NCBI GenBank assembly: GCA_019636275.1
Contig: JAHBXY010000015.1
Coordinates: 23,649 to 87,648, forward strand
From: Planctomycetota bacterium
GTDB lineage: Bacteria > Planctomycetota > J058
Direction: 5' to 3'
DNA length: 64,000 nt
Below, piece by piece: positions 1 to 64,000 of this stretch. The position numbers and the translations under genes were made by a program. The notes under the pieces are model-generated. The model was not told where the DNA came from. It made no database searches and saw only the letters and a list, made by a program, of their open reading frames with translations. Every line of letters begins with the position of its first letter. Positions within the stretch are counted from its first letter, which is position 1.

Positions 1-542
1 TGCCGCGCCTGACCGTCACCGCCCCGTTCGCCGGCGCCGTCGAGCCCGCCGACCTGCGGCCCGGCGACGCGCTCTCGCCCGGGCAGACGATCACGACCGT
101 CCACGACACGTCGCGTCTCGTCGTGCGCTTCGAGGCCGCCGAGGACGACCTGCGCCTCCTGGCGCCGGGCGCGAAGGTGCGCCTGCGCCCGCTGGCCTTC
201 GGCGAGGTGACCCTGCGCGGCGTCGTCGCGGCCGTGCAGGAGGTCGCCGGCGGCGGCGAGGCGCCCACCTACGCGACCCTGGTCGAGGTCGAGGGCGGCC
301 ACCCGCTCCTGCGCGTGGGCCTGCGCTGCCGCGTCGAGGCGCAGGGCGAGCTGGCGCGGCGCGCGCTCGCCGTGCCGCGCCGCGCGGTGACGATCGCGGG
401 CGGCCGCGCCACCTGCCGTGTGTGGGCCAACGAGCGGGCGACGCCGGTCGAGGTGATCCTCGGCCCCGGCAACCGCGAGCTCGTGCAGGTGCTCCGCGGC
501 CTCGTCGCGGGCGACGCCGTCGTCCTCCCGGAGGACGAGTGA
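1..542 (+). CDS. RND efflux periplasmic adaptor (HlyD/MFP family), C-terminal part
   Basis: The 5' end lies outside the window; the open frame runs from base 3 to the TGA at 540-542. The visible part begins in the lipoyl/barrel-sandwich region (VTAPFAGAVEP, then a PGDALSPGQ turn), followed by the beta-barrel segment (LVVRFEAAEDDL, APGAKVRL) and the membrane-proximal domain (RRALAVPRRAV). These are hallmarks of membrane fusion proteins that link an inner-membrane RND pump to an outer-membrane channel. The next gene starts inside its stop codon (GTGA overlap), and the RND permease lies two genes on, so it is most likely the first visible member of an efflux operon. Substrate cannot be read from the sequence. 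Confidence 0.85.
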   Translation, partial: PRLTVTAPFAGAVEPADLRPGDALSPGQTITTVHDTSRLVVRFEAAEDDLRLLAPGAKVRLRPLAFGEVTLRGVVAAVQEVAGGGEAPTYATLVEVEGGHPLLRVGLRCRVEAQGELARRALAVPRRAVTIAGGRATCRVWANERATPVEVILGPGNRELVQVLRGLVAGDAVVLPEDE

Positions 543-1696
543 GCCGGGCCAGGACGGCGAGGCGCCTCGCCCTGGCCCTCGTCCTGGCGCTCTCCCCTGT
601 CGCCCAGGAGGCCGCCGCCCAGGAGGTCCCCGCCCAGGAGGTCGATGCGCCGGGCGCGCACGCCCGCGGCGTCGCCTGGCTGGTCGCCCGCCAGAACGAC
701 GACGGCTCGTGGGGCAGCTTCCACTCGACCCGCCCGGGCGAGATCTACCTGGGCACGGTCGCGTCGCTGCGCGCCTTCGGCCAGGCGACCACCGCCCTGT
801 GCGCGCTGGCCCTGCAGCGGCCGGCGCGACACGACCCCGCTGCGCGCGCGGCGCTGGACCGCGCCGTCGAGCGCCTGCTGGCCGACCCGCCCGTCCTGCG
901 CGCGCAGGGCGACACCTTCTACGACACCTGGACGCACGTCTACATGGTCGAGGCGCTGGCGGCCCTCGAGCACGACCCCGCCTACGGCGAGCGCAAGGCC
1001 GCCCTGGGCGAGGCGCTGCGGCGCGAGGTGGCGCTCCTGTGCGAGCGGCAGTCGGCCGACGGCGGCTGGGGCTACTACGACTTCGACCACGGCCTGGCGC
1101 GCCCGAGCGGGCTCGAGAGCACGAGCTTCCTCACCGGCGCGGCGCTCCTGGCCCTGCAGGCCGCCGCCGAGGTGGGCGTGACCTGCGACGGGCGCGTCGT
1201 CGAGGCCGGGCTGCGCTGCCTCGAGCGGCTGCGCCTGCCCGACGGCGCCTTCGTCTACGGCACCTACCTCCTGCCCTACCCGGCGCACCTGGCCAACCGC
1301 GCCAAGGGCTCGCTCGGCCGGGCGCAGCCGTGCGAGCTGGCCCTGTGGAGCCATGGCCGCTCGTCGCCCGAGCGGCTCGCGGCGGCGGTCGAGCGCCTGC
1401 GCGAGCAGCACCACTTCCTGGCGATCGGCCGCGGGCGCCCCTACCCGCACGAGGCCTGGTACTACACGGCCGGCTACTACGTGCTCTTCGGCCGCTACTA
1501 CGCGGCGCGCGCCCTGGCGGTCCTCCCCGACGACGAGCGCGCCGACGCCGCGGCCTGGCTGGCGGCGACGACGGCGCGCGACCAGGGGCCGTCGGGGTCG
1601 TGGTTCGACTTCCCGCTCTACGGCTTCCACGAGGCCTACGGCACGGCCTACGCGCTCCTCACCCTCCAGGCGCTGCGCGCCGACGAGCCGCGCTGA
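539..1696 (+). CDS. Secreted prenyltransferase/squalene-oxidase-repeat (alpha-toroid) protein
   Basis: The GTG start overlaps the adaptor stop by 4 bp and gives a clear signal peptide (ARRLALALVLALSPVAQEAAA), for 385 residues. The open frame extends upstream, but that part overlaps the adaptor gene. The mature protein carries QW-type repeats of terpenoid cyclases and prenyltransferases: QNDDGSWGS near residue 50, QSADGGWGYYDF near 175 and LPDGAFVYG near 235. I see no DxDD or DCTAE-like cyclase acid motif, so this is probably a toroid-fold protein rather than a proven cyclase. It sits between the adaptor and permease genes of an RND operon, which suggests a periplasmic role linked to the exported compound. 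Function is otherwise unknown. Confidence 0.75.
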   Translation: MSRARTARRLALALVLALSPVAQEAAAQEVPAQEVDAPGAHARGVAWLVARQNDDGSWGSFHSTRPGEIYLGTVASLRAFGQATTALCALALQRPARHDPAARAALDRAVERLLADPPVLRAQGDTFYDTWTHVYMVEALAALEHDPAYGERKAALGEALRREVALLCERQSADGGWGYYDFDHGLARPSGLESTSFLTGAALLALQAAAEVGVTCDGRVVEAGLRCLERLRLPDGAFVYGTYLLPYPAHLANRAKGSLGRAQPCELALWSHGRSSPERLAAAVERLREQHHFLAIGRGRPYPHEAWYYTAGYYVLFGRYYAARALAVLPDDERADAAAWLAATTARDQGPSGSWFDFPLYGFHEAYGTAYALLTLQALRADEPR

Positions 1697-1779
1697 TGAA
1701 GCCCGGCCTATCGGACGCCTTCGCCGAGCTTCCTCGACGCCTGGCGCGCCGCGCGCGACCCTCGCGGACGGAGGTCCTC

Positions 1780-3303
1780 ATGCGCCGCGCCCTGCTCGCC
1801 CTCGCCCTGCCGCTCGCCGGCTGCGCGCACCTGCTCGTCAGCTCGCCCGCCGGCCACTACGAGGAGGGGCGCGCCGGCCCGGCGCGCCTCGTCGTGCGCC
1901 AGGGGCTGGCGCTGGCGGCGGTCGAGGGCGCGCCGGAGGAGATCGGCGCGCAGCTCGCCGCGCTCACGGGCGGCGCCCTGCGCGCGCTGCGCGACGAGTT
2001 CTTCGAGCTCGTGCCGCCGGCGCCGGCCGAGCGGGCGCGGGCGCTCGCCGCCGGGCTCCCCGACGACCACCGGCGCGAGCTGCAGGCGCTGGCGCGCGGG
2101 GCGGGCGTCCCCTACGGCGACGCGCTCGTGGCCAACGTCATCGTCGACTCCGCCTGCACGGCGTTCGTCGCCAGCGGCGCCAACACGGCCTCGGGCGAGC
2201 TCCTCTTCGCCCGCAACATGGACTTCCCGCCGGCGCACCTGCTCGGGCCGCGCACGCTCGTCACGCTCGTCCGCCCGGCCGGCAAGAAGGCCTTCGTGTC
2301 GATCGGCTGGCCGGGCGTCACCGGCGTGGTCTCCGGGATGAACGAGGACGGCCTGTGCGCGGCGGTGCTCATCAACATGGGCGGGCGGCGCGGGCAGGGC
2401 GAGGCGGCGCCGCTGACCTTCGTCGTGCGCGAGGTGCTCGAGGCCTGCGCCACCGTCGACGAGGCGCGCGCGCTCCTGCGCGCGCGCGAGGTCGCGTCCG
2501 GCCACTTCGTGTTCGTCGCCGACGCCTCGACCGGCGCGATCGTGGCCCCGGGCGAGCCCGACCGCCTGCCCGGCCTCGACGGACTGCTCACCTGCAGCAA
2601 CGACGCCTTCGCCCCCGAGGCGGGGTTGCAGACCGACGCGCGGGCCCGCGCGCTCTCGGACCTCCTGCAGGCGCGCCGCGGCGCGCTCGACCTCGACGGC
2701 GCGCGCGCGGTCCTGGGCGGCACCTACCTGGACTACATCAACGCCCAGGCGATGGTCTTCGAACCGGCGCGCCGCGCCGTGTCGCTGGCCCTGGGCACGA
2801 CCCTGCGGCCGGCCGCCGTCCAGGGCTGGACGCGCCTCGACCTCTCGCGCGCGCTGGCCACGGGCGACCTCGAGCAGGTCGAGGTGCGGTCGCTGCCCGG
2901 GGTGACGCCGGCGCCGCACTACAAGGCGCACCCCTACGCCGGCGAGGCGGTCGACGCGGCCTACGTCGCGGGCGTCCTGCGCCACGCCGACGCGCTCGAG
3001 GCCGACCCCGAGGCGCACGACCTGGCGCGGGCCCAGGGCCTGGCGGCGCTCTCGTTCCAGGCCGGCCGGCGCGTCGAGGGCGCGGCCCTGGACGGGCTCC
3101 AGGGAGCCCTGGCCGCGCGCCTGGTCGCGGCGCTCGAGCGCCTCGACCGGGCCCTCGACCGGGACCCGACGCCCGCGGCCGCCGAGGCGCTCGAGCGCGC
3201 CGCCTGGGCGGCGGTCGTCTTCTCCGTGCCGCTGTCGCCCGGGCAGGAGCGGCGCCGCGCCGCGCTCGAGGCGCGCGCCCGGGCCGCGCGCGAGCGGGCG
3301 TGA
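1780..3303 (+). CDS. Lipoprotein with C45/acyltransferase-type Ntn-hydrolase domain
   Basis: The ATG at 1780 is preceded by GGAGG five bases upstream and starts a lipoprotein signal with lipobox LAGC (Cys15). A longer start at 1696 (TGATG overlap) would hide the signal, so it was not chosen. The 507-residue product resembles C45 peptidase/acyl-CoA:6-aminopenicillanate acyltransferase proteins: DSACTAF (candidate nucleophile Cys near residue 126), ARNMDFPP, and GVTGVVSGMNEDGLCAAV followed by the usual middle of the fold. These enzymes self-cleave before the nucleophile and act on amide bonds. The C-terminal 150 residues are helical and unassigned. It overlaps the permease gene by 4 bp, so amide hydrolysis or acyl transfer on the pump substrate is a reasonable inference. 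Confidence 0.8.
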   Translation: MRRALLALALPLAGCAHLLVSSPAGHYEEGRAGPARLVVRQGLALAAVEGAPEEIGAQLAALTGGALRALRDEFFELVPPAPAERARALAAGLPDDHRRELQALARGAGVPYGDALVANVIVDSACTAFVASGANTASGELLFARNMDFPPAHLLGPRTLVTLVRPAGKKAFVSIGWPGVTGVVSGMNEDGLCAAVLINMGGRRGQGEAAPLTFVVREVLEACATVDEARALLRAREVASGHFVFVADASTGAIVAPGEPDRLPGLDGLLTCSNDAFAPEAGLQTDARARALSDLLQARRGALDLDGARAVLGGTYLDYINAQAMVFEPARRAVSLALGTTLRPAAVQGWTRLDLSRALATGDLEQVEVRSLPGVTPAPHYKAHPYAGEAVDAAYVAGVLRHADALEADPEAHDLARAQGLAALSFQAGRRVEGAALDGLQGALAARLVAALERLDRALDRDPTPAAAEALERAAWAAVVFSVPLSPGQERRRAALEARARAARERA

Positions 3304-6300
3304 CGCGCCTCGCCGACCTCCCCCTCGCGCGCCCCGTCGGCACGGCCATGCTGCTCGTGTCGCTCGTGGTCCTCGGCGCCGTGGCCACGGTCGAGCTGCC
3401 GCTGGGGTTCGTCCCGGTGCTCGACGAGCCGCAAGTGAACGTGGACGCGCCCTTCCCCGGCGCGCACCCGCTCGAGGCCCTGCGCGAGGTCGGCAAGCCG
3501 ATCGAGGAGGAGGTGGCGCAGATCCCGGGTGTCCGGGGCGTCTCGACGACCGCGTCGGCCGGCCACGTGCGCGTCGAGGTGAACTTCGAGTACGAGGCGG
3601 CGCTGGCCTTCAAGCGCCTCGAGGTGCGCGACGCCGTGGCGCGCGCGCGCGACCGCTTCCCGGCGGGCGTCGGCCACGTGCGGGTCGAGGGCGACACGGG
3701 CCCGCTGGGCGGGCGGGCGATCCTGCAGGGGCGCGTCGGCGCCGAGCGCGACCTGTCGCAGGCCTGGGACCTCCTCGAGCACCACCTGCGGCGCCCGCTC
3801 GAGCGCACGCGCGGCGTGGCGCGCGTGGCGCTCTACGGCGTCGAGCCGCCGCGCGTGCGGATCGACCTCGACCTCCGGGCGCTCCGCCGCCACGGCCTGG
3901 ATCCGGGCGGCGTCCTTCGCGGCCTCGATGCGCAGAACGCCGACCTCGACCTGGGCGCCGTGCGCGACGAGCGCCTGCGCCACGACGTGCGCCTGGCCGC
4001 GCGCTTCACCAGCCTGGCGCAGGTGCGCGCGCACCGCCTGCCGGGCGGCCTCAGCCTGTCGGACGTGGCCGAGGTCACGCTGGCGCCGCCGCGCCTCGAC
4101 TACGGGCGCCACCTCGACGGGCGCTACGCGATCGGCCTCGACGTGTTCAAGGAGCCCGGGGCCAACACGGTCGAGACGGTCGACCGTGTGCTCGCGCGCC
4201 TCGAGGAGGTGCGGGCCGACCCGGCCCTGCGCGGGCTCTCGGTGCTCGTGTGGCAGGACGCGGGCGAGGAGATCCGCCGCTCGCTGCGCGGGCTGCTCGA
4301 GGCCGGGCTCCAGGGCGCGCTCCTGGCCGTCGTGATCCTGTACCTGTTCCTGCGCCGCGCCGGGCCGACGCTGATCGTGGCCGCGGCGATCCCGGGCTCG
4401 CTCCTGGTCACCTGCGGGGCCATGCTCGCGCTCGGGCTCGAGCTGAACGTGCTCACCATGCTCGGGCTCATGCTCGGCGTGGGCATGCTCGTCGACAACG
4501 CCGTCGTCGTCATGGAGAGCATCCACCGCCTGCAGCGGGAGGGCGTCGCGCCGGCCGAGGCCGCCCGGCGCGGCCTCGCCGAGGTGCTCCTGGCCGTGCT
4601 CGCCTCGACGGCGACGACGGTGATCGTGTGGTCTTGGGTGCTCGTCGCGCCGCCCGGGCCGCTGGTCTTCTACCTGGGCGGCGTCGCGGTCACGATCTGC
4701 CTGGCGGTCGCCGCGTCGCTCCTCGTGTCGGTCACGTTCATCCCGCTCCTGGCCGGGCGCGTGCGCGCGGCCGCCGCGGGGGCCCGCGAGGGCTCGCTCG
4801 AGCGCGTGACGGCGGCCTACCGCTGGCTCCTCGGCTGGACCCTGCGCCGCCGCGCCGCAACGCTGGCGGCCCTCCTGCTCCTGGCCGGCAGCGCGGCCGT
4901 ACCGCTGGCGCGGATCGAGAAGACCGGCGACCCGCGCACGCGCCAGCGCGCCGTGGCGATCCACTACTCGGTCGCCGACGCCGCCACGCGCGAGGCGCTC
5001 GAGGCGCACGTCGACGCGGTCGAGGGCTGGCTGATGTCCCGCCGCCACGAGCTCGAGTTCGAGAGCCTCTACTCGTGGTACAGCGAGAGCGGCGGGACCT
5101 TCACCTGGGTCTACCTGCCGCAGGCGCGGGCCACGGCGGCGAACCTGCAGCGGCTGCGGGCGGCCCTGCGCGCGGGGCTGCCGCGGCTGGCCGGGGTGAA
5201 GCTCGAGGTGGGCGACCGCCTGTGGGGCCGCCGGCGCGGCGCGGACGACGCGCGGCGCGTGCCGGTGGCCCTGCACGGCGAGGACCCCGAGTTCCTGGCC
5301 GCGCTGGGCGCGCGGGTCGAGGAGCGCCTACGCGGCGTCGAGGGCGTGGTGCAGGTCAGCGGCCCCGGCCGCGGCGGGTCGCGCGAGCTCACGGTCCAGG
5401 TCGACCCCGCCCGCTGCCGCGCGCTGGGCCTCACGCCCGAGGACGTCGGGCAGGTGGTGCGCTTCGCCCTGCGCGGACAGCCGCTGCGCCGCCTCCTCGG
5501 GCCGAAGGGCGAGCTGGAGATGGTCACGGGCGTGCCGGAGGAGGGCGGCGTGTCGCCGGCCGACCTCCTGCAGCTCCCGATCCCGCGGGCGAGCGGGGAC
5601 GTCGTCCTGCTCTCGTCGGTGGCCGACGTGGGCCTCGGCCGCACGCCCGAGCGGATCGTGCGCCAGGACCGCGTGACGACCGTGTGGGTCGAGGTCGAGG
5701 TCGACCCGTCGCTGACCACCGACGCGGCGCAGGCGCGCATCGACGCGGCGCTGGCCGGGCTCGCCCTGCCCGAGGGCTACCGGCGCGGCTGGGGCGCCTG
5801 GGGACGCGACCGCGACGAGACGCTCGAGACCATGGCCCGCGGCGTGGCCCTGGCGCTGCTCGTGGTCCTCATGCTCATGGCCGCGCTGTTCGAGTCGTTC
5901 ACGCAGCCGCTGGCGATCCTGATCACGCTGCCGCTGGCCTTCTCCGGCGCGTTCTGGAGCCTGTGGCTGGGCGGCTACGACCTCGACGCCGTGGCGTTCA
6001 TCGGCGTGATCGTGCTCGTCGGCATCGTCGTGAACAACGGGATCGTCATGGTCGACCGCGTCAACGCCCTGCGCGCCGAGGGGGTCGACCGCGTCGAGGC
6101 GGTGCTCGCCGGCTGCGCCACGCGCCTGCGCCCGGTGCTGATGACCGCGATCACGACGATCGTCGGCCTGATCCCGCTCGTCTTCTCGGCCTCGACGGTC
6201 GCCGGCGCGTTCATCGACTCGCTGGCCGTGGCCGTGATCGGCGGCCTCGCCACGTCGACCGTGTTCACGCTCGTCGGCCTGCCCGTGTGGTACACGCTCG

Positions 6301-6404
6301 TCGAGGACGTGGGCGCCGTCGTCCGCGGCGCCCTCCCGCGCCTCCGGCCCGGCCGGGCCCGCTTCCCGCGCGACCGGGTGTGCGTCGACGGCGACGACGC
6401 CTGA
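3300..6404 (+). CDS. RND efflux transporter permease (AcrB/HAE type)
   Basis: The GTG start overlaps the previous stop (GTGA). The 1034-residue length is normal for the AcrB family. Visible are TM1 (TAMLLVSLVVLGAV), two large periplasmic loops, and TM4 with GMLVDNAVVVMES near residue 399, where the second Asp of the classical DD pair is Asn, a common variant. The second half carries GIVVNNGIVMVDRVNALR and RPVLMTAITTIVGLIPLVF. The protein uses the proton gradient to expel substrates through an adaptor and an outer-membrane channel. The adaptor is the first gene of the window; no TolC-type gene follows. The operon seems to end here. Confidence 0.92.
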   Translation: MTRLADLPLARPVGTAMLLVSLVVLGAVATVELPLGFVPVLDEPQVNVDAPFPGAHPLEALREVGKPIEEEVAQIPGVRGVSTTASAGHVRVEVNFEYEAALAFKRLEVRDAVARARDRFPAGVGHVRVEGDTGPLGGRAILQGRVGAERDLSQAWDLLEHHLRRPLERTRGVARVALYGVEPPRVRIDLDLRALRRHGLDPGGVLRGLDAQNADLDLGAVRDERLRHDVRLAARFTSLAQVRAHRLPGGLSLSDVAEVTLAPPRLDYGRHLDGRYAIGLDVFKEPGANTVETVDRVLARLEEVRADPALRGLSVLVWQDAGEEIRRSLRGLLEAGLQGALLAVVILYLFLRRAGPTLIVAAAIPGSLLVTCGAMLALGLELNVLTMLGLMLGVGMLVDNAVVVMESIHRLQREGVAPAEAARRGLAEVLLAVLASTATTVIVWSWVLVAPPGPLVFYLGGVAVTICLAVAASLLVSVTFIPLLAGRVRAAAAGAREGSLERVTAAYRWLLGWTLRRRAATLAALLLLAGSAAVPLARIEKTGDPRTRQRAVAIHYSVADAATREALEAHVDAVEGWLMSRRHELEFESLYSWYSESGGTFTWVYLPQARATAANLQRLRAALRAGLPRLAGVKLEVGDRLWGRRRGADDARRVPVALHGEDPEFLAALGARVEERLRGVEGVVQVSGPGRGGSRELTVQVDPARCRALGLTPEDVGQVVRFALRGQPLRRLLGPKGELEMVTGVPEEGGVSPADLLQLPIPRASGDVVLLSSVADVGLGRTPERIVRQDRVTTVWVEVEVDPSLTTDAAQARIDAALAGLALPEGYRRGWGAWGRDRDETLETMARGVALALLVVLMLMAALFESFTQPLAILITLPLAFSGAFWSLWLGGYDLDAVAFIGVIVLVGIVVNNGIVMVDRVNALRAEGVDRVEAVLAGCATRLRPVLMTAITTIVGLIPLVFSASTVAGAFIDSLAVAVIGGLATSTVFTLVGLPVWYTLVEDVGAVVRGALPRLRPGRARFPRDRVCVDGDDA

Positions 6405-6455
6405 CCTCGTCCCTGGCCGGTGGTCAGGCCCTCCGCGCCTCGTCAGACTCCACGC

Positions 6456-7082
6456 ATGGACCAGGCCCGCCTCGCCATCGAGGTGCAGCATCCGCGCTGC
6501 CCGTTCTGCCGCGACGCGGTGCTGCCGGGTGACGAGAAGGTCGCCTGCAGCGCGTGCATGGGCTGGACGCACGCGGTCTGCTTCGAGGAGACGCATCGAC
6601 GCTGCGGCGCATGCGGAGGCGGCGCCGCAGCGCCGGCGGCGTCCGCGGCCAGCGGCACCGCGCCGGCGGGCGAGGCTGCGCGCCCGCTCGCCGAGCGCTG
6701 GCGCCGCCTGGACTCCCGCTGGCGCGACGCGCGGCAGGGGACCCCCGTCGCGCCGGCCCTGATCGCGAAGACGGTCCTCGCGGTCCTTGCCGTCGCCCTC
6801 GTGATCGCGCTGTTGGCCCTGCCGCTCGAGACGATCTCGGGCGTCCTCGCGGGCGTGCTCGTCGTCCTCGCCCTCCTCTTCGCGCACCGGCGCCGGCTGA
6901 CGGAGCGCCCCTCGTGGCTGCGTCTCGCCAGGCGGACCCCGCGGCCCGCGGCGGAGCCCGCGACGTCGGAGGGTAAGGGGAAGGAGGGCGCCTGGAAGAA
7001 GGACGGCGGTCCGGCCGGTCCCCTGCCGCGCCCGCTGGACGAGGAGCCGCCGCCGAGCTCGTCGTCACCGGGCCACGGCTGA
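6456..7082 (+). CDS. Small membrane protein with N-terminal RING-like zinc finger
   Basis: Started at the ATG of MDQARLAIEVQ because the zinc finger follows at once; an upstream GTG at 6420 is possible. Metal ligands read C15, C18, C31, C34, H39, C42, C50, C53, a C4HC3 order like RING-CH/PHD-type fingers and prokaryotic RING families. After an Ala/Gly linker come two hydrophobic segments (about residues 105-150), then a charged Lys- and Pro-rich tail (208 residues in all). Both soluble parts are probably on the same face of the membrane. The gene is convergent with the phospholipase D-like gene, 17 bp away. RING-like domains in bacteria usually bind proteins or nucleic acids; ubiquitin-type ligase activity is not implied. 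Confidence 0.7.
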   Translation: MDQARLAIEVQHPRCPFCRDAVLPGDEKVACSACMGWTHAVCFEETHRRCGACGGGAAAPAASAASGTAPAGEAARPLAERWRRLDSRWRDARQGTPVAPALIAKTVLAVLAVALVIALLALPLETISGVLAGVLVVLALLFAHRRRLTERPSWLRLARRTPRPAAEPATSEGKGKEGAWKKDGGPAGPLPRPLDEEPPPSSSSPGHG

Positions 7083-7099
7083 GGGAAAGCAGGTCGCGG

Positions 7100-8710
7100 T
7101 CAGAAGATCGGGTCGAAGCCGATCGTCCCCTGCAGGGTGCGCAGGAGGCGCCACCAGGCGGCGAGGCGCGGCCAGTCGTCGGGGTCGGTGTGGTCGCGGG
7201 GCCCGAAGAGCACCACCGGCGCGCCGTCGGGGCCGCGCACCACCTGCCCGTCGGCGTCGCGGAGGAGCCGGTACTCGTGGGTCTGCGGCGCGCCGGCCGC
7301 GATCCAGGCCTCGATCGGCTCGGCGACGCGGGCGGCCAGGCGGCGCGACCAGGCGACGACGGCCACCTCGCCGTTGACGTGCATGCTCACCGGGTCGAGG
7401 TTGTAGGTGCTGACGACGGCCACCTGCCCGTCGAAGGTCGCCGTCTTGCCGTGCACGTTGTGGCCGTCGCCGCGCACGAACAGGCGCAGGTGGGGCACGC
7501 GCGCCAGGATCTCGGGCCACTGCTCCATGAAGAAGGCCTGGCTCACGGCGTTGTCGGACGAGGTGGCGCTGTTGGTGATGATCGTGATGCGCACGCCGCG
7601 GGCGCCGGCGGCGGCGAGCTCCTCCACGGCCGCGTCGGACAGGACCAGGTAGGGGCTCTGGATCAGCACCTCACGGCGCGCGCTCGCGAGCAGGCGCCGC
7701 AGCCCCTCGGTCACGGGGTCGACCTCGCCGACGGGGCGGGGCGAGCTGTCGAGCACCCGCACGGGGGCGCGCACGGCCGACGGCCGGGCGCGGGTGAGCC
7801 CGCCCAGGAGGCCCGGGTGCTCGCGGTGCAGGCGCTGCACCCAGGGGGCGGCGCGGGGGTCGAGCAGGGCCGGGGTGGGATCCCCGCGCAGCCAGGCGTC
7901 CATCGCGCGGTAGGCGCCCAGGAGCTCGTCGCGCTGGGCGGCCAGGTTCACCGCGTCGGGGAGCACCGGCTCGGCCGCGCCGGCCCCCCACTCCGCGCGA
8001 AAGGCGCGCTCGAGCTTGAGGGCCGTGGCCCGGCCCTCGATCACGAGGTCGACGTCCTTGAACGCGTCGGGCGTGGTGGCCGGGTCGGCGAAGTACTCGG
8101 CCGACACGTTGCGCCCGCCGACCATCGAGCGCGCGCGGTCGACGAGGAGCAGCTTGTCGTGCTCGCTGGCGATCGCCGCCACGGGGCTGAGCCACAGGAC
8201 CGCCTGCGCCACGCGGGCCGGCAGCGGCCGGTAGATGCGCACGTCGATCCCCGCCCCGGCCAGCTCGTCGAGGTAGTCCTCCTCGAAGGGCGAGCGGCCC
8301 ATCTTCGTCCCGTGGGCGTCGACGAGCAGGCGCACCCGCGCCCCCTGCTCGGCCCGGAGCAGCAGGTGGCCGAGGAAGGAGAGGCCGAAGACGTCGTCGC
8401 GGACGATGAACGACGCGACGTCGACGCGCTCGCGCGCGGAGGAGAGGAGGCGCCAGCGCTCGACCCAGGCCTCCTGGTTGTCGTCGAGCAGGCGCAGGCG
8501 CGGGGCCGGGCCGTCGGGCGCGGGGAAGCCGTCGAAGGTGGCCCGGAGGCTCATGCCGGGCGACCACGGGCCCAGGTCCTCGACCCGCGCGCGGTCGGCG
8601 TCGGTCGTCCAGGGAGCCGTGGCCCAGCGGGAGAGCGAGGTCCCCGCCGTCACGCCGAGCGCCGCCCCCCCGGCCACCAGGAAGGTGGCGAGAGCAGTGC
8701 GTGGCCTCAT
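7100..8710 (-). CDS. Phospholipase D-like protein (cardiolipin-synthase type), membrane-anchored
   Basis: 536 residues with an N-terminal hydrophobic anchor or signal (TALATFLVAGGAALGVTAG). Two HKD motifs of the PLD superfamily are intact: HDKLLLVD followed by GGRN, and HGKTATFD followed by STYN. Family members transfer phosphatidyl groups (cardiolipin synthesis) or hydrolyse phosphodiester bonds using the two His as catalytic pair. The spacing and single N-terminal segment differ from ClsA, which has two TM helices, so a periplasmic PLD-like hydrolase is equally possible. It stands alone: its promoter would lie in 8711-8870, where I recognise no clear motif. Confidence 0.85.
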   Translation of the reverse strand: MRPRTALATFLVAGGAALGVTAGTSLSRWATAPWTTDADRARVEDLGPWSPGMSLRATFDGFPAPDGPAPRLRLLDDNQEAWVERWRLLSSARERVDVASFIVRDDVFGLSFLGHLLLRAEQGARVRLLVDAHGTKMGRSPFEEDYLDELAGAGIDVRIYRPLPARVAQAVLWLSPVAAIASEHDKLLLVDRARSMVGGRNVSAEYFADPATTPDAFKDVDLVIEGRATALKLERAFRAEWGAGAAEPVLPDAVNLAAQRDELLGAYRAMDAWLRGDPTPALLDPRAAPWVQRLHREHPGLLGGLTRARPSAVRAPVRVLDSSPRPVGEVDPVTEGLRRLLASARREVLIQSPYLVLSDAAVEELAAAGARGVRITIITNSATSSDNAVSQAFFMEQWPEILARVPHLRLFVRGDGHNVHGKTATFDGQVAVVSTYNLDPVSMHVNGEVAVVAWSRRLAARVAEPIEAWIAAGAPQTHEYRLLRDADGQVVRGPDGAPVVLFGPRDHTDPDDWPRLAAWWRLLRTLQGTIGFDPIF

Positions 8711-8870
8711 GCCTCGATGCTAAGCGCTCGGCGCGCCGGGGCCAGGTCCGCGCCCTCAACGTCCGCCCACCCGTCCGCTTGGGCGACGGGTCACGCGCGG
8801 CTCAGACCGCACGAAGCCATCGCCGCTCGCCCGCGAGTCCTGGTGACCCGCCTCGATCGAAGCAGCACGT

Positions 8871-8993
8871 GAGGCGAGGCCGCGGAGGCTGAGGCGAGGC
8901 GGCGCGCGCGCGGGCGACGACGTATCGGCATACTTCGAGCCCGCGCGCGCGCCGCCCCGCCCAGCATCCGCGGCCGCAGCCGTCGAGCACACA
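8871..8993 (-). repeat. Interspersed hairpin repeat, family 1, copy 1
   Basis: A long imperfect inverted repeat lies immediately 3' of the esterase stop codon, read on the minus strand. Arms 8878-8915 and 8939-8975 pair almost fully; the apex holds a smaller GTAT-CGGC-ATAC hairpin. The outer end GCAGCCGTCGA (plus strand) abuts the stop codon and is identical in copies at 17019 and 30525. No T-tract follows, so it is not a classical intrinsic terminator. Confidence 0.8.
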
Positions 8994-10118
8994 TCAAGGG
9001 GTGCGGTCGCCCAGACAGTGCGCGACCCAGGCGCCGAGCCGCTCCTCGTAGTCGGGCGGGAAGGCGTGCTCGTCCATCCCCTCGTAGGCGTGGGCGTCGA
9101 CGCGCGCGCCGAGGCGGCGCAGGGAGCGGGTCACCTCGTCCGCCCGGTCGACGTTCTCGGGCTCCTCGGAGGCGCCGACGCGCACGACGAAGCCGCGGCC
9201 GGCGTGGGCCTCGGCGGCCGCGACCTGCTCGAGGCGCGACGCCTCGCGCGAGCCCGGCGAGAGGACGATCGCCCCGGCGAAGGTGGCCGGGTCGCGCGCG
9301 GCGACCTCGGCCGCGACCTGCGCCCCCTGCGAGAAGCCGACGAGGACCACCCGCCCCGGCGCGATCGTCACGCGGTCGGCGACCGCCGCCAGGGCCTGCT
9401 TCACCCGGTCCGCGTCGCGCGCCGGGTCCTCGCTCCAGGCGTAGGCGCGCGGCCCGAGCGGCGTCGTGCCGCTCACGCCGACGAAGGCCACGCCCAGGCG
9501 GTCGGCGAGCTTCTGGTAGTCGTCCGGGTCGGCGAAGTCGCGCGGATGGGCGCCGAGGCCGTGAAGGCCGACGACCGCCGTGAGCGGCCGCCCCGGCGCG
9601 TAGCCGGCCGGGACGACGAGCAGCGTCTCGGACCGGCCGCTCCGCTCCCAGTAGGCGTTGCAGTCGTCGAGGAAGTTGGCCACCTCCTCCCAGCGCCGGT
9701 CGTCGCGCAGGGCCGCGAGGTCCTCGTCCTCGCGCGCCCAGGCGGCGTCGACGCCCTCCTCGATGGCCCCCCGCTGCAGCCAGTAGAGGGCGGCGTCCAC
9801 CTTGCGCGCCAGGGCGTAGAAGCAGGCCAGGTTGTAGTGCCCCTCGCCGCCGCCCTGCCGGGCGAGGATCGACCAGTGCTGCAGGGCGATCGCCTCGTCG
9901 AGGGCCCCCGCCTCGTAGCGCTCGTAGGCGCGCGCGCGCAGGGCCTGGCCGTCGAGCGTCTTGAGGTCCAGGGCGCCCAGCCGCGCCGGCGGCGCGGGCG
10001 GCGCCGGCAGCTCGAGCGGCGGCCGCGGGGGCGGCGCCTCCTTCCTCGGCTGCTGCGCCTGCGCGGCGGCGGGGAGGGCGAGGAGCAGGGCGAGCGTCGC
10101 GGCGAGCGGGCGGGGCAT
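8994..10118 (-). CDS. Secreted alpha/beta-hydrolase (esterase) with N-terminal TPR-like region
   Basis: 374 residues with a signal peptide ending near AAQAQ. After a Pro-rich linker, a helical repeat region (about 55-150; YEAGALDEAIALQHW and HYNLACFYALARKVDAAL) resembles TPRs. The C-terminal half is a phospholipase/carboxylesterase or feruloyl-esterase-like hydrolase: LHGLGAHPRDF (oxyanion region), GFSQGAQ (nucleophile Ser) and DEHAFPPDY (catalytic His). It probably hydrolyses an ester in the periplasm or outside; the substrate is unknown. The family-1 hairpin repeat follows its stop codon directly. Confidence 0.8.
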   Translation of the reverse strand: MPRPLAATLALLLALPAAAQAQQPRKEAPPPRPPLELPAPPAPPARLGALDLKTLDGQALRARAYERYEAGALDEAIALQHWSILARQGGGEGHYNLACFYALARKVDAALYWLQRGAIEEGVDAAWAREDEDLAALRDDRRWEEVANFLDDCNAYWERSGRSETLLVVPAGYAPGRPLTAVVGLHGLGAHPRDFADPDDYQKLADRLGVAFVGVSGTTPLGPRAYAWSEDPARDADRVKQALAAVADRVTIAPGRVVLVGFSQGAQVAAEVAARDPATFAGAIVLSPGSREASRLEQVAAAEAHAGRGFVVRVGASEEPENVDRADEVTRSLRRLGARVDAHAYEGMDEHAFPPDYEERLGAWVAHCLGDRTP

Positions 10119-10169
10119 GGGGCCTCCGGTGGGGGAGGACGATACCAGCCGCGCCGCTCGCCGGCGCCG

Positions 10170-11321
10170 TCACACCATCGTCGGGCGCGGCACCTCGCGC
10201 GGCGGGGCCCCGCGGTAGGCCGCTCGGGGGCGGTAGAGGGCGTGGTCGTCCCACAGCTCGAGCGCGTGCGCGCCCCAGCCGAAGGCGCGCGACATGGCGA
10301 AGAGCGCCGTGAAGCAGTCGGGCTCGAGGCCGAGGGCCGCGAACACGGCCCCCTTGTAGAAGTCCACGTTGGCGCGGATCCGCTTGCCCTGGGCCGCGAA
10401 GCGCGCGGCCGCGTGGTCGTCGATCGCCGCGAGCGTCTCGAGCACGCGCACGTGCGCGGGGCCGAGGGCGCGCGCGAGGTCCAGGGCCATCGGCCGCAGG
10501 ACGAGCGCGCGCGGGTCGACGACGCGGTACTCGCGGTGCCCGAGGCCCATGATCTTGTGCTTGCGCGCCAGGGCGGCGTCGACCCAGGCGAGGGCGGCCT
10601 CGGGCCCGCCGACCTCGAGCGCCATGCGGTAGGCGGCCTCGTCGGCGCCGCCGTGGAGCGGCCCATGGAGCGCCGCGACGCCGGCGGCCAGCGACTCGGA
10701 CAGCGGCGCCAGGGTCGAGGCGACCGTGCGCACGGCGAAGGTCGAGGCGTTGAAGCCGTGCTCCATCTGCAGCGCCTGCGTGGCGTCGAGCACGGCCACC
10801 TCGCGCGCGTCGGGCGCCGCCCCGCGCGTCATGCGCAGGAAGTCGGCGTGGAGCGGCAGGGCCGGGTCGGGCGCGAGCGGCGCGAGCCCGCGCCGCAGGC
10901 GCGTCCACGCGGCGACGACCGTGGGCAGGCGCGCCGCCAAGGCCAGCAGCGCCGCCCGCTGCGCCGGGCGCGCGCCCAGGCGCGGGCGCTCCTTCGATGC
11001 GGCGTCGTCGAGGAGCGGCAGGACCACGGCGAGGACCGTCATCGGGTGCGTGTCGCGCGGCAGGCGGGCGAGGACGTCCTGCGCCGCCGCCGGCAGGGCG
11101 CGGTCGGCGAGGGCCCCCTCCAGGGCGGCCACGTCGGTCGGCCCCGGCAGCTCGCCGTCGACGACGAGGCCCACGACCTCGAGGAAGCTGGCCCGCTCGA
11201 CCAGCTCCGCGATCAGGTAGCCCCGGTAGCGCAGCTCGCCGCGCTCGCCGTCGATCGACGAGATCGCCGTCGCGTCGGCCACCACTCCCGCCATGCCCTT
11301 CGTCCAGCTCGCCTCGCTCAT
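10170..11321 (-). CDS. Citrate synthase / 2-methylcitrate synthase family
   Basis: 383 residues from ATG (MSEASWTKG), typical of the short type II-like bacterial enzymes. An upstream extension of the frame crosses the divergent regulator and was rejected. Catalytic and binding landmarks are present: MEHGFNAST, LHGGADEAAY (His), MGLGHREYRVVDPR (His) and NVDFYKGAVF (Asp). The enzyme condenses acetyl-CoA with oxaloacetate, or propionyl-CoA in the methylcitrate cycle. No other prp or TCA genes are near, so the substrate cannot be decided. A LysR-type regulator is divergently transcribed, with a dyad between the starts. Confidence 0.9.
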   Translation of the reverse strand: MSEASWTKGMAGVVADATAISSIDGERGELRYRGYLIAELVERASFLEVVGLVVDGELPGPTDVAALEGALADRALPAAAQDVLARLPRDTHPMTVLAVVLPLLDDAASKERPRLGARPAQRAALLALAARLPTVVAAWTRLRRGLAPLAPDPALPLHADFLRMTRGAAPDAREVAVLDATQALQMEHGFNASTFAVRTVASTLAPLSESLAAGVAALHGPLHGGADEAAYRMALEVGGPEAALAWVDAALARKHKIMGLGHREYRVVDPRALVLRPMALDLARALGPAHVRVLETLAAIDDHAAARFAAQGKRIRANVDFYKGAVFAALGLEPDCFTALFAMSRAFGWGAHALELWDDHALYRPRAAYRGAPPREVPRPTMV

Positions 11322-11370
11322 CGTCGCCTCCACGCCCCGGAGGCTACCGCCGCCACGTCGAGCAGCGTCA

Positions 11371-11391
11371 TTGAAAGTCATGTACCTTCGA
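11371..11391. promoter_or_regulatory. Dyad in the citrate synthase/LysR divergent promoter region
   Basis: The 85-bp gap between the divergent starts contains the half-sites GAAAGT and ACCTTC separated by five bases, flanked by TT and GA, in the only AT-rich patch of the region. An interrupted dyad with 5-bp spacing fits the T-N11-A type of LysR-family binding site. It most likely serves both genes; the assignment is inferred from position and symmetry. Confidence 0.5.
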
Positions 11392-11406
11392 TTAGCGTGG
11401 CTACTC

Positions 11407-12297
11407 ATGGAGCTGCACGAGCTGCGTCTGTTCAAGGCGGTCGTCGACCAGCGCGGCTTCGCCCGGGCGGCCGAGACCTCGTTCCTCACCCAGTCGGCCG
11501 TGAGCCAGGCGGTGCGGCGCCTCGAGGACGAGCTCAAGGCGCGGCTGCTCACGCGCACGCGCCCGCCGGCGCCGACGCCCGCCGGGGCGCGGCTGTACGA
11601 GCTGGCGGGCGACCTCCTGGCGCGCGAGGCGGCGGCGCGCCGCGACGTGGAGGAGATCGCCAAGGGGGGCACCGGCGTGCTGACGCTCGGCGCCTCGCAG
11701 GCGCTCTCGCGCGAGGTGCTGCCGGGGCTCGTGCGCGAGTTCCACGCCCGCCGGCCGCGGGCGGCGGTGCACCTCGAGACGCTCCCCAGCCGCGAGCTCG
11801 TGCGCGTCGTGGCCGACGGCCGCCTCGAGCTCGGCCTGGGGCCCTTCCAGAAACACATGCCGGGGTTCGAGCGGCGCGCGCTCGGCCAGCAGCGCATGGT
11901 GCTCTACGTCGCGCGCCGGGCGCCCTGGCGTCGCGCGCTCGAGCGGCAGGGCGAGGCCGCCCTGCGCGACGTGCCGCTCGTGACCTCGAGCCTCGACGCG
12001 CCTGGCGCCCGCCCGGGCGGCGGGCGCCTGCGCGAGCGCTTCCGCACGGTGTGGGTGGTGCACAGCATGGACGTGCGCCTCGAGCTGGTGCGCGCCGGGC
12101 TGGCCGTGGGCTACCTGCCCGAGTCGACCGTGGCCCTCGCCGCGCGGCCGCGCGACCTGGTGCCGGTCGCCGGGGTGGACTTCGGCGTGATCCGACGCGA
12201 CGTGGGGCTGTTCTGGCTGGCCAAGCGGCCGCTGTCGGAGGCGGGACGGGAGCTGGTCGCGGGCGCGCGGCTCACGACCCCGCCGCGCTCGAGCTGA
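11407..12297 (+). CDS. LysR-family transcriptional regulator
   Basis: 296 residues from ATG (MELHELRLFKAVV). The N-terminal winged helix-turn-helix is standard (FARAAETSFLTQSAVSQAVRRLEDEL, residues about 15-45), followed by the linker helix and a periplasmic-binding-protein-like effector domain (LGASQALSREVLPGLVREF onward). It is divergent from citrate synthase, an arrangement matching the known citR-citA pair of Bacillus subtilis, where the LysR protein controls the synthase gene. Its 3' end overlaps the convergent membrane-protein gene by 26 bp. Confidence 0.9.
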   Translation: MELHELRLFKAVVDQRGFARAAETSFLTQSAVSQAVRRLEDELKARLLTRTRPPAPTPAGARLYELAGDLLAREAAARRDVEEIAKGGTGVLTLGASQALSREVLPGLVREFHARRPRAAVHLETLPSRELVRVVADGRLELGLGPFQKHMPGFERRALGQQRMVLYVARRAPWRRALERQGEAALRDVPLVTSSLDAPGARPGGGRLRERFRTVWVVHSMDVRLELVRAGLAVGYLPESTVALAARPRDLVPVAGVDFGVIRRDVGLFWLAKRPLSEAGRELVAGARLTTPPRSS

Positions 12298-13012
12298 CGA
12301 AGTAGGCCATCACGACCTGCAGCACGAGCGCGGCCGTGCCCAGCTCGTCGACGGTGTCCTCGAGCGACTCGGCCAGCCAGGGCAGCTCGACGCGCACGAC
12401 GAGGTGCGCCATGAGGAGCGCATACGGCGCCAGGAGGACGAGCACCCAGGCGCCGCGCTCGAAGCGCCCCGGCTCGCGGTCGGCGCGCACGCGGCCGACG
12501 GTGTAGGCGACGAGGCCCAGGGCCACGAGCGTGGCCGGGTACCAGCGCGCGAACGTGGCCAGGTGCTCGCCGTGCGGCCAGACGCTCACGTCGACCACGC
12601 GGCGCACCTGGAGGAGCACGAGCACGGCGCAGGCGAGCGGCAGGAGGACGAACAGCCAGCCGCCCAGCCGCCCGCCGATCAGGCCGCGGATGCTGCGCAC
12701 GCCCGCCTGCACGCAGCCCCAGCCGAGGAGGCTCGCCGCGACGAGGCAGGCGACGGCGTAGACGGGCAGGTCGTCCGCGTCGAGCGGCGCCGGCCAGTGG
12801 GCCGGGTCGATCACGGCCAGGCCCGCGCACACGACCAGCCCCGACATGCCGAGCCAGCCAGCCCGCAGGGCCCAGGGGAGCAGGAAGGCGTTGACGCGCT
12901 CGCGCGTCGTCTGGACGACCGTCACCGCGGCGTCGGTCGCCTTGACCGGCGCCGACGCCGCGTCGACCAGCCGCTGCGTGGTGGTCTTCTTCTTCGGCTG
13001 GCGCCGGGCCAT
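12272..13012 (-). CDS. Hypothetical multi-pass membrane protein
   Basis: 246 residues from an ATG giving a Lys-rich N-terminus (MARRQPKKKTTTQ); a start at 13048 would add 12 residues. An amphipathic stretch is followed by about six hydrophobic segments: around LPWALRAGWLGMSGLVVC, VYAVACLVAASLLGW, LGGWLFVLLPLACAVLVLL, YPATLVALGLVAY, GAWVLVLLAPYALLMAHL and a last one near the C-terminus. I do not recognise a family or functional residues. Its 3' end overlaps the LysR gene tail to tail. Confidence 0.65.
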   Translation of the reverse strand: MARRQPKKKTTTQRLVDAASAPVKATDAAVTVVQTTRERVNAFLLPWALRAGWLGMSGLVVCAGLAVIDPAHWPAPLDADDLPVYAVACLVAASLLGWGCVQAGVRSIRGLIGGRLGGWLFVLLPLACAVLVLLQVRRVVDVSVWPHGEHLATFARWYPATLVALGLVAYTVGRVRADREPGRFERGAWVLVLLAPYALLMAHLVVRVELPWLAESLEDTVDELGTAALVLQVVMAYFVSSSAAGS

Positions 13013-13117
13013 GGAGGCAGCGTACTGCTCCCGCGGACGCCTCGCCACGCGCGCGGCGGAGACGGGCCGATCTATCAGGTCGGAAACCTGCTCACGCTGG
13101 CGGTAGCGGGCGAGGGC

Positions 13118-13660
13118 CTACCGGTACTCGAGCCAGAACTCCACCTGGGTCTCGAGCAGCTCGATCCGGCGCCACTTGTGCGGCAAGCGATCCGTGGGTT
13201 GAGGCTGCCGTCCGGAGCCATGGAGCCGGGGCTGGCGTTTGGGCTCCTTCCGGAGCACGGCCTCCACGCCAAGCCAGTGGCGTCCGGCGCGCTGGTGGTG
13301 GAGCTGGGCGACGCGGTCGTTCACGGCGCGGCCGAGCAGCGCGCGGAACTCCTCGGGCGGCAAGGAGGGCGAACGCCGGCGGGACAGTGATCGCCAGGCG
13401 GGCGCGCTCGGGCAGCGGGGCGCGCGCGGGCTCGTGGCGACGCCGGCGAGCGCAGCCGGAGTCGTCGGCGCGGTCAGCCGCGTCGTCCGTGTCCGCGGCG
13501 GGCTTCCGGAAGAAGAAGTCGGGGCGCGCCGCGTCCACGACGCGTGTGCCCACGTCCTCGGCGAGCGTCCGTAGCCCGGGCCACTCGCCCGGCGTGGGCA
13601 CGAGGCGGGCGGCGACGCCGCTGGTGGTCAAATAGAACAGCTTTGTCCAGAATGGCCGCT
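13118..13660 (-). pseudogene. Transposase remnant (IS200/RAYT-like, C-terminal part, frameshifted)
   Basis: Two adjoining minus-strand frames read as one degraded protein. From about 13660 down comes LFYLTTSGVAARLV, PGEWPGLRTLAEDVG and RLAITVPPAFALL. After a one-base shift near 13370 it continues as PPEEFRALLGRAVNDRV, GRHWLGVEAVL and ends WLEYR at a TAG. This resembles the C-terminal half of REP-associated tyrosine (Y1, IS200-like) transposases. The N-terminal catalytic half with the HUH motif is missing. Family assignment is by memory of conserved phrases, so it is moderate. The remnant lies directly beside the duplicated antitoxin locus. Confidence 0.5.
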
Positions 13661-13736
13661 TCCTCGCCCAGGCTCTACGTGGCGGTCGACCAGGCCGACC
13701 TGCGGGCGGCGGTGGAGCGGCTGCCTGGCACCAACG

Positions 13737-14235
13737 GGTGATAGGCTGGCTGTCGGGGAGTTGTACCGTGCCCCAGAGCAAGAAGAAGACGACGAAACAG
13801 AAGCGGCCGCGGTCGTCGCGGGCGTCATGGAGCGAGGGTGAGCGTCGCCTGGCCCGCATGGCTGAAGAAGCAGGCGTGAAGCCGATTCGCGACATTGCCG
13901 ACCTGGCATACGGAACTCCCGAGGATGCGGACGAGCTCCTCTCCGCGATCCGCGAGATGCGTGCGATCGAACGACGGGCGCCTGCGGTGATAGGCTGACG
14001 TCGGCTGGGAGGTGCGCCGTGCCCCAGAGCAAAAAGAAGACGACCAAGAAGAAGCGCCCGCGCTCCTCGCGCGCATCGTGGACCGAGGGCGAGCGGCGGG
14101 TCGACCGCATGGCTCGGGAGGCGGGCATCAAGCCGATTCGAGACCTCGCGGACCTCGCGCACGTGAGCCCAGAGGACGGGGAGGAGTTGCTCTCCGCGAT
14201 CAGGGAGATGCGCGAACAGGAGCGGCGAGCCGAAG
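13737..14235 (+). repeat. Tandem duplication of antitoxin gene and promoter (period about 249 bp)
   Basis: GGTGATAGGCTG occurs at 13737 and again at 13986. Each copy is followed by a short leader, a GTG start and near-identical codons for PQSKKKTTK-KRPRSSRASW. In the first unit the second copy of GGTGATAGGCTG replaces the original 3' end of the gene, so the duplication junction lies just after the ERRA codons. The repeated GATAGG patch may be the -10 of each unit. Confidence 0.75.
13768..13998 (+). CDS. Antitoxin-like protein, duplicated and C-terminally truncated copy
   Basis: 76 residues from a GTG start chosen by alignment with the downstream paralogue. The Lys-rich N-terminus (PQSKKKTTKQKRPRSS) is followed by SWSEGERRLARMAEEAGVKPIRDIADLAYGTPEDADELL, about 75% identical to its neighbour. 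The C-terminus ends ERRAPAVIG, read from the promoter sequence of the next unit, in place of the basic tail EAEKAKRSRASKRA. It is probably a product of local tandem duplication and may be a partially functional, tail-less antitoxin or a regulator. Confidence 0.65.
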   Translation: MPQSKKKTTKQKRPRSSRASWSEGERRLARMAEEAGVKPIRDIADLAYGTPEDADELLSAIREMRAIERRAPAVIG

Positions 14236-14276
14236 CGGAGAAGGCGAAGCGGAGTCGAGCGTCCAAGCGCGCATGA
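14019..14276 (+). CDS. Antitoxin of a PIN-type toxin-antitoxin pair
   Basis: 85 residues from GTG (PQSKKKTTKKKRPRSSRASW). The basic N-terminus looks suited to DNA binding; the middle (GIKPIRDLADLAHVSPEDGEELLSAIREMREQ) is helical and acidic and is the likely toxin-wrapping part; the tail is again basic. It overlaps the PIN toxin gene by 4 bp (ATGA), the standard order for VapBC-like pairs. It does not look like the common AbrB, RHH or Phd antitoxin families, so its family is unknown to me. Autoregulation is likely by analogy. Confidence 0.75.
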   Translation: MPQSKKKTTKKKRPRSSRASWTEGERRVDRMAREAGIKPIRDLADLAHVSPEDGEELLSAIREMREQERRAEAEKAKRSRASKRA

Positions 14277-14674
14277 GCACGGCGCCCGTCCTGCTCGACA
14301 CGAACGTCGCCAGCTTCCTCCTCATGTCGCGACCGGAGGGCGCGCTCTACGGCGGTGACCTGCGAGGTCGCCGTGGTGCCGTGTCCTTCCAGACCGCCGC
14401 CGAGCTCCTGTCAGGCGCAGACATGAAGGGTTGGGGCGCGCAGCGGCGCCGCAACCTGTCGAAGTTCTTTGCCGACTACCTCGTACTCTACCCGGAACAG
14501 GACACCGTTCAGACCTGGGCTCACCTGCGTGCGGCGTTGGCGAAGAAGGGCCTCACGGTGGGTTTCGCCGACCTGTGGGTCGCGGCCACCGCACTGCGAC
14601 ACGGGCTGACACTGCTCGCCCACGACTCCGTGTTCCGGCAGATCGCCGGGCTCAAGCTCGTCTGTCACGCTTGA
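14273..14674 (+). CDS. PIN-domain toxin (VapC-like ribonuclease)
   Basis: 133 residues, start fixed by the ATGA overlap with the antitoxin. PIN-domain acidic residues are in place: D9 (VLLDTNV), E44 (TAAELLSG), D100 (FADLWVAA) and D118 (AHDSVF). These coordinate Mg2+ for single-strand RNA cleavage in VapC toxins, which usually cut initiator tRNA or rRNA loops. The length matches the family. The upstream region carries two antitoxin copies, so the toxin may be held by an altered dose of antitoxin. Confidence 0.85.
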   Translation: MSTAPVLLDTNVASFLLMSRPEGALYGGDLRGRRGAVSFQTAAELLSGADMKGWGAQRRRNLSKFFADYLVLYPEQDTVQTWAHLRAALAKKGLTVGFADLWVAATALRHGLTLLAHDSVFRQIAGLKLVCHA

Positions 14675-14788
14675 TCGGGCGCCCGCAGAGCGGCAAGAGA
14701 GCGCGGCGTGTTCGGCTCGTGTTCGCACTTAGGGGGGCCAAGGCGAATCGTATACGCCCAGGATCAGGTCGGCCAACGCGAAGCCAGG

Positions 14789-16945
14789 TCACGCGCCCCC
14801 GGCGGCCGCCCGCCGGGCGAGCGCAAGGACGCGCGTCACGACCTCGACCGTGTCCGGGTCGGCGGCCGGCTCGAAGGGCAGCCCGACGATCGGCCGGTCC
14901 GCGTCGGAGCCCAGCTCCTCCTCGACCTTCCACAGCGGCAGGTGGTCCTTGGCGGCGCCCTGGTGCACGAGGCCCGCGTGCAGCTCGATCACGCGCGTGC
15001 CGGCGATCGCGAAGCGGTCCTCGAGGCGCAGGGCCAGCCCCTCGCGCCGGGCGAGCGCCGCCAGGAGGCCCTTGCGCACGGCGACCACCGCCGGGCTCGC
15101 CTGGCGGTAGCGCAGGACGACCTCGCGCCAGGCCTCCTTCTGGTCCTTCCACTTGCGCTGCTGCCAGGTGCGCAGGAACAGCTCGTCGACGCCCGCGAGC
15201 CCGTCGGTGAGCGCCTCGAGGTCGCGCACGACCTCCGCCAGGGCCACGCGCTCGTCGTCGCCGCCGAGGCCGCCCGGCGCCCACTCGACCGCGGTGAGGC
15301 GCACGCGCGGCGCGGCCTCGGGCGGCGGCGGACGCTTCGGGCCGCGGCGGCGAGGCCGCGGCCCGTCGTCGTCGTCGTCGTCCTTCGTGCGGCGCGTGGG
15401 CGCGACCTTCTTGACGACGAGCGGCACGTCGTCCACGACCAGCCGCGCGCGCGCCGGGCCGAACGCGCGCTCGAGCTCCCACGGCGCCGAGCCCTGGAGC
15501 GGGAAGCCCTTCCAGCCGCCCTCGCGGGCCACGTCGCCCAGGACCTGCCTGTAGGCCTCGCGGCCGACGAAGCGCTGCACGGCGTCCGGCGCCGCGGGCG
15601 CCACGGCGCGGTGGAGCTGCGGGAAGGCGGCGACGAGGCGGCGCTCGCCGGCCGCGGCCAGCTCGATCGCGCGCTCGCGCCAGAGCTCCAGCTCGTCGTC
15701 GGCCAGGAGCACCGGATGCACGAGGCCGACGCGCGCGTCGGGCGCGTCGAGGTCGACCGCCTCGCCGAACAGGTCCTCGGGCCCTCGCGCGCCGAGGGCG
15801 AAGGCGCGCGCGCCCGACGGCGCGCGCAGCTCCCACAGGGCGCGCGGCGCCAGCTCGGCCCAGAGCGGATGCTCGCCCTGGAACAGCGCGCGCCATACCG
15901 GGGCGGTCCAGGCGCGGCGCGCGACCATCGCCGCCTCGAGGCGCCGCGTGAGCTCGCCGCGCGCGGCCTCGAGGTCGCGCGTGGCCGCCTCGACCACGCG
16001 CGCGTCGGGGCCGGAGAGGGCCCCGGCCGGCTCGCGCACCACCTCGCCCGACGCGTCGACCCACAGGAGCGCGTCGCCCTCGTCGAGCGCCACGCGCGCG
16101 CGGCCGTCGGCCTCGAGGCCCCCCGTGCGCGCCGAGAGCTCGGCCAGCTCCTCGGGGCCGACGCCGGCGTCGCCGGCGGCCCGCTCGAGCGCGGCCTCCA
16201 GGCGCGTGCGCACCTTGGGCCGCTCGACCGCGCGCAGGAGCGGGCCGATCAGGCGCAGGCGCTGGAAGGGCGGCGCGGCGGCCAGCGCCTCGAGCGCCTC
16301 GAGCGCCAGGACGGGCTCGTCCTTGCCCGCGCGCCGCGCCTCGGCGGCCACCACCTGCGCCAGCGTCGCCTGGAAGGCCGCATCGTCGGGGATCATGCGC
16401 GCCAGCGCCCGGAGCGCGCCGCGCGCCAGGGCCACCGACGCGCGGTCGCGCCGGCGCGCCGGCGACTGCAACCTCAGGCGCAGGACCTCCCGCAGGGCGT
16501 CGCACACGGGGCCGACGCCCGCCTCGAGCGCCAGCTCGGTCGGGTCCCAGGGGGCATCGGCGAGCAGGGCCGCGAGCAGCTCGACCAGCCGGCCGGGCGC
16601 GCCGGCCGCCGGCTCGAGCGCCGCCGCCTGCCGCACGGCGCACCAGGCCTCGCTCGCCTGCGCCAGCTCGCGCAGGGTCTCGACGAACGGCGCGGCGAGG
16701 CCCTCCTCGCCCGCCAGCTCGAGCGACGGCGCCGCCAGCGGCAGGTCGTGCAGCCGCGCGGCCAGCAGGCGCACGACGGCCGGCCGGGCGTCCGGCCGCG
16801 CGGCGCGCGCGGCGCGGAACAGCGCCGGTAAGGCCCCGCGCGGCGGGTCGCCCAGCGTCTCCGGCAGCTCCGCCGGCCGCTCGGCCAGCAGGGCGAGCTG
16901 CCGCTCGAGCTCGCGGCGGGCCTTCTCCGGATCGGCGTCGGTCAC
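14789..16945 (-). CDS. DUF4132 domain-containing protein
   Basis: 718 residues from GTG (MTDADPEKARRELERQL). The first 270 residues are a helical, HEAT-like array. The second half shows the DUF4132 signature: LVHPVLLADDELELWRERA, then FPQLHRAVAPAAPDAVQRFVGREAYRQVL and GGWKGFPLQGSAPWELERAFG. An acidic/basic low-complexity insert (KDDDDDDGPRPRRRGPK) splits the C-terminal domain. DUF4132 occurs in MolR-like and WGR-containing bacterial proteins whose biochemical role is not established. No signal peptide is seen, so it is cytoplasmic. The 5' flank contains hairpin-repeat copy 2. Confidence 0.8.
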   Translation of the reverse strand: MTDADPEKARRELERQLALLAERPAELPETLGDPPRGALPALFRAARAARPDARPAVVRLLAARLHDLPLAAPSLELAGEEGLAAPFVETLRELAQASEAWCAVRQAAALEPAAGAPGRLVELLAALLADAPWDPTELALEAGVGPVCDALREVLRLRLQSPARRRDRASVALARGALRALARMIPDDAAFQATLAQVVAAEARRAGKDEPVLALEALEALAAAPPFQRLRLIGPLLRAVERPKVRTRLEAALERAAGDAGVGPEELAELSARTGGLEADGRARVALDEGDALLWVDASGEVVREPAGALSGPDARVVEAATRDLEAARGELTRRLEAAMVARRAWTAPVWRALFQGEHPLWAELAPRALWELRAPSGARAFALGARGPEDLFGEAVDLDAPDARVGLVHPVLLADDELELWRERAIELAAAGERRLVAAFPQLHRAVAPAAPDAVQRFVGREAYRQVLGDVAREGGWKGFPLQGSAPWELERAFGPARARLVVDDVPLVVKKVAPTRRTKDDDDDDGPRPRRRGPKRPPPPEAAPRVRLTAVEWAPGGLGGDDERVALAEVVRDLEALTDGLAGVDELFLRTWQQRKWKDQKEAWREVVLRYRQASPAVVAVRKGLLAALARREGLALRLEDRFAIAGTRVIELHAGLVHQGAAKDHLPLWKVEEELGSDADRPIVGLPFEPAADPDTVEVVTRVLALARRAAAGGA

Positions 16946-17018
16946 GGGCTTCAGGGCCTGCCTTCAAGGCGAACTTGCGCTCGACACGCTCGAGCCACGG
17001 GTGGAATGCAACCACAAG

Positions 17019-17137
17019 CGAGGCGAGGCCGCGGAGGCCGAGGCGAGGGGGGAGCGCGCGCGGGTCGTATCAGACGCCCTGATCCTACGACCCGCGCGCG
17101 CCCCCCCTCGCCCGGCATCCGCGGCCGCAGCCGTCGA
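17019..17137 (-). repeat. Interspersed hairpin repeat, family 1, copy 2
   Basis: It lies directly after the TAG of the minus-strand gene at 17138. Arms starting 17027 and ending 17126 pair along nearly their full length; the apex extends through GGGTCGTA/TACGACCC and a TCAG/CTGA tip. Compared with copy 1 the middle of both arms has changed together (GAGGGGGG against CCCCCCTC), so pairing is kept. The same bulged A and G-A mismatch recur on the left arm. Confidence 0.8.
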
Positions 17138-18229
17138 CTAGTAAAGGACCTCGACGCGGGCGGTGACGCGCTCGACGCCGGGGACCGCGCGCGCGACCTC
17201 GAGAGCCCGCGCCAGGAGGGCTGGGTCGCTCACGCGGCCGCGCAGGGTCACGGACCGCGAGGGGCTGACGTCGACCCACAGCCGCACGCCGTGCGCCTCG
17301 AGGGCGCGGATGATCGTCCACTTGAGCCGCTCGGTCGCGGCCCGCGCGGCGCCCTTGGCGCAGGCGGTCACCCACAGGTCGCGCAGGAGCGCGGCGCCGC
17401 GCTGCATGCGCGCCGCGACGAACGCGCGCCCCTCCTCGCCCACGGGGGTGGCCTCGTTGCCCTCGGTGAAGGCGCCGCGCTTGTCGAGGCGGTAGAGGTC
17501 GCGGACGAGGCCGTTCGACTCGAGGACGAGGTCCCAGATCGCGCGCGCGTAGTCGAGGTCGTCCTTCGCCGGCGGCAGCGCCGGCACGACGAGGCGGTCG
17601 CCCAGGCGCGAGACGAAGTCGCTCTCGAAGCGCGCGTGGGTGCCCTTGTCGGTGGCGAAGCCCTCGGGGTTGTCGCCCGTCCAGCCGTTGTAGTGGATCG
17701 TCGTGTGGTGCGGGTTGGCCAGGTCGGCAACGTAGTGGCCGAGGACGCCCGCGGCGTAGATGAGGTTCTCCTCGGCCTGCCGCCGGCGCGCCGCGGCGTC
17801 GGGGTGGGCCGGGTCGATCGTCTCCAGCGCCACGACGGCGGCCTCGATGCGCTGGCACAGCTCGACCACGCGGTAGGGCGCGAAGCCCACCTTCTCGGGG
17901 TCCTGGCCCTCGGCCACGAGGCGGCGCGCGTACTCGTGGCGGTTGGCCGGCGGCCGGGCGGGGTCGATGCCCTTGGCGATCTCGAGGTCGACGAAGTGGT
18001 CGGGCGCGAGGCCCTTCGACATGGCCTCCAGGGCCGAGATGCGCCAGCGGTCGGGCTCGGGGCCGAGGTAGGTGAGGCGCGCCACGTTCTCGCGCAGGAG
18101 CGCCGGGGCCCCGGCCGGGAGGCCACGGGCAGCCGCCTCGCTGACGAGCTCGTGGCCCCGGTCGCCCCAGGCGCGGGCGGGCGCGGCGGCGGCCAGGAGG
18201 AGCAGGGCACAGGTGAGGACGCGGCGCAT
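17138..18229 (-). CDS. Secreted S1/P1-nuclease or zinc-phospholipase-C-like protein with C-terminal BON domain
   Basis: 363 residues from ATG with AGGAGG upstream. The signal peptide ends ARA before W21 (WGDRGHELVSEAA); a mature N-terminal Trp and nearby His are typical zinc ligands of S1/P1 nucleases and phospholipase C. A second ligand cluster, GVLGHYVADLANPHHTTIHY, lies near residue 165-185. The last 70 residues form a BON-like domain (RSVTLRGRVSDPALLARALEVARAVPGVERV), usually phospholipid- or outer-membrane-associated. The likely role is a zinc-dependent periplasmic or extracellular phosphodiesterase held near the outer membrane. Substrate, nucleic acid or phospholipid, is undecided. Confidence 0.75.
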   Translation of the reverse strand: MRRVLTCALLLLAAAAPARAWGDRGHELVSEAAARGLPAGAPALLRENVARLTYLGPEPDRWRISALEAMSKGLAPDHFVDLEIAKGIDPARPPANRHEYARRLVAEGQDPEKVGFAPYRVVELCQRIEAAVVALETIDPAHPDAAARRRQAEENLIYAAGVLGHYVADLANPHHTTIHYNGWTGDNPEGFATDKGTHARFESDFVSRLGDRLVVPALPPAKDDLDYARAIWDLVLESNGLVRDLYRLDKRGAFTEGNEATPVGEEGRAFVAARMQRGAALLRDLWVTACAKGAARAATERLKWTIIRALEAHGVRLWVDVSPSRSVTLRGRVSDPALLARALEVARAVPGVERVTARVEVLY

Positions 18230-18359
18230 GGGACCTCCTCGGTGGCGAGCAGGGTAACCGATGGGCCCGGCGACTCGGGGCGCGCGCGCGGGCGGCTTCG
18301 AGGTCTGGCGCGCCACGCGCGTCAGCGCCGTCCCGTCCGGCGAAAGAGGAGGAGAGACG

Positions 18360-19548
18360 GTGATCGAGCAGGCACGAGGTGGGTCTTCTCGCGCATCCCG
18401 GGGGCAGTCACGACGTGCGGCTGGCGCGGCCGAGGGCGCGGCCGCGCGCGGCGGCGTGACGGCGCGCCCCGCCGTGCGCACGCAGCGACTGAGCGTCGCT
18501 CACGACGTCGAGCCACCGCCAGGGCCACCCCGCGCCACGGGGACCCGTCGGGTCCGGCTCGCCGACGAGCCTTCGAGCCCGGCTCCGGACGCGGTCGGTG
18601 GTCCGGAGTCCGCCTTCGTCGCCGAGGCCCTCGCCCGGCGCGACGCGCGCGCCTGGCAGGACGCACTCGTCCTGGCGCCGCCGCCGCGGCGCACCGGGGC
18701 CGACGACGCCGGGCTCCTGCTGCTGCTCCTCGTGCTCGCGCTCGGCGCTTGGCGCTTCACCGCGACGCCACCCGCGCCCGTCGACGTGCGGGCCGCCGCG
18801 TCGTCCGCGCCGCGCTCCGGCCCGGGAGAGGTGGAGCAGGCGGTCGCGCCCGTCACTCGCCCTGATGCCGCGTCCCCGCATGGAGTGCTTGCGGCCGGCG
18901 GCCTCGCGGCGCTCGCGGCGGCGGGCTTCGCCCTGCTCCGGACCCAGGCCGGCGCCGGCCTGGCCTTCGCGGGCGCGGCGGCGCTCGCCGCGCTGCTGAT
19001 CGGGCGCCCGCCGGACGCCCCGACCGCGGCGCTGACCCTGGCGACCGTCGGCTTCGTGCTCGTCGCATCGCGCGGCGCGGCGCTCGCCTGGGAGGTCGGC
19101 GCGTCGGCTGCGCTCGTGGCGGTCGCGTCGGTCACGACCCCGACCGTGGGCGCCGCGCTGCTGGGGGCGTGGGCCGTCGAGGCCGCGGTCGCGGCCCGGG
19201 GCCCGGCCGCGCTGGCGCGCGGCGCCCTGGCCTCGCCGCTCCTGTTGCGCAGGCGGGCGCACCGTCTGGGCCGGCGGCGAGGGGCGTGCTCGGCGCGCCG
19301 GGCCTGCCTGGCGGCGCCGTGCTGCTCCTCGCCGCGCCGGGCGCCGTCGTGCTCTGCGCGCGCGGCGCGTGGGTGGCGGGCCTGGCGCCCCTGCTACTCC
19401 TCGTCGCCGGCGCGCCCGGGGCTGGCCGGCGCTCGCGAGCCCCTTCCTCGCGCTCGCCGTCGTGGCCGGGCTCGACGCGGGCGGGCGCGCCCTGCGGGGC
19501 CGCGCCCGCGTCGGTCCGGTCGGCGCGAGGCCGCTCGTCCCGTGCTGA
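18360..19548 (+). pseudogene. Multi-pass membrane protein gene, apparently broken by two frameshifts
   Basis: A GTG at 18360 follows AGGAGGAGAGACG. The first frame encodes a polar N-terminus and then hydrophobic helices (AGLLLLLLVLALGAW, LAAGGLAALAAAGFALL, GLAFAGAAALAALLIG, LTLATVGFVLVASRG, ALVAVASVTTPTVGAAL) to about 19245. The same hydrophobic character continues in a second frame (GGAVLLLAAPGAVVLCARG, GLAPLLLLVAGAPG) to about 19430, then in a third (ALASPFLALAVVAGLDAGG) to a TGA at 19546-19548. I do not recognise the family. Either the gene is decayed or the assembly has two indels in GC-rich runs. Confidence 0.5.
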
Positions 19549-19558
19549 ACGGCCGAGA

Positions 19559-20194
19559 TCAACCCTTCCGGCGGCGGGTCGGCGTCGAGCGCCGCGCCGG
19601 CGGGCGCGGCGCCGCTGCCGGCGGCGTCCGGGCCTCCTTCACGCGTCGTCGATAGGTCGTCAGCATCTCGGGGTGCATGAGCGCGAGCGAGCGCTCGGCC
19701 TTCTTCAGGTCGGCGCGGCCGCTCTGCGCGATCGAGGCGAAGTCGCCCAGGTGCCTGGGCTGGTTCGAATAGAGGTAGAGCAGCAGCAGGTGCTCGAGGC
19801 TGGCCACGGGCGCGGCGGCGCCGAACACGGCCGTCGGCTGCGCCTCGCCGATGACCGTGGCCTCGGGGTCTCCGGCGGCCACGAGCAGGTCGACCTCCAC
19901 GCCGGTCGCCGGGTCGACGAAGATGAGCTCCGTCGCGCCCTCGTCGTCGTACGTCGGCGTCGAGGCGCGGAGTCCCGCGTCCCGCAGGGCGTCGATCGCG
20001 ACGTCGGCGTCGTCCACGAGGACGACCAGGTCGAGGTCCCGCGACATGCGCGGCAACCCGCGCACGGCGAGGGCCGTGGCGCCGATCACGCTGAAGGGCA
20101 CGCAGCTCGCCCGCATGGCGCGCAGCGCCTTGCGCACCGTCCGCGCGAGGCCGGTCCGCTTGCCTGTCACCGGATCGGTTTCCAGCAGGTCCAC
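19559..20194 (-). CDS. Nucleotidyltransferase-fold protein (MNT/AbiEii-like)
   Basis: 211 residues from a GTG (VDLLETDPVTGKRTG), chosen because no ATG lies near and the fold starts soon after. VPFSVIGATALAVRGLPRMSRDLDLVVLVDD is the signature of stand-alone nucleotidyltransferases, with the DxD pair (DLD) as metal ligands and a later Asp in GVEVDLLVA. Members include antitoxins, resistance enzymes and AbiEii-type toxins. The C-terminal basic tail is low complexity. On the minus strand TATCAT at 20207-20202 lies only 8 bases before the GTG, so the transcript may be nearly leaderless. It is convergent with the broken membrane gene. Confidence 0.7.
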   Translation of the reverse strand: MDLLETDPVTGKRTGLARTVRKALRAMRASCVPFSVIGATALAVRGLPRMSRDLDLVVLVDDADVAIDALRDAGLRASTPTYDDEGATELIFVDPATGVEVDLLVAAGDPEATVIGEAQPTAVFGAAAPVASLEHLLLLYLYSNQPRHLGDFASIAQSGRADLKKAERSLALMHPEMLTTYRRRVKEARTPPAAAPRPPARRSTPTRRRKG

Positions 20195-20244
20195 GGCGTC
20201 GATGATAGCAGGACGTTCACCGTCAGCCCGGCGTGGAGCCGGGA

Positions 20245-22104
20245 TCAGCGCGCCGTGCCGACCCCCGTCACCGTGTCGCCGCTGCGCCCGAGCGAGAGGC
20301 CGACGAGGTCGATCCCGGGCGGCGTCGGCAGCGGCACGCCCGCCAGCGCGCCGAGGACGGCGTCGCGCAGGGCCGGCGCGAGGGCGTGGGCGAGGCGCGG
20401 GAGCGCGGCGTCCTGGCCGGAGGCGACGTCCGCGCGCAGCTCGCCCTGGCCCGAGGGCGCGAGGCGGGCCGTCGGGCCGTGGCCGTCGACCCAGGCCGGG
20501 GCGTCGAGGGCCAGGGTCACGACGCCCAGGCGCGTCGTGCCGCCGGCATCGACGCGGTCGATGCGCGCCTCGAGCGCGCCGACCCTCAGGGCCAGCTCGC
20601 CGAGCGGCTGGACGCGGGCGGTGGGCGGCAGCGCCGGGACGAGCTCGATCGCCAGGGCGCTCCCAGGCGGCAGGAGGGCGGCGAGGGCGGGGTCTTGCGC
20701 CACGAGCGCGTCGCGGTCGAGGGTGCCCGTCGTGCCCGGCGCCAGGAGGGCCAGGGCGGCCGCGGTCAGGCGCACGTCCAGCGCGCCGCCGCGCCAGGCG
20801 GCCTGGAGCGAGCGGTTGATGAAGTCCTGGTGGACCGCCAGCCCGACGTTGCCCGCGGCGTTGCCCGTGGGCTGCGAGGCGGCGGCCCGCGGCGTGCCGA
20901 GCACGACCGAGCTCGCCAGGCGGCCGGGAACGGGGGTGCGCGGGGCCACGTTGACGTCGAGCACGACCCGCGAGGTGCCGCCGCTCGTGGTCACGGGGCG
21001 CGGCGACCAGGCCACGGCCAGCTCGCCGCCGGTGCCGAGGGTCACCGTCTGCGTCGACGCGCGCGGGGTGGTGGTCGTCGTCGCGCCGGTGCCGCGCACG
21101 AGCGTCATGAAGCGGTCCCAGTCGAAGAAGCGGCCGGGGTCGCTCTTGTGGCTGGCGACCTCGCTGTGGGCCAGGATGTGGGCGCGGGTCTTGGGGATCC
21201 CGTAGCGGTCGCACAGGGCGCGCGTGAGCTGCGCCAGGACGCGGTACTGCGTGTCCGTCCAGTTGTTGCGCCCGGCCCAGCCCTCGTTCTCGATGCCGAT
21301 CGACTGCTCGTTGTAGTTGCCCGCGTGCCAGGCGCGGTCCTCGTCGCGGACCATCTGCGTGACGCGGCCGGCGTGGCTGAGGACGTAGTGGGCCGACACG
21401 CGCGAGGACGGGTTCTGGAACCAGGAGATGCAGCCCGCCTCGCTGCCCTCGATCGTGTGGATGATGATGTAGCGGATCGTGCGGCCCGTGCGGCGCGTGT
21501 AGTTGCCCGAGTGGGCGGCGATGAACCGCGTCGGCGGCATGCCGTTGGGGACGGCGCTCGACCCGCCGCTGGTCGTCTGGGTCTGGAAGTTGGCCACGAG
21601 CGGCGCGGCGGCGCCGGCCAGGGCCACCTCGGCGCCGCCGGCGATCGCCTGGTCGGCGGGGCGCAGGGGGCCCGCGATGATCGACACGTGGCGCTCGGTG
21701 CGGCCGCCTCGGCCGTCCCAGGCCTCGACGACCACGGTGTTCACGCCCGGCGAGGCCGGCACGCTGGCCTGGAAGGGGCCGGGACCCGTGGCGACCTCGA
21801 CGCCGTCGACGGCCACGCGGGTCACGCCGTGGCCGTCGTCGACGACCACGCCCTCGACGGCGATCGTCGCGCCGGTGATCGCGGCGGCGCTACGGGGCGA
21901 GGTGACCTCGACCTGCGGCCCCGCGACGGACGACGGTGGCGTGGCGCCGGCGGCCGTGGAGCCTTTGCCGCCGCCGCCGCCCCCTCCACCCCCGCCGCAG
22001 CCGGGGAGGATGAGGGTCGTGGGGAAGGCCAGGGCCACGGCCGCGAGGAGGGAGAAGGTGGTCGAGCGCAGGCCGATCCGGACGTAGGTGCCGTCGTGGA
22101 GCAT
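20245..22104 (-). CDS. N-acetylmuramoyl-L-alanine amidase (amidase_2/PGRP type) lipoprotein
   Basis: 619 residues from ATG; lipobox LPGC puts the lipid on Cys36, followed by ten Gly in a row as a linker. An Ig-like/Big domain (about 65-145) precedes the amidase domain: IIIHTIEG (zinc His), SAHYVLSHAGRVTQMV, WHAGNYNEQSIGIENEG and ILAHSEVASHKSDPG (second His and Asp/Lys region). The fold cleaves the amide between muramic acid and L-Ala. The last 270 residues are unassigned and contain a repeated beta-rich pattern. It probably acts on peptidoglycan from the inner face of the outer membrane. Confidence 0.85.
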   Translation of the reverse strand: MLHDGTYVRIGLRSTTFSLLAAVALAFPTTLILPGCGGGGGGGGGGKGSTAAGATPPSSVAGPQVEVTSPRSAAAITGATIAVEGVVVDDGHGVTRVAVDGVEVATGPGPFQASVPASPGVNTVVVEAWDGRGGRTERHVSIIAGPLRPADQAIAGGAEVALAGAAAPLVANFQTQTTSGGSSAVPNGMPPTRFIAAHSGNYTRRTGRTIRYIIIHTIEGSEAGCISWFQNPSSRVSAHYVLSHAGRVTQMVRDEDRAWHAGNYNEQSIGIENEGWAGRNNWTDTQYRVLAQLTRALCDRYGIPKTRAHILAHSEVASHKSDPGRFFDWDRFMTLVRGTGATTTTTPRASTQTVTLGTGGELAVAWSPRPVTTSGGTSRVVLDVNVAPRTPVPGRLASSVVLGTPRAAASQPTGNAAGNVGLAVHQDFINRSLQAAWRGGALDVRLTAAALALLAPGTTGTLDRDALVAQDPALAALLPPGSALAIELVPALPPTARVQPLGELALRVGALEARIDRVDAGGTTRLGVVTLALDAPAWVDGHGPTARLAPSGQGELRADVASGQDAALPRLAHALAPALRDAVLGALAGVPLPTPPGIDLVGLSLGRSGDTVTGVGTAR

Positions 22105-22300
22105 GGTGCGGGCTCCCACAACAAAGCCCGCGCCAACGCCGCCGGGCGGCGAAACACATGGCCTGAGCGCCACTTACGCTGTCAGGCCGCCCGCCCTGAA
22201 CGCGGGCTGAAAAGAGACGGATTCGATTCACGGGAAATCGTCGCGTCGCCTGGATCCGGTCGGCGTCAGGCCGGCTCCCGGTCGGCGCCGCGATCGCCCC

Positions 22301-23458
22301 TCACGACCCCGTGGGCGGTGAATCGGACGAAGCCGCCTCGAGCTCCTGGATGCGCCGCTTGAGCTCGTCCTCGATCTCGATCTGCTCCATGGAGATCTCG
22401 TCGATCTCCTGGACGACCTTGCGGTGCTCCTCGCGCCAGTGCTCGACCTCGGCCCGCGCCTCCTCGAGCGAGCGCGTCAGGCGCTCGAGCTCGCTCTCGG
22501 CGGTCGACGCGGCCTGCTGCGCGCGCAGCTCCTGCTGCGCGTCGTCCGCGCGCTTCTCGGCCTCGAGCGCGCGCGCGCGCGCCTCCTCGAGCTCCTGCTC
22601 CAGGCGGTCGCCGCGCTCGCGGGCGGCGGTCAGGGCGTCGTCGCCCGCGGCCGCGGCGGTCGCCGCCGCGCGCGCCTCGTCGAGCGCCTTCTTCAGCTCG
22701 TCGATCTCCGCCTGCAGCTTCTCGCGCGCGCGGGCGACCTCCTTCTTGGCCTGCTCCGAGCGCTCCTTCAGGCGGCCCTCGAGGTCCACGACCTTGGCCT
22801 CGGCGCCCTGCGCCCGCGTCTCGAGCTCGACCGCGCGCGTGGCGTGCTCGCGCCGGAGCTTCTCCAGCGCGCCGTCGTCGGCCTGGGGCGCCTTCGCGCG
22901 CGCCGCCACCAGCTCGCGCTCGAGCTCGCGCACCCGCTGCTCGAGCTGGCCCGCCCTGGCCGCGTCGCCGAGCGGCGTGCCCCGCGGCACGTCGAGGAAC
23001 TTCTCCAGCGCCTCGCGCATGCGCCGCTCGTCGCGGAGCTGCGCCTGGAGCTGGGCCGCGTTCGCGTCGGCCGGCGCGCCCTCGAGCGCGCGGTCCCACC
23101 AGGGCTGCTCGGCGGCCGGCGCGGCCGCCGGAGCCGCCGGCGCGGGGGCGCTCGGGGCGCCGGCGGCGCCGGCGACGGCGAACTTGACCTTGGTCTTGCC
23201 GAAGTAGATGACGTCGTTGGCCCGCAGCTCGCGCCGCTTGACCTTCTCGCCGTTGACCCAGGTGCCGTTCGACGACCCGGCGTCCTCGAGGAAGAAGCGC
23301 TCGCCCTCGCGCATGATCCGCGCGTGGTTCCAGGAGATCCACGGGTCGCGGATCGAGAGCCGGGCCGTCTTGCGGTTGCCGACGTCCACGACCTCGTCGC
23401 CCTCGATGTCGAGGACGAAGCCCTGCCGCTTGCCGCTGAGGACCTGGAGCTGCACCAT
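22301..23458 (-). CDS. FHA-domain protein with long C-terminal coiled coil
   Basis: 385 residues from ATG at MVQLQVLSGKRQGF; the frame allows a start 19 codons earlier. The FHA domain (residues 1-95) has the conserved phosphothreonine-binding residues: ARLSIRDPWISWNHARI (Arg, Ser, His) and EDAGSSNGTWVNG (Ser-Asn-Gly). An Ala/Pro linker leads to about 230 residues of heptad-rich coiled coil (LEQRVRELERELVAARAKA, LEDELKRRIQELEAAS). It probably recognises a kinase-phosphorylated partner and dimerises or scaffolds through the coil. It is divergent from the outer-membrane sorting protein. Confidence 0.88.
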   Translation of the reverse strand: MVQLQVLSGKRQGFVLDIEGDEVVDVGNRKTARLSIRDPWISWNHARIMREGERFFLEDAGSSNGTWVNGEKVKRRELRANDVIYFGKTKVKFAVAGAAGAPSAPAPAAPAAAPAAEQPWWDRALEGAPADANAAQLQAQLRDERRMREALEKFLDVPRGTPLGDAARAGQLEQRVRELERELVAARAKAPQADDGALEKLRREHATRAVELETRAQGAEAKVVDLEGRLKERSEQAKKEVARAREKLQAEIDELKKALDEARAAATAAAAGDDALTAARERGDRLEQELEEARARALEAEKRADDAQQELRAQQAASTAESELERLTRSLEEARAEVEHWREEHRKVVQEIDEISMEQIEIEDELKRRIQELEAASSDSPPTGS

Positions 23459-23580
23459 CCTCGAGCCGACCCCCCCCAGGCGCGCGGCGAGGCCGGGCGC
23501 GCCGCGTAAGGTCATAGCTCAGGCCGCGGCGCCTCCGCAAGCGCTGGACCGCCCCGACCTCGCCGCTCCGCCGGGCGGAC

Positions 23581-23586
23581 TATACT
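23581..23586 (+). promoter_or_regulatory. Candidate -10 box (TATACT)
   Basis: TATACT stands out in GC-rich sequence 24 bases before the ATG at 23610 and would give a leader of about 17 nt that contains the GGAGGAG ribosome site. No convincing -35 is seen at the right distance. Confidence 0.45.
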
Positions 23587-23609
23587 GGGCCCCCGATCCG
23601 GAGGAGCCC

Positions 23610-24401
23610 ATGAAGCCGCGTCCCCTCGCCCGCCTCGCCCCCGCCGCCCTCGTCGCCCTGGCCGCGGCCACCGCCTGGGCGCAGCAGGACCTGACCGCCG
23701 AGCAGATCGTGCGGCGCGCCGACCGCGACCACCGCTCCCGCGACGAGCGCGGCGTGGTCGAGATGGTCCTCATCTCCGAGGCCGACGACCAGCGCCAGCT
23801 GCGCAGCATGGAGATCCTCGGCAAGACCGGGGAGGGCGACGACGACCTGAACCTCGTCCGCTTCCTCGCCCCGCCGACGGTCCGCGGCACGGCGGTGCTC
23901 ACCGTCGAGGCCACCGGCCGCGCCGACGACCAGTGGCTCTACCTGCCCGCGCTGAAGAAGACCAAGCGCATCGCCTCGACGCAGCGCACCCAGCGCTTCG
24001 CCGGGACGGACTTCACCTACGAGGACCTGCGCACGGAGAACTTCGCCGCCTGGACCTACCGCAAGCTGGACGACGCGCGCGTGGCCGATGTCGACTGCTT
24101 CGTCGTCGAGGCCACGCCGAAGGACCCGGAGGAGACCGGCTACGCGAAGCGGGTCATCTCCGTCGAGAAGGCGCGCTTCCTCATCCACAAGGTCGAGTTC
24201 TTCGACAAGCAGGGGCGACACCACAAGACGCTCGTCAACCGCGACTGGGAGCAGGTCCAGGGGCTGTGGCGCTCGCGCCAGGCGATGATGGAGGACCACC
24301 AGCGGCGCACGAAGACGATCTGGCGCTTCACCGAGCGCGCCATCAACCCGGGCCTGCCGGACGGGACGTTCACCGAGGCGAACCTCGAGCGGGGGCTCTG
24401 A
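23610..24401 (+). CDS. Outer membrane lipoprotein-sorting (LolA-like) protein
   Basis: 263 residues from ATG behind GGAGGAG, with signal peptide ending AWAQQ. The body matches proteins annotated as outer-membrane lipoprotein-sorting protein: EQIVRRADRDHRSRDERGVVEMVL, NLVRFLAPPTVRGTAVLTVE, DDQWLYLPALKKTKRIA, GTDFTYEDL and KRVISVEKARFLIHKVEFFD. These are periplasmic LolA/LppX-fold lipid-binding proteins, often paired with RND/MMPL exporters. No such exporter adjoins here; the RND operon is 17 kb away. It is followed by the 82-bp tandem repeat array. Confidence 0.85.
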   Translation: MKPRPLARLAPAALVALAAATAWAQQDLTAEQIVRRADRDHRSRDERGVVEMVLISEADDQRQLRSMEILGKTGEGDDDLNLVRFLAPPTVRGTAVLTVEATGRADDQWLYLPALKKTKRIASTQRTQRFAGTDFTYEDLRTENFAAWTYRKLDDARVADVDCFVVEATPKDPEETGYAKRVISVEKARFLIHKVEFFDKQGRHHKTLVNRDWEQVQGLWRSRQAMMEDHQRRTKTIWRFTERAINPGLPDGTFTEANLERGL

Positions 24402-24408
24402 GACCTGC

Positions 24409-24737
24409 GATGAGTGATGCGCTCGCGAGGGGCGGGCGATCGGCACCAGCCCCGGACCGGCACGAACTGACCCGTTTCGCCCGTCCCCAACGATGATGAT
24501 GCGCTCGCGAGGGGCGGGCGATCGGCACGAGCCCCGGACCGGCACGAACTGGCCCGTTCCGCCCGTCCCCAACGATGATGATGCGCTCGCGAGGGGCGGG
24601 CGATCGGCGCGAGCCCCGGACCGGCACGAACCGACCCGTTTCGCCCGTCCCCAACGATGATGATGCGCTCGCGAGGGGCGGGCGATCGGCGCGAGCCCCG
24701 GACCGGCACGAACCGACCCGTTTCGCCCGTCCCCATC
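24409..24737. repeat. 82-bp tandem repeat, four copies
   Basis: Units start at 24409, 24492, 24574 and 24656, each opening GATGATGATGCGCTCGCGAG and ending CCCGTCCCCAAC. The first unit has one extra base and the last passes into unique sequence after CCCGTCCCCA. Units 3 and 4 are nearly identical; units 1 and 2 differ at a few sites. GGGGCGGGC near the start of each unit can pair with GCCCGTCCCC near its end. Because 82 is not a multiple of three, no frame stays in register. The array fills most of the 443-bp gap between two co-directed genes; the remaining 100 bases show no recognisable site. Confidence 0.9.
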
Positions 24738-24844
24738 GCTCGCTCTGGCGGATCGAGACGAGCGGCGAGAGGAGATGCGGAGGACGCGCGAGGTCGCCCT
24801 CCCGGACCTCTGAATCGCCTGGCACGACCCCAAGGGGAACCCAC

Positions 24845-27373
24845 ATGACCCGCGCTCGCGCCCTCGTCCTGGCCCTCGCCCTCGTCCTCGCCGGACCCGC
24901 GCTCGCCCAGGAGCCGGGCTTCCTCGGCGTGTCCATGCAGCCGGTCGTCGTGCCCGGGACGGAGCCGCCCGAGGCGCTGATCACGGTGACCGGCGTCGTG
25001 CCCGGGTCCGCCGCGGAGAAGGCCGGGCTGCGCGAGGGGGACGTGATCGTGGCCCTGGACGGCGTGCCGATCACGGCGCCGCCGGGCGAGGTCCTGCAGC
25101 GCTTCGGCGCGGCGGTGCGCGAGCGGGGCGCCGGCGCGGCGCTGACGCTCCTCGTGCGGCGCCGCACCTACACGTCGCGCGTCTACGTCGACGAGGAGCC
25201 CGCCGGGCCGCCCCAGGACGCCAGCGGCCCCGGCGCCGCCGCGCGCGTGCTGCCCGACCTCGCGGCGCTCCTCGAGGCGCATCCGGGCCGCCTCGTCTCG
25301 GTGCGCGCGCGCGTCGACGAAGGCGAGGCCGAGCGGCCGGTGGTCCTCGGCGCGCGGGCGCTCGCGCCCACGGCGGCGCTCCCGCCCAACGCGACCCTGC
25401 GCCCGGACCTCGAGGCGCTCCCGCTCGAGCCCGGGGCGGCGCTGGCGGCGCGCCTGCTCGACCGCGCCACCTACGTGGCCGAGGACGGGGAGCGGGTGCG
25501 CCTGCGCCAGCGCCTGGACGCCCTGCGCGAGCGCCTCGAGCGCGACGAGCAGGTCCACGACGCCTTTCGCCTCTCGACGGTGCGCTACCTGCACCGCGAC
25601 CCGCTGCGCCTCGCCGGCGCCACGCGCCACCTCGCCTCCGCGCTGCGCGCCGTGCACGGCGACCCCGAGCGCCCGGGCACGGGCCCGCAGGGGCTCGTCG
25701 ACGCGGCGCGGACCTGCCTCGACGCGGTGGGCGCCGTCGACACGCTCGAGCCGCCGCGGCCGCCGGCGCGCGTGGCCGCCGCCCCGCCGGCCGCGCGGCT
25801 CGAGGCGCAGGCGGCGTTCATCGAGGCCTGCCTGGCCCTCGGCCGCGCCCGCGTCGACCGCGCCTTCGAGCGCCTCACGCCCGACGAGCGGCGCGAGCTC
25901 GGCGAGGCGCTGCCCGGGCTGGCCGACGCCTTCGCCGGGCGCCTCTACCTGCACGAGGACGAGGACCGCGCCCGCTGGACGCGCAACCGCGCCGCGCTGA
26001 CCCTCCTCGAGCGCGTCGACCGCGGGGCGCTCCTCGCCGCGCTGGAGGCGCTCCTCCCGCTGGCCGACGCGGCCTGGCTGGCCGCGATCGAGGAGGACCT
26101 GATGGCCGCGGAGCGCGCCGGCCTGAGCCTGCCGCTCGACGGCGTCCGCGGCCGCGTGCTCTTCTGGCGTGACACGCCGCAGGGGCGGATCGTCTTCGGC
26201 GGCTCGGGCAACAACGAGTACCGCGCCGACTCGAACGGCGTCGAGCCGGTGGCGATCGTCGACCTCGACGGCCGCGACGTCTACCACGTGCGCGCGGCCG
26301 GGGCCGGGCCCGACCGGCCGGTCGCCGTGTGCATCGACCTCGGCGGCGACGACCGCTACCAGGCGACCGCGCCCTTCGCGCAGGGCGCGGCGCTGTGCGG
26401 CGCGGCCCTCCTCGTCGACGTCGCCGGCGACGACGCCTACACCAGCAGCGCGCCGTTCGCGCAGGGGGCGGCGCTGTGCGGCGCGGCCCTGCTGATCGAC
26501 GCCGCCGGCGACGACGTCTACCGCGCCCAGGTCTATGCGCAGGGGGCGGCGCTCTGCCAGGGCCTCGGGGCGCTCCTCGACGGCGGCGGCGACGACCGCC
26601 ACACGGTGGGCCTCTACGGCCAGGGCTTCGCCGGGCCCGGCGCCTTCGGCGCCCTCGTCGCGCGCGGCGGCGACGACCGCTACGAGGCGCTCGGCCGCGA
26701 GGCGTGCACCTACGGCGAGCCGGGCACCTACCACGCCATGAGCCAGGGGTGCGCCGTCGGCTTCCGGCAGGTCGCCTCGGGCGGCGTCGCCGCGCTCGTC
26801 GACGACGGCGGGCGCGACGTCTACGAGGCGGGCAACTTCTCGCAGGGCGGCGGCTACTACTTCGGCTGGGGGCTCCTGGCCGACCTCGGCGACGGCGCCG
26901 ACCTGTACGAGGGCTCGCGCTACTCGCTCGGCTTCGCCGCCCACTCGGCCCTGGGCTCGTTCCTCGACGAGGGCGGCGACGACCACTACCGCGGCTGGGT
27001 CGGCGCGCAGGCCGGCGCGGCCTGGGACCTCAGCGTCACCTGCTTCCTCGACGACGACGGCGACGACATCTACGAGACCGGCCCCGGCTTCTCGCTCGGC
27101 GCCTCGGCCCACAACGGCTTCTCGCTCTTCGTCGACCGCGGCGGGCGCGACCGCTACGACGTTGGCCCGGGCCGCGCGGGACCCAACGACTACCACGGCG
27201 GACCGAGCGTCTCCGTGTTCATCGACGCCGGCGGCCAACCGGACGACTACGCCGGCGGCGGCCTGAAGGACGGCGCCGCCTCCGTCGGCCCCGACGCGGC
27301 CGTGCTCGTCGACCTGCCGGTGCCCCTGGAGCGGGCAACCGACGAGGTCCTGGAGCGGCTCCTCGGGCGCTGA
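24845..27373 (+). CDS. Secreted PDZ-domain protein with C-terminal GGDD-Y repeats
   Basis: 842 residues from ATG with signal peptide ending ALAQ. A PDZ domain occupies about residues 25-115 (GFLGVSMQPV, VTGVVPGSAAEKAGLREGDVIVALDGVPI). A helical middle follows to about 430. From about 470 to 820 come roughly eleven imperfect repeats of 22-40 residues with the core D-x-G-G-D-D-x-Y, often followed by AQG-A-x-x-G-x-x-x-L-x-D (for example DLGGDDRYQATAPFAQGAAL). The periodic Asp/Gly turns suggest a metal-binding beta-solenoid, reminiscent of but not identical to RTX. No protease triad is seen, so it is not an HtrA-type protease. Function unknown. Confidence 0.8.
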   Translation: MTRARALVLALALVLAGPALAQEPGFLGVSMQPVVVPGTEPPEALITVTGVVPGSAAEKAGLREGDVIVALDGVPITAPPGEVLQRFGAAVRERGAGAALTLLVRRRTYTSRVYVDEEPAGPPQDASGPGAAARVLPDLAALLEAHPGRLVSVRARVDEGEAERPVVLGARALAPTAALPPNATLRPDLEALPLEPGAALAARLLDRATYVAEDGERVRLRQRLDALRERLERDEQVHDAFRLSTVRYLHRDPLRLAGATRHLASALRAVHGDPERPGTGPQGLVDAARTCLDAVGAVDTLEPPRPPARVAAAPPAARLEAQAAFIEACLALGRARVDRAFERLTPDERRELGEALPGLADAFAGRLYLHEDEDRARWTRNRAALTLLERVDRGALLAALEALLPLADAAWLAAIEEDLMAAERAGLSLPLDGVRGRVLFWRDTPQGRIVFGGSGNNEYRADSNGVEPVAIVDLDGRDVYHVRAAGAGPDRPVAVCIDLGGDDRYQATAPFAQGAALCGAALLVDVAGDDAYTSSAPFAQGAALCGAALLIDAAGDDVYRAQVYAQGAALCQGLGALLDGGGDDRHTVGLYGQGFAGPGAFGALVARGGDDRYEALGREACTYGEPGTYHAMSQGCAVGFRQVASGGVAALVDDGGRDVYEAGNFSQGGGYYFGWGLLADLGDGADLYEGSRYSLGFAAHSALGSFLDEGGDDHYRGWVGAQAGAAWDLSVTCFLDDDGDDIYETGPGFSLGASAHNGFSLFVDRGGRDRYDVGPGRAGPNDYHGGPSVSVFIDAGGQPDDYAGGGLKDGAASVGPDAAVLVDLPVPLERATDEVLERLLGR

Positions 27374-27549
27374 CTCACAGCGGCCGTCGCTTGTTCTGAT
27401 GTCCACGTCCGGGCGCGCGGCTCGATGCTCCGATCCGCAGTGAGACACCTGTCGCCCTCGCTCCGGCCGCTACGCGGCCTCCGCTCGGGGATGCGCGCCA
27501 CCGCTCGATCTGCTCGCTTCGCTCGCAGATCAAGCGGTGAGCGCGGTCA
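27374..27549. repeat. Interspersed 176-bp repeat, family 2, copy A
   Basis: It fills the gap between two convergent genes, starting right after the TGA of the left gene and ending on the TGA of the right gene. It matches 45831-46006 without gaps at roughly 90% identity. Two hairpins are visible: GGCCGC-TAC-GCGGCC, and a longer stem pairing CACCGCTCGATCTG with CAGATCAAGCGGTG. It may act as a two-way terminator or be a small mobile element. Confidence 0.85.
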
Positions 27550-28269
27550 GCCGACCAGCACCACGACCGCCGTGGCGTCGTCGGTGAGCCCCAGCCGGTC
27601 GGCCCGCTCGACGAGCGCCTCGGCGATCGCCTGCGGGTCGTCGCCCTGGGAGAGCGACTCCGCCACGCGGCCCTCGTCGAGCACCTTCAGCACGCCGTCC
27701 GAGCAGAGGAGCAGCCGGTCGCCCGGGCGCAGGTCGCCCGTGGTCACGTCGGGCACCACGTCCTCGCGCCGGGCGATCAGCGTGCGCGTGAGGAGGTTCT
27801 GGTTGGGGTGCGTGCGCAGCTGGTCCTTCGTGATCCCGCCCGCCTCGAGCTGCTCCCAGGCCACCGAGTGGTCGCGCGTGAGCTGCTCGAGCCGCCCGTC
27901 GCGCAGCAGGTACGCCCGGGTGTCGCCCACGTGGACGATCCACCACGCCTCGTCCACGAGCTGCAACGCGGTGAGCGTCGTCGCCATGGACCCGAGCGCC
28001 GGCTCGGCGCGCCCGCGGGCGTGGAGGGCGCGCGCGGCGCGCCCGGCGGCCCGGCCCAGCCAGGGGCGCAGGGCGTCGTCCACCGGCCGGCCGCCGGCCA
28101 GGGCCTCGTGGCAGGCCTCGACGGCCAGGGCGCTGGCGATCGCCGCGCCGCGGTACTGGCCGACGCCGTCGGCGACGGCGTAGAAGCGCCGCTCGTCGTC
28201 GCGCAGCAGCGCGTCCTCGTTCGGCCCGTCGGGGCCGGCGCGCGTCGTCCCGCCCGAGCGTGGGGTCAT
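27547..28269 (-). CDS. PP2C-family Ser/Thr protein phosphatase
   Basis: 240 residues from ATG, the usual length for stand-alone bacterial PP2C enzymes. Metal-binding and core motifs are present: GPNEDALL, YAVADGVGQYRG, MATTLTAL, HVGDTRAYLLRDG, LTRDHSV, LLCSDGV and LTDDATAVVV. It removes phosphate from Ser/Thr using two Mn2+/Mg2+ ions. It is divergent from an MglA-like GTPase and could counteract the dual kinase encoded at 41-46 kb or others in the genome. Its stop codon coincides with the end of the family-2 repeat. Confidence 0.9.
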   Translation of the reverse strand: MTPRSGGTTRAGPDGPNEDALLRDDERRFYAVADGVGQYRGAAIASALAVEACHEALAGGRPVDDALRPWLGRAAGRAARALHARGRAEPALGSMATTLTALQLVDEAWWIVHVGDTRAYLLRDGRLEQLTRDHSVAWEQLEAGGITKDQLRTHPNQNLLTRTLIARREDVVPDVTTGDLRPGDRLLLCSDGVLKVLDEGRVAESLSQGDDPQAIAEALVERADRLGLTDDATAVVVLVG

Positions 28270-28437
28270 GACCTCAGCGTACCCCGCCGCGTCCGGTCGT
28301 GAAGCGGCGCCGGCCGCGGATTCTCGCCGGCAGGGGTGAAATGCCCGGACGCGGCGGGCGCGCCTGGCTCGGCCCGCCTGGGCATCGCCGCTCGGCCCCC
28401 GATCTGCTCACGGCTCGCGCGGAGGGAGCGCGAGCGG

Positions 28438-29145
28438 ATGGCCGATCACGACCGCGAACGAGACGAGCTGCACCTGAAGGTGATCTACGCGGGGCCGCGC
28501 GGCGCGGGCAAGTCCGCGAGCCTGCAGGCGATCGCCAGGATGGCGACGCGGCACGGGCGGGCGGTCGACCCGCCGCAGGCCGCGCAGGCCGCCGGGCTCG
28601 TGGAGCACGTGCAGCTCCAGCTCGGGCGCGTGTTCGGGCGGCACACCGCCTTCGCGCACGTCCTGGCGCTCCCGGCGGGCGGCGCGCTCGCGCCGACGAC
28701 GCGGCTCCTGCTGCGCTCGGCCGACGCCGTCGTGTTCGTCGCCGACGCCAGCCCGGGGCGCGACCGGGACAACGCCCAGGCGCTCGAGCACCTCGAGTCG
28801 GCGCTGCGGCGCGAAGGCCGCGACCTGTGGTCGCTCCCGCTGGCCTTCCAGTGGAACAAGCGGGACCTGGGCGACCCCTCGCTCGGACCGGCCGACAAGC
28901 CCCGGCTGTGCCGCGGGCGGCCCTTCGTCAGCACGCGCGCCGACCGCGGGGACGGGGTCGTGACTGTCTTCCAGCGCGTGTGCCTCCCCGCCCTCCGCCG
29001 CGCCGGCGAGGCGCACGGCCTGGCCCCGGGCGCCCGCGCCGCCGGCTCCGCCCGGCCGACCGCGCCGGCCGAGGCCGCGGACCCGGCGCGGCCCCACGTC
29101 CTCGGGCGGCTGTTCGAGCGGGCGCGCGCCATGTTCGCCCGGTGA
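28438..29145 (+). CDS. MglA-like small GTPase
   Basis: 235 residues from ATG behind GGAGGGAG; a longer start at 28336 lacks a ribosome site. The P-loop GPRGAGKS covers residues 19-26. The central part (TTRLLLRSADAVVFVADASPGR, LPLAFQWNKRDLGD with N140KRD143) follows the MglA pattern rather than Ras, and the canonical DxxG switch II is replaced by a LPAGG stretch. MglA-type GTPases set cell polarity or control motility machines. No MglB roadblock partner is adjacent. The C-terminal 40 residues are an Ala/Pro-rich tail ending in a short helix. The divergent gap to the phosphatase (28270-28437) has no obvious promoter motif. Confidence 0.8.
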   Translation: MADHDRERDELHLKVIYAGPRGAGKSASLQAIARMATRHGRAVDPPQAAQAAGLVEHVQLQLGRVFGRHTAFAHVLALPAGGALAPTTRLLLRSADAVVFVADASPGRDRDNAQALEHLESALRREGRDLWSLPLAFQWNKRDLGDPSLGPADKPRLCRGRPFVSTRADRGDGVVTVFQRVCLPALRRAGEAHGLAPGARAAGSARPTAPAEAADPARPHVLGRLFERARAMFAR

Positions 29146-29239
29146 CAGGAGTCCGGCCTCGCAGGCCGGACACGTGCCTTCTCGCCCGTCGCTCGCCCCC
29201 GTAGCCTGGGGGCCTCGTGCGACCCGGGGAGGGGGGACG

Positions 29240-30487
29240 ATGGAGAAGAAGCCGCGTCGGCGCTGGACCCGGTTGACCCTGGGGCTCGCGGTCGTGTTCG
29301 TGACCCACGCCGTGGGCGCCACCCTGGCCTCCGGCCGCCCGACGCGCTGCGTGTGCGAGGGCCCGGCCTGGCTGCCGGCGGTGGCCACGGCGCCCGCGGC
29401 GCTCGCCACCGACGCCCCTCCCCTGCGCGTCGTCACCTACAACCTGCACAGCGGCCTCGGCCCGCGCCTGTCCTTCGGCAAGCCGCGCGCCGAGGTCGAG
29501 CGCAACCTGCGCGCGATCGGCGCCGCGATCGTCGACGCCGCCCCCGGTCACGCGCCCGACGTCGTCGGCCTCAACGAGGTCGACTTCGACTCGCGCCGCA
29601 GCGCCGGGATCGACCAGGCCGCCTTCCTCGCCCGCGACCTGGAGCGCCGCACGGGCGCCCCCTACGCCGTGGTCGAGGGCGTGACCTGGGTGCGGCGCAC
29701 CCGCGGCTTCGAGGTGCGCTACGGCAACGCCGCGCTGGTGCGCCACCCGGTCGTGCGCGCCGAGGCGCTCGCGTTCGACGACATGGACACGCCCGACCTC
29801 CCCGGCGTCCGCTCGGGCCTGCTCCTCGACCGCCTCGTGCGCGAGGGGCGCGGCGTGGTCAAGGTCACGATCGCCGCCCCCGCCGGCGAGGTCGACGTCC
29901 TCGTCACCCATCTCGACGCCTTCGCGCAGGCCGAGCGCGAGGCGCAGGCGGCGCACCTCCTGCGGCACGTGGGCGCCGGGCGGACGACCGTCCTCCTGGG
30001 CGACTTCAACGCCGTGCCCACGCCGCTGACGCTCGGGCGGCGCTTCTTCCGCGACGACCTGACCCACGACCTGCTCACCAGCGGCGGCCTGGCCGACGCC
30101 CGGCTCGTGCTCGCCGCCCGCGACGGTCTGGCCAACCTGGCCGGCTGGGCCACGTTCCCGGCCGACGCGCCCGAGTGGCCGCTCGACGGGATCCTGGGCA
30201 GCCTCGACCTCCTCCCCGCGCGCGCGGCCGTCGTGGGGACGACCGAGTCCGACCACCGCGGGCTCGTCGTCGACTACCACCCGGCCGGGGACCTCGCCGG
30301 CCCGCTGCGCTCCTGGCACGACGCCGTGCGGCGCCGCCAGGTCGCGCACATCGAGGGCTGCGCCGAGGGCGACGACCCGCACGCGGCGTCGCTCGCCCCC
30401 GGGGCCCACGACCAGCGCGAGCACCGCCGCCGGCGCCTCCTGGCCGGCAGCGGCTTCGCCGACCTTCTCGGCCTCCGCGGGGAGTGA
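29240..30487 (+). CDS. Endonuclease/exonuclease/phosphatase (EEP) family protein, membrane-anchored or secreted
   Basis: 415 residues from ATG (MEKKPRRRWTRL) after GGAGGGGGGAC. An N-terminal hydrophobic helix (LTLGLAVVFVTHAVGATLA) works as signal or anchor. EEP fold motifs are intact: VVTYNLHSG, VVGLNEVDFDS, VLVTHLDA, VLLGDFNAVP and TTESDHRGLVVDY with the catalytic Asp-His. The family includes nucleases, inositol phosphatases and sphingomyelinases; a periplasmic phosphodiesterase is the most that can be said. A basic C-terminal extension of about 80 residues follows the fold. Its 3' end faces the porin operon, with hairpin repeat copy 3 between. Confidence 0.85.
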   Translation: MEKKPRRRWTRLTLGLAVVFVTHAVGATLASGRPTRCVCEGPAWLPAVATAPAALATDAPPLRVVTYNLHSGLGPRLSFGKPRAEVERNLRAIGAAIVDAAPGHAPDVVGLNEVDFDSRRSAGIDQAAFLARDLERRTGAPYAVVEGVTWVRRTRGFEVRYGNAALVRHPVVRAEALAFDDMDTPDLPGVRSGLLLDRLVREGRGVVKVTIAAPAGEVDVLVTHLDAFAQAEREAQAAHLLRHVGAGRTTVLLGDFNAVPTPLTLGRRFFRDDLTHDLLTSGGLADARLVLAARDGLANLAGWATFPADAPEWPLDGILGSLDLLPARAAVVGTTESDHRGLVVDYHPAGDLAGPLRSWHDAVRRRQVAHIEGCAEGDDPHAASLAPGAHDQREHRRRRLLAGSGFADLLGLRGE

Positions 30488-30524
30488 GCCCTCGTAGCGC
30501 GTGAAGCCAACTGCTCGCCGGCAC

Positions 30525-30649
30525 GCGAGGCGAGGGCGACGAGGCTGAGCCGCGGCGGCGAGGCGCGCGGGCGACGACGTAGCGACTTACTTCGAGCCCG
30601 CGCGCGCGCCGCCGCGGCCAGCATCGTCGCCCGCAGCCGTCGAGCACAC
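30525..30649 (-). repeat. Interspersed hairpin repeat, family 1, copy 3
   Basis: It abuts the TAG of the porin gene on the minus strand. The left arm begins GGGCGACGA at 30534 and the right arm ends TCGTCGCCC at 30632. Copies 1 and 2 have GGCCGCGGA and TCCGCGGCC at these places, so three base pairs have changed on both sides together. The inner arm has likewise become GCCGCGGCGG on both sides. The apex is GTAG-CGA-CTTAC. Confidence 0.8.
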
Positions 30650-32191
30650 CTAGAAATTCAGCTCGACGTGCAGGAAGGCCCAGTCCATGTCCTTCGAGAA
30701 CCCGGTCGCCCGCACGTACTCGCCCGTCCAGAAGTGCGAGTAGCCGGCCCAGACGAACACCCGCTCCTCCCAGAGCCGCATCTGCACGTAGAGGTCGAGC
30801 TCGGTGCCCACGTGGCTGCCGGCGCGCCCGCTCGGGTCGCGGCGGACCGTCGCCTTGTTGGCCGCGTACCAGGCGTCGCGCCGCGAGTCGAGCCAGAACA
30901 CGTGGCCGTCGGCGTGGAGCGAGAGCCAGGCGAGCGGGAACACGGCCAGCTGCGCGCTGGCCGCGTGCATGTTGCGCCAGCTGAAGAGGTCCATGTGGCC
31001 GTGGTAGAAGTGCCCGAAGGGGAAGATCGGGTCGAAGGTCTGGTTCTTCCCGTCGGTGGGGTCGCGGTCGCCCGAGGCGAAGGCGTACTCGCCGCCTAGC
31101 CGCACCTTGCGCCCCTCGCCGAGGTCGTGGGTGTACCAGGCCTTGGTCACGGCCGCCCAGGCGCGCACGTCGTCGCCCGCCTGGTCGCCCCACTGGTAGA
31201 CGGCCTCGCCCGAGTAGCCGACCGGCCCGACCTCGCCCTTGAGCCGCGCGCCCGTGGTGAAGTCCTCGCGCTCGCCCAGGCGCGACGGACGCCCGGCCCG
31301 CGCCTCGCTCGCGAACACGCGGTCGGAGAGGTTGCGATGGAAGAGGTAGCCGTCGAGCTCGTGCTTCTCGATCAGCCGGCACGACGCGTACACGCCCATC
31401 AGCCAGAAGTCGTCGTTGTCGCTGCCGCGCGGCGTCTGGATGCCCGCCTCGCGCAGGTTGCTGGCGACGGCGCTGAACCACCATCCCTGCGGGTCGTAGG
31501 TGACCTGCACCGCGTCCCAGATGCGCGGGACGGCCGCCCACGGGTCGAGCGAGTGGAACAGGCGGCCGTCGCCGAGGTGCGGCACGAGGCTGCGGCCGGC
31601 GCGGACCGTCAGCGGCTGGCCGAAGAGCTTGCGGCCCTCGATGTAGGCCTCGCGCACGAAGGTCTCGGCCGAGTCCTGGCCGACGGGGTGGTCGCCCCAC
31701 AGGCGCGCGTCCTGGATGGCGAACACCGCGCGCAGGTGCTCGGTGACCGTGAAGTCGAGGCTGAGCCAGGCCCGCTGCAGGATGAAGTCGTCGCCGGACC
31801 CGCGCCCGTCGGTGGCCGGCCGCCCGAACGTGCCCGGGATGCGGTAGTCGGCCGGGTGGCGCGTCTCCCCGCGCAGGCGCAGGTGCCCGCGGAGCTCGAG
31901 GCTCATGCTCCGCGGGAGCTGGAGGACGATCCGCTGCGGGTCCTTCTTCTCCGGCTCGGCCGCCGGCGCCTCGGCCGCCGGACCCTCGGCCGCCGGACCC
32001 TCGGCCGGCAAGGGCGGGGGCGGCGCCAGCGGGTCGTCGCCGCCGGCCTCGCGCCGCTCGACCTCGCGCAGCCGCCGCTCGAGGGCCTCGAGCTCGGCGC
32101 GGAGCTCGGCCGCCGTGGGCGGTCCGTCCTGGGCGCGGGCCGCGCCGCAGAGCGTCAAGGCGACGACCACGACCCAGCGCGAGGCGCTCAC
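30650..32191 (-). CDS. Outer-membrane beta-barrel porin (alginate-export family)
   Basis: 513 residues from GTG, which overlaps the NrfD stop by 4 bp. Signal peptide ends ARAQ, then a short coiled coil (AAELRAELEALERRLREVERR) and a Pro/Ala linker, an arrangement that often tethers porins to peptidoglycan. The barrel shows alternating strands (LELRGHLRLRGETRH, FILQRAWLSLDFTVTEHL, VRLGGEYAFASG, RVFVWAGYSHFWTGEYV) and ends in Phe (VELNF), the outer-membrane insertion signal. It is the last gene of the NrfD operon, so it may admit nitrate or another respiratory substrate; this is inferred from context. Confidence 0.85.
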   Translation of the reverse strand: MSASRWVVVVALTLCGAARAQDGPPTAAELRAELEALERRLREVERREAGGDDPLAPPPPLPAEGPAAEGPAAEAPAAEPEKKDPQRIVLQLPRSMSLELRGHLRLRGETRHPADYRIPGTFGRPATDGRGSGDDFILQRAWLSLDFTVTEHLRAVFAIQDARLWGDHPVGQDSAETFVREAYIEGRKLFGQPLTVRAGRSLVPHLGDGRLFHSLDPWAAVPRIWDAVQVTYDPQGWWFSAVASNLREAGIQTPRGSDNDDFWLMGVYASCRLIEKHELDGYLFHRNLSDRVFASEARAGRPSRLGEREDFTTGARLKGEVGPVGYSGEAVYQWGDQAGDDVRAWAAVTKAWYTHDLGEGRKVRLGGEYAFASGDRDPTDGKNQTFDPIFPFGHFYHGHMDLFSWRNMHAASAQLAVFPLAWLSLHADGHVFWLDSRRDAWYAANKATVRRDPSGRAGSHVGTELDLYVQMRLWEERVFVWAGYSHFWTGEYVRATGFSKDMDWAFLHVELNF

Positions 32192-33435
32192 GCGTGCCCC
32201 CCTTCAGCGGCGCCGGGCGCGTGCGGCTCGAGCACCGGCAGGGCCACCTTCACGGCGGCGGTGAACACGAGGAGCCCGAACGCCCACACGCCGGCCGTGA
32301 CCTGCCACTCGATGAGCGTCGGCGCGTACTCGACGACCTCGTGCAGCGTCGAGGGCACGAAGCCCGGGATGATCAGCCCCATGCCCTTCTCGATCCAGAT
32401 GCCCACGAAGGCCGCCAGGCAGGTCAGGTCGAGCAGCCGCGGCCGGCTCGCGACGGCGGGCAGGTGCAGGGCCACGGCCGAGCCGACCCCGCACGCGATG
32501 GCCGTCCACGTCCAGGGGACGAGCGCGTCGTGCCCGTGCAGGCCGAAGAACAGGTACCTCGCCGTCGCCGCGTGCGCCCCGCCCGTGTAGAAGGCCGTGA
32601 ACGCCTCGGAGCCCACCATGAGCAGGTTCACGAGCACGGCCACGCGCAGGATCTTCAGCAGCGTGCGCCGCGGGCCCTCGCCCACGTGGACGCCGCCGAA
32701 GCGCTCGATCAGCCGCAGGGCCACGATGAGGAACGCCGGCCCCGAGACGAAGGCCGAGGCGAGGAAGCGCGGCGCCAGCAGCGCGGTGTTCCAGAAGGGG
32801 CGGCCGCCGAGCCCGCAGTAGAGGAACGCCGTGACCGTGTGGATCGAGATCGCCCAGAAGATCGACACGAACACGAACGGCACGTACCAGCGCGGGTCGG
32901 GCGTCCTGCCGAGGTAGCGCTGGTAGAGCAGGTAGCCGCAGATGTGCAGGTTCAGCAGCAGGTAGCCGTTGAGGACGATCACGTCCCAGGTGAGCATCGA
33001 CACGGGCCAGTGGAAGCGGCCCAGCCCCGGGATCATGTGCCAGAAGCGGTCGGGGCGGCCCAGGTCGGCCACGACGAACAGGAGGCACATGGTGATCGCG
33101 GCGACGGCGAGCAGCTCGCCGACGATGACCACGTCGTGCATCTCCTCGTCGCGGTAGAGGTAGGCCGGGATCACCATCATCACGGCGCCGGCGGCGAGCC
33201 CGACGGCGAAGGTGAAGTTGGCGATGTAGAGCCCCCACGACACGTGGTCGGTCATGCCGGTGACGGCCATGCCGTCGCGGACCTGCGTGGCCCAGGCGTG
33301 CAGGCCCACGAGGGCCGCCGCCGTGAGCAGGGTCATCCAGGCGTAGAACCAGGGCGTCCCCTCGGTCCCCAGCCACAGGACGCGGGCCAGGAAGCGCGGG
33401 TAGCTGACGAGATGGCTCTCGGCGCGGGTGGTCAC
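32188..33435 (-). CDS. NrfD/PsrC-type quinol-oxidising membrane subunit
   Basis: 415 residues from GTG (VTTRAESHLVSYP), 14 bases after the ferredoxin gene. About ten hydrophobic helices are visible, including TGMTDHVSWGLYIANFTFAVGLAAGAVMMVIPAYLY near the N-terminus and PFVFVSIFWAISIHTVTAFLY, both typical of NrfD/HybB-like subunits. Such proteins bind quinol at the membrane and pass electrons to the partner iron-sulfur subunit. With the upstream ferredoxin and tetraheme cytochrome it resembles Qrc or alternative complex III modules. It probably replaces NapC as the quinol oxidase for the divergent nitrate reductase. Confidence 0.9.
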   Translation of the reverse strand: MTTRAESHLVSYPRFLARVLWLGTEGTPWFYAWMTLLTAAALVGLHAWATQVRDGMAVTGMTDHVSWGLYIANFTFAVGLAAGAVMMVIPAYLYRDEEMHDVVIVGELLAVAAITMCLLFVVADLGRPDRFWHMIPGLGRFHWPVSMLTWDVIVLNGYLLLNLHICGYLLYQRYLGRTPDPRWYVPFVFVSIFWAISIHTVTAFLYCGLGGRPFWNTALLAPRFLASAFVSGPAFLIVALRLIERFGGVHVGEGPRRTLLKILRVAVLVNLLMVGSEAFTAFYTGGAHAATARYLFFGLHGHDALVPWTWTAIACGVGSAVALHLPAVASRPRLLDLTCLAAFVGIWIEKGMGLIIPGFVPSTLHEVVEYAPTLIEWQVTAGVWAFGLLVFTAAVKVALPVLEPHAPGAAEGGHA

Positions 33436-33449
33436 GTGGGGCGGCGCTC

Positions 33450-34394
33450 TCACTTGTCGAAGAAGTAGAAGAAGCGCGGGCGCGTCCCGAGCTCCTCCTT
33501 GAGCACGTAGACGCGCTTGTTCTCGAGGACCCAGCGGATGTCGGAGTCGGGGTCGAGGACGTTGCCGAAGACGCGCGCCCCCGTGGGGCACGCCTCGAGG
33601 CAGGCGGGCAGGCGCCCGCGCCGGGTGCGGTGCAGGCAGAAGGTGCACTTCTCGACCACGCCCTGCGGCCGGATGCGGTTCGACAGGTAGGCCTGGTCCG
33701 GGTTGACCTCGTCGGCCGGGACCTGCGGCTTCGTCCAGTTGAAGCGCCTCGCGTGGTACGGGCAGGCGGCCTCGCAGTAGCGGCAGCCGATGCACCAGTC
33801 GTAGTCGACGACGACGATCCCGTCCTGCTCCTTCCAGGTGGCCTCGACCGGGCACACCTTCACGCAGGGCGCGTCGTCGCACTGCTGGCACTGGACCGGC
33901 ATGTAGAACTTGTCGGGCCGCGGCACCGGGCCGTCGTAGTCGGCGCGCCCCTGCTCCATGTCCATGGAGCCCTTGGTCATCTCCAGGACGCGGATGTAGG
34001 AGTTGCCGCTGGGGCGGTCGTGGTTGTTCTCCTCGTGGCACGCCTCGGCGCAGCGGCGGCAGCCGACGCACACGCTGAGGTTGAGCGCGTAGGCGAACTG
34101 GACGCCCGGCTGCGGGCGCACGTCGTCGATGCGCACGTCGGCGCCGTAGTCCTCCTTCGCCTGCGCCTCGAGGCGCCGCAGGACCGCCTGCATCTCGTCA
34201 GGCGACATCTCGCGGTAGTGCCGCTGGAGGAACTGGTCGACCGAGAGGTCCTGCGCCCACTCGGTGAGCGGCTGGAGCGCCCGGGCGAAGGCGGCCGCCC
34301 CGAGCATCGCCCCGGCGCCCTTCATCAGGGCGCGGCGGGTCACGTCGCCCTGGATCACCGGCAGGGGGCGCGGCGCGCGCGGCGCGTCAGTCAT
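33450..34394 (-). CDS. HybA/NrfC-type periplasmic ferredoxin, four [4Fe-4S] clusters
   Basis: 314 residues from ATG. A Tat signal (TRRALMKGAGAMLGAAAF) sends it folded to the periplasm. Cysteine groups follow in order: CVGCRRCAEAC, CQQCDDAPCVKVCP, CIGCRYCEAACP and CTFCLHRTRRGRLPACLEACP, enough for four clusters. The C-terminus (RVYVLKEELGTRPRFFYF) is the conserved tail of HybA/DsrO/NrfC-like proteins. It links the NrfD quinol subunit to the cytochrome encoded just upstream, with which it overlaps by 8 bp. Confidence 0.92.
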   Translation of the reverse strand: MTDAPRAPRPLPVIQGDVTRRALMKGAGAMLGAAAFARALQPLTEWAQDLSVDQFLQRHYREMSPDEMQAVLRRLEAQAKEDYGADVRIDDVRPQPGVQFAYALNLSVCVGCRRCAEACHEENNHDRPSGNSYIRVLEMTKGSMDMEQGRADYDGPVPRPDKFYMPVQCQQCDDAPCVKVCPVEATWKEQDGIVVVDYDWCIGCRYCEAACPYHARRFNWTKPQVPADEVNPDQAYLSNRIRPQGVVEKCTFCLHRTRRGRLPACLEACPTGARVFGNVLDPDSDIRWVLENKRVYVLKEELGTRPRFFYFFDK

Positions 34395-35043
34395 GGCCTC
34401 GTCCCCTCACGCGGTACGCGTCCTTGGGCGGGAAGACCGGCGTGACCGCCGGGTAGGCGGGGGCGTGCGGGTCGTGGCAGGAGGTGCAGCCCTGGCGCAC
34501 CCGGTCGCCCGCGGCGAGGTCCCAGTGGCCGGACATCCCGCCGTGCGCCCCGTGGTCGAAGTCGCGCCGCTGGGGCCCGTGGCACTGGCTGCAGAGCTGG
34601 ATCACCCCGGTGAACGGCACGCTGGTGCCGTCGGCCAGGCGCAGCCGGTCGTAGCTCGACGGGTCGTGGCAGGAGAGGCAGGACTGGCCGCCGTGGGCGT
34701 AGGTCAGCCCCTGATGGAAGCCGTCCGGCGCGGCGACCGCCTCGCGGCGGGTCGGGTCGGGGGCGCGCGTCGCGTGGCAGGAGCCGCAGTCGACCTGCAC
34801 CGCGCCGCCGTGCGCGTCGAGGCGGCCCGTGTCCACGCGGGGCGGGGCGGCCGGGCCGCGCACGACGACCCGCCCGCGCGGCGCCGTGCTCCACGATGGG
34901 GTCGGCGATGCGGTCGGCGATGCGGTCGGCGACGTCGAGGGCGCCGAGTCGCCGCCGCGGGCCGCCCACCAGGCGCCACCGGCGGTCAGGGCGAGGGGCG
35001 CGACGAGGAGTGGCGCGAGGCGGAGCAGGCCGGGTCGGGTCAC
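34387..35043 (-). CDS. Tetraheme c-type cytochrome
   Basis: 218 residues from GTG (VTRPGLLRLAPLLVAPLALTAGG), chosen because the next segment is a membrane anchor or signal. Four CxxCH heme sites: CGSCH, CLSCH, CSQCH and CTSCH, spaced 40-50 residues apart. Between anchor and heme domain lies a Thr/Ser/Pro linker coded by a short tandem repeat near 34905-34940. First gene of the minus-strand respiratory operon. It should accept electrons from the HybA-type ferredoxin and hand them to the NapB-like cytochrome; this direction is inferred from gene order. Confidence 0.85.
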   Translation of the reverse strand: MTRPGLLRLAPLLVAPLALTAGGAWWAARGGDSAPSTSPTASPTASPTPSWSTAPRGRVVVRGPAAPPRVDTGRLDAHGGAVQVDCGSCHATRAPDPTRREAVAAPDGFHQGLTYAHGGQSCLSCHDPSSYDRLRLADGTSVPFTGVIQLCSQCHGPQRRDFDHGAHGGMSGHWDLAAGDRVRQGCTSCHDPHAPAYPAVTPVFPPKDAYRVRGRGHD

Positions 35044-35145
35044 GCGGGCCCTCGACCGCAACCGCCGCGCCGAAGCGCGCCGCCCGCCGCCGCAGGGACT
35101 TGCCTCCCGGCGCGCGTCCTGCCCGTGTGACAGGTGTGGTGCGTC

Positions 35146-35163
35146 CACGAAACACTATTCGTG
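35146..35163. promoter_or_regulatory. Perfect dyad CACGAA-N6-TTCGTG in the nap divergent promoter region
   Basis: It lies in the most AT-rich part of the 249-bp space between the two divergent respiratory operons. Perfect 6-bp half-sites with 6-bp spacing suit a dimeric regulator controlling both operons. It does not match the FNR consensus TTGAT-N4-ATCAA, so the regulator is unknown. Confidence 0.5.
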
Positions 35164-35205
35164 CACTGGTTTGCCATTTAGCCCCCGCGTGACCCTGGAC
35201 CGCGC

Positions 35206-35227
35206 GCCGTCACGACGGCGTGACGGC
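35206..35227. promoter_or_regulatory. Inverted repeat GCCGTCACG-N4-CGTGACGGC upstream of the nap operon
   Basis: A perfect 9-bp inverted repeat with a 4-base centre sits 66 bases before the NapD-like start. It could be a second operator or a hairpin in the mRNA leader; the sequence alone does not decide. Confidence 0.5.
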
Positions 35228-35292
35228 CGGGCGTGGAAGCCCTTCCGCCGCAGCGGTCCCGGGCCGGCACGGGGGCTGCAAGAGGTCGCGCC

Positions 35293-35547
35293 ATGTCCGT
35301 GAGCGCCCTCGTCCTGACCCTGGCCGAAGACCCCGCCGCCGCCGACGACGCGCTCCGCGCGATCGCGGCCGACGACCGCTTCACGCTCGGTCAGCGCGAG
35401 GGGCCGCGGCGCGTGGCCCTCGTCCAGGACACGCCCGACCGCGACGCGGACCAGGCGGCGCACGACTGGCTCCTCGCCCGGCCGGGCGTGGCCTTCGTGG
35501 ACGTCGTCCTCGTGTATCTGGACCCCCCCGCGACGGAGCCGCGATGA
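35293..35547 (+). CDS. napD: NapD-like chaperone of periplasmic nitrate reductase
   Basis: 84 residues from ATG (MSVSALVLTLAEDP). The pattern, an N-terminal strand, a helix (DDALRAIAADDRFTLG), a central strand (RRVALVQDT) and an end strand GVAFVDVVLVYLDP, matches the ferredoxin-like fold and the closing GV-x(4)-LVY of NapD. NapD binds the Tat signal of NapA and holds it until the molybdenum cofactor is inserted. The ATGA overlap with napA supports the call. Confidence 0.7.
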   Translation: MSVSALVLTLAEDPAAADDALRAIAADDRFTLGQREGPRRVALVQDTPDRDADQAAHDWLLARPGVAFVDVVLVYLDPPATEPR

Positions 35548-37961
35548 CCCGCCCCCTCCCCCGAGCCCACGACCTCGACCGGCGCGACCTCCTCAAGGCG
35601 GCCGCCCTGTCGGCCGCCGCCGCCGCGCTCGTCGGGCCCGCCGCCGCGCAGGACCCGCGCCGCCCGGCCGCGCCGCCGGACATCCCGGGCGTCGCCTGGG
35701 ACAAGGCCCCCTGCCGCTTCTGCGGCACGGGCTGCCAGGTCCTCGTCGGGACGAAGGACCGCAAGGTCGTGGCCATCGCCGGCCACCCCGACGCCGAGGT
35801 CAACCGCGGCCTCCTGTGCGTGAAGGGCTACCACGTCGGGCTGATCCTCTACGGCCAGGACCGGCTCACGCGGCCGCTCCTGCGCAAGGACGGCGAGCTC
35901 GTGCCGGTCTCCTGGGAGGAGGCGCTCGACGTCGTCGCCCGGCGGATCCACCGCGCGCCCGGGCGCTTCGCCCTCTACGGGTCGGGCCAGTGGACGATCC
36001 CCGAGGGCTACGCGGCGCTGAAGTTCATGAAGGCCGGCCTGTCGAGCAACCACATCGACCCGAACGCCCGCCTGTGCATGGCGTCGGCCGTGACCGGCTT
36101 CCTGGCCACCTATGGCGTCGACGAGCCGGCGAGCTGCTACGACGACCTCGACCGCGCCGACGTCGTCATCCTGTGGGGCAACAACCCGGCCGAGATGCAC
36201 CCGGTGCTCTTCAGCCGGATCATCGACCGCCGCTCGCGCGGCGAGAAGGTGCGGATCATCGACCTCACCACGCGGCGCACGCGCACGTCGGAGCACGCCG
36301 ACCGGACGCTCACGTTCGCGCCGCAGACCGACCTGGCGATCGCCAACATGATCGCCCGGCAGCTCGTGAAGGACGGCGCCTACGACCGGGAGTTCGTGAG
36401 GAAGCACGTCAACTTCCGCGCGCCGTCCGACCCGGCCGCGCTCACCGGCAAGGCGATCACCTTCGAGGAGTACGCGGCGGCGCTCGAGCCCTACACGCCC
36501 GCGCACGTGGCGAAGCTCTCGGGCGTCCCCGAGGAGCAGCTCCTCGAGCTCTACCGCGTCTTCGCCGACCGGTCGCTGCGCGTGACCAGCCTCTGGTGCA
36601 TGGGCATGAACCAGCACACCCGGGGCACGGCGATCAACTGCCTCGTGCACGGGCTCCACCTGCTCTCCGGCCACTGGGGCAAGCCGGGCGACGGCCCGAC
36701 GAGCCTCACCGGCCAGCCGTCGGCCTGCGGCACGGTGCGCGAGGTGGGGACGCTGGCGCACGCGCTGCCCGGCGGGCGCGTCGTCACGGACCCGAAGCAC
36801 CGCGCCGAGATGGAGGCGCACTGGGGCCTGCCGGCGGGGCGGATCAACCCGAAGCCCGGCCACCACACCGTCGACATGTGGCGGGCGTTCTGCAGCGACG
36901 AGGGCGACATCGACACGCTGTGGGTGCAGGTGTCGAACCCGGGCCAGTCGCTGCCCAACACCAACGCCCTGTTCAAGGCCAAGGCGCGCTGCAAGGACAA
37001 GTTCCTCATCGTCAGCGACGTCTACCCCACGGCGACCACCGCCCTCGCCGACCTGGTCCTGCCGTCGTCGCTGTGGGTGGAGAAGAACGGCGTCTACGGC
37101 AACTCGGAGCGGCGCACCCACCAGTGGTTCCGCCAGGTCGACCCGCCCGGCGAGGCGCGCGACGACGCCTGGCAGACCGTCGCCGTGGCGCATCGCCTGC
37201 TCGAGCTCGGCCACGAGGGGATGAAGGACGCGGCCGGCCGCTTCCTGTTCCATACGGAGGACGCCGCGGGCGAGGAGGTCCCGATCTGGGACTGGGCCCG
37301 CTGGCGCGAGGTGAACGTCGACGAGCGCCTGTACGAGGACTACCGCCCGCTGACCTTCAAGAAGCACAAGCACGTCGCGCCCTACCGCGAGCTGACGAAG
37401 GCGAAGGGGCTGCGCTGGCCGGTGGTGCAGGACGCGCAGGGCGCGTGGCGCGAGACGCGCTGGCGCTTCGTCGAGGGGAGCGACCCCTTCGTCGAGAAGG
37501 GCAAGGGCTTCCAGTTCTATCACTCGGTCACGGGCGACGACCGCGCGCTGGTCTGGTTCCACCCCTACGAGCCGCCGCCGGAGGTGCCGGACGCCGAGTA
37601 CGACCTGTGGCTGTGCACCGGGCGCGTGCTCGAGCACTGGCACACGGGGACGCTGACCATGCGCGTGCCGCAGCTCCGGCGCGCGGTCTCGCGCGCCTAC
37701 GCCGAGCTGCACCCCGACGACGCCGCGCGCCTCGGCGTGCGCACGCGCGACCAGGTGGTGATCGAGTCGCGACGCGGCCGCTGCACGCTGCCGGCCTGGA
37801 TCGAGGGCCGCGGCGCCCCGCCGCGCGGGACCGTGTTCGTGCCCTTCTTCGACGAGCGGCACCTGATCAACGACGTGACGCTCGAGGCCTTCGACCCGTT
37901 CTCCAAGCAGCCCGACTACAAGAAGTGCGCCGTGCGGGTGCGCAAGGCGGGCGCGCCGTGA
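35544..37961 (+). CDS. napA: Periplasmic nitrate reductase, catalytic subunit NapA
   Basis: 805 residues, close to the usual 830. Tat signal: RRDLLKAAALSAAAAALVG. The [4Fe-4S] site CRFCGTGC with a fourth Cys in GLLCVKGYH covers about residues 57-94; the molybdenum-ligand Cys is in NARLCMASAV near 178. Further bis-MGD-binding phrases are VVILWGNNPAEMHPV, SLWCMGMNQHTRGT, GQPSACGTVREVG and, near the C-terminus, CTGRVLEHWHTGTLT. The enzyme reduces nitrate to nitrite in the periplasm. Overlaps napD and the cytochrome gene by 4 bp each. Confidence 0.93.
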   Translation: MTRPLPRAHDLDRRDLLKAAALSAAAAALVGPAAAQDPRRPAAPPDIPGVAWDKAPCRFCGTGCQVLVGTKDRKVVAIAGHPDAEVNRGLLCVKGYHVGLILYGQDRLTRPLLRKDGELVPVSWEEALDVVARRIHRAPGRFALYGSGQWTIPEGYAALKFMKAGLSSNHIDPNARLCMASAVTGFLATYGVDEPASCYDDLDRADVVILWGNNPAEMHPVLFSRIIDRRSRGEKVRIIDLTTRRTRTSEHADRTLTFAPQTDLAIANMIARQLVKDGAYDREFVRKHVNFRAPSDPAALTGKAITFEEYAAALEPYTPAHVAKLSGVPEEQLLELYRVFADRSLRVTSLWCMGMNQHTRGTAINCLVHGLHLLSGHWGKPGDGPTSLTGQPSACGTVREVGTLAHALPGGRVVTDPKHRAEMEAHWGLPAGRINPKPGHHTVDMWRAFCSDEGDIDTLWVQVSNPGQSLPNTNALFKAKARCKDKFLIVSDVYPTATTALADLVLPSSLWVEKNGVYGNSERRTHQWFRQVDPPGEARDDAWQTVAVAHRLLELGHEGMKDAAGRFLFHTEDAAGEEVPIWDWARWREVNVDERLYEDYRPLTFKKHKHVAPYRELTKAKGLRWPVVQDAQGAWRETRWRFVEGSDPFVEKGKGFQFYHSVTGDDRALVWFHPYEPPPEVPDAEYDLWLCTGRVLEHWHTGTLTMRVPQLRRAVSRAYAELHPDDAARLGVRTRDQVVIESRRGRCTLPAWIEGRGAPPRGTVFVPFFDERHLINDVTLEAFDPFSKQPDYKKCAVRVRKAGAP

Positions 37962-38663
37962 GCTCGCCCCCCGACCCCGGCCGCGTCGCGCGCGTCGTGG
38001 GCGTCGCCGCCCTGGGCGTGGCCCTGACCGGCTTCGCCCTGGGCCTCGCGCAGGTGGCGCCGGCCGCGCCCCGATGCCGGCGGCCGCGCCGAGCCGCCGC
38101 CGGACGACGTCGCGCCCACCTGGAGCGACCTGGCGCCCAGGCGGCGCAGGCCCAACGCCGGGCTGCGCACGCGCGCGCGTGCCGGGCCGCCCCGCCCGGC
38201 ACTGACGCGGCCGGCGGCCGACCCGGCCGCGCGCGCCGACGCGCTGGCCCGCCGGGCGGAGCGGCGCGCCTTCGACGGGGCGCCACCCGTGATCCCGCAC
38301 CCGGTCGACGCCCGGAGCGTGGCCTCGTGCCTCGCCTGCCACGAGCACGGCCTGCGCGTGGGCGACGTCAGCGCCCCGGCGCTCCCGCACGCGCCCTACG
38401 CCTCCTGCACGCAGTGCCACACGCCCGCGCACCCGCTCGAGGCGGCGAGCGGCGCCCCGGGCAACGCCTTCGTCGGCCTGCGCCCCGAGGCGGCGCGCGA
38501 GCGCGCCTGGCCGGGGGCGCCGCCGGTGATCCCGCACGGCACCTGGCTGCGCGAGGACTGCCTCTCCTGCCACGGCCCCGCCGGGCCTGCGGGGCTCCAG
38601 GCCACCCACCCCTGGCGGCAGAGCTGCACGCAGTGCCACGCGCCGCGGGCGTCGTCGCCGTGA
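37958..38663 (+). CDS. NapB-like tetraheme cytochrome, interrupted by an apparent frameshift
   Basis: The GTG start overlaps napA by 4 bp and encodes an N-terminal hydrophobic helix (VARVVGVAALGVALTGFALG). The frame changes in a C-run near 38068-38072: after VAPAAP the natural reading continues one base later as DAGGRAEPPPDDVAPTWSDL and on to the heme domain and TGA at 38661-38663. Four heme sites are seen, CLACH, CTQCH, CLSCH and CTQCH, as two similar diheme halves; ordinary NapB has two hemes. WRQSCTQCHAP resembles the NapB end. It should feed electrons to NapA. The shift is either real decay or a one-base assembly error. Confidence 0.75.
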
Positions 38664-39289
38664 GCGAGCCGCGCCTCGACCGCCGCGCGCTGTTCTCCCT
38701 CCGCGGCCTCGGGGCGGCCCTCGGCGGGCCCCGGGCGACCCGCGCCCCGCGGCCGGCGACGCCGCTCGTGTCGCTCCTCGCCGGCGCGCCGCCGCCGGCT
38801 GCGACGACGGCGCGCGCCCTGCCCGTCCTGCGGCCGCCGGGCGCCGTCGACGAGGCCGAGTTCCTGCGCCGCTGCACCCGCTGCGACGACTGCGCGACGG
38901 CGTGCCCGCACGGGGCCGTGGTCAAGGCCCCCCTGCGCCTGCGCCAGGCGGCCGGAACGCCCGTGATCGACCCGCTGGCGGCGCCCTGCCGCCTGTGCCC
39001 CGACGCGCCCTGCGTCACGGCCTGCCCGACCGGCGCGCTCTCGCCCGACGCCCCGCGCGTCATGGGGCGGGCCGTGATCGCCGCGCACGACTGCCTCGCC
39101 TACCTGGGCACCGGCTGCGCGGTGTGCGTCGAGCAGTGCCCGGTCCCCGGCGCCCTGCGCCTCGTCGGCGGTCGGCCGCTCGTCGACGCCGCGACCTGCA
39201 CGGGCTGCGGCGTGTGCCAGCACGTCTGCCCGTCGCCGCGCAACGCCGTGCTCGTGCTGCCGGCCCTGCGTCGAGGAGGCGCCGCGTGA
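38660..39289 (+). CDS. NapF/NapG-like ferredoxin-type protein
   Basis: 209 residues from GTG, overlapping the cytochrome stop by 4 bp. An RR-containing N-terminus (LDRRALFSLRGLGAALGG) may be a Tat-like signal or, as in NapF, an internal RR. Four cysteine groups follow: CTRCDDCATACP, CRLCPDAPCVTACP, CAVCVEQCP and CTGCGVCQHVCP. NapG passes electrons toward the periplasm and NapF helps mature NapA; the sequence alone does not choose. The conserved position after napA and napB-like supports a nap role. Confidence 0.85.
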   Translation: MSEPRLDRRALFSLRGLGAALGGPRATRAPRPATPLVSLLAGAPPPAATTARALPVLRPPGAVDEAEFLRRCTRCDDCATACPHGAVVKAPLRLRQAAGTPVIDPLAAPCRLCPDAPCVTACPTGALSPDAPRVMGRAVIAAHDCLAYLGTGCAVCVEQCPVPGALRLVGGRPLVDAATCTGCGVCQHVCPSPRNAVLVLPALRRGGAA

Positions 39290-39576
39290 GCCTGCCCGAG
39301 GTGCTCGAGGGGACGCTGGACGCGGCCGGGCTCGAGGCGCTCCTCGACGACATCGCCGCCACGGGCGGCCTGCTCGCCGTCGTCGTGCGGGCGGGGCGCC
39401 AGGCCGAGCCGGCGCGCGGCCCGGCGGCCCTGCCGGAGGTCCGCGCCGCGCTGCTCGACGGCCGCGTCCCCGGCGCGCAGCTCCGCTACGTGTTCGAGGG
39501 TCAGGAGTGGTGGGACACCGTGATGTCGGCCGGGCCTGGCCGCTGGCGCGTCGTGCGGATCGCCCACGGCGCATGA
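39286..39576 (+). CDS. Unknown 96-residue protein, last gene of the nap operon
   Basis: GTG start inside the stop of the ferredoxin gene (GTGA). The product has no signal peptide and no cysteines. A helix (LDAAGLEALLDDIAATG) leads into strand LLAVVVRAG, then LPEVRAALLDGRVPGAQLRYVFEGQEWWDTVMSAG and a final strand. The WWDT segment is striking. The strict overlap shows co-expression with nap genes; a cytoplasmic accessory or maturation role is possible, but I do not recognise the family. Confidence 0.65.
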   Translation: MSLPEVLEGTLDAAGLEALLDDIAATGGLLAVVVRAGRQAEPARGPAALPEVRAALLDGRVPGAQLRYVFEGQEWWDTVMSAGPGRWRVVRIAHGA

Positions 39577-39709
39577 ACGGCGTCGCGTCCGCCCGCTCGG
39601 CCAGGACGGCCGGCTCGCGGTGGGCCATGCGATCGCTGACGAACTGCCCTTCGTGGCGACGTGCGTCCTGACCCTGGCACGCGCCCGCGCCGGTCGATAC
39701 CGTGCGCGC

Positions 39710-41262
39710 GTGCGCGCGCTCCTGGTGCTCTGCGCCCTGATCCTTTCGGGTTGCCGCTTCAGCGGCGTCGCCCCGCCCGCGCCGTGGCCGACCGGGACGG
39801 CGGCGCCGCTGCCGTACCGCGTGGCGATCGCGCCGGTCCAGGTGGACGGCGGCATCGCCTCGCGCCACGCGCGCGTGGCCGCCATGAACGGCTCGGCGCC
39901 GGACCCGGAGCTCCTGCGACGCGAGGCGATCGAGGCCCTCCGCGCCGCCGGGGTCTTCTCGCGCGTCGAGGCGCGCGGGCGGCCCGGGGCGGATCCGGAG
40001 CGCGTCGACGCCGCGGCGTGGGACGAGGGCGACGACCTCGTGCTCGAGCTCGAGGTCGTCGACCACTTCCAGGAGTACCTCGGCCACTCGAACTACGTCG
40101 GCTGGTTCGTCGTCTACGCGGCCTTCGTCTGGCCGGCCTGGTGGGTGCCGGTCGACCACTACGGCGGCGGCCTGACGGTGCGGGCCCGGCTGCGCGGCGT
40201 CCAGGCGCGGGCGGAGCCGCTCCTCGAGCGCACCTACCAGGTGCGCCCCGACGAGGTGGCGCAGGAGCTCACCCCGAGCGACCGCGAGCTGGCGGGCTTC
40301 CTCGACTGGGGCGCGCTCTGGAACGTCGAGGCGTCGCTCGGGCCGGCGAACTGGCGCGCGATCGAGCGGGCGGTGGCCCCGCACACGCGCCGCCGGCTCT
40401 GGGAGCTGCTCCTGGCCGACCTCCGGCAGCGCGTGGTCGCCCCGCTCCGGTCCGAGCGCCCCGACGAGCGCGAGGACGCGCTGCGGCGGGTGCGGAAGCG
40501 GCTGGCGGTGGTCGCCGGCGCCTCGACCTACCACGACGACGCGCTGGGCGGCGGCGCCCACGCGGCGGACGACGCCCGCGCGCTGGGCGCGCTCCTCGCC
40601 CGCCCCGAGGCGGGCGGGCTGGTCGAGGGGCGCGACCTCCACGTGCTCACCGACGAGCAGGCCACCCGCGCGGCCGTGCTCGACGCGATCGCCGCGGTCG
40701 GCTCCCGCGCCTCCTCGAGCGACGAGGTGGTCGTCTACCTCGCGGGCCTCGGCTCCGCCCTGCGCGCCGACGACGAGGACGAGGCCGCGCTCCTCCTCCA
40801 CGACGCGCGCCACGACGACCTGGCGGGGACGGCGCTCCTCCTCCGAGACCTCGGCCAGGCGCTCGCGCGGCTCCCGGCGGAGCGGCTGCTCGTGGTGCTC
40901 GACACCTCGTTCGGCCCAGGCCCGGGCCCCACGCGCACGCTGGCCGGGCGAGGGGCGGCGCTCGACGAGGAGGGGGTCGCCCGGGCCCTGGCCCTGCGCC
41001 CTGGCCGCGCGGCGCTCCTCGCCGCCAGGCCCGACCAGCCGGCGCGCGTCCTGCCGGGAGCGCAGGTGGGCCTGTTCGGCGAGGTGCTCCGGGCGGCGAT
41101 CGGCGGGGCCGCCGACCGCGACGGCGACGGTCGGGTCACGCTCGGCGAGGTCGTCGAGTACACGCGCGGGGCCGTGGCGGGGCGCGCGGCGCTCGAGGGC
41201 TTCGAGCAGGACCCCATGGTCCTGGGCCTCGACGGGGGCGCCGCCGGCCTGGGGTGGCCGCG

Positions 41263-41266
<4 letters not shown>
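39710..41266 (+). CDS. Lipoprotein with degenerate caspase-like (C14) domain
   Basis: 518 residues from GTG; lipobox LSGC gives Cys15. Residues 30-230 are an uncharacterised domain with a hydrophobic WFVVYAAFVWPAWWVPV stretch. From about 260 a caspase fold can be followed: KRLAVVAGASTY, HAADDARALGALLA, then SSDEVVVYLAGLGSAL, where active enzymes have His-Gly, and RLLVVLDTSFGPG, where they have Asp-x-Cys. Both catalytic residues are absent. DRDGDGRVTLGEVVEY is an EF-hand-like loop. Overlaps the kinase gene by 4 bp, so the two are co-expressed. It is probably a binding or sensing pseudo-protease. Confidence 0.75.
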
Positions 41267-45828
<4,562 letters not shown>

Positions 45829-45830
45829 CC

Positions 45831-46006
45831 CTCACAGCGGCCGTCGCTCGTGGTGATGTCCACGTCATGGAGCGCGGCCCGAGGCTCCGATCCGCAGTGA
45901 GGCACCTGTCGCCCTCGCTCCGGCCGCTTCGCGGCCTTCGCTCGGGGATGCGCGCCACCGCTCGATCTGCTCGCTTCGCTCTCAGATCAAGCGGTGAGCG
46001 CGGTCA
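45831..46006. repeat. Interspersed 176-bp repeat, family 2, copy B
   Basis: It occupies the gap between the convergent kinase and FHA genes, starting two bases after the kinase stop. Same length as copy A with no gaps. Differences cluster in the first 60 bases; the hairpin-forming right half is nearly unchanged. Loop changes (TAC to TTC) leave the stems intact. Confidence 0.85.
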
Positions 46007-46022
46007 CACCTCTTCGGGCCGA

Positions 46023-46517
46023 TCAGCCGCCCCACTCGCCGAGCGCGCGCTGCGCGTCGGCCGCCGCGACGAAGGTCATGCGCACCCCCTGCCCGAGGCG
46101 CACCACGTCGCCCGTGCGGAGCGGCGCGCGCTCCACGCGCGGCTGCAGCGCCCGCCCGGCGACCTCCGTCCCGTACGACGAGCCGGCGTCGGTGAGCGTG
46201 TATCCGCCGCCGTCCGCCCGCACGTAGGCGTGGAACTTCGACACGCCCTTGGCGTTCAGCGGGATGTCGTTGTTCGAGGCCCGGCCCAGCGTGATCATCA
46301 TCGTGAACGCGTTCGCCTCGGCCCGCTTCTTGATCGGAGCGACGGCCAGCCCCGGGCGGCTTCCGGGCTCGATCCGGACCTGCATGGTGCGGAAGCTCGT
46401 GTCCTCCATCTCCTCGTACGGCTCGACCACGAACACCGGGTGCGGGCAGAAGGCGCTGAACTGGGTCGCCGAGAGCGCCAGCGCCTTCTCCCGGTAGTGC
46501 GACAGGGGCTGCAGCAC
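46023..46517 (-). CDS. FHA-domain protein, paralogue of the gene at 59603
   Basis: 164 residues from a GTG behind GGGGAGG; the longer frame upstream lacks a ribosome site. The N-terminal part (LSHYREKALALSATQFSAFCPHPVFVVEP) precedes a minimal FHA domain: LGRASNNDIPL (Arg), VSKFHAYV (Ser, His) and DAGSSYGTEVAG, where Tyr replaces the usual Asn of SNGT. The order and spacing match the protein at 59603, including the KKR segment before the domain. It is convergent with the dual-kinase gene and probably reads phosphothreonine made by it. Confidence 0.85.
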   Translation of the reverse strand: MLQPLSHYREKALALSATQFSAFCPHPVFVVEPYEEMEDTSFRTMQVRIEPGSRPGLAVAPIKKRAEANAFTMMITLGRASNNDIPLNAKGVSKFHAYVRADGGGYTLTDAGSSYGTEVAGRALQPRVERAPLRTGDVVRLGQGVRMTFVAAADAQRALGEWGG

Positions 46518-46540
46518 GGATCGACCTCCCCGACGGGCGG

Positions 46541-46546
46541 ATTGTA
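46541..46546 (-). promoter_or_regulatory. Candidate extended -10 (TGGCTACAAT) for the FHA gene
   Basis: On the minus strand TACAAT is preceded by TG two bases upstream and lies about 24 bases before the GTG at 46517. The -35 region is not recognisable, consistent with an extended -10 promoter. Confidence 0.45.
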
Positions 46547-46671
46547 GCCAGCGCGCAGGTGCGGCCATCGCGCCGAGTCGTCCAGGAAGGCGCTCGCTAC
46601 CGATCGCCAGGCGCGATGATCCTCCCTCCCGAGGCGTCCCATCTGCTACCAAGGTGAGAGGAGCGGTCGAG

Positions 46672-49600
46672 ATGCGCAGGGGGCTCACGCGCGTGGCTGC
46701 GGCCGCGACCGCGCTCGCGCTGAGCGGGTGCGGCTACCTGCTCCCGGCAGCCGCGCTGGCGCTGCTCGGCCAGAGCCGGAGCGGCGGCGGGGTGATCGTG
46801 CTCCGCGCCGACGACGCCGACCTGGTCGTCTCCCGCGGGTCGCAGGACATCGGAGACACGACCGAGGGCAAGGGCGCGACGGTCGTCGTCGGCCAGCTCC
46901 GCCTGACGGCCACGAAGCCGACCACCCTGCGGGCGCTCCACTTCTCGGCCCGGGGGACCGGCGACGACCGGGCGATCCCCCTGGTCCGCCTGATCCACGA
47001 CCGAAACGGCGACGGCCTCCTCGACGCGGGCGACGCGCAGCTGGGCGACACGACGACCTTCTCGGGGGACGACGGCCTGGCCTCCTTCCGCGACCTCGGG
47101 CACGTGTTCGTCGGCGGCGACTCGATCGACGTGCTGGTCGTGATCACGACCCCGCCGGACGCGCGCGAGCAGGACACCTTCGGCGTCGAGCTGGCCAGCA
47201 TCGACGCCGTGGACGCCGTCACGCTCGTCGACGGCGCCGAGCGGCCGGTCGGGGTGTTCGGCCTGCCGCTCCAGAGCGGCATGAAGACGATCAGCTCGAT
47301 CGGCTCGGTCCGCGTGCTCCTCGGCCCGAACTCGCCGCCGAACGCGGCCGCCTTCCCGAACAGCCAGGACCTGGGCCTCCTCCAGCTCGAGCTGCGCACG
47401 TCGTCGGCCGAGGCGGTGCGGGTCAGCCAGCTCCGGCTGCGGACCTCGGGCAGCGGCAACGACGCGGCCGACGTGGCCCGCGCCGACCTGTGGCTCGACG
47501 TCGACTCGGACGGCAAGCTCGACCTCGCCGTCGACCAGCCGATCGTCTTCTCCGCCGTGCCGCAGGCCGACGACGGCGTGCTCGTCTTCGACGGCGTCGC
47601 CCAGACGCTCCAGCCGGCGTCGATCGTCCGCTGGCTCGTGGTCTACGACCTGGCCGGGACCGCGGTCGACGGCGCGACCTTCCGCGTGGACCTCCTGCAG
47701 GGCGGCGACCTCGTCGCCCAGGGCGTGGTCTCGAACACCGCCGTGACGCCCACCGGCGCGCCGATCTCGGGCGGCGCGACGATCACCGTCAACCGGGCCT
47801 CGCTCTCGGTCGAGGCGGGGCCGTTCAATCCGGACCGCACGACCACGCCGGGCGCGACGAACGTGCCCGCCCTGCAGCTCCGCCTCACGGCCGGCTCGGC
47901 CGAGCCGGTGGTCGTCTCCACGCTCGGCGTGCGCGGGGCGGCCGGCGGCGGCCACGAGGTCACCGACCTCTCCTCGGTGAGCCTGTGGGCCGACCTCAAC
48001 GGCAACGGCATCGTCGACGCGGGCGAGCCGCGGCTCGCCGGCCCGGGCGCCTACGGCGCCGACGGGGGCACGGTCGTCTTCGGCGGCTTCACCCGGCAGC
48101 TCGCCGCCGCCGCGACCGAGTTCTGGCTGGTGACCTACGACATCGCCCCGGCCGCCGAGGGCGCGGACACGTTCTCCGCCCGGGCGTCCGGCGCGGCCGA
48201 CGTCACCGTCTCCGGGGCGAACTCCGCGCTCGTCGTCACTCCGGTCGTCTCGACCGCGCCGGGCGGCACGATCACGGTCACGGGCAGCCTGGCCTGCGAC
48301 GTCGGCACCGCGCCGCCGCCGGCCCAGAGCCCCCTCAGCAACGCGGCCGACGTGCCGATGGTCCAGGTCCAGCTCGCGGCCGGGCCGGGCGAGGCGGTGC
48401 GCGTCACGTCGATCACGGTCGAGCCGTCCGGCACGGCGCACGACGGGCTGGCCGTGCAGGCGGTCCAGCTCTGGCGCGACGTGAATGCGAACGGCGTCGT
48501 CGACGGCGGCGACGTGCTCCTGGCGACCGGCGCCTTCCCGGGCGACGACCAGCCCCAGTCGTTCTCGGACCCGGCGGGGCTGCTCACCGTGCCGGCGAGC
48601 ACGGCCGGCGTCCACCTGCTCGTGCGCTACGTCCTGCCGCCGGCCGGCCAGGCCCTCCAGGGGCAGACGCTCAGGGCGCGCGTCGACAACGCGACGATCG
48701 CCGCCGTCGGCGCGCTCTCGGGCCGGCCGATCGTCGTCGGCGGCGCGCCGACCCTCGGCAACGTGGCCACGGTGCGCCGCGGCCGGCTCACGATCACGGC
48801 GGGGCTCGACAACCCGGGCCCCGCCGACGTGCTCAACGGCCAGACGGCCGTCCCCGTCCTGCAGCTCGACGCGGTGGCCGGCCCCGGCGAGCACGTGGAC
48901 CTCGGCGCGCTCACGCTCCACTCGAGCGGCTCGGCGAACGAGCCGGCCGTCGTCCTCGAGGCCCGCCTCTACCGCGAGGGCGCCGGCCCCAAGGGCGTGC
49001 ACGACGCGTCCGACGTGCTCCTGGGCGCCGGGCAGGTGTTCTCGGGCGACGACGGGTTCGTGACGTTCACCCTGAGCCCGCCCGCGCGGTTCGACGCGGG
49101 CACGACCTCGCAGCTGCTGCTCGTCTACGACATCGCGCCCACGGCCCCGGCCCCTGGCACGTTCACGGCGCGCCTCGCCGCGCCGGCGGACGTGGTCGTC
49201 GCCGGCGCCGCCTCCGCGATCTCGGCGCAGGTCCTCGGCCCGCCGGCCGTCGGCGGCCAGCGCACGATCCGCAACGGGACGCTCACCGCGCAGGCCGGCC
49301 CGAAGAACCCGCCGGTGGGGACGACCTTCCCCAACGCCGTCGGCCGGACCATGCTCCAGGTCGAGCTGGCCGCGGGCTTCGCCGAGGCCGTGCGCGTCAC
49401 GCAGGTGCGGCTGACGGCGGCCGGCACCGCCGACGAGGCGCAGGCCGTGCCGGAGCTGCGGCTCTACCTCGACGCCAACGCCGACGGCCTGGTGACGCCG
49501 GGGGTCGACACCCTCCTGGCCTCGACCACGACCGTCCCCGACGACGGGCAGGTGACCTTCGGCGGCCTGACCCTCGACATCCCCGCGGGCGAGCGGCGGC

Positions 49601-52600
49601 AGCTGCTCGCCGTCTACGACGTGAGCGTGGCGGCCGTGCCCACGACGACGCTGCGGCTGCGCGTCGCCGACCCGGCGCTCGACGTGCTGGCGGGCGGCCT
49701 CTCCAGCGGCGTGGCGATCGTCACCGGGGGCGGCGCCGTCGAGGGCGACGACCAGACGGTCGTCCTCGGCGCCCTCCAGCTCTCGACGCACGCCACGAAC
49801 CCCGTCGACTCGGTCACGCTCGCCAACGTCCAGGGCGTGCCCATGCTCCAGGTGCGCCTGACGGCCGGGCCGACCGAGAGCGTGTCGGTCCGCGAGGTGA
49901 GGGTCACGCACCAGGGCACGGGCGACCCGGACGCCCCCGGCGGCGCGCTCACGCGCACGCGGCTCTACCGCGACCTCAACGGCAACGGCCTGCTCGACGC
50001 CGACGTCCTCCTGGGGACGACCGACTTCGCGGGGGACGTCGCGACCTTCACCCTCGCCCCCGGCGTGCTCGACGTAGCCGAGTCGGCGACGCTCGACCTC
50101 CTCGTCGTCCACGAGTTCAACGGCACGGCCGGGGACGGGCAGACCTTCCGCGTCCGCGTGGCGGACCCCGCCACGCACGTGGTGGCGCGCGGCAACTCGT
50201 CCGACGTGCTCATCACCCCCACTGCCGCGGGCCCGATCCAGGGCGGGCTGAAGACGGTCGAGCGGGCGACGCTCGCGGCGACGCTCGGCGCCAACGACGC
50301 GGGGATGGCCGCCACCTTCTTCCGCAACGAGGCGGACGTCGAGGCCCTGCAGGTGCGGCTCGAGGCGGGCGCAGCGGAGGCGGTGCGCGTGACCCAGCTC
50401 ACGCTCCAGGCCGCGGGCGGCGGCGGCTTCGACCCGGCCGCCCACGTGAGCAAGGCGCGCGTCTACCGCGAGGGGACGCCGCCCGACGGCGTGCTCAACC
50501 AGGATGCGCTCGTGGGCGAGGGCACGTTCGACGGGGCCGGGGCGCTCACGCTGCCGATCGCCGCGGGCGACCTCGACGTGGCCGCGGGCGGCGTCCAGCA
50601 CCTCCTCGTGGTGCTCGACGTCGCCGCGCCCGCCGGCTCCGCCGGTCGGACGATCGCGGTGACCCTCCAGGGCCTCGTCGCCACGGGCGTCGTGTCGACG
50701 CTGCCGGTCACGCCGACCGGCGTCCCGGTCGCCGGCCAGCCGCGCGCGGTCAGGGAGGCGGCGCTCGCGCTGTCGGCCGGGCCCTTCCCGCCGCCCGGCG
50801 GCGACGTGCCGATCGTCAAGAACGGGGTCGAGGTGCTCCAGGTCCGGCTCGGCGCCGGCGCCGCCGAGGCGGTGCGCATCGAGCGCCTGACCTTCACCTT
50901 CAACCCGTCGCCCAACCCGGCCGGGCCGCCCTCGACCCCGGTCGACCCGGCGACGGCCGTGCTCGAGGCGCGGCTCTACCGCGACGACGACCGCAACGGC
51001 CGCGTGGACGGCGACCTCCTCCTGGGCACCGCCACCGTCTCCGGCGGCCAGGTCGAGTTCACCCCGGCGGCCGGCGCCCTCGACGTGCCCGCCGGCAGCC
51101 TCAACCCGCCGTCGCCCGGCGTCGTCGTGCTCCTGGCCGTCGACGTCGGCGGCTCGACGGTCCACGGGCAGCAGCTCCGCTTCGACCTCGCCGCCGCGCC
51201 CGACGTGCAGGCGCGCGGGCTGAGCTCGACCCTGGCCGTGTCCGCGACGGGCGCGCCCGTGAACGGCCTCACCAAGACCGCGCGCGACGTCGTCCTCGGC
51301 GTGGCGCAGACGCTCGCCCTGCCGACCGCCGTCGAGTTCGACGACGCCACGGGCGTGCGGGCGCTGCAGCTCGCGCTCACGGCCGGGCCGCTCGACGGCG
51401 TGGACGTGCAGACGATCACGCTCGCGGCCGCGGGGACGGCCGACGACACGGGCGTGGTCGCGCGCCTCTACCTGGACAAGAACGGCAACGGGACGCTCGA
51501 CGCGGACGAGGTGCCCCACCTGGCCCAGGCCACCTTCGCCGCGGACGACGGGACGATCACCTTCGGCCTGGCGACCGGCGCGCTCGAGGTGCCGGCCACG
51601 GAGACGCGCCGCGTGCTCGTCCTCGTCGACCTCCCGGGCACGGCCGTCGACGACGAGACCTACGCCCTGCGCCTGGCGGCCGCGGGCGACCTCGTGGCCA
51701 CGGGGCTGAGCACGGCCGCGCCGATCACGGTGCAGGGGACGTTCCCCGTCCAGGGGCGCACGATCGAGGTCAAGTCGACGACCCTCGATCTGGCCGCCCC
51801 GGCCCAGGCGCCCGACGGGTCGGTCCTCCCGAACGTCCAGGGGCTGCCCGTGCTCCGCGCGACGGCGACGGCCGGCGCGCTCGAGGGCGTGCGCGTGCAG
51901 GAGGTCGTGGTCCGGCCGGTCGCGGGCAGCCACACGCTGGCCGGGGCGACGCTCCACCTCTACCGCGACGACGGCGACGGCCTCGTGGACCTGGGCGTGG
52001 ACGTCCTCGCCGACACACGACCAGGTGACGACGCCGGGGTGACGTTCGTGATCCCCGGCGGGCGCCTCGACGCGGCGGCCGGCCAGACGGTCCACCTGCT
52101 CGTGGTCGCGGACCTCCCGGGCACGGCGCCGGCCGGCGCGACGCTGCGGCTGACGCTCGACGCCGGCGAGGTGGTCGCCCGCGGCCTCGGCTCGGGCGCG
52201 CCGGTGAACGGGATCGGCGGCGGCGTGCTCACGGGCGCCCTGAAGACGGTCCACCACGGGCAGCTCGAGCTCGCGGCCGGCTCGCGCAACCACCTGCTCG
52301 GCGGGTCGGTGTTCCGCGGCCAGACGCGGGTCGCGCAGCACGTGCGGCTCACGGCGCAGGTCGAGCCGGTGCTCGTGCAGCGCCTGCGCCTCCAGGACGG
52401 CGGCACGGCCGACCCGGCGGCGGACGTGCTCGAGGTGCAGGTCTACCGCGACGACAACGGCAACGGCGTCCTCGACGGCGACACCCTGCTGGGGACGGCG
52501 ACGTTCACGGGGACCCAGGCGGAGGTCGCGCCATCGGGCGGGCTCGTGACCGTGTCGCCGGGCGCGCCCGTCGACCTGCTCGTCGTCTACGCGCTGCGGG

Positions 52601-55600
52601 CCACGGCCGGGCACGACGAGACGTTCGCCCTCGACGCGCTCGACCCGGCCGACGTCGACGTGGTCGGGACGGCGTCGAACGTGGCCGTCACGCCCACGGG
52701 CGCCGGCCCGGCGCCGCCGGCGATGGTCTTCAAGGTGGGCGCGCTGGCGGTCGCCGCCGGCCCGACCCTGCCCGACCGCGAGGTCGTGCGCGGCCAGCAG
52801 AACGTCGTCGCCGCCGCGCTTCAGCTCACGGCCAGCCACGAGGAGGCGCGCGTCACGCGCCTCGAGCTCGGCCTCGTGGGGGCGTCGTCGCACCTGGCGC
52901 AGGCCGAGCTCTACCACGACCAGGACGGCAACGGGGCGCTCTCGGCGGGCGACGTCCTGATCGACGCCGGGGTCATCGAGCCCGGGCAGGTCCGCTTCCA
53001 GCGGCCCGCCGGGCTGTTCGTGGCGCCGACGACGGGGCCGATGAACCTGCTCGTGGTCCTGCGCCTGAGCCTCACGGGGAACGACCTCGACACGGTCCGC
53101 CTCACGGGGCCCGCGACCGCTGGCGTCGACGTGGTGGGCCTGCCGTCCGGGCTGGCCGTGACGCCCACCGGGGGCGCCGGGCCCAACCCGCTCCTCACGA
53201 TCCGGGTCGGGGCGCTCACGGTCGACGACCCCGCGCCGCAGCCGGCGGCGGCCGACGTCTTCCGCGGCCAGACCGGCGTCGTCCTGCGCCGCCTGCGCGC
53301 GGTCGCCACGGGCGAGCCCGTGACGATCGAGTCGCTGCGCGTCGACGTGGACGGCGACGTCGGCGGCCTGGCGACGCTCGCGCTGTACGACGACAGGAAC
53401 GCCGACGGCGTCATCGACGCGGGCGACGTGCTCCTCCAGACCCTGCCGGGCGGCGCCAGCGTGACCTTCGCGCCCGCGGGCGGGCTGGCGACGGTCCAGC
53501 CGGGCGCGCCCCTTCGGCTGCTCGTCGTGGGGTCGATCCACGCCTCGGCGGGCGCCGCCGACGACGCCTTCCACGTGCAGGCGCTCGGGGCGGGCGCCGT
53601 CGTCGCCCGCGGCGCAACGTCCGGCCTGACGGTCGCGCCGGCGACGACGACGAGCGATGGCGCGGTGTTCACGCTCCGCCAGGCCCGCCTGACCCTCGCC
53701 GCGGGCGCCGCCCCGCCGGCCGCGCGCACGGTCTACGCGGGGCAGGAGGGGGTGCCCGTCCTGCAGGTCCGGCTCACCGCCGAGGACGAGCCGGTGCGCG
53801 TCGAGTCGCTGCGCGTGACCTTCGCCGGCGCGCCCGGCGCAGGTCAGGTCGTGCGCGCCCGGCTGTTCGTGGACCACAACGCCAACGGCGTCCTCGACGC
53901 CGACACGCTCCTGGCCACGCGCGACTTCGCCGGCGGGGCCGAGGTCGTGTTCGACCCGCCGGGCGGGCTGGTCACGGTCCCGACCGGCGGGCCGACGCAC
54001 CTGCTGGTCGTCTACGACCTCGGGACGGGCGGCAGCACGGGGCACACCTTCGGCGCGGGGGCGGTCGCGCCCGCCGACGCCGTCGCGCGGGGGGACGTCG
54101 GCGGGGCGGCGCTGACCCCGACCGGCTCCACGCCGGCGGGGGCCCTCATGACCCTCGGGGTCGGCGAGCTGGCGCTCTCGACCGGGCCGAACCAGCCGCC
54201 CGCCCGCAACGTCGGCGACGGCGACGCGCAGGTGCCCGTTCGGCAGCTCGAGCTCACGGCGCAGGGCGAGCCCGTGCGCGTGGACGCCCTGACCGTGCGC
54301 CTGGCCGGCACCGGCCTGCCCGGCCACGTGGCGCTCGTGCGCCTGTTCCTCGACGCCAACGGCAACGGCCTCGTCGACGCGGACACGCCGCGGGCCACGG
54401 GCACGTTCGACGCTGGCACGGGCGCCGTCACGTTCGCCGACCCGCTCGGCCTGGTGACCGTGGGCACGGCGGCGCCCGCGCGGCTGCTCGTGGCCTTCGA
54501 CCTCGGGACCACCGCGCCGTCGGGGGCCACGTTCGGCCTGCAGGGGGTCGCCGCCGCGGACCTCACGGCGACCGGCGCCGCGTCGGGCCAGCCGGTCACG
54601 CCGACCGGCGTGGCCGCCGGGGCCGTGCCGCTGACCTACTTCCCGCGACCGGCCGTCACGGTGACGGCGCCCGGCCCGGCGGCCGGCGCGACGTCACCCC
54701 GCGAGCAGGACGTCGTCATGCTCCGGCTCACCCTGCAGGAGACGACCGGGCGCGACGCCTGCGTGCTCACGTCGTTGACCGTCCGCGCAGCGGGCACGGC
54801 CGACGACGCGCGCGACGTGCGGCAGGTCGAGCTGTGGGCCGACCTGAACGGTGACGGGATGCTCGACCCGGGCGAGCCACGGCTGGGCCTGTCCGCCTTC
54901 TTCAGCGACGACGGGCTGGCGACCTTCGGCGGCCTGTCGCGGACGATCCCGGCCAGCGGCGCGCTGCACCTGCTCGTGACCTACGACCTGGGCGATCCGG
55001 AGAGCGCGCTCGGCGCGGGCGACGGCCTGGCGCAGGGCGACACCCTGCGCGCGCTCGTCGACGCGGGCGGCGTCACCGTCCGCAGCGCCGCCGCCGCGCT
55101 CCCGATCACCCCGTCCGGCGCCTTCCCGCTCGCCGGCGGGGAGCGCACCGTCGTCGGCGCGACCGACCCGCGGGTCACGATCGCGCAGACGCTCGCCTCG
55201 GGCGGGCCGATCTTCGGCAACGAGCAGCGCCGGGCGGTGCTCGCGCTGACGCTGACGCAGACCTCGGGCGACGGCGCGGCGCGGCTCACCTCGCTGCGGG
55301 TCGAGGGCATGAACCCCGCCCCGGCGGGGAACGACGCGACGGACATCGTCTTCGTGCGCCTGTTCCGCGACGTCGGCTCGACGCCCGGCGCCTGGGACGC
55401 GGGCGACGTGCCGATCGGGATCACGGCCTACTTCACCGACCCTGGCGTGGCCGTCTTCGCCGGGCTCGACGAGGCGATCTCCGCCGGGTCGCCGCTGCAC
55501 CTGATCGTCACCTACGACATGGCCGACGCGACGCAGGTGCTCGACGGCGAGCGCTACCGGGCGCGCGTCCCGACCGGCGGCGTGACCCTGCGCGCCCACC

Positions 55601-58600
55601 CGAGCGGGGCGCCGCTGAGCGACGCCCTCCTCACCGGGCTCCCGGTGACCGGCCCCGAGTTCCAGGCCGTCGGCCCGCGCCTGACCGTCACCGCCCTGGC
55701 CTTCCCGCCCGGCGCCGACCAGGACCCCCTGTTCGTCCGCAACGGGAGCACGAACAACCCCGTCCTGCGCCTGCGGCTCACGGCCAACCAGGTCCAGCCG
55801 ATCGTCGTCGAGTCGATCACGATCACGGGCGGCGGCGCGGGCCACGACGCGCTGGAGCTCGCCGGCGCGGCCCTGTTCCCCGACCTCGACGGCAACGGGC
55901 TGCTCGACGAGGACGAGGAGGAGCTCCAGCGCCTCGGCCCGGCCTTCTCGGCGGACGGAGGGACCGCCACGTTCAGCGGACTGGCGCTCGCCGTGCCGGC
56001 CAGCGGCAGCGTGGACCTGCTGGTCGCCTACGACATGGGCCAGTGCGACTCGCCGCTCGACACCTTCACCGCCACCGTCGCCAGTCAGGGGCAGGTGACG
56101 GTCGCGGCGCCGGCGACGGTGCAGCCGTTCAACGCGCTCGCCGGCCGCACGCTCCAGGCGCGCACGGGCGTGACCGTCGCGGCCGGCCCGTTCGAGCCGG
56201 CCGACCAGGTGATGAGCCCGGCGCCGGCCGAGACGCCGACGCTGTTCCTCGAGCTCACGGCCGACCTCGTGGCGCCCGTCACGGTGACCGCGCTCCGCCT
56301 GAGCGCCAGCGGCTCGGCCAACGACGCCGCGGACCTGCAGAACGCGCGGCTGTACCTCGACGACGGCGACCTCGCCTTCACGCCCGGGCCGGACACGATG
56401 CTCCTGGCGGCCGCGGTGGACCCCCCGTTCGCCGCGAACGACGGTCAGGTCGTCCTGACCCTGCAGAGCGCGCTGACGATCCCGGCGGGCGAGAGCCGGC
56501 GGCTGTGGTTCAGCCTCCAGCCGAAGGTCCTGAACGGCCGCTCGTTCCGGGCCAGCTTCGCCGACAACGCCCACCTCACGACCGCCCAGACCGTGTTCGT
56601 GTCCGGCGCGGACGTGACGGGGCCGACGTTCTTCACCAGCACGCCCACGCAGGTGTTCGAGGACCCGGAGGCGGTCCCGCTGGTGGGGACCTCGCCCGTG
56701 CTCCACCTGGCCGCCGGCGACATGGACCGCGACGGGGACCTGGACCTGGTCGTCCTCCGGGCCGACGGGGCGCTCGAGGTCTACCGCTGGAACGCGGCCG
56801 GGAACACCTTCGACGCCGCCCCCGTCGCGGGGCCGACCACGGCGGGGCTCGTCCGCTTCGCCCTGGGCGACGTGGACCAGGACGGCGACCTCGACGTCGT
56901 GGCGATCAGCGCCACCCACGTGCACGTGTTCAAGAACGACGGCGCCGCGGGGCTCGCGCTGTTCTCGAGCCACGAGGGGCCGCTCGGCCCGCCGGCGACG
57001 CAGAACCATGACCTGGCGCTCCTCGACTACGACCGCGACGGACACCTCGACGTGGTCGTGACGGACCGGGGCCGCGGCGGGCTGCAGGCCTGGCGCGGGA
57101 CGGCGAGCGGGTCGCTCACGCAGGCGGCCTTCCTCGCGGTGGGCGGCACCTCGCCGCGCCGGATCGCCGCCGTCGACGTCGACCGCGACGCGCGGCGGGA
57201 CCTCGTCTGGACGTCCGACGACGGCGCCCTGCGCCTGGCGCGCAACAACGGCGGGCTGCTCTCGGGCTGGCCCGTCGAGGTCGACGCCCTCGGCGCCGGG
57301 GTCCGGCGCCTGGCGTCGGGCGACCTCGACCGCGACGCCTACCCCGACGTGGTCGTCGTGAACGAGGCGACGGCGCAGCTCCACGTCGTCGAGAGCCTCG
57401 GGCCCTCGGGGGTGGCCGGCCAGGGCCTCCTCCGGGCGGCGAGCGCGTCGTCGACGGCGGGCGGGTTCAGCCGGGTCGAGCCGCGGTCGGTGGTCGTGGG
57501 CGACTGGAACGGCGACGGGCGCCTCGACGTGGCGATCGTCCACGCGCACGCGACGGCCGGCCCCCCGGCGACCGGCGCCGGGGCCGTGGTCGTGCGCCTG
57601 GGCGACGGGGACCTCGACTTCGACGCGCCGCCGCCGCCCGCGACGAGCATCACCCAGTACCCCCTCGAGCTCCCGGGGCCCGACGCGCTCGTGGCGCCGG
57701 ACCTGATGATCGCGGCCGACTTCGACCGCGACGGCGACGCGGACCTGGTCGTGGCGTCGACCACGGACACGAGCGGGCGCGTGTTCCTGCTCCGCGGCGA
57801 CGGGGACACGAAGGGCGGCGTCGTCGTCCCGGCGGCGCCGAGCCCGATGGTCGTGTGGGGGCGCAAGGACCCGGTCGGGATCGACGCGGGCGACGTCACG
57901 CGGAGCGGGCGGCCGGACTTCGCGATCGTCTCGGCGGGCGACAAGCGGGTCGCGGTCTACCGCAACGACGGCGTCGACGCGCAGGGCCACGTCCAGTTCA
58001 CCCTGCGGTCCGAGCTGACGCTCGCCGACCAGGGCAACCAGGTGCGCCTCGTCGACCTGAACGCCGACGGCAAGCTCGACCTGGTCGTGACGATCACGGG
58101 CGGCGGCAACGACCGGATCAGCTCCTTCCTCGGCAACGGCGACGGCACCTTCCAGGCCGCGACCCACGCCATCCGGGGCGCCGACAGCGACCCGATCGCG
58201 CTGGCGATCGGGGACCTGAACCGCGACGGGTTCCCCGACGCGGCGGCGGCCGAGTCGAAGACCCGGAGCTTCCAGGTGTGCATCAACACCGGCAGCGGCT
58301 TCTCGGGGCCGCCCGGGATCGTGCGCAGCCTCGCCGCCAACACGGGCACGCCGGTGGACATCGCGCTCGCCGACCTCGACCGCGACGGCGTGCTCGACGT
58401 CGTCCTCCTCACGCACACGCCGGCCACGATCCAGTTCTGGCGGGGGACGCTGACCGGGAGCGTCTTCGCGCTCCCGGCGACCCCGACCCTGACGTCGACG
58501 CTCCACGCGAACCTCGGGACGCCGGGCGGCTTCGCCCTGGGCGACATCGACCGGGACGGGGTCCTGGACGTGGTCGTGGTCAGCGCGAACCAGGACCGCA

Positions 58601-58947
58601 TGCACGCGCTCCGCGGGCAGGTCACCGGGGCCTTCGCCCCGCATCCATCTCAGTTGCTCCCCTTCGCGTCCGGCCGGGCCGTCGACGTGCGCCTGGTGGA
58701 CCTGGACAAGGACGGCAAGCTCGACATCGTGGCCGTGCGCAGCGGCCCCAACGGGACGGAGGCCGTGCTCACGCACCGCCTCCTGAACCCGGAGACCTTC
58801 GGCTTCCAGACCCTCGTCACGCGCAGCACGGGCGGCGACAACGACCCGGTGCGCCTGGCCGTGGCCGACTTCAACCTGGACGGCGACGTCGACGTGATCG
58901 CCGCGATCAAGAACCGGAAGGCCGCCATGGTCTTCCTGGGGCAGTGA
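46672..58947 (+). CDS. Giant repeat lipoprotein with C-terminal FG-GAP/VCBS propeller
   Basis: 4091 residues from ATG after GAGAGGAG; lipobox LSGC gives Cys20. About twenty divergent domains of 150-190 residues follow. Each opens with a strand such as LSVEAGPFNP, then LQLRLTAGSAEPV, a calcium-type loop (DLNGNGIVDAGE, DRNADGVIDAGD), and ends near LLVVYDL and a VTPTG turn. From about residue 3320 the protein changes to fourteen FG-GAP/VCBS blades with DxDxDGxxD loops (DMDRDGDLDLVVL, DLNADGKLDLVVT). It is probably a calcium-stiffened fibre on the outer membrane surface with a propeller head. No sorting or secretion genes adjoin. Confidence 0.85.
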   Translation: MRRGLTRVAAAATALALSGCGYLLPAAALALLGQSRSGGGVIVLRADDADLVVSRGSQDIGDTTEGKGATVVVGQLRLTATKPTTLRALHFSARGTGDDRAIPLVRLIHDRNGDGLLDAGDAQLGDTTTFSGDDGLASFRDLGHVFVGGDSIDVLVVITTPPDAREQDTFGVELASIDAVDAVTLVDGAERPVGVFGLPLQSGMKTISSIGSVRVLLGPNSPPNAAAFPNSQDLGLLQLELRTSSAEAVRVSQLRLRTSGSGNDAADVARADLWLDVDSDGKLDLAVDQPIVFSAVPQADDGVLVFDGVAQTLQPASIVRWLVVYDLAGTAVDGATFRVDLLQGGDLVAQGVVSNTAVTPTGAPISGGATITVNRASLSVEAGPFNPDRTTTPGATNVPALQLRLTAGSAEPVVVSTLGVRGAAGGGHEVTDLSSVSLWADLNGNGIVDAGEPRLAGPGAYGADGGTVVFGGFTRQLAAAATEFWLVTYDIAPAAEGADTFSARASGAADVTVSGANSALVVTPVVSTAPGGTITVTGSLACDVGTAPPPAQSPLSNAADVPMVQVQLAAGPGEAVRVTSITVEPSGTAHDGLAVQAVQLWRDVNANGVVDGGDVLLATGAFPGDDQPQSFSDPAGLLTVPASTAGVHLLVRYVLPPAGQALQGQTLRARVDNATIAAVGALSGRPIVVGGAPTLGNVATVRRGRLTITAGLDNPGPADVLNGQTAVPVLQLDAVAGPGEHVDLGALTLHSSGSANEPAVVLEARLYREGAGPKGVHDASDVLLGAGQVFSGDDGFVTFTLSPPARFDAGTTSQLLLVYDIAPTAPAPGTFTARLAAPADVVVAGAASAISAQVLGPPAVGGQRTIRNGTLTAQAGPKNPPVGTTFPNAVGRTMLQVELAAGFAEAVRVTQVRLTAAGTADEAQAVPELRLYLDANADGLVTPGVDTLLASTTTVPDDGQVTFGGLTLDIPAGERRQLLAVYDVSVAAVPTTTLRLRVADPALDVLAGGLSSGVAIVTGGGAVEGDDQTVVLGALQLSTHATNPVDSVTLANVQGVPMLQVRLTAGPTESVSVREVRVTHQGTGDPDAPGGALTRTRLYRDLNGNGLLDADVLLGTTDFAGDVATFTLAPGVLDVAESATLDLLVVHEFNGTAGDGQTFRVRVADPATHVVARGNSSDVLITPTAAGPIQGGLKTVERATLAATLGANDAGMAATFFRNEADVEALQVRLEAGAAEAVRVTQLTLQAAGGGGFDPAAHVSKARVYREGTPPDGVLNQDALVGEGTFDGAGALTLPIAAGDLDVAAGGVQHLLVVLDVAAPAGSAGRTIAVTLQGLVATGVVSTLPVTPTGVPVAGQPRAVREAALALSAGPFPPPGGDVPIVKNGVEVLQVRLGAGAAEAVRIERLTFTFNPSPNPAGPPSTPVDPATAVLEARLYRDDDRNGRVDGDLLLGTATVSGGQVEFTPAAGALDVPAGSLNPPSPGVVVLLAVDVGGSTVHGQQLRFDLAAAPDVQARGLSSTLAVSATGAPVNGLTKTARDVVLGVAQTLALPTAVEFDDATGVRALQLALTAGPLDGVDVQTITLAAAGTADDTGVVARLYLDKNGNGTLDADEVPHLAQATFAADDGTITFGLATGALEVPATETRRVLVLVDLPGTAVDDETYALRLAAAGDLVATGLSTAAPITVQGTFPVQGRTIEVKSTTLDLAAPAQAPDGSVLPNVQGLPVLRATATAGALEGVRVQEVVVRPVAGSHTLAGATLHLYRDDGDGLVDLGVDVLADTRPGDDAGVTFVIPGGRLDAAAGQTVHLLVVADLPGTAPAGATLRLTLDAGEVVARGLGSGAPVNGIGGGVLTGALKTVHHGQLELAAGSRNHLLGGSVFRGQTRVAQHVRLTAQVEPVLVQRLRLQDGGTADPAADVLEVQVYRDDNGNGVLDGDTLLGTATFTGTQAEVAPSGGLVTVSPGAPVDLLVVYALRATAGHDETFALDALDPADVDVVGTASNVAVTPTGAGPAPPAMVFKVGALAVAAGPTLPDREVVRGQQNVVAAALQLTASHEEARVTRLELGLVGASSHLAQAELYHDQDGNGALSAGDVLIDAGVIEPGQVRFQRPAGLFVAPTTGPMNLLVVLRLSLTGNDLDTVRLTGPATAGVDVVGLPSGLAVTPTGGAGPNPLLTIRVGALTVDDPAPQPAAADVFRGQTGVVLRRLRAVATGEPVTIESLRVDVDGDVGGLATLALYDDRNADGVIDAGDVLLQTLPGGASVTFAPAGGLATVQPGAPLRLLVVGSIHASAGAADDAFHVQALGAGAVVARGATSGLTVAPATTTSDGAVFTLRQARLTLAAGAAPPAARTVYAGQEGVPVLQVRLTAEDEPVRVESLRVTFAGAPGAGQVVRARLFVDHNANGVLDADTLLATRDFAGGAEVVFDPPGGLVTVPTGGPTHLLVVYDLGTGGSTGHTFGAGAVAPADAVARGDVGGAALTPTGSTPAGALMTLGVGELALSTGPNQPPARNVGDGDAQVPVRQLELTAQGEPVRVDALTVRLAGTGLPGHVALVRLFLDANGNGLVDADTPRATGTFDAGTGAVTFADPLGLVTVGTAAPARLLVAFDLGTTAPSGATFGLQGVAAADLTATGAASGQPVTPTGVAAGAVPLTYFPRPAVTVTAPGPAAGATSPREQDVVMLRLTLQETTGRDACVLTSLTVRAAGTADDARDVRQVELWADLNGDGMLDPGEPRLGLSAFFSDDGLATFGGLSRTIPASGALHLLVTYDLGDPESALGAGDGLAQGDTLRALVDAGGVTVRSAAAALPITPSGAFPLAGGERTVVGATDPRVTIAQTLASGGPIFGNEQRRAVLALTLTQTSGDGAARLTSLRVEGMNPAPAGNDATDIVFVRLFRDVGSTPGAWDAGDVPIGITAYFTDPGVAVFAGLDEAISAGSPLHLIVTYDMADATQVLDGERYRARVPTGGVTLRAHPSGAPLSDALLTGLPVTGPEFQAVGPRLTVTALAFPPGADQDPLFVRNGSTNNPVLRLRLTANQVQPIVVESITITGGGAGHDALELAGAALFPDLDGNGLLDEDEEELQRLGPAFSADGGTATFSGLALAVPASGSVDLLVAYDMGQCDSPLDTFTATVASQGQVTVAAPATVQPFNALAGRTLQARTGVTVAAGPFEPADQVMSPAPAETPTLFLELTADLVAPVTVTALRLSASGSANDAADLQNARLYLDDGDLAFTPGPDTMLLAAAVDPPFAANDGQVVLTLQSALTIPAGESRRLWFSLQPKVLNGRSFRASFADNAHLTTAQTVFVSGADVTGPTFFTSTPTQVFEDPEAVPLVGTSPVLHLAAGDMDRDGDLDLVVLRADGALEVYRWNAAGNTFDAAPVAGPTTAGLVRFALGDVDQDGDLDVVAISATHVHVFKNDGAAGLALFSSHEGPLGPPATQNHDLALLDYDRDGHLDVVVTDRGRGGLQAWRGTASGSLTQAAFLAVGGTSPRRIAAVDVDRDARRDLVWTSDDGALRLARNNGGLLSGWPVEVDALGAGVRRLASGDLDRDAYPDVVVVNEATAQLHVVESLGPSGVAGQGLLRAASASSTAGGFSRVEPRSVVVGDWNGDGRLDVAIVHAHATAGPPATGAGAVVVRLGDGDLDFDAPPPPATSITQYPLELPGPDALVAPDLMIAADFDRDGDADLVVASTTDTSGRVFLLRGDGDTKGGVVVPAAPSPMVVWGRKDPVGIDAGDVTRSGRPDFAIVSAGDKRVAVYRNDGVDAQGHVQFTLRSELTLADQGNQVRLVDLNADGKLDLVVTITGGGNDRISSFLGNGDGTFQAATHAIRGADSDPIALAIGDLNRDGFPDAAAAESKTRSFQVCINTGSGFSGPPGIVRSLAANTGTPVDIALADLDRDGVLDVVLLTHTPATIQFWRGTLTGSVFALPATPTLTSTLHANLGTPGGFALGDIDRDGVLDVVVVSANQDRMHALRGQVTGAFAPHPSQLLPFASGRAVDVRLVDLDKDGKLDIVAVRSGPNGTEAVLTHRLLNPETFGFQTLVTRSTGGDNDPVRLAVADFNLDGDVDVIAAIKNRKAAMVFLGQ

Positions 58948-58948
58948 C

Positions 58949-59557
58949 ATGAAGCCGCTGCGGGTCTCTCGCCGTCGCGCCTGGCTGCCCCTCGTCGCCG
59001 CCGCCCCGCTGGCGCTCGGGCTCGGCTGGCCCCTCCTCGTGGCCCTCGACGGCCACGAGGCGCCGGCGCCCGCGGTCGCTGGCCCGCGGGTCGCCCCCCC
59101 GCCGGTCGAGGCGCCAGCGCCCGCGCCCGCCCCGGCGGGCCCGCGCGAGGACCCGGCCGCCCTCTCCCGCGCCGTCGTCGACCCGGCGCGAGGCGAGGAG
59201 GAGCGCACGGACGCCCTGCGGCGACTCGCCCGGGCCGCCGACGACGCCCGGCCGGTCCTGGAGGTCCTCCACGGCACGCCGGCGGCCGAGGACCCGTTCG
59301 CCGCGCAGGTGCGGGCCATGGCCCTCACCGCGCTGGCCCGCCACCCCGACGACCCGGCCGCGCGGGCGGCCGTGCTCGAGGCGCTCGAGCCCACCCGGCC
59401 CCGTGAGGAGCGCCTGCTGGCGCTGTCCGTCGTGCGGAGCATGCTGCGCACGGGCGCGGACGGTGGCTGGGCCCGTCCGGCCCTGGAGTCGCTCGGAGCC
59501 GATCCCGATGGGCAGCTCAACGCGGCGGCCCGAGCCGCCCTCGGGGATCGCCCGTGA
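58949..59557 (+). CDS. Small membrane-anchored helical-repeat protein
   Basis: 202 residues, starting one base after the giant gene's stop codon, so co-transcribed. One N-terminal hydrophobic anchor (WLPLVAAAPLALGLGWPLLVAL), a Pro/Ala linker, then helices with HEAT-like spacing (EERTDALRRLARAADDARPVLEVLHG, QVRAMALTALARHPDDPAARAAVLEAL). No catalytic motif. Helical repeats of this sort usually bind proteins, so it may assist export or anchoring of the giant lipoprotein. This is inferred from position alone. Confidence 0.65.
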   Translation: MKPLRVSRRRAWLPLVAAAPLALGLGWPLLVALDGHEAPAPAVAGPRVAPPPVEAPAPAPAPAGPREDPAALSRAVVDPARGEEERTDALRRLARAADDARPVLEVLHGTPAAEDPFAAQVRAMALTALARHPDDPAARAAVLEALEPTRPREERLLALSVVRSMLRTGADGGWARPALESLGADPDGQLNAAARAALGDRP

Positions 59558-59573
59558 CCGACCTCAGGGTAGC

Positions 59574-59583
59574 TGGTTAGACT
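59574..59583 (+). promoter_or_regulatory. Candidate extended -10 (TGGTTAGACT) before the second FHA gene
   Basis: TG-GT-TAGACT ends 19 bases before the TTG start at 59603, in a 45-bp gap after the previous gene. It suggests that the FHA gene can be expressed separately from the giant-protein operon. Confidence 0.35.
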
Positions 59584-59602
59584 CGCTCGCACGGGGGACC
59601 GA

Positions 59603-60136
59603 TTGGCCGAGAGCATCCGGCTCTACGTCTTCGCGGCGAAGGGGCTCACGCGCGAGGAGTTCTGCCGCGCCTACCCCGACCCGGTCCTGGTCCTCTCGCC
59701 GTTCTCGTCCATCGAGGGCACCGGCGCGATCACGCGCATCGCCCACGGCGGCGGCAAGGTCAGCGTCGTCCCCTTCCAGGCGGTCCGGGTGAAGAAGCGG
59801 CCCGGCGCCAACCCGTTCCGCAACATGGTCACGATCGGGCGGGCCGGGAACAACGACATCGAGCTCAAGGCCAGCGAGGTGTCGAAGTTCCACGGCTACC
59901 TGACCACGGACGCGACCGGCGCCGTCTGTTACGCCGACGCGGGCTCGACGAACGGCTCATCGGTCAACGGAGTGCCGATCCCCGCGAAGTCGACCCGGCG
60001 CCTCGCGCCGGGTGACGAGCTCTCGCTCGGCGGGATCCTCGTCACCTTCCACGACCCGCACAGCTTCTACGCGTTCCTCCGCGCGGTCGTCGGCGGTGGC
60101 GAGATCGAGGCTGATGGCGAGGTCGAGGAGGCCTAG
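59603..60136 (+). CDS. FHA-domain protein, paralogue of the gene at 46023
   Basis: 177 residues from a TTG start (MAESIRLYVFAAKG) behind GGGGGA. The N-terminal 60 residues (EEFCRAYPDPVLVLSPF, SVVPFQAVRVKKRPGANPF) match the other FHA protein. The FHA core follows: IGRAGNNDIEL (Arg), VSKFHGYL (Ser, His), DAGSTNGSSVNG. A short acidic tail ends the protein. The two paralogues flank the giant lipoprotein gene on either side, which suggests duplication within one signalling unit. Confidence 0.88.
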   Translation: MAESIRLYVFAAKGLTREEFCRAYPDPVLVLSPFSSIEGTGAITRIAHGGGKVSVVPFQAVRVKKRPGANPFRNMVTIGRAGNNDIELKASEVSKFHGYLTTDATGAVCYADAGSTNGSSVNGVPIPAKSTRRLAPGDELSLGGILVTFHDPHSFYAFLRAVVGGGEIEADGEVEEA

Positions 60137-60189
60137 CTGCGAGCCAGCCCCGCCGGGCCGCCGCCCGCCCGCGCGCTGCACGTCACGGG

Positions 60190-60855
60190 TCAGCTCGCCT
60201 GTGCGTGCAGGTCCGCCCCCGCCCAGCGGTGGATGAAGCTCCAGTGGTGGAGCACGCCGGCCAGCACGGCCACGTGGAAGAGCTGGTGCGGCCCGAAGAC
60301 TCCCTCGACGAGGGTCGGCCAGCGCGAGAGCTCGAGCAGCGCGCCGCTCGAGTACCACACGCCGCCGAGGAACACCGGCGCGATCGTGGCGAAGCCGCGC
60401 TCGCGCACGAGCTGCGCCACCGAGAGCACGCCGAACCAGCCCAGGCCCAGGTAGAGGAACAGCCCCGGCCCCTCGGGGATGGCGCCGAAGAAGAGCAGCT
60501 TGAGGACGATCCCCAGGAAGGCGCCGGTCCACACGACGACGAGCGGCGCCCAGCGCCAGGCGCCGCGGAAGAACACGATGTGGATGGGCGTGAACGTGCC
60601 GGCGATCTGCAGCCAGATCGCCGCGTGGTCCAGGCGCTGGAGCGCGGCCCGCTGCGGGTGGTCCTCCCCGGCGAGGTGGTAGAGGCCGCTGGCCGTGAGC
60701 ATGGCCACGGCGCAGGCCACGTAGATCGACAGCGCCACGACCTGCTCGCGGTCGCGGCCGCGCCGGACCAGCCACACCCCGGCGACCGCCGCGGCCACGG
60801 CGCCGACGAGGTGGGTGGCGGCGCTCAGCGCCTCGCTCGCGGGGAGGTGGTCCAC
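60190..60855 (-). CDS. Hemolysin III / PAQR-family membrane protein
   Basis: 221 residues, seven hydrophobic segments. Signature residues of the family: SGLYHLAGEDHPQR, LQRLDHAAIWLQIAGTFTPIHI and GPHQLFHVAVLAGVLHHWSF, which provide the conserved His/Asp/Ser metal site. Bacterial members are called hemolysin III or YqfA; a lipid-modifying or zinc-dependent hydrolase role is suspected for PAQR proteins. It stands alone, tail to tail with the FHA gene (53-bp gap). Confidence 0.9.
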   Translation of the reverse strand: MDHLPASEALSAATHLVGAVAAAVAGVWLVRRGRDREQVVALSIYVACAVAMLTASGLYHLAGEDHPQRAALQRLDHAAIWLQIAGTFTPIHIVFFRGAWRWAPLVVVWTGAFLGIVLKLLFFGAIPEGPGLFLYLGLGWFGVLSVAQLVRERGFATIAPVFLGGVWYSSGALLELSRWPTLVEGVFGPHQLFHVAVLAGVLHHWSFIHRWAGADLHAQAS

Positions 60856-60905
60856 CGGGGTCTCCTGTCGCGCTCGGCTCCCCGTGACGCCGCGAGGCGC
60901 GAGAG

Positions 60906-60924
60906 GCGATCGAACCGCGATCGC
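60906..60924. terminator. Hairpin GCGATCG-AACCG-CGATCGC
   Basis: A perfect 7-bp inverted repeat lies in the 117-bp gap between the ATPase stop and the hemolysin III start. It may end ATPase transcription, but no T-tract follows on the minus strand, so it could also be an operator. Confidence 0.35.
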
Positions 60925-60972
60925 ATCCTAGCCACGCGAGGGGGCTGGCGCGAGGCGACGCCGCCCACCCGT

Positions 60973-63753
60973 TCAGGCGGGGGCAGGGGTGGGGTCGGCG
61001 TCGCGCGTCGCTGCCGCGCGCCAGCGCCGCCGGAGCCGCTTCTCGGCGTGGATCACGGGGACGACGACCAGGCCGGCCAGGATCGCCTCGAGCCAGGCCC
61101 GACCGTCGAGGGCGGTCGAGCCGAACAGCGCCTGCAGCGGCGGCACGTAGACGAACGCGCACTGGAGGAGGAGCAGGGCCCCGAGCCCCACGAACACGGC
61201 GGGATTGCGGAAGAAGCCGATCGTGAAGGCCGACTCGCGCAGGCTGCGGCACTCGAGCAGGTAGAAGGCCTGGAAGCAGACCACCGTCGTCACCGCCGTC
61301 GTCTGGGCGTCGGAGAGCGCCAGGCGGTGCTCCGCCAGCGTGACCGGCCCGGGGAGGGCGCCGGTCAGGCGCAGGTACTCCCAGAGGAACATGCCGCAGG
61401 CGCCCGCTGCCATGAGCAGGGCCACGAGGAGCGTCCGCTGCACGACGAAGGCGGAGAAGATCGGCGCGTCCTTGCCGCGCGGCCGGCGGCGCATGGCGTC
61501 GGGCTCGAGGACCTCGAACGCGAAGGGCACCGAGAGCGTCACGCTGGAGACCAGGTTGATCCACAGGATCTGCGTGGGCGACATGGGGAACAGGAGCTCC
61601 TCGACCAGCACGTCGCCCGCGCGCACCTGCACCGCGGGGAAGAAGAGCATGGCCGCGACGAGGATCAGGGCGATCCCCAGGTTCGTCGGCAGGACGAAGG
61701 CCAGCGCCTTGACGAGGTTGTCGTAGACGCGGCGCCCCTCCTCCACGGCGGCGGCGATCGAGGCGAAGTTGTCGTCGGCCAGCACGACCTTGGCCGCCTC
61801 CTTGGCGGCCGCCGTGCCCGTGATGCCCATGGCGACCCCGATGTCGGCGCGCTTGAGGGCCGGCGCGTCGTTCACGCCGTCGCCGGTCATCGCCACGACG
61901 TGGCCCGCCCCCTGCAGCGCCTCGACCAGGCGCAGCTTGTGGGCCGGCGCCACGCGCGCGAACACGGCGCCCTTCGCGGCGGCCGCGCCCAGGGCCGCCG
62001 CGTCGAGCCCCTCGAGCGCCGCCCCGGGCACGGCCTCCTCGTCGGCGCCGAGGATCCCCAGCTCGCGGCCGATCGCGGCCGCCGTGACCGGGTGGTCGCC
62101 CGTGATCATCTTCACCGCGACGCCGGCCGCCTGGCAGGCGCGGATCGCGTCGATCGCCTCCGTGCGCGGGGGATCGATCATGCCCACGAGCCCCAGGAAG
62201 GTCAGGCGACGTGCGCCGTCGGTCGCGAGCGCGCGCTGTCCGGGGTCGGCCGGCCGCGCGGCGAAGGCCAGCACCCGCATGCCCTGGCTGGCGAGCACCT
62301 CCATGGCCTCCCGGGCGCGCGCCGCCTCGTCGGGCGCGAGGTCGCAGCGCGCGAGCACCTGCTCGAGGCCGCCCTTGACGTGCACGGCGGGCGCGTCGCC
62401 GCCGTCGAGCGTCGCCATGTGCATGGTGTGCGACTCGAACGGGACGACGTCGAGGCGCGGATGGGCGGCGCGCAGGGCGTGCGCGTCGAGGCCGACCTTG
62501 CGCGCGGCGACGACCAGCGCCGCCTCGGTCGGGTCGCCCGTGATCGCCCAGCGGCCGCCCTCGTCGCGGCGCAGCGCCGCGTCGTTGCAGAGCGCCGCGC
62601 AGCGCAGGAGCGCCGTCACCTCGGGCGGCGCCGCGTCGAGCAGCGTGCCGTCCCGCTCGAGGCGCCCGACGGGCGCCCAGCCGGCGCCGGAGAGGCGGTA
62701 CTCGCGCCCGGCGGTCCACAGGGCCTGGACGGTCATCTCGTTGCGCGTGAGGGTGCCGGTCTTGTCGGTGCAGATCACCGACGTCGAGCCCAGCGTCTCG
62801 ACCGCCGGCAGGTGGCGGATCACCGCCCGGCGCGCCGCCATGCGCGAGACGCCGATCGCCAGGGCGATCGTGATGATCGCCGGCAGGCCCTCGGGGATCG
62901 CGGCGACGGCGAGGGCCAGCGCGAGCAGCAGCGCGTCGCCCGGCGGCGCGCGCCGCACGAGGAGCCCGTAGGCCAGGAGGCCGGCGGCGACCGCCACGAC
63001 GCCCCCGGCGATCCACGCGCTGACGGTCCCGAGCTGGCGCGTGATCGGCGTCTCCAGCCGCTCGGTCCGCTCGAGGAGCGCGCTGATCCGCCCCAGCTCC
63101 GTGCGCGCGCCCGTGCCCACGACCAGCGCCGTCGCCGTGCCCTGGGTGACGAGCGTCCCGCCGAAGCCCATGCACAGGCGATCGCCCAGGGCCGCGTCGG
63201 CCGCGACGGGCTCGAGGCGCTTGGCGACCGGGGCCGACTCGCCCGTCAGGGCCGACTCGTCCACGGCGAGGCCCTTGAGCGCCAGCAGGCGCACGTCGGC
63301 CGGGACCTTGTCGCCGCCCTGGAGCTGGATCACGTCGCCCGGGACGAGGTCGGCGGCGGGCGCCGACTCCGGGCGGTCGGCGCGCAGGACAACGGCGCGC
63401 TCGGGGACGAGCGCCGTGAGGGCGGCGATCGCGCGCCCGGCCCGCCACTCCTGCACGAAGCCGATCGCGGCGTTGACGAACACGGCGCCGAAGACGACGA
63501 CCGCGTCGGTCTCCTTGCCGATCGCGACCGCGAGCACCCCGGCGACGACGAGCACCCAGGAGATCGGGTTGTTGATCTGCCGCCAGGCCAGCGCCAGGAG
63601 GCCCTCCTCCGCGGCGCGCGGGAGGAGGTTCGGGCCGTGGACCGTCCGGCGCCGCGCCGCCTCGTCGGGCGCGAGGCCCGCGGTCGAGGCCGAGAGGGCG
63701 GCGAGCGCCTCCTCCGGGGCGAGCGTGTGCCAGGGGCGCTCCGCGTCGGTCAT
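60973..63753 (-). CDS. P-type cation-transporting ATPase (P2/SERCA-like)
   Basis: 926 residues from the second Met, which has GGAGGGACG upstream; the first possible start adds 16 residues. Domains in order: N-terminal cation-ATPase domain, actuator with LTGESAPV, TM4 AAIPEGLPAIITIAL, phosphorylation site DKTGTLT, nucleotide domain with KGGLEQVLARC, hinge MTGDGVNDAPALKRADIGVAMG, then TM5-TM10. TM4 has the P2-type PEGLP motif, but TM6 reads WINLVSSVTLSVPFAFE and lacks the Asp seen in calcium and Na/K pumps (NLVTD). Calcium is therefore possible, not proven. Confidence 0.9.
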   Translation of the reverse strand: MTDAERPWHTLAPEEALAALSASTAGLAPDEAARRRTVHGPNLLPRAAEEGLLALAWRQINNPISWVLVVAGVLAVAIGKETDAVVVFGAVFVNAAIGFVQEWRAGRAIAALTALVPERAVVLRADRPESAPAADLVPGDVIQLQGGDKVPADVRLLALKGLAVDESALTGESAPVAKRLEPVAADAALGDRLCMGFGGTLVTQGTATALVVGTGARTELGRISALLERTERLETPITRQLGTVSAWIAGGVVAVAAGLLAYGLLVRRAPPGDALLLALALAVAAIPEGLPAIITIALAIGVSRMAARRAVIRHLPAVETLGSTSVICTDKTGTLTRNEMTVQALWTAGREYRLSGAGWAPVGRLERDGTLLDAAPPEVTALLRCAALCNDAALRRDEGGRWAITGDPTEAALVVAARKVGLDAHALRAAHPRLDVVPFESHTMHMATLDGGDAPAVHVKGGLEQVLARCDLAPDEAARAREAMEVLASQGMRVLAFAARPADPGQRALATDGARRLTFLGLVGMIDPPRTEAIDAIRACQAAGVAVKMITGDHPVTAAAIGRELGILGADEEAVPGAALEGLDAAALGAAAAKGAVFARVAPAHKLRLVEALQGAGHVVAMTGDGVNDAPALKRADIGVAMGITGTAAAKEAAKVVLADDNFASIAAAVEEGRRVYDNLVKALAFVLPTNLGIALILVAAMLFFPAVQVRAGDVLVEELLFPMSPTQILWINLVSSVTLSVPFAFEVLEPDAMRRRPRGKDAPIFSAFVVQRTLLVALLMAAGACGMFLWEYLRLTGALPGPVTLAEHRLALSDAQTTAVTTVVCFQAFYLLECRSLRESAFTIGFFRNPAVFVGLGALLLLQCAFVYVPPLQALFGSTALDGRAWLEAILAGLVVVPVIHAEKRLRRRWRAAATRDADPTPAPA

Positions 63754-63870
63754 CGTCCCTCCATGATCCTGGCGACCGCCGCGCGCCGCCAGCGACGTCA
63801 CCCCCCGGGGAGCGACGACGACCTTGCCGGGCGCGATCCGGCGGGGTCCACTCGACGCCGAGGGGACGCC

Positions 63871-64000
63871 ATGTGGGACGCGCTGCGACGGCTCCTCGGT
63901 CGAGGGCCGACCGACGAGGCTGCGCCCGCGCCCGCCGGCCGCCTCCTCGAGCGGCTCTCGCCCGCGGCGCTCGAGGAGCGCGTCAACGCCCTGGTGGCGA
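63871..64000 (+). CDS. Unknown protein, N-terminal fragment
   Basis: ATG behind GAGGGGACGCC opens a frame that runs off the window edge. The 43 visible residues (MWDALRRLLGRGPTDEAA, LLERLSPAALEERVNAL) are helical with an Ala/Pro linker and resemble no family I can name. It is divergent from the ATPase gene; the gap 63754-63870 shows no clear promoter. Confidence 0.5.
   Translation, partial: MWDALRRLLGRGPTDEAAPAPAGRLLERLSPAALEERVNALVA

What the first reader, a model, noticed from the sequence alone, without database searches (positions are those of the whole stretch)
8871..30649. Interspersed giant hairpin element with compensatory base changes, always just after a stop codon
Copies at 8871-8993, 17019-17137 and 30525-30649 share their outer ends and overall shape. 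Each folds into one hairpin of about 120 nt. Seen directly: copy 3 replaces GGCCGCGGA/TCCGCGGCC of copies 1 and 2 by GGGCGACGA/TCGTCGCCC, three paired changes; the inner arms also change together. A G-A mismatch and a bulged A at the left arm are constant. All three lie within about 10 bases after the stop codon of a minus-strand gene, in the same orientation. The three genes (esterase, S1/P1-BON protein, porin) are all exported. There is no T-tract. This points to selection on RNA or DNA structure: a 3'-UTR element, a protein-bound terminator or mRNA stabiliser, or a REP-like mobile element.
Basis: seen in the sequence. Interest (0 to 1): 0.85.

Follow-up and report, generated by a model that had tools for sequence, protein, structure and literature searches.

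The report
Mobile hairpins locked to stop codons
A planctomycete genome carries hundreds of copies of a DNA hairpin element of about 190 bases, and 44 of 53 sampled copies sit in the same orientation right at the stop codon of a gene; at nine such sites the sister species lacks a full copy while its protein ends at the same codon or one codon away, so the element has most likely moved in without damaging the protein and likely aims at the stop triplet itself.

Summary
In detail: the three window hairpins are real (z -7.7 to -12.6), lie just after minus-strand stop codons and co-vary. The hairpin is the core of a ~190-bp unit. Its head motif occurs 335 times in this 9.3-Mb Planctomycetota genome and 63 times in a sister genome; of ten further genomes of the class, one has a single diverged copy, also right after a stop, and nine have none among 150 scored candidates each. 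In a 1.16-Mb sample chosen by contig number, 44 of 53 primary copies have a same-strand stop within 15 nt upstream. At nine sites, including all three window copies, the sister lacks a full copy, and its protein ends at the same codon (7) or one codon away (2). Where a stop is recognised before the head, C precedes TGA in 48 of 55 (background 45%). A second, unrelated hairpin family uses the same address and has TGA at its far end in 27 of 29 copies. The paired changes are real, but wobble pairs are not favoured (38 G.U vs 53 A.C), so they do not show RNA-level selection. Exported genes are not enriched (21/81 vs 327/1307). It is a MITE/REP-like mobile element with an unusual stop-codon address; its enzyme was not found and a terminator role is untested.

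The parts
8805..8993 (-). copy 1, whole unit (subfamily A): head TGTGTGCTCGACGG, hairpin 8871-8993, tail ending ..GCGGTC just before TGAG
   Evidence: absent from the syntenic site in G001
8994..8996 (-). TGA stop of the alpha/beta-hydrolase (esterase-like) gene 8994-10118
   Evidence: the sister gene ends one codon earlier..GDRR* against ..GDRTP*
16954..17137 (-). copy 2, whole unit (subfamily B): truncated head TCGACGG directly after TAG, hairpin 17019-17137, tail ..GGCAGGCCC followed by TGA
   Evidence: empty site in G001
17138..17140 (-). TAG stop of the BON-domain gene 17138-18481; TAA at the same codon in the sister
30497..30649 (-). copy 3 (subfamily C): hairpin 30525-30649 with a shortened tail (outer limit by eye)
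   Evidence: empty site in G001
30650..30652 (-). TAG stop of the alginate-export/porin-like gene 30650-32191; same TAG in the sister
27378..27549 (-). second, unrelated hairpin family F2 (172 bp counted from its left TGA; TGA follows) at the stop of gene 27547-28269; the sister has an F1 copy at this same stop
   Evidence: repeat D17
45835..46006 (-). second window copy of F2; not at an annotated stop by the ORF list
   Evidence: repeat D17
24333..24820 (+). 82-bp tandem array of repeat family F3 around and after the stop of gene 23208-24401; the sister has F2 at this stop instead

Best explanation
It is a palindromic DNA element of about 190 bp, present in hundreds of copies and mostly found in one orientation at stop codons (TGA or TAG, mostly preceded by C), that has most likely spread as a mobile element and is likely moved by a transposase, not identified here, that is predicted to use the stop triplet as its target. 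Shown: the copies, the stop-codon address, the strong orientation bias, the sites without a full copy in the sister species, the C preference, a stop triplet at the far end of 24 of 81 units, and a second unrelated family with the same habit. Inferred: because the junction falls at the stop, the protein is left intact, so insertions survive there; the arms stay complementary by DNA-level processes (copying of whole subfamilies, arm-to-arm correction, or recognition of the folded end by the enzyme) and not by selection on the mRNA. The asymmetry (target triplet at the head side, a similar triplet at the far end, hairpins near the ends, one orientation) resembles IS200/IS605-type single-strand insertion 3' of a short motif; that step is a guess.
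For: 335 exact head motifs in G000 and 63 in G001, 0 for the reversed-pattern control. Sample of 60 loci chosen by contig number (1.16 Mb): 54 primary heads, 53 with context, 44 with a sense stop -3 to 15 nt upstream, 1 farther sense, 6 antisense, 2 scored inside a gene; p about 1e-53 against uniform intergenic placement. Nine sites without a full copy in G001 (window copies 1-3, L028, L034, L063, L074, L139, L237): sister stop at the same codon in 7, one codon away in 2, read from the alignments. Of 138 primary heads, 73 have a recognised TGA/TAG just before the head: C before TGA in 48 of 55 (background 45% of 582, p 8e-11), before TAG in 13 of 18 (30% of 233) (set includes loci fetched for their copies). 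In the unselected sample 27 of 53 heads follow a CTGA/CTAG/CTAA motif and in 23 of these it is a called stop; stops are 26% (331 of 1274) of non-genic CTGA/CTAG sites, p 2e-10. Tails: found in 81 of 140 primary units; TGA, TAG or TAA follows in 24 (about 1.3% expected from base composition, my arithmetic), TGG or CGA in 19. F2: TGA at the far end in 27 of 29 copies with a tail; in-frame stop at the head in 17 of 26, against 55 of 904 control TGACCG sites. G.U not preferred over A.C.
Against: No mobilising enzyme found: no Y1_Tnp in G000 or G001, no integron integrase above cut-off (no control genome passed it either), and no IS-sized pair of ends noticed in the ~2.0 Mb scanned (listing cut, transposase genes not looked for). 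The Y2_Tnp search is uninformative because its controls did not ring. Nine of 53 sampled copies are not scored at a sense stop and 26 of 53 lack the CTRR motif, though 20 of those 26 are still next to a stop. Four of 26 copies in tandem-gene settings face the other way. The left junction varies by 0-3 nt or is truncated, unlike a clean transposon end. The far-end triplet is not a stop in 57 of 81 units. B units carry TAG where the sister has TGA or TAA (L074, copy 2), so host or element origin of the stop is unresolved. Two of the nine sister sites are not clean: L063's holds a stretch like an F1 tail, L237's begins like F2 (by eye). No outgroup was used to tell gain from loss.
Confidence: 0.7

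Rival explanations
1. A functional 3'-UTR RNA (terminator, RNase barrier or mRNA stabiliser) that selection keeps next to stop codons, spread by copying.
For: Position and orientation at gene ends; strong hairpins; stop-adjacent copies precede a convergent gene in 21 of 43 against 30% of gene ends, p 0.011.
Against: No G.U bias, equal stability of both strands, no T-tract, fast turnover between sister species, and junctions exactly at the stop where a position 5-60 nt downstream should do as well.
Confidence: 0.15
2. Random insertion followed by selection: copies persist only where the reading frame ends at the element.
For: Insertions inside genes would be lost; the head carries stops in more than one frame, so it often supplies the stop itself.
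Against: Non-stop intergenic CTGA/CTAG sites outnumber stop sites 943 to 331 in the sample, yet only 4 of 27 motif-bearing copies are not scored at a stop; C preference at the target; 22 of 26 copies in tandem-gene settings in one orientation.
Confidence: 0.13
3. Integron-like attC sites (hairpins just after stop codons of gene cassettes).
For: attC sites also follow stop codons in one orientation, with conserved structure (recalled, not from a call).
Against: No integron integrase above its cut-off; copies follow unrelated chromosomal genes in conserved synteny, and the elements, not the genes, differ between species.
Confidence: 0.02
4. REP/BIME-type elements moved by a RAYT tyrosine transposase.
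For: Abundant palindromes at 3' ends of genes, polymorphic between close relatives; REPs are reported as predominantly downstream of coding regions (PMC3733652, abstract and passages).
Against: No Y1_Tnp/RAYT in either carrier genome; units of 190 bp, not 20-40 bp; no GTAG tag seen.
Confidence: 0.1

Closest known systems
ERIC/IRU, YPAL, RUP, NEMIS (small bacterial MITEs)
   Same: 100-200 bp, no protein, long hairpin, many intergenic copies; filled and empty sites reported for YPAL (review PMC2229807, passages)
   Different: Here the address is the stop codon itself with one preferred orientation; the flanking triplet is TGA/TAG and not the TA listed for most of those families
REP / REPIN with RAYT; GTAG- and CGTC-tagged REPs
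   Same: Palindromes at the 3' side of genes in hundreds of copies
   Different: No RAYT found, no GTAG tag, units several times longer; a CGTC can be read at the head on the opposite strand, but stems and loops do not fit the 8-9 bp CGTC families described in PMC3733652 (passages)
IS200/IS605 (IS608) and derived short elements
   Same: Insertion 3' of a fixed short motif kept in the left flank, another short cleavage motif at the right end, hairpins near the ends (IS608 in PMC5934647, passages)
   Different: No Y1 transposase found in either carrier genome; the left junction varies
IS1272 inverted-repeat-replacing insertion
   Same: A route by which hairpins near genes could be swapped (PMC5678879, passages)
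   Different: At copies 1 and 2 the sister sequence resumes after the element with no sign of a lost hairpin (by eye)
SPRITE of pneumococcus
   Same: Terminator-like repeat close to 3' ends of genes (PMC3049150, passages)
   Different: No T-tract here; placement is at the stop codon and not merely nearby

Membership tests
MITE (small non-autonomous mobile element) | Short, no protein, interspersed, with filled and empty sites | tested here: met
   ~190 bp units, 335 heads, nine sites without a full copy in the sister, two of them not clean
MITE (small non-autonomous mobile element) | Target-site duplication | tested here: inconclusive
   Stop triplet at the far end in 24 of 81 F1 units and 27 of 29 F2 copies, but host or element origin not separable; two B units differ from the sister's stop
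MITE (small non-autonomous mobile element) | Ends shared with an autonomous element | tested here: inconclusive
   None noticed in the ~2.0 Mb scanned; listing cut
REP/RAYT | RAYT (Y1_Tnp) in the genome | tested here: not met
   0 matches in G000 and G001; controls rang in 5 of 14; both genomes ~90% complete, so a missed copy is possible
REP/RAYT | 20-40 bp unit with GTAG or CGTC tag | tested here: not met
   Unit length and structure against PMC3733652
Integron attC | Integron integrase present | tested here: not met
   TIGR02249: 5 weak matches, none over cut-off; no control genome passed the cut-off either
IS200/IS605-derived element | Fixed target motif at left flank, one orientation, hairpins near the ends | tested here: inconclusive
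   Motif and orientation biased but not strict; resemblance only
IS200/IS605-derived element | Y1 transposase able to move it | tested here: not met
IS1272-type stem-loop replacement | Target hairpin lost on insertion | tested here: not met
   copies 1 and 2, by eye
Intrinsic terminator | Hairpin followed by a T-tract | tested here: not met
   sequence after the hairpin, by eye
Known Rfam family | Match at gathering score | tested here: not met
   0 matches in the window

The most novel reading that the evidence does not exclude
Stop codons are the dedicated landing sites of a guild of unrelated miniature mobile elements in this lineage: at least two hairpin families (F1 and F2) enter in one preferred orientation at TGA/TAG, reuse each other's sites, and are moved by one stop-triplet-recognising system that has no described counterpart and may act on termination-linked single-stranded DNA or RNA.
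Probability: 0.3. Interest if true: 0.85.

Novelty: new variant of a known kind. Interest (0 to 1): 0.62.

Why it matters
Mobile elements that avoid harm usually do so with complex target choosers (tRNA genes, attTn7; recalled). A tiny element that lands on stop codons, with the protein end kept to the codon or nearly so, would be a simple safe-site strategy open to test. It also shows that strong compensatory changes in a hairpin need not mean RNA function, which matters for covariation-based searches for structured RNA.

Tried and rejected
Rfam: nothing in the window; among six loci (four with reverse transcriptase) only two group II introns. RAYT, integron integrase and Y2 searches found no mobiliser. 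Reverse transcriptases: four matches in the genome, two beside group II intron sequence that lies next to, or inside, hairpin elements by eye; the head begins GTGTG, like a group II intron 5' end (recalled), but the element is too short and I saw no intron domain in it, so I dropped that idea. Hairpin replacement as in IS1272 was rejected from the copy 1 and 2 junctions. Exported-gene enrichment: none. Of the weak hits in other relatives I folded 7 loci; none showed the single long hairpin. A looser head scan (4 mismatches) gave mostly false positives and its output was cut.

Rows dropped before counts: secondary heads within 450 nt of another (10 of 64); 59 of 140 primary heads without a recognised tail; 65 of 138 primary heads without a recognised stop pattern (some are coding false heads); 34 of 162 copies not assignable to a subfamily. 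Of 24 rows, two are coding false heads; beyond the nine sites, the rest are shared, remnant, repeated, symmetric-intergenic, F2-bearing or low-identity cases. In one search the search pattern itself began with TGA, so only the far-end TGA count is independent; two rows of L098 share one tail.

Ten paper searches (two returned nothing) listed no bacterial mobile element that I recognised from title and abstract as stop-codon-targeting; the library is open-access only. Papers were seen as passages and one outline with abstract; none was read whole.

A recount changed my first tally of neighbouring genes: 22 tandem and 21 convergent among the 44 stop-adjacent copies (one without a downstream gene).
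Full report
WHAT IS THERE. The window lies in a Planctomycetota metagenome-assembled genome, G000 (9.33 Mb, 315 contigs, 90% complete), about 75% GC in the stretches sampled. The phylum is inferred from the named sister genome. On the gene-sense strand they fold at -104, -110 and -100 kcal/mol, z -8.6, -9.7 and -7.7; on the other strand z is -9.4, -12.6 and -8.9; 0 of 200 shuffles reach any of them. No Rfam family matches in the window.

COPY NUMBER AND SPREAD. The exact head motif CGACGGCTGCGGNCGNNGATGC occurs 335 times in G000 and 63 times in G001; the reversed control pattern gives 0. G001 was the only other member of the genus among 58 genomes searched, of which 13 had any match with copy 1 and only G000 and G001 had strong ones (15 candidates scored per genome). 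A covariance model, with 150 candidates scored per genome, gives 150 hits in G000 (saturated), 83 in G001, 1 in G002 (another genus of the family) and 0 in 9 other genomes of the class. The G002 copy (L267:874-990) stands directly after a TAG and folds into a hairpin; a search with it found that copy alone in G002 and short fragments in two of four other genomes of the family. As far as these searches reach, the expansion is confined to this genus.

ANATOMY. Subfamilies A, B and C differ in loop and arms. A long class carries a second ~118-nt inverted repeat in the loop. The repeated unit goes beyond the hairpin: from a head around GTGTGNTCGACGG to a tail usually 180-190 nt from the anchor (about 300 in long forms) that ends ..CGCTC or ..CAGGCCC. 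A tail was recognised in 81 of 140 primary units. What follows is TGA or CGA in 24 of 49 A-type tails and TAG, TGG or TAA in 15 of 32 B-type tails; a true stop triplet follows 24 of 81. CGA and TGG are what an unselected stop would drift to in a GC-rich genome (inference). Some sites are tandem arrays.

STOP-CODON ADDRESS. With a home-made codon-usage gene caller on 60 loci chosen by contig number (1.16 Mb, 862 genes), 54 primary heads were found and 53 had context. Of these, 44 have a same-strand stop -3 to 15 nt upstream, 1 lies farther, 6 follow an antisense gene and 2 were scored inside a gene, one of them at a contig edge. Uniform placement in intergenic DNA predicts about 3.8%, p about 1e-53. 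Offsets are discrete. In tandem-gene settings 22 copies face head to stop and 4 face the other way. Over all fetched G000 loci, 106 of 138 primary heads have an in-frame stop at the junction (this set includes loci fetched because they hold copies). Stop usage at the 44 (28 TGA, 15 TAG, 1 TAA) resembles the genome's (583, 233, 26), but the base before the stop does not: C before TGA in 48 of 55 against 45% (p 8e-11), and before TAG in 13 of 18 against 30%.

FILLED AND EMPTY SITES. The window is syntenic with G001:C13 at 82-90% identity, and the alignment breaks at the elements. Copy 1..GGCGACCGCACCCCT-TGA + element against ..GGCGACCGCCGC-TGA. Copy 2..GTCCTTTAC-TAG + element against ..GTCCTCTAC-TAA; after the element the host resumes without evident loss. 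Copy 3..AATTTC-TAG + element against ..AACTTC-TAG. Six further G000 copies have no full copy at the sister site: L028, L034, L063, L074, L139, L237. In 7 of the 9 the sister stop is at the same codon, in 2 (copy 1, L028) one codon away. Two are not clean: L063's sister site holds a stretch resembling an F1 tail and L237's begins like F2 (by eye). No outgroup was used to tell gain from loss. Other sites share the head with a changed interior (L137/L174), share the element (L041/L196), or carry different subfamilies in the two species at one gene (L033/L153).

A SECOND FAMILY AT THE SAME ADDRESS. A repeated-word profile of 831 stops found repeats near 61 of them, 42 our element and 19 others. 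F2 is an unrelated hairpin unit, 170-173 bp from its left TGA in 21 of 29 copies, with TGA at its far end in 27 of 29 (the left TGA was part of the pattern). It has an in-frame stop at its head in 17 of 26 copies, 7 others lacking coding signal, against 55 of 904 control TGACCG sites. At one stop the window has F2 and the sister has F1; at another the sister has F2 and the window an 82-bp F3 array; and one F2 copy (L010) sits at the TGA that ends an F1 copy. F3 matches are not tightly placed (4 of 26 at a sense stop, 9 inside genes, with a loose pattern) and F4 lies loosely 3' of genes (6 of 20), so the strict habit is shown for F1 and F2 only.

COVARIATION WITHOUT RNA SELECTION. Pairing across 45 copies is strong. 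If the mRNA were selected, G.U intermediates should outnumber A.C ones. Within subfamilies A, B and C (128 of 162 copies), one-sided changes give 38 G.U cells (28 distinct) and 53 A.C cells (30 distinct), with 125 compensated cells. Mean fold energy is -88.5 sense and -88.7 antisense; raw G.U counts in the folds are 187 and 138. The pairing is thus more likely kept at DNA level or by descent of subfamilies.

MECHANISM. No mobiliser was identified. The motif flank and orientation bias resemble IS608, which inserts precisely 3' of TTAC (PMC5934647, passages), but membership is not claimed because no Y1 transposase was found. The motif explains part of the address: 27 of 53 sampled heads follow CTGA/CTAG/CTAA, and 23 of these 27 are at called stops whereas stops are 26% of non-genic CTGA/CTAG sites, so selection for harmless positions or extra targeting must add to it. 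Whether the hairpins act as terminators is open.

Counts of far-end triplets, tandem and convergent neighbours and the two unclean sister sites were mended; the confidence of the main explanation went from 0.72 to 0.70 for that reason.

Noticed in passing
L258 (G000:C294) and L257 (G000:C24): Two group II introns with reverse transcriptase lie next to, or inside, hairpin elements of this superfamily (by eye), as if the introns use the hairpins as landing sites.
   Followed up: partly
window 24333-24820: 82-bp tandem array (repeat family F3) around and after the stop of gene 23208-24401; the sister species has an F2 element at that stop.
   Followed up: partly
L201:7919 (G001:C13 near 149237): A symmetric element with long inverted head repeats between TATAG and CTATA, intergenic, absent from the window; a differently built relative of the family.
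   Followed up: no
G001 loci L166, L183, L195: Elements with the same head but different inner sequence, suggesting modular exchange of the interior behind a conserved end.
   Followed up: no
L068, L070, L079, L080 and others: Repeat F4 (CAGAGGAGCAGAGGGAGCAGAGG) lies loosely 3' of genes (6 of 20 within 25 nt of a sense stop).
   Followed up: partly
window 13097-13672: A stretch with four matches (86-89%) in G001; the overlapping ORF 13092-14162 has no Pfam family.
   Followed up: no
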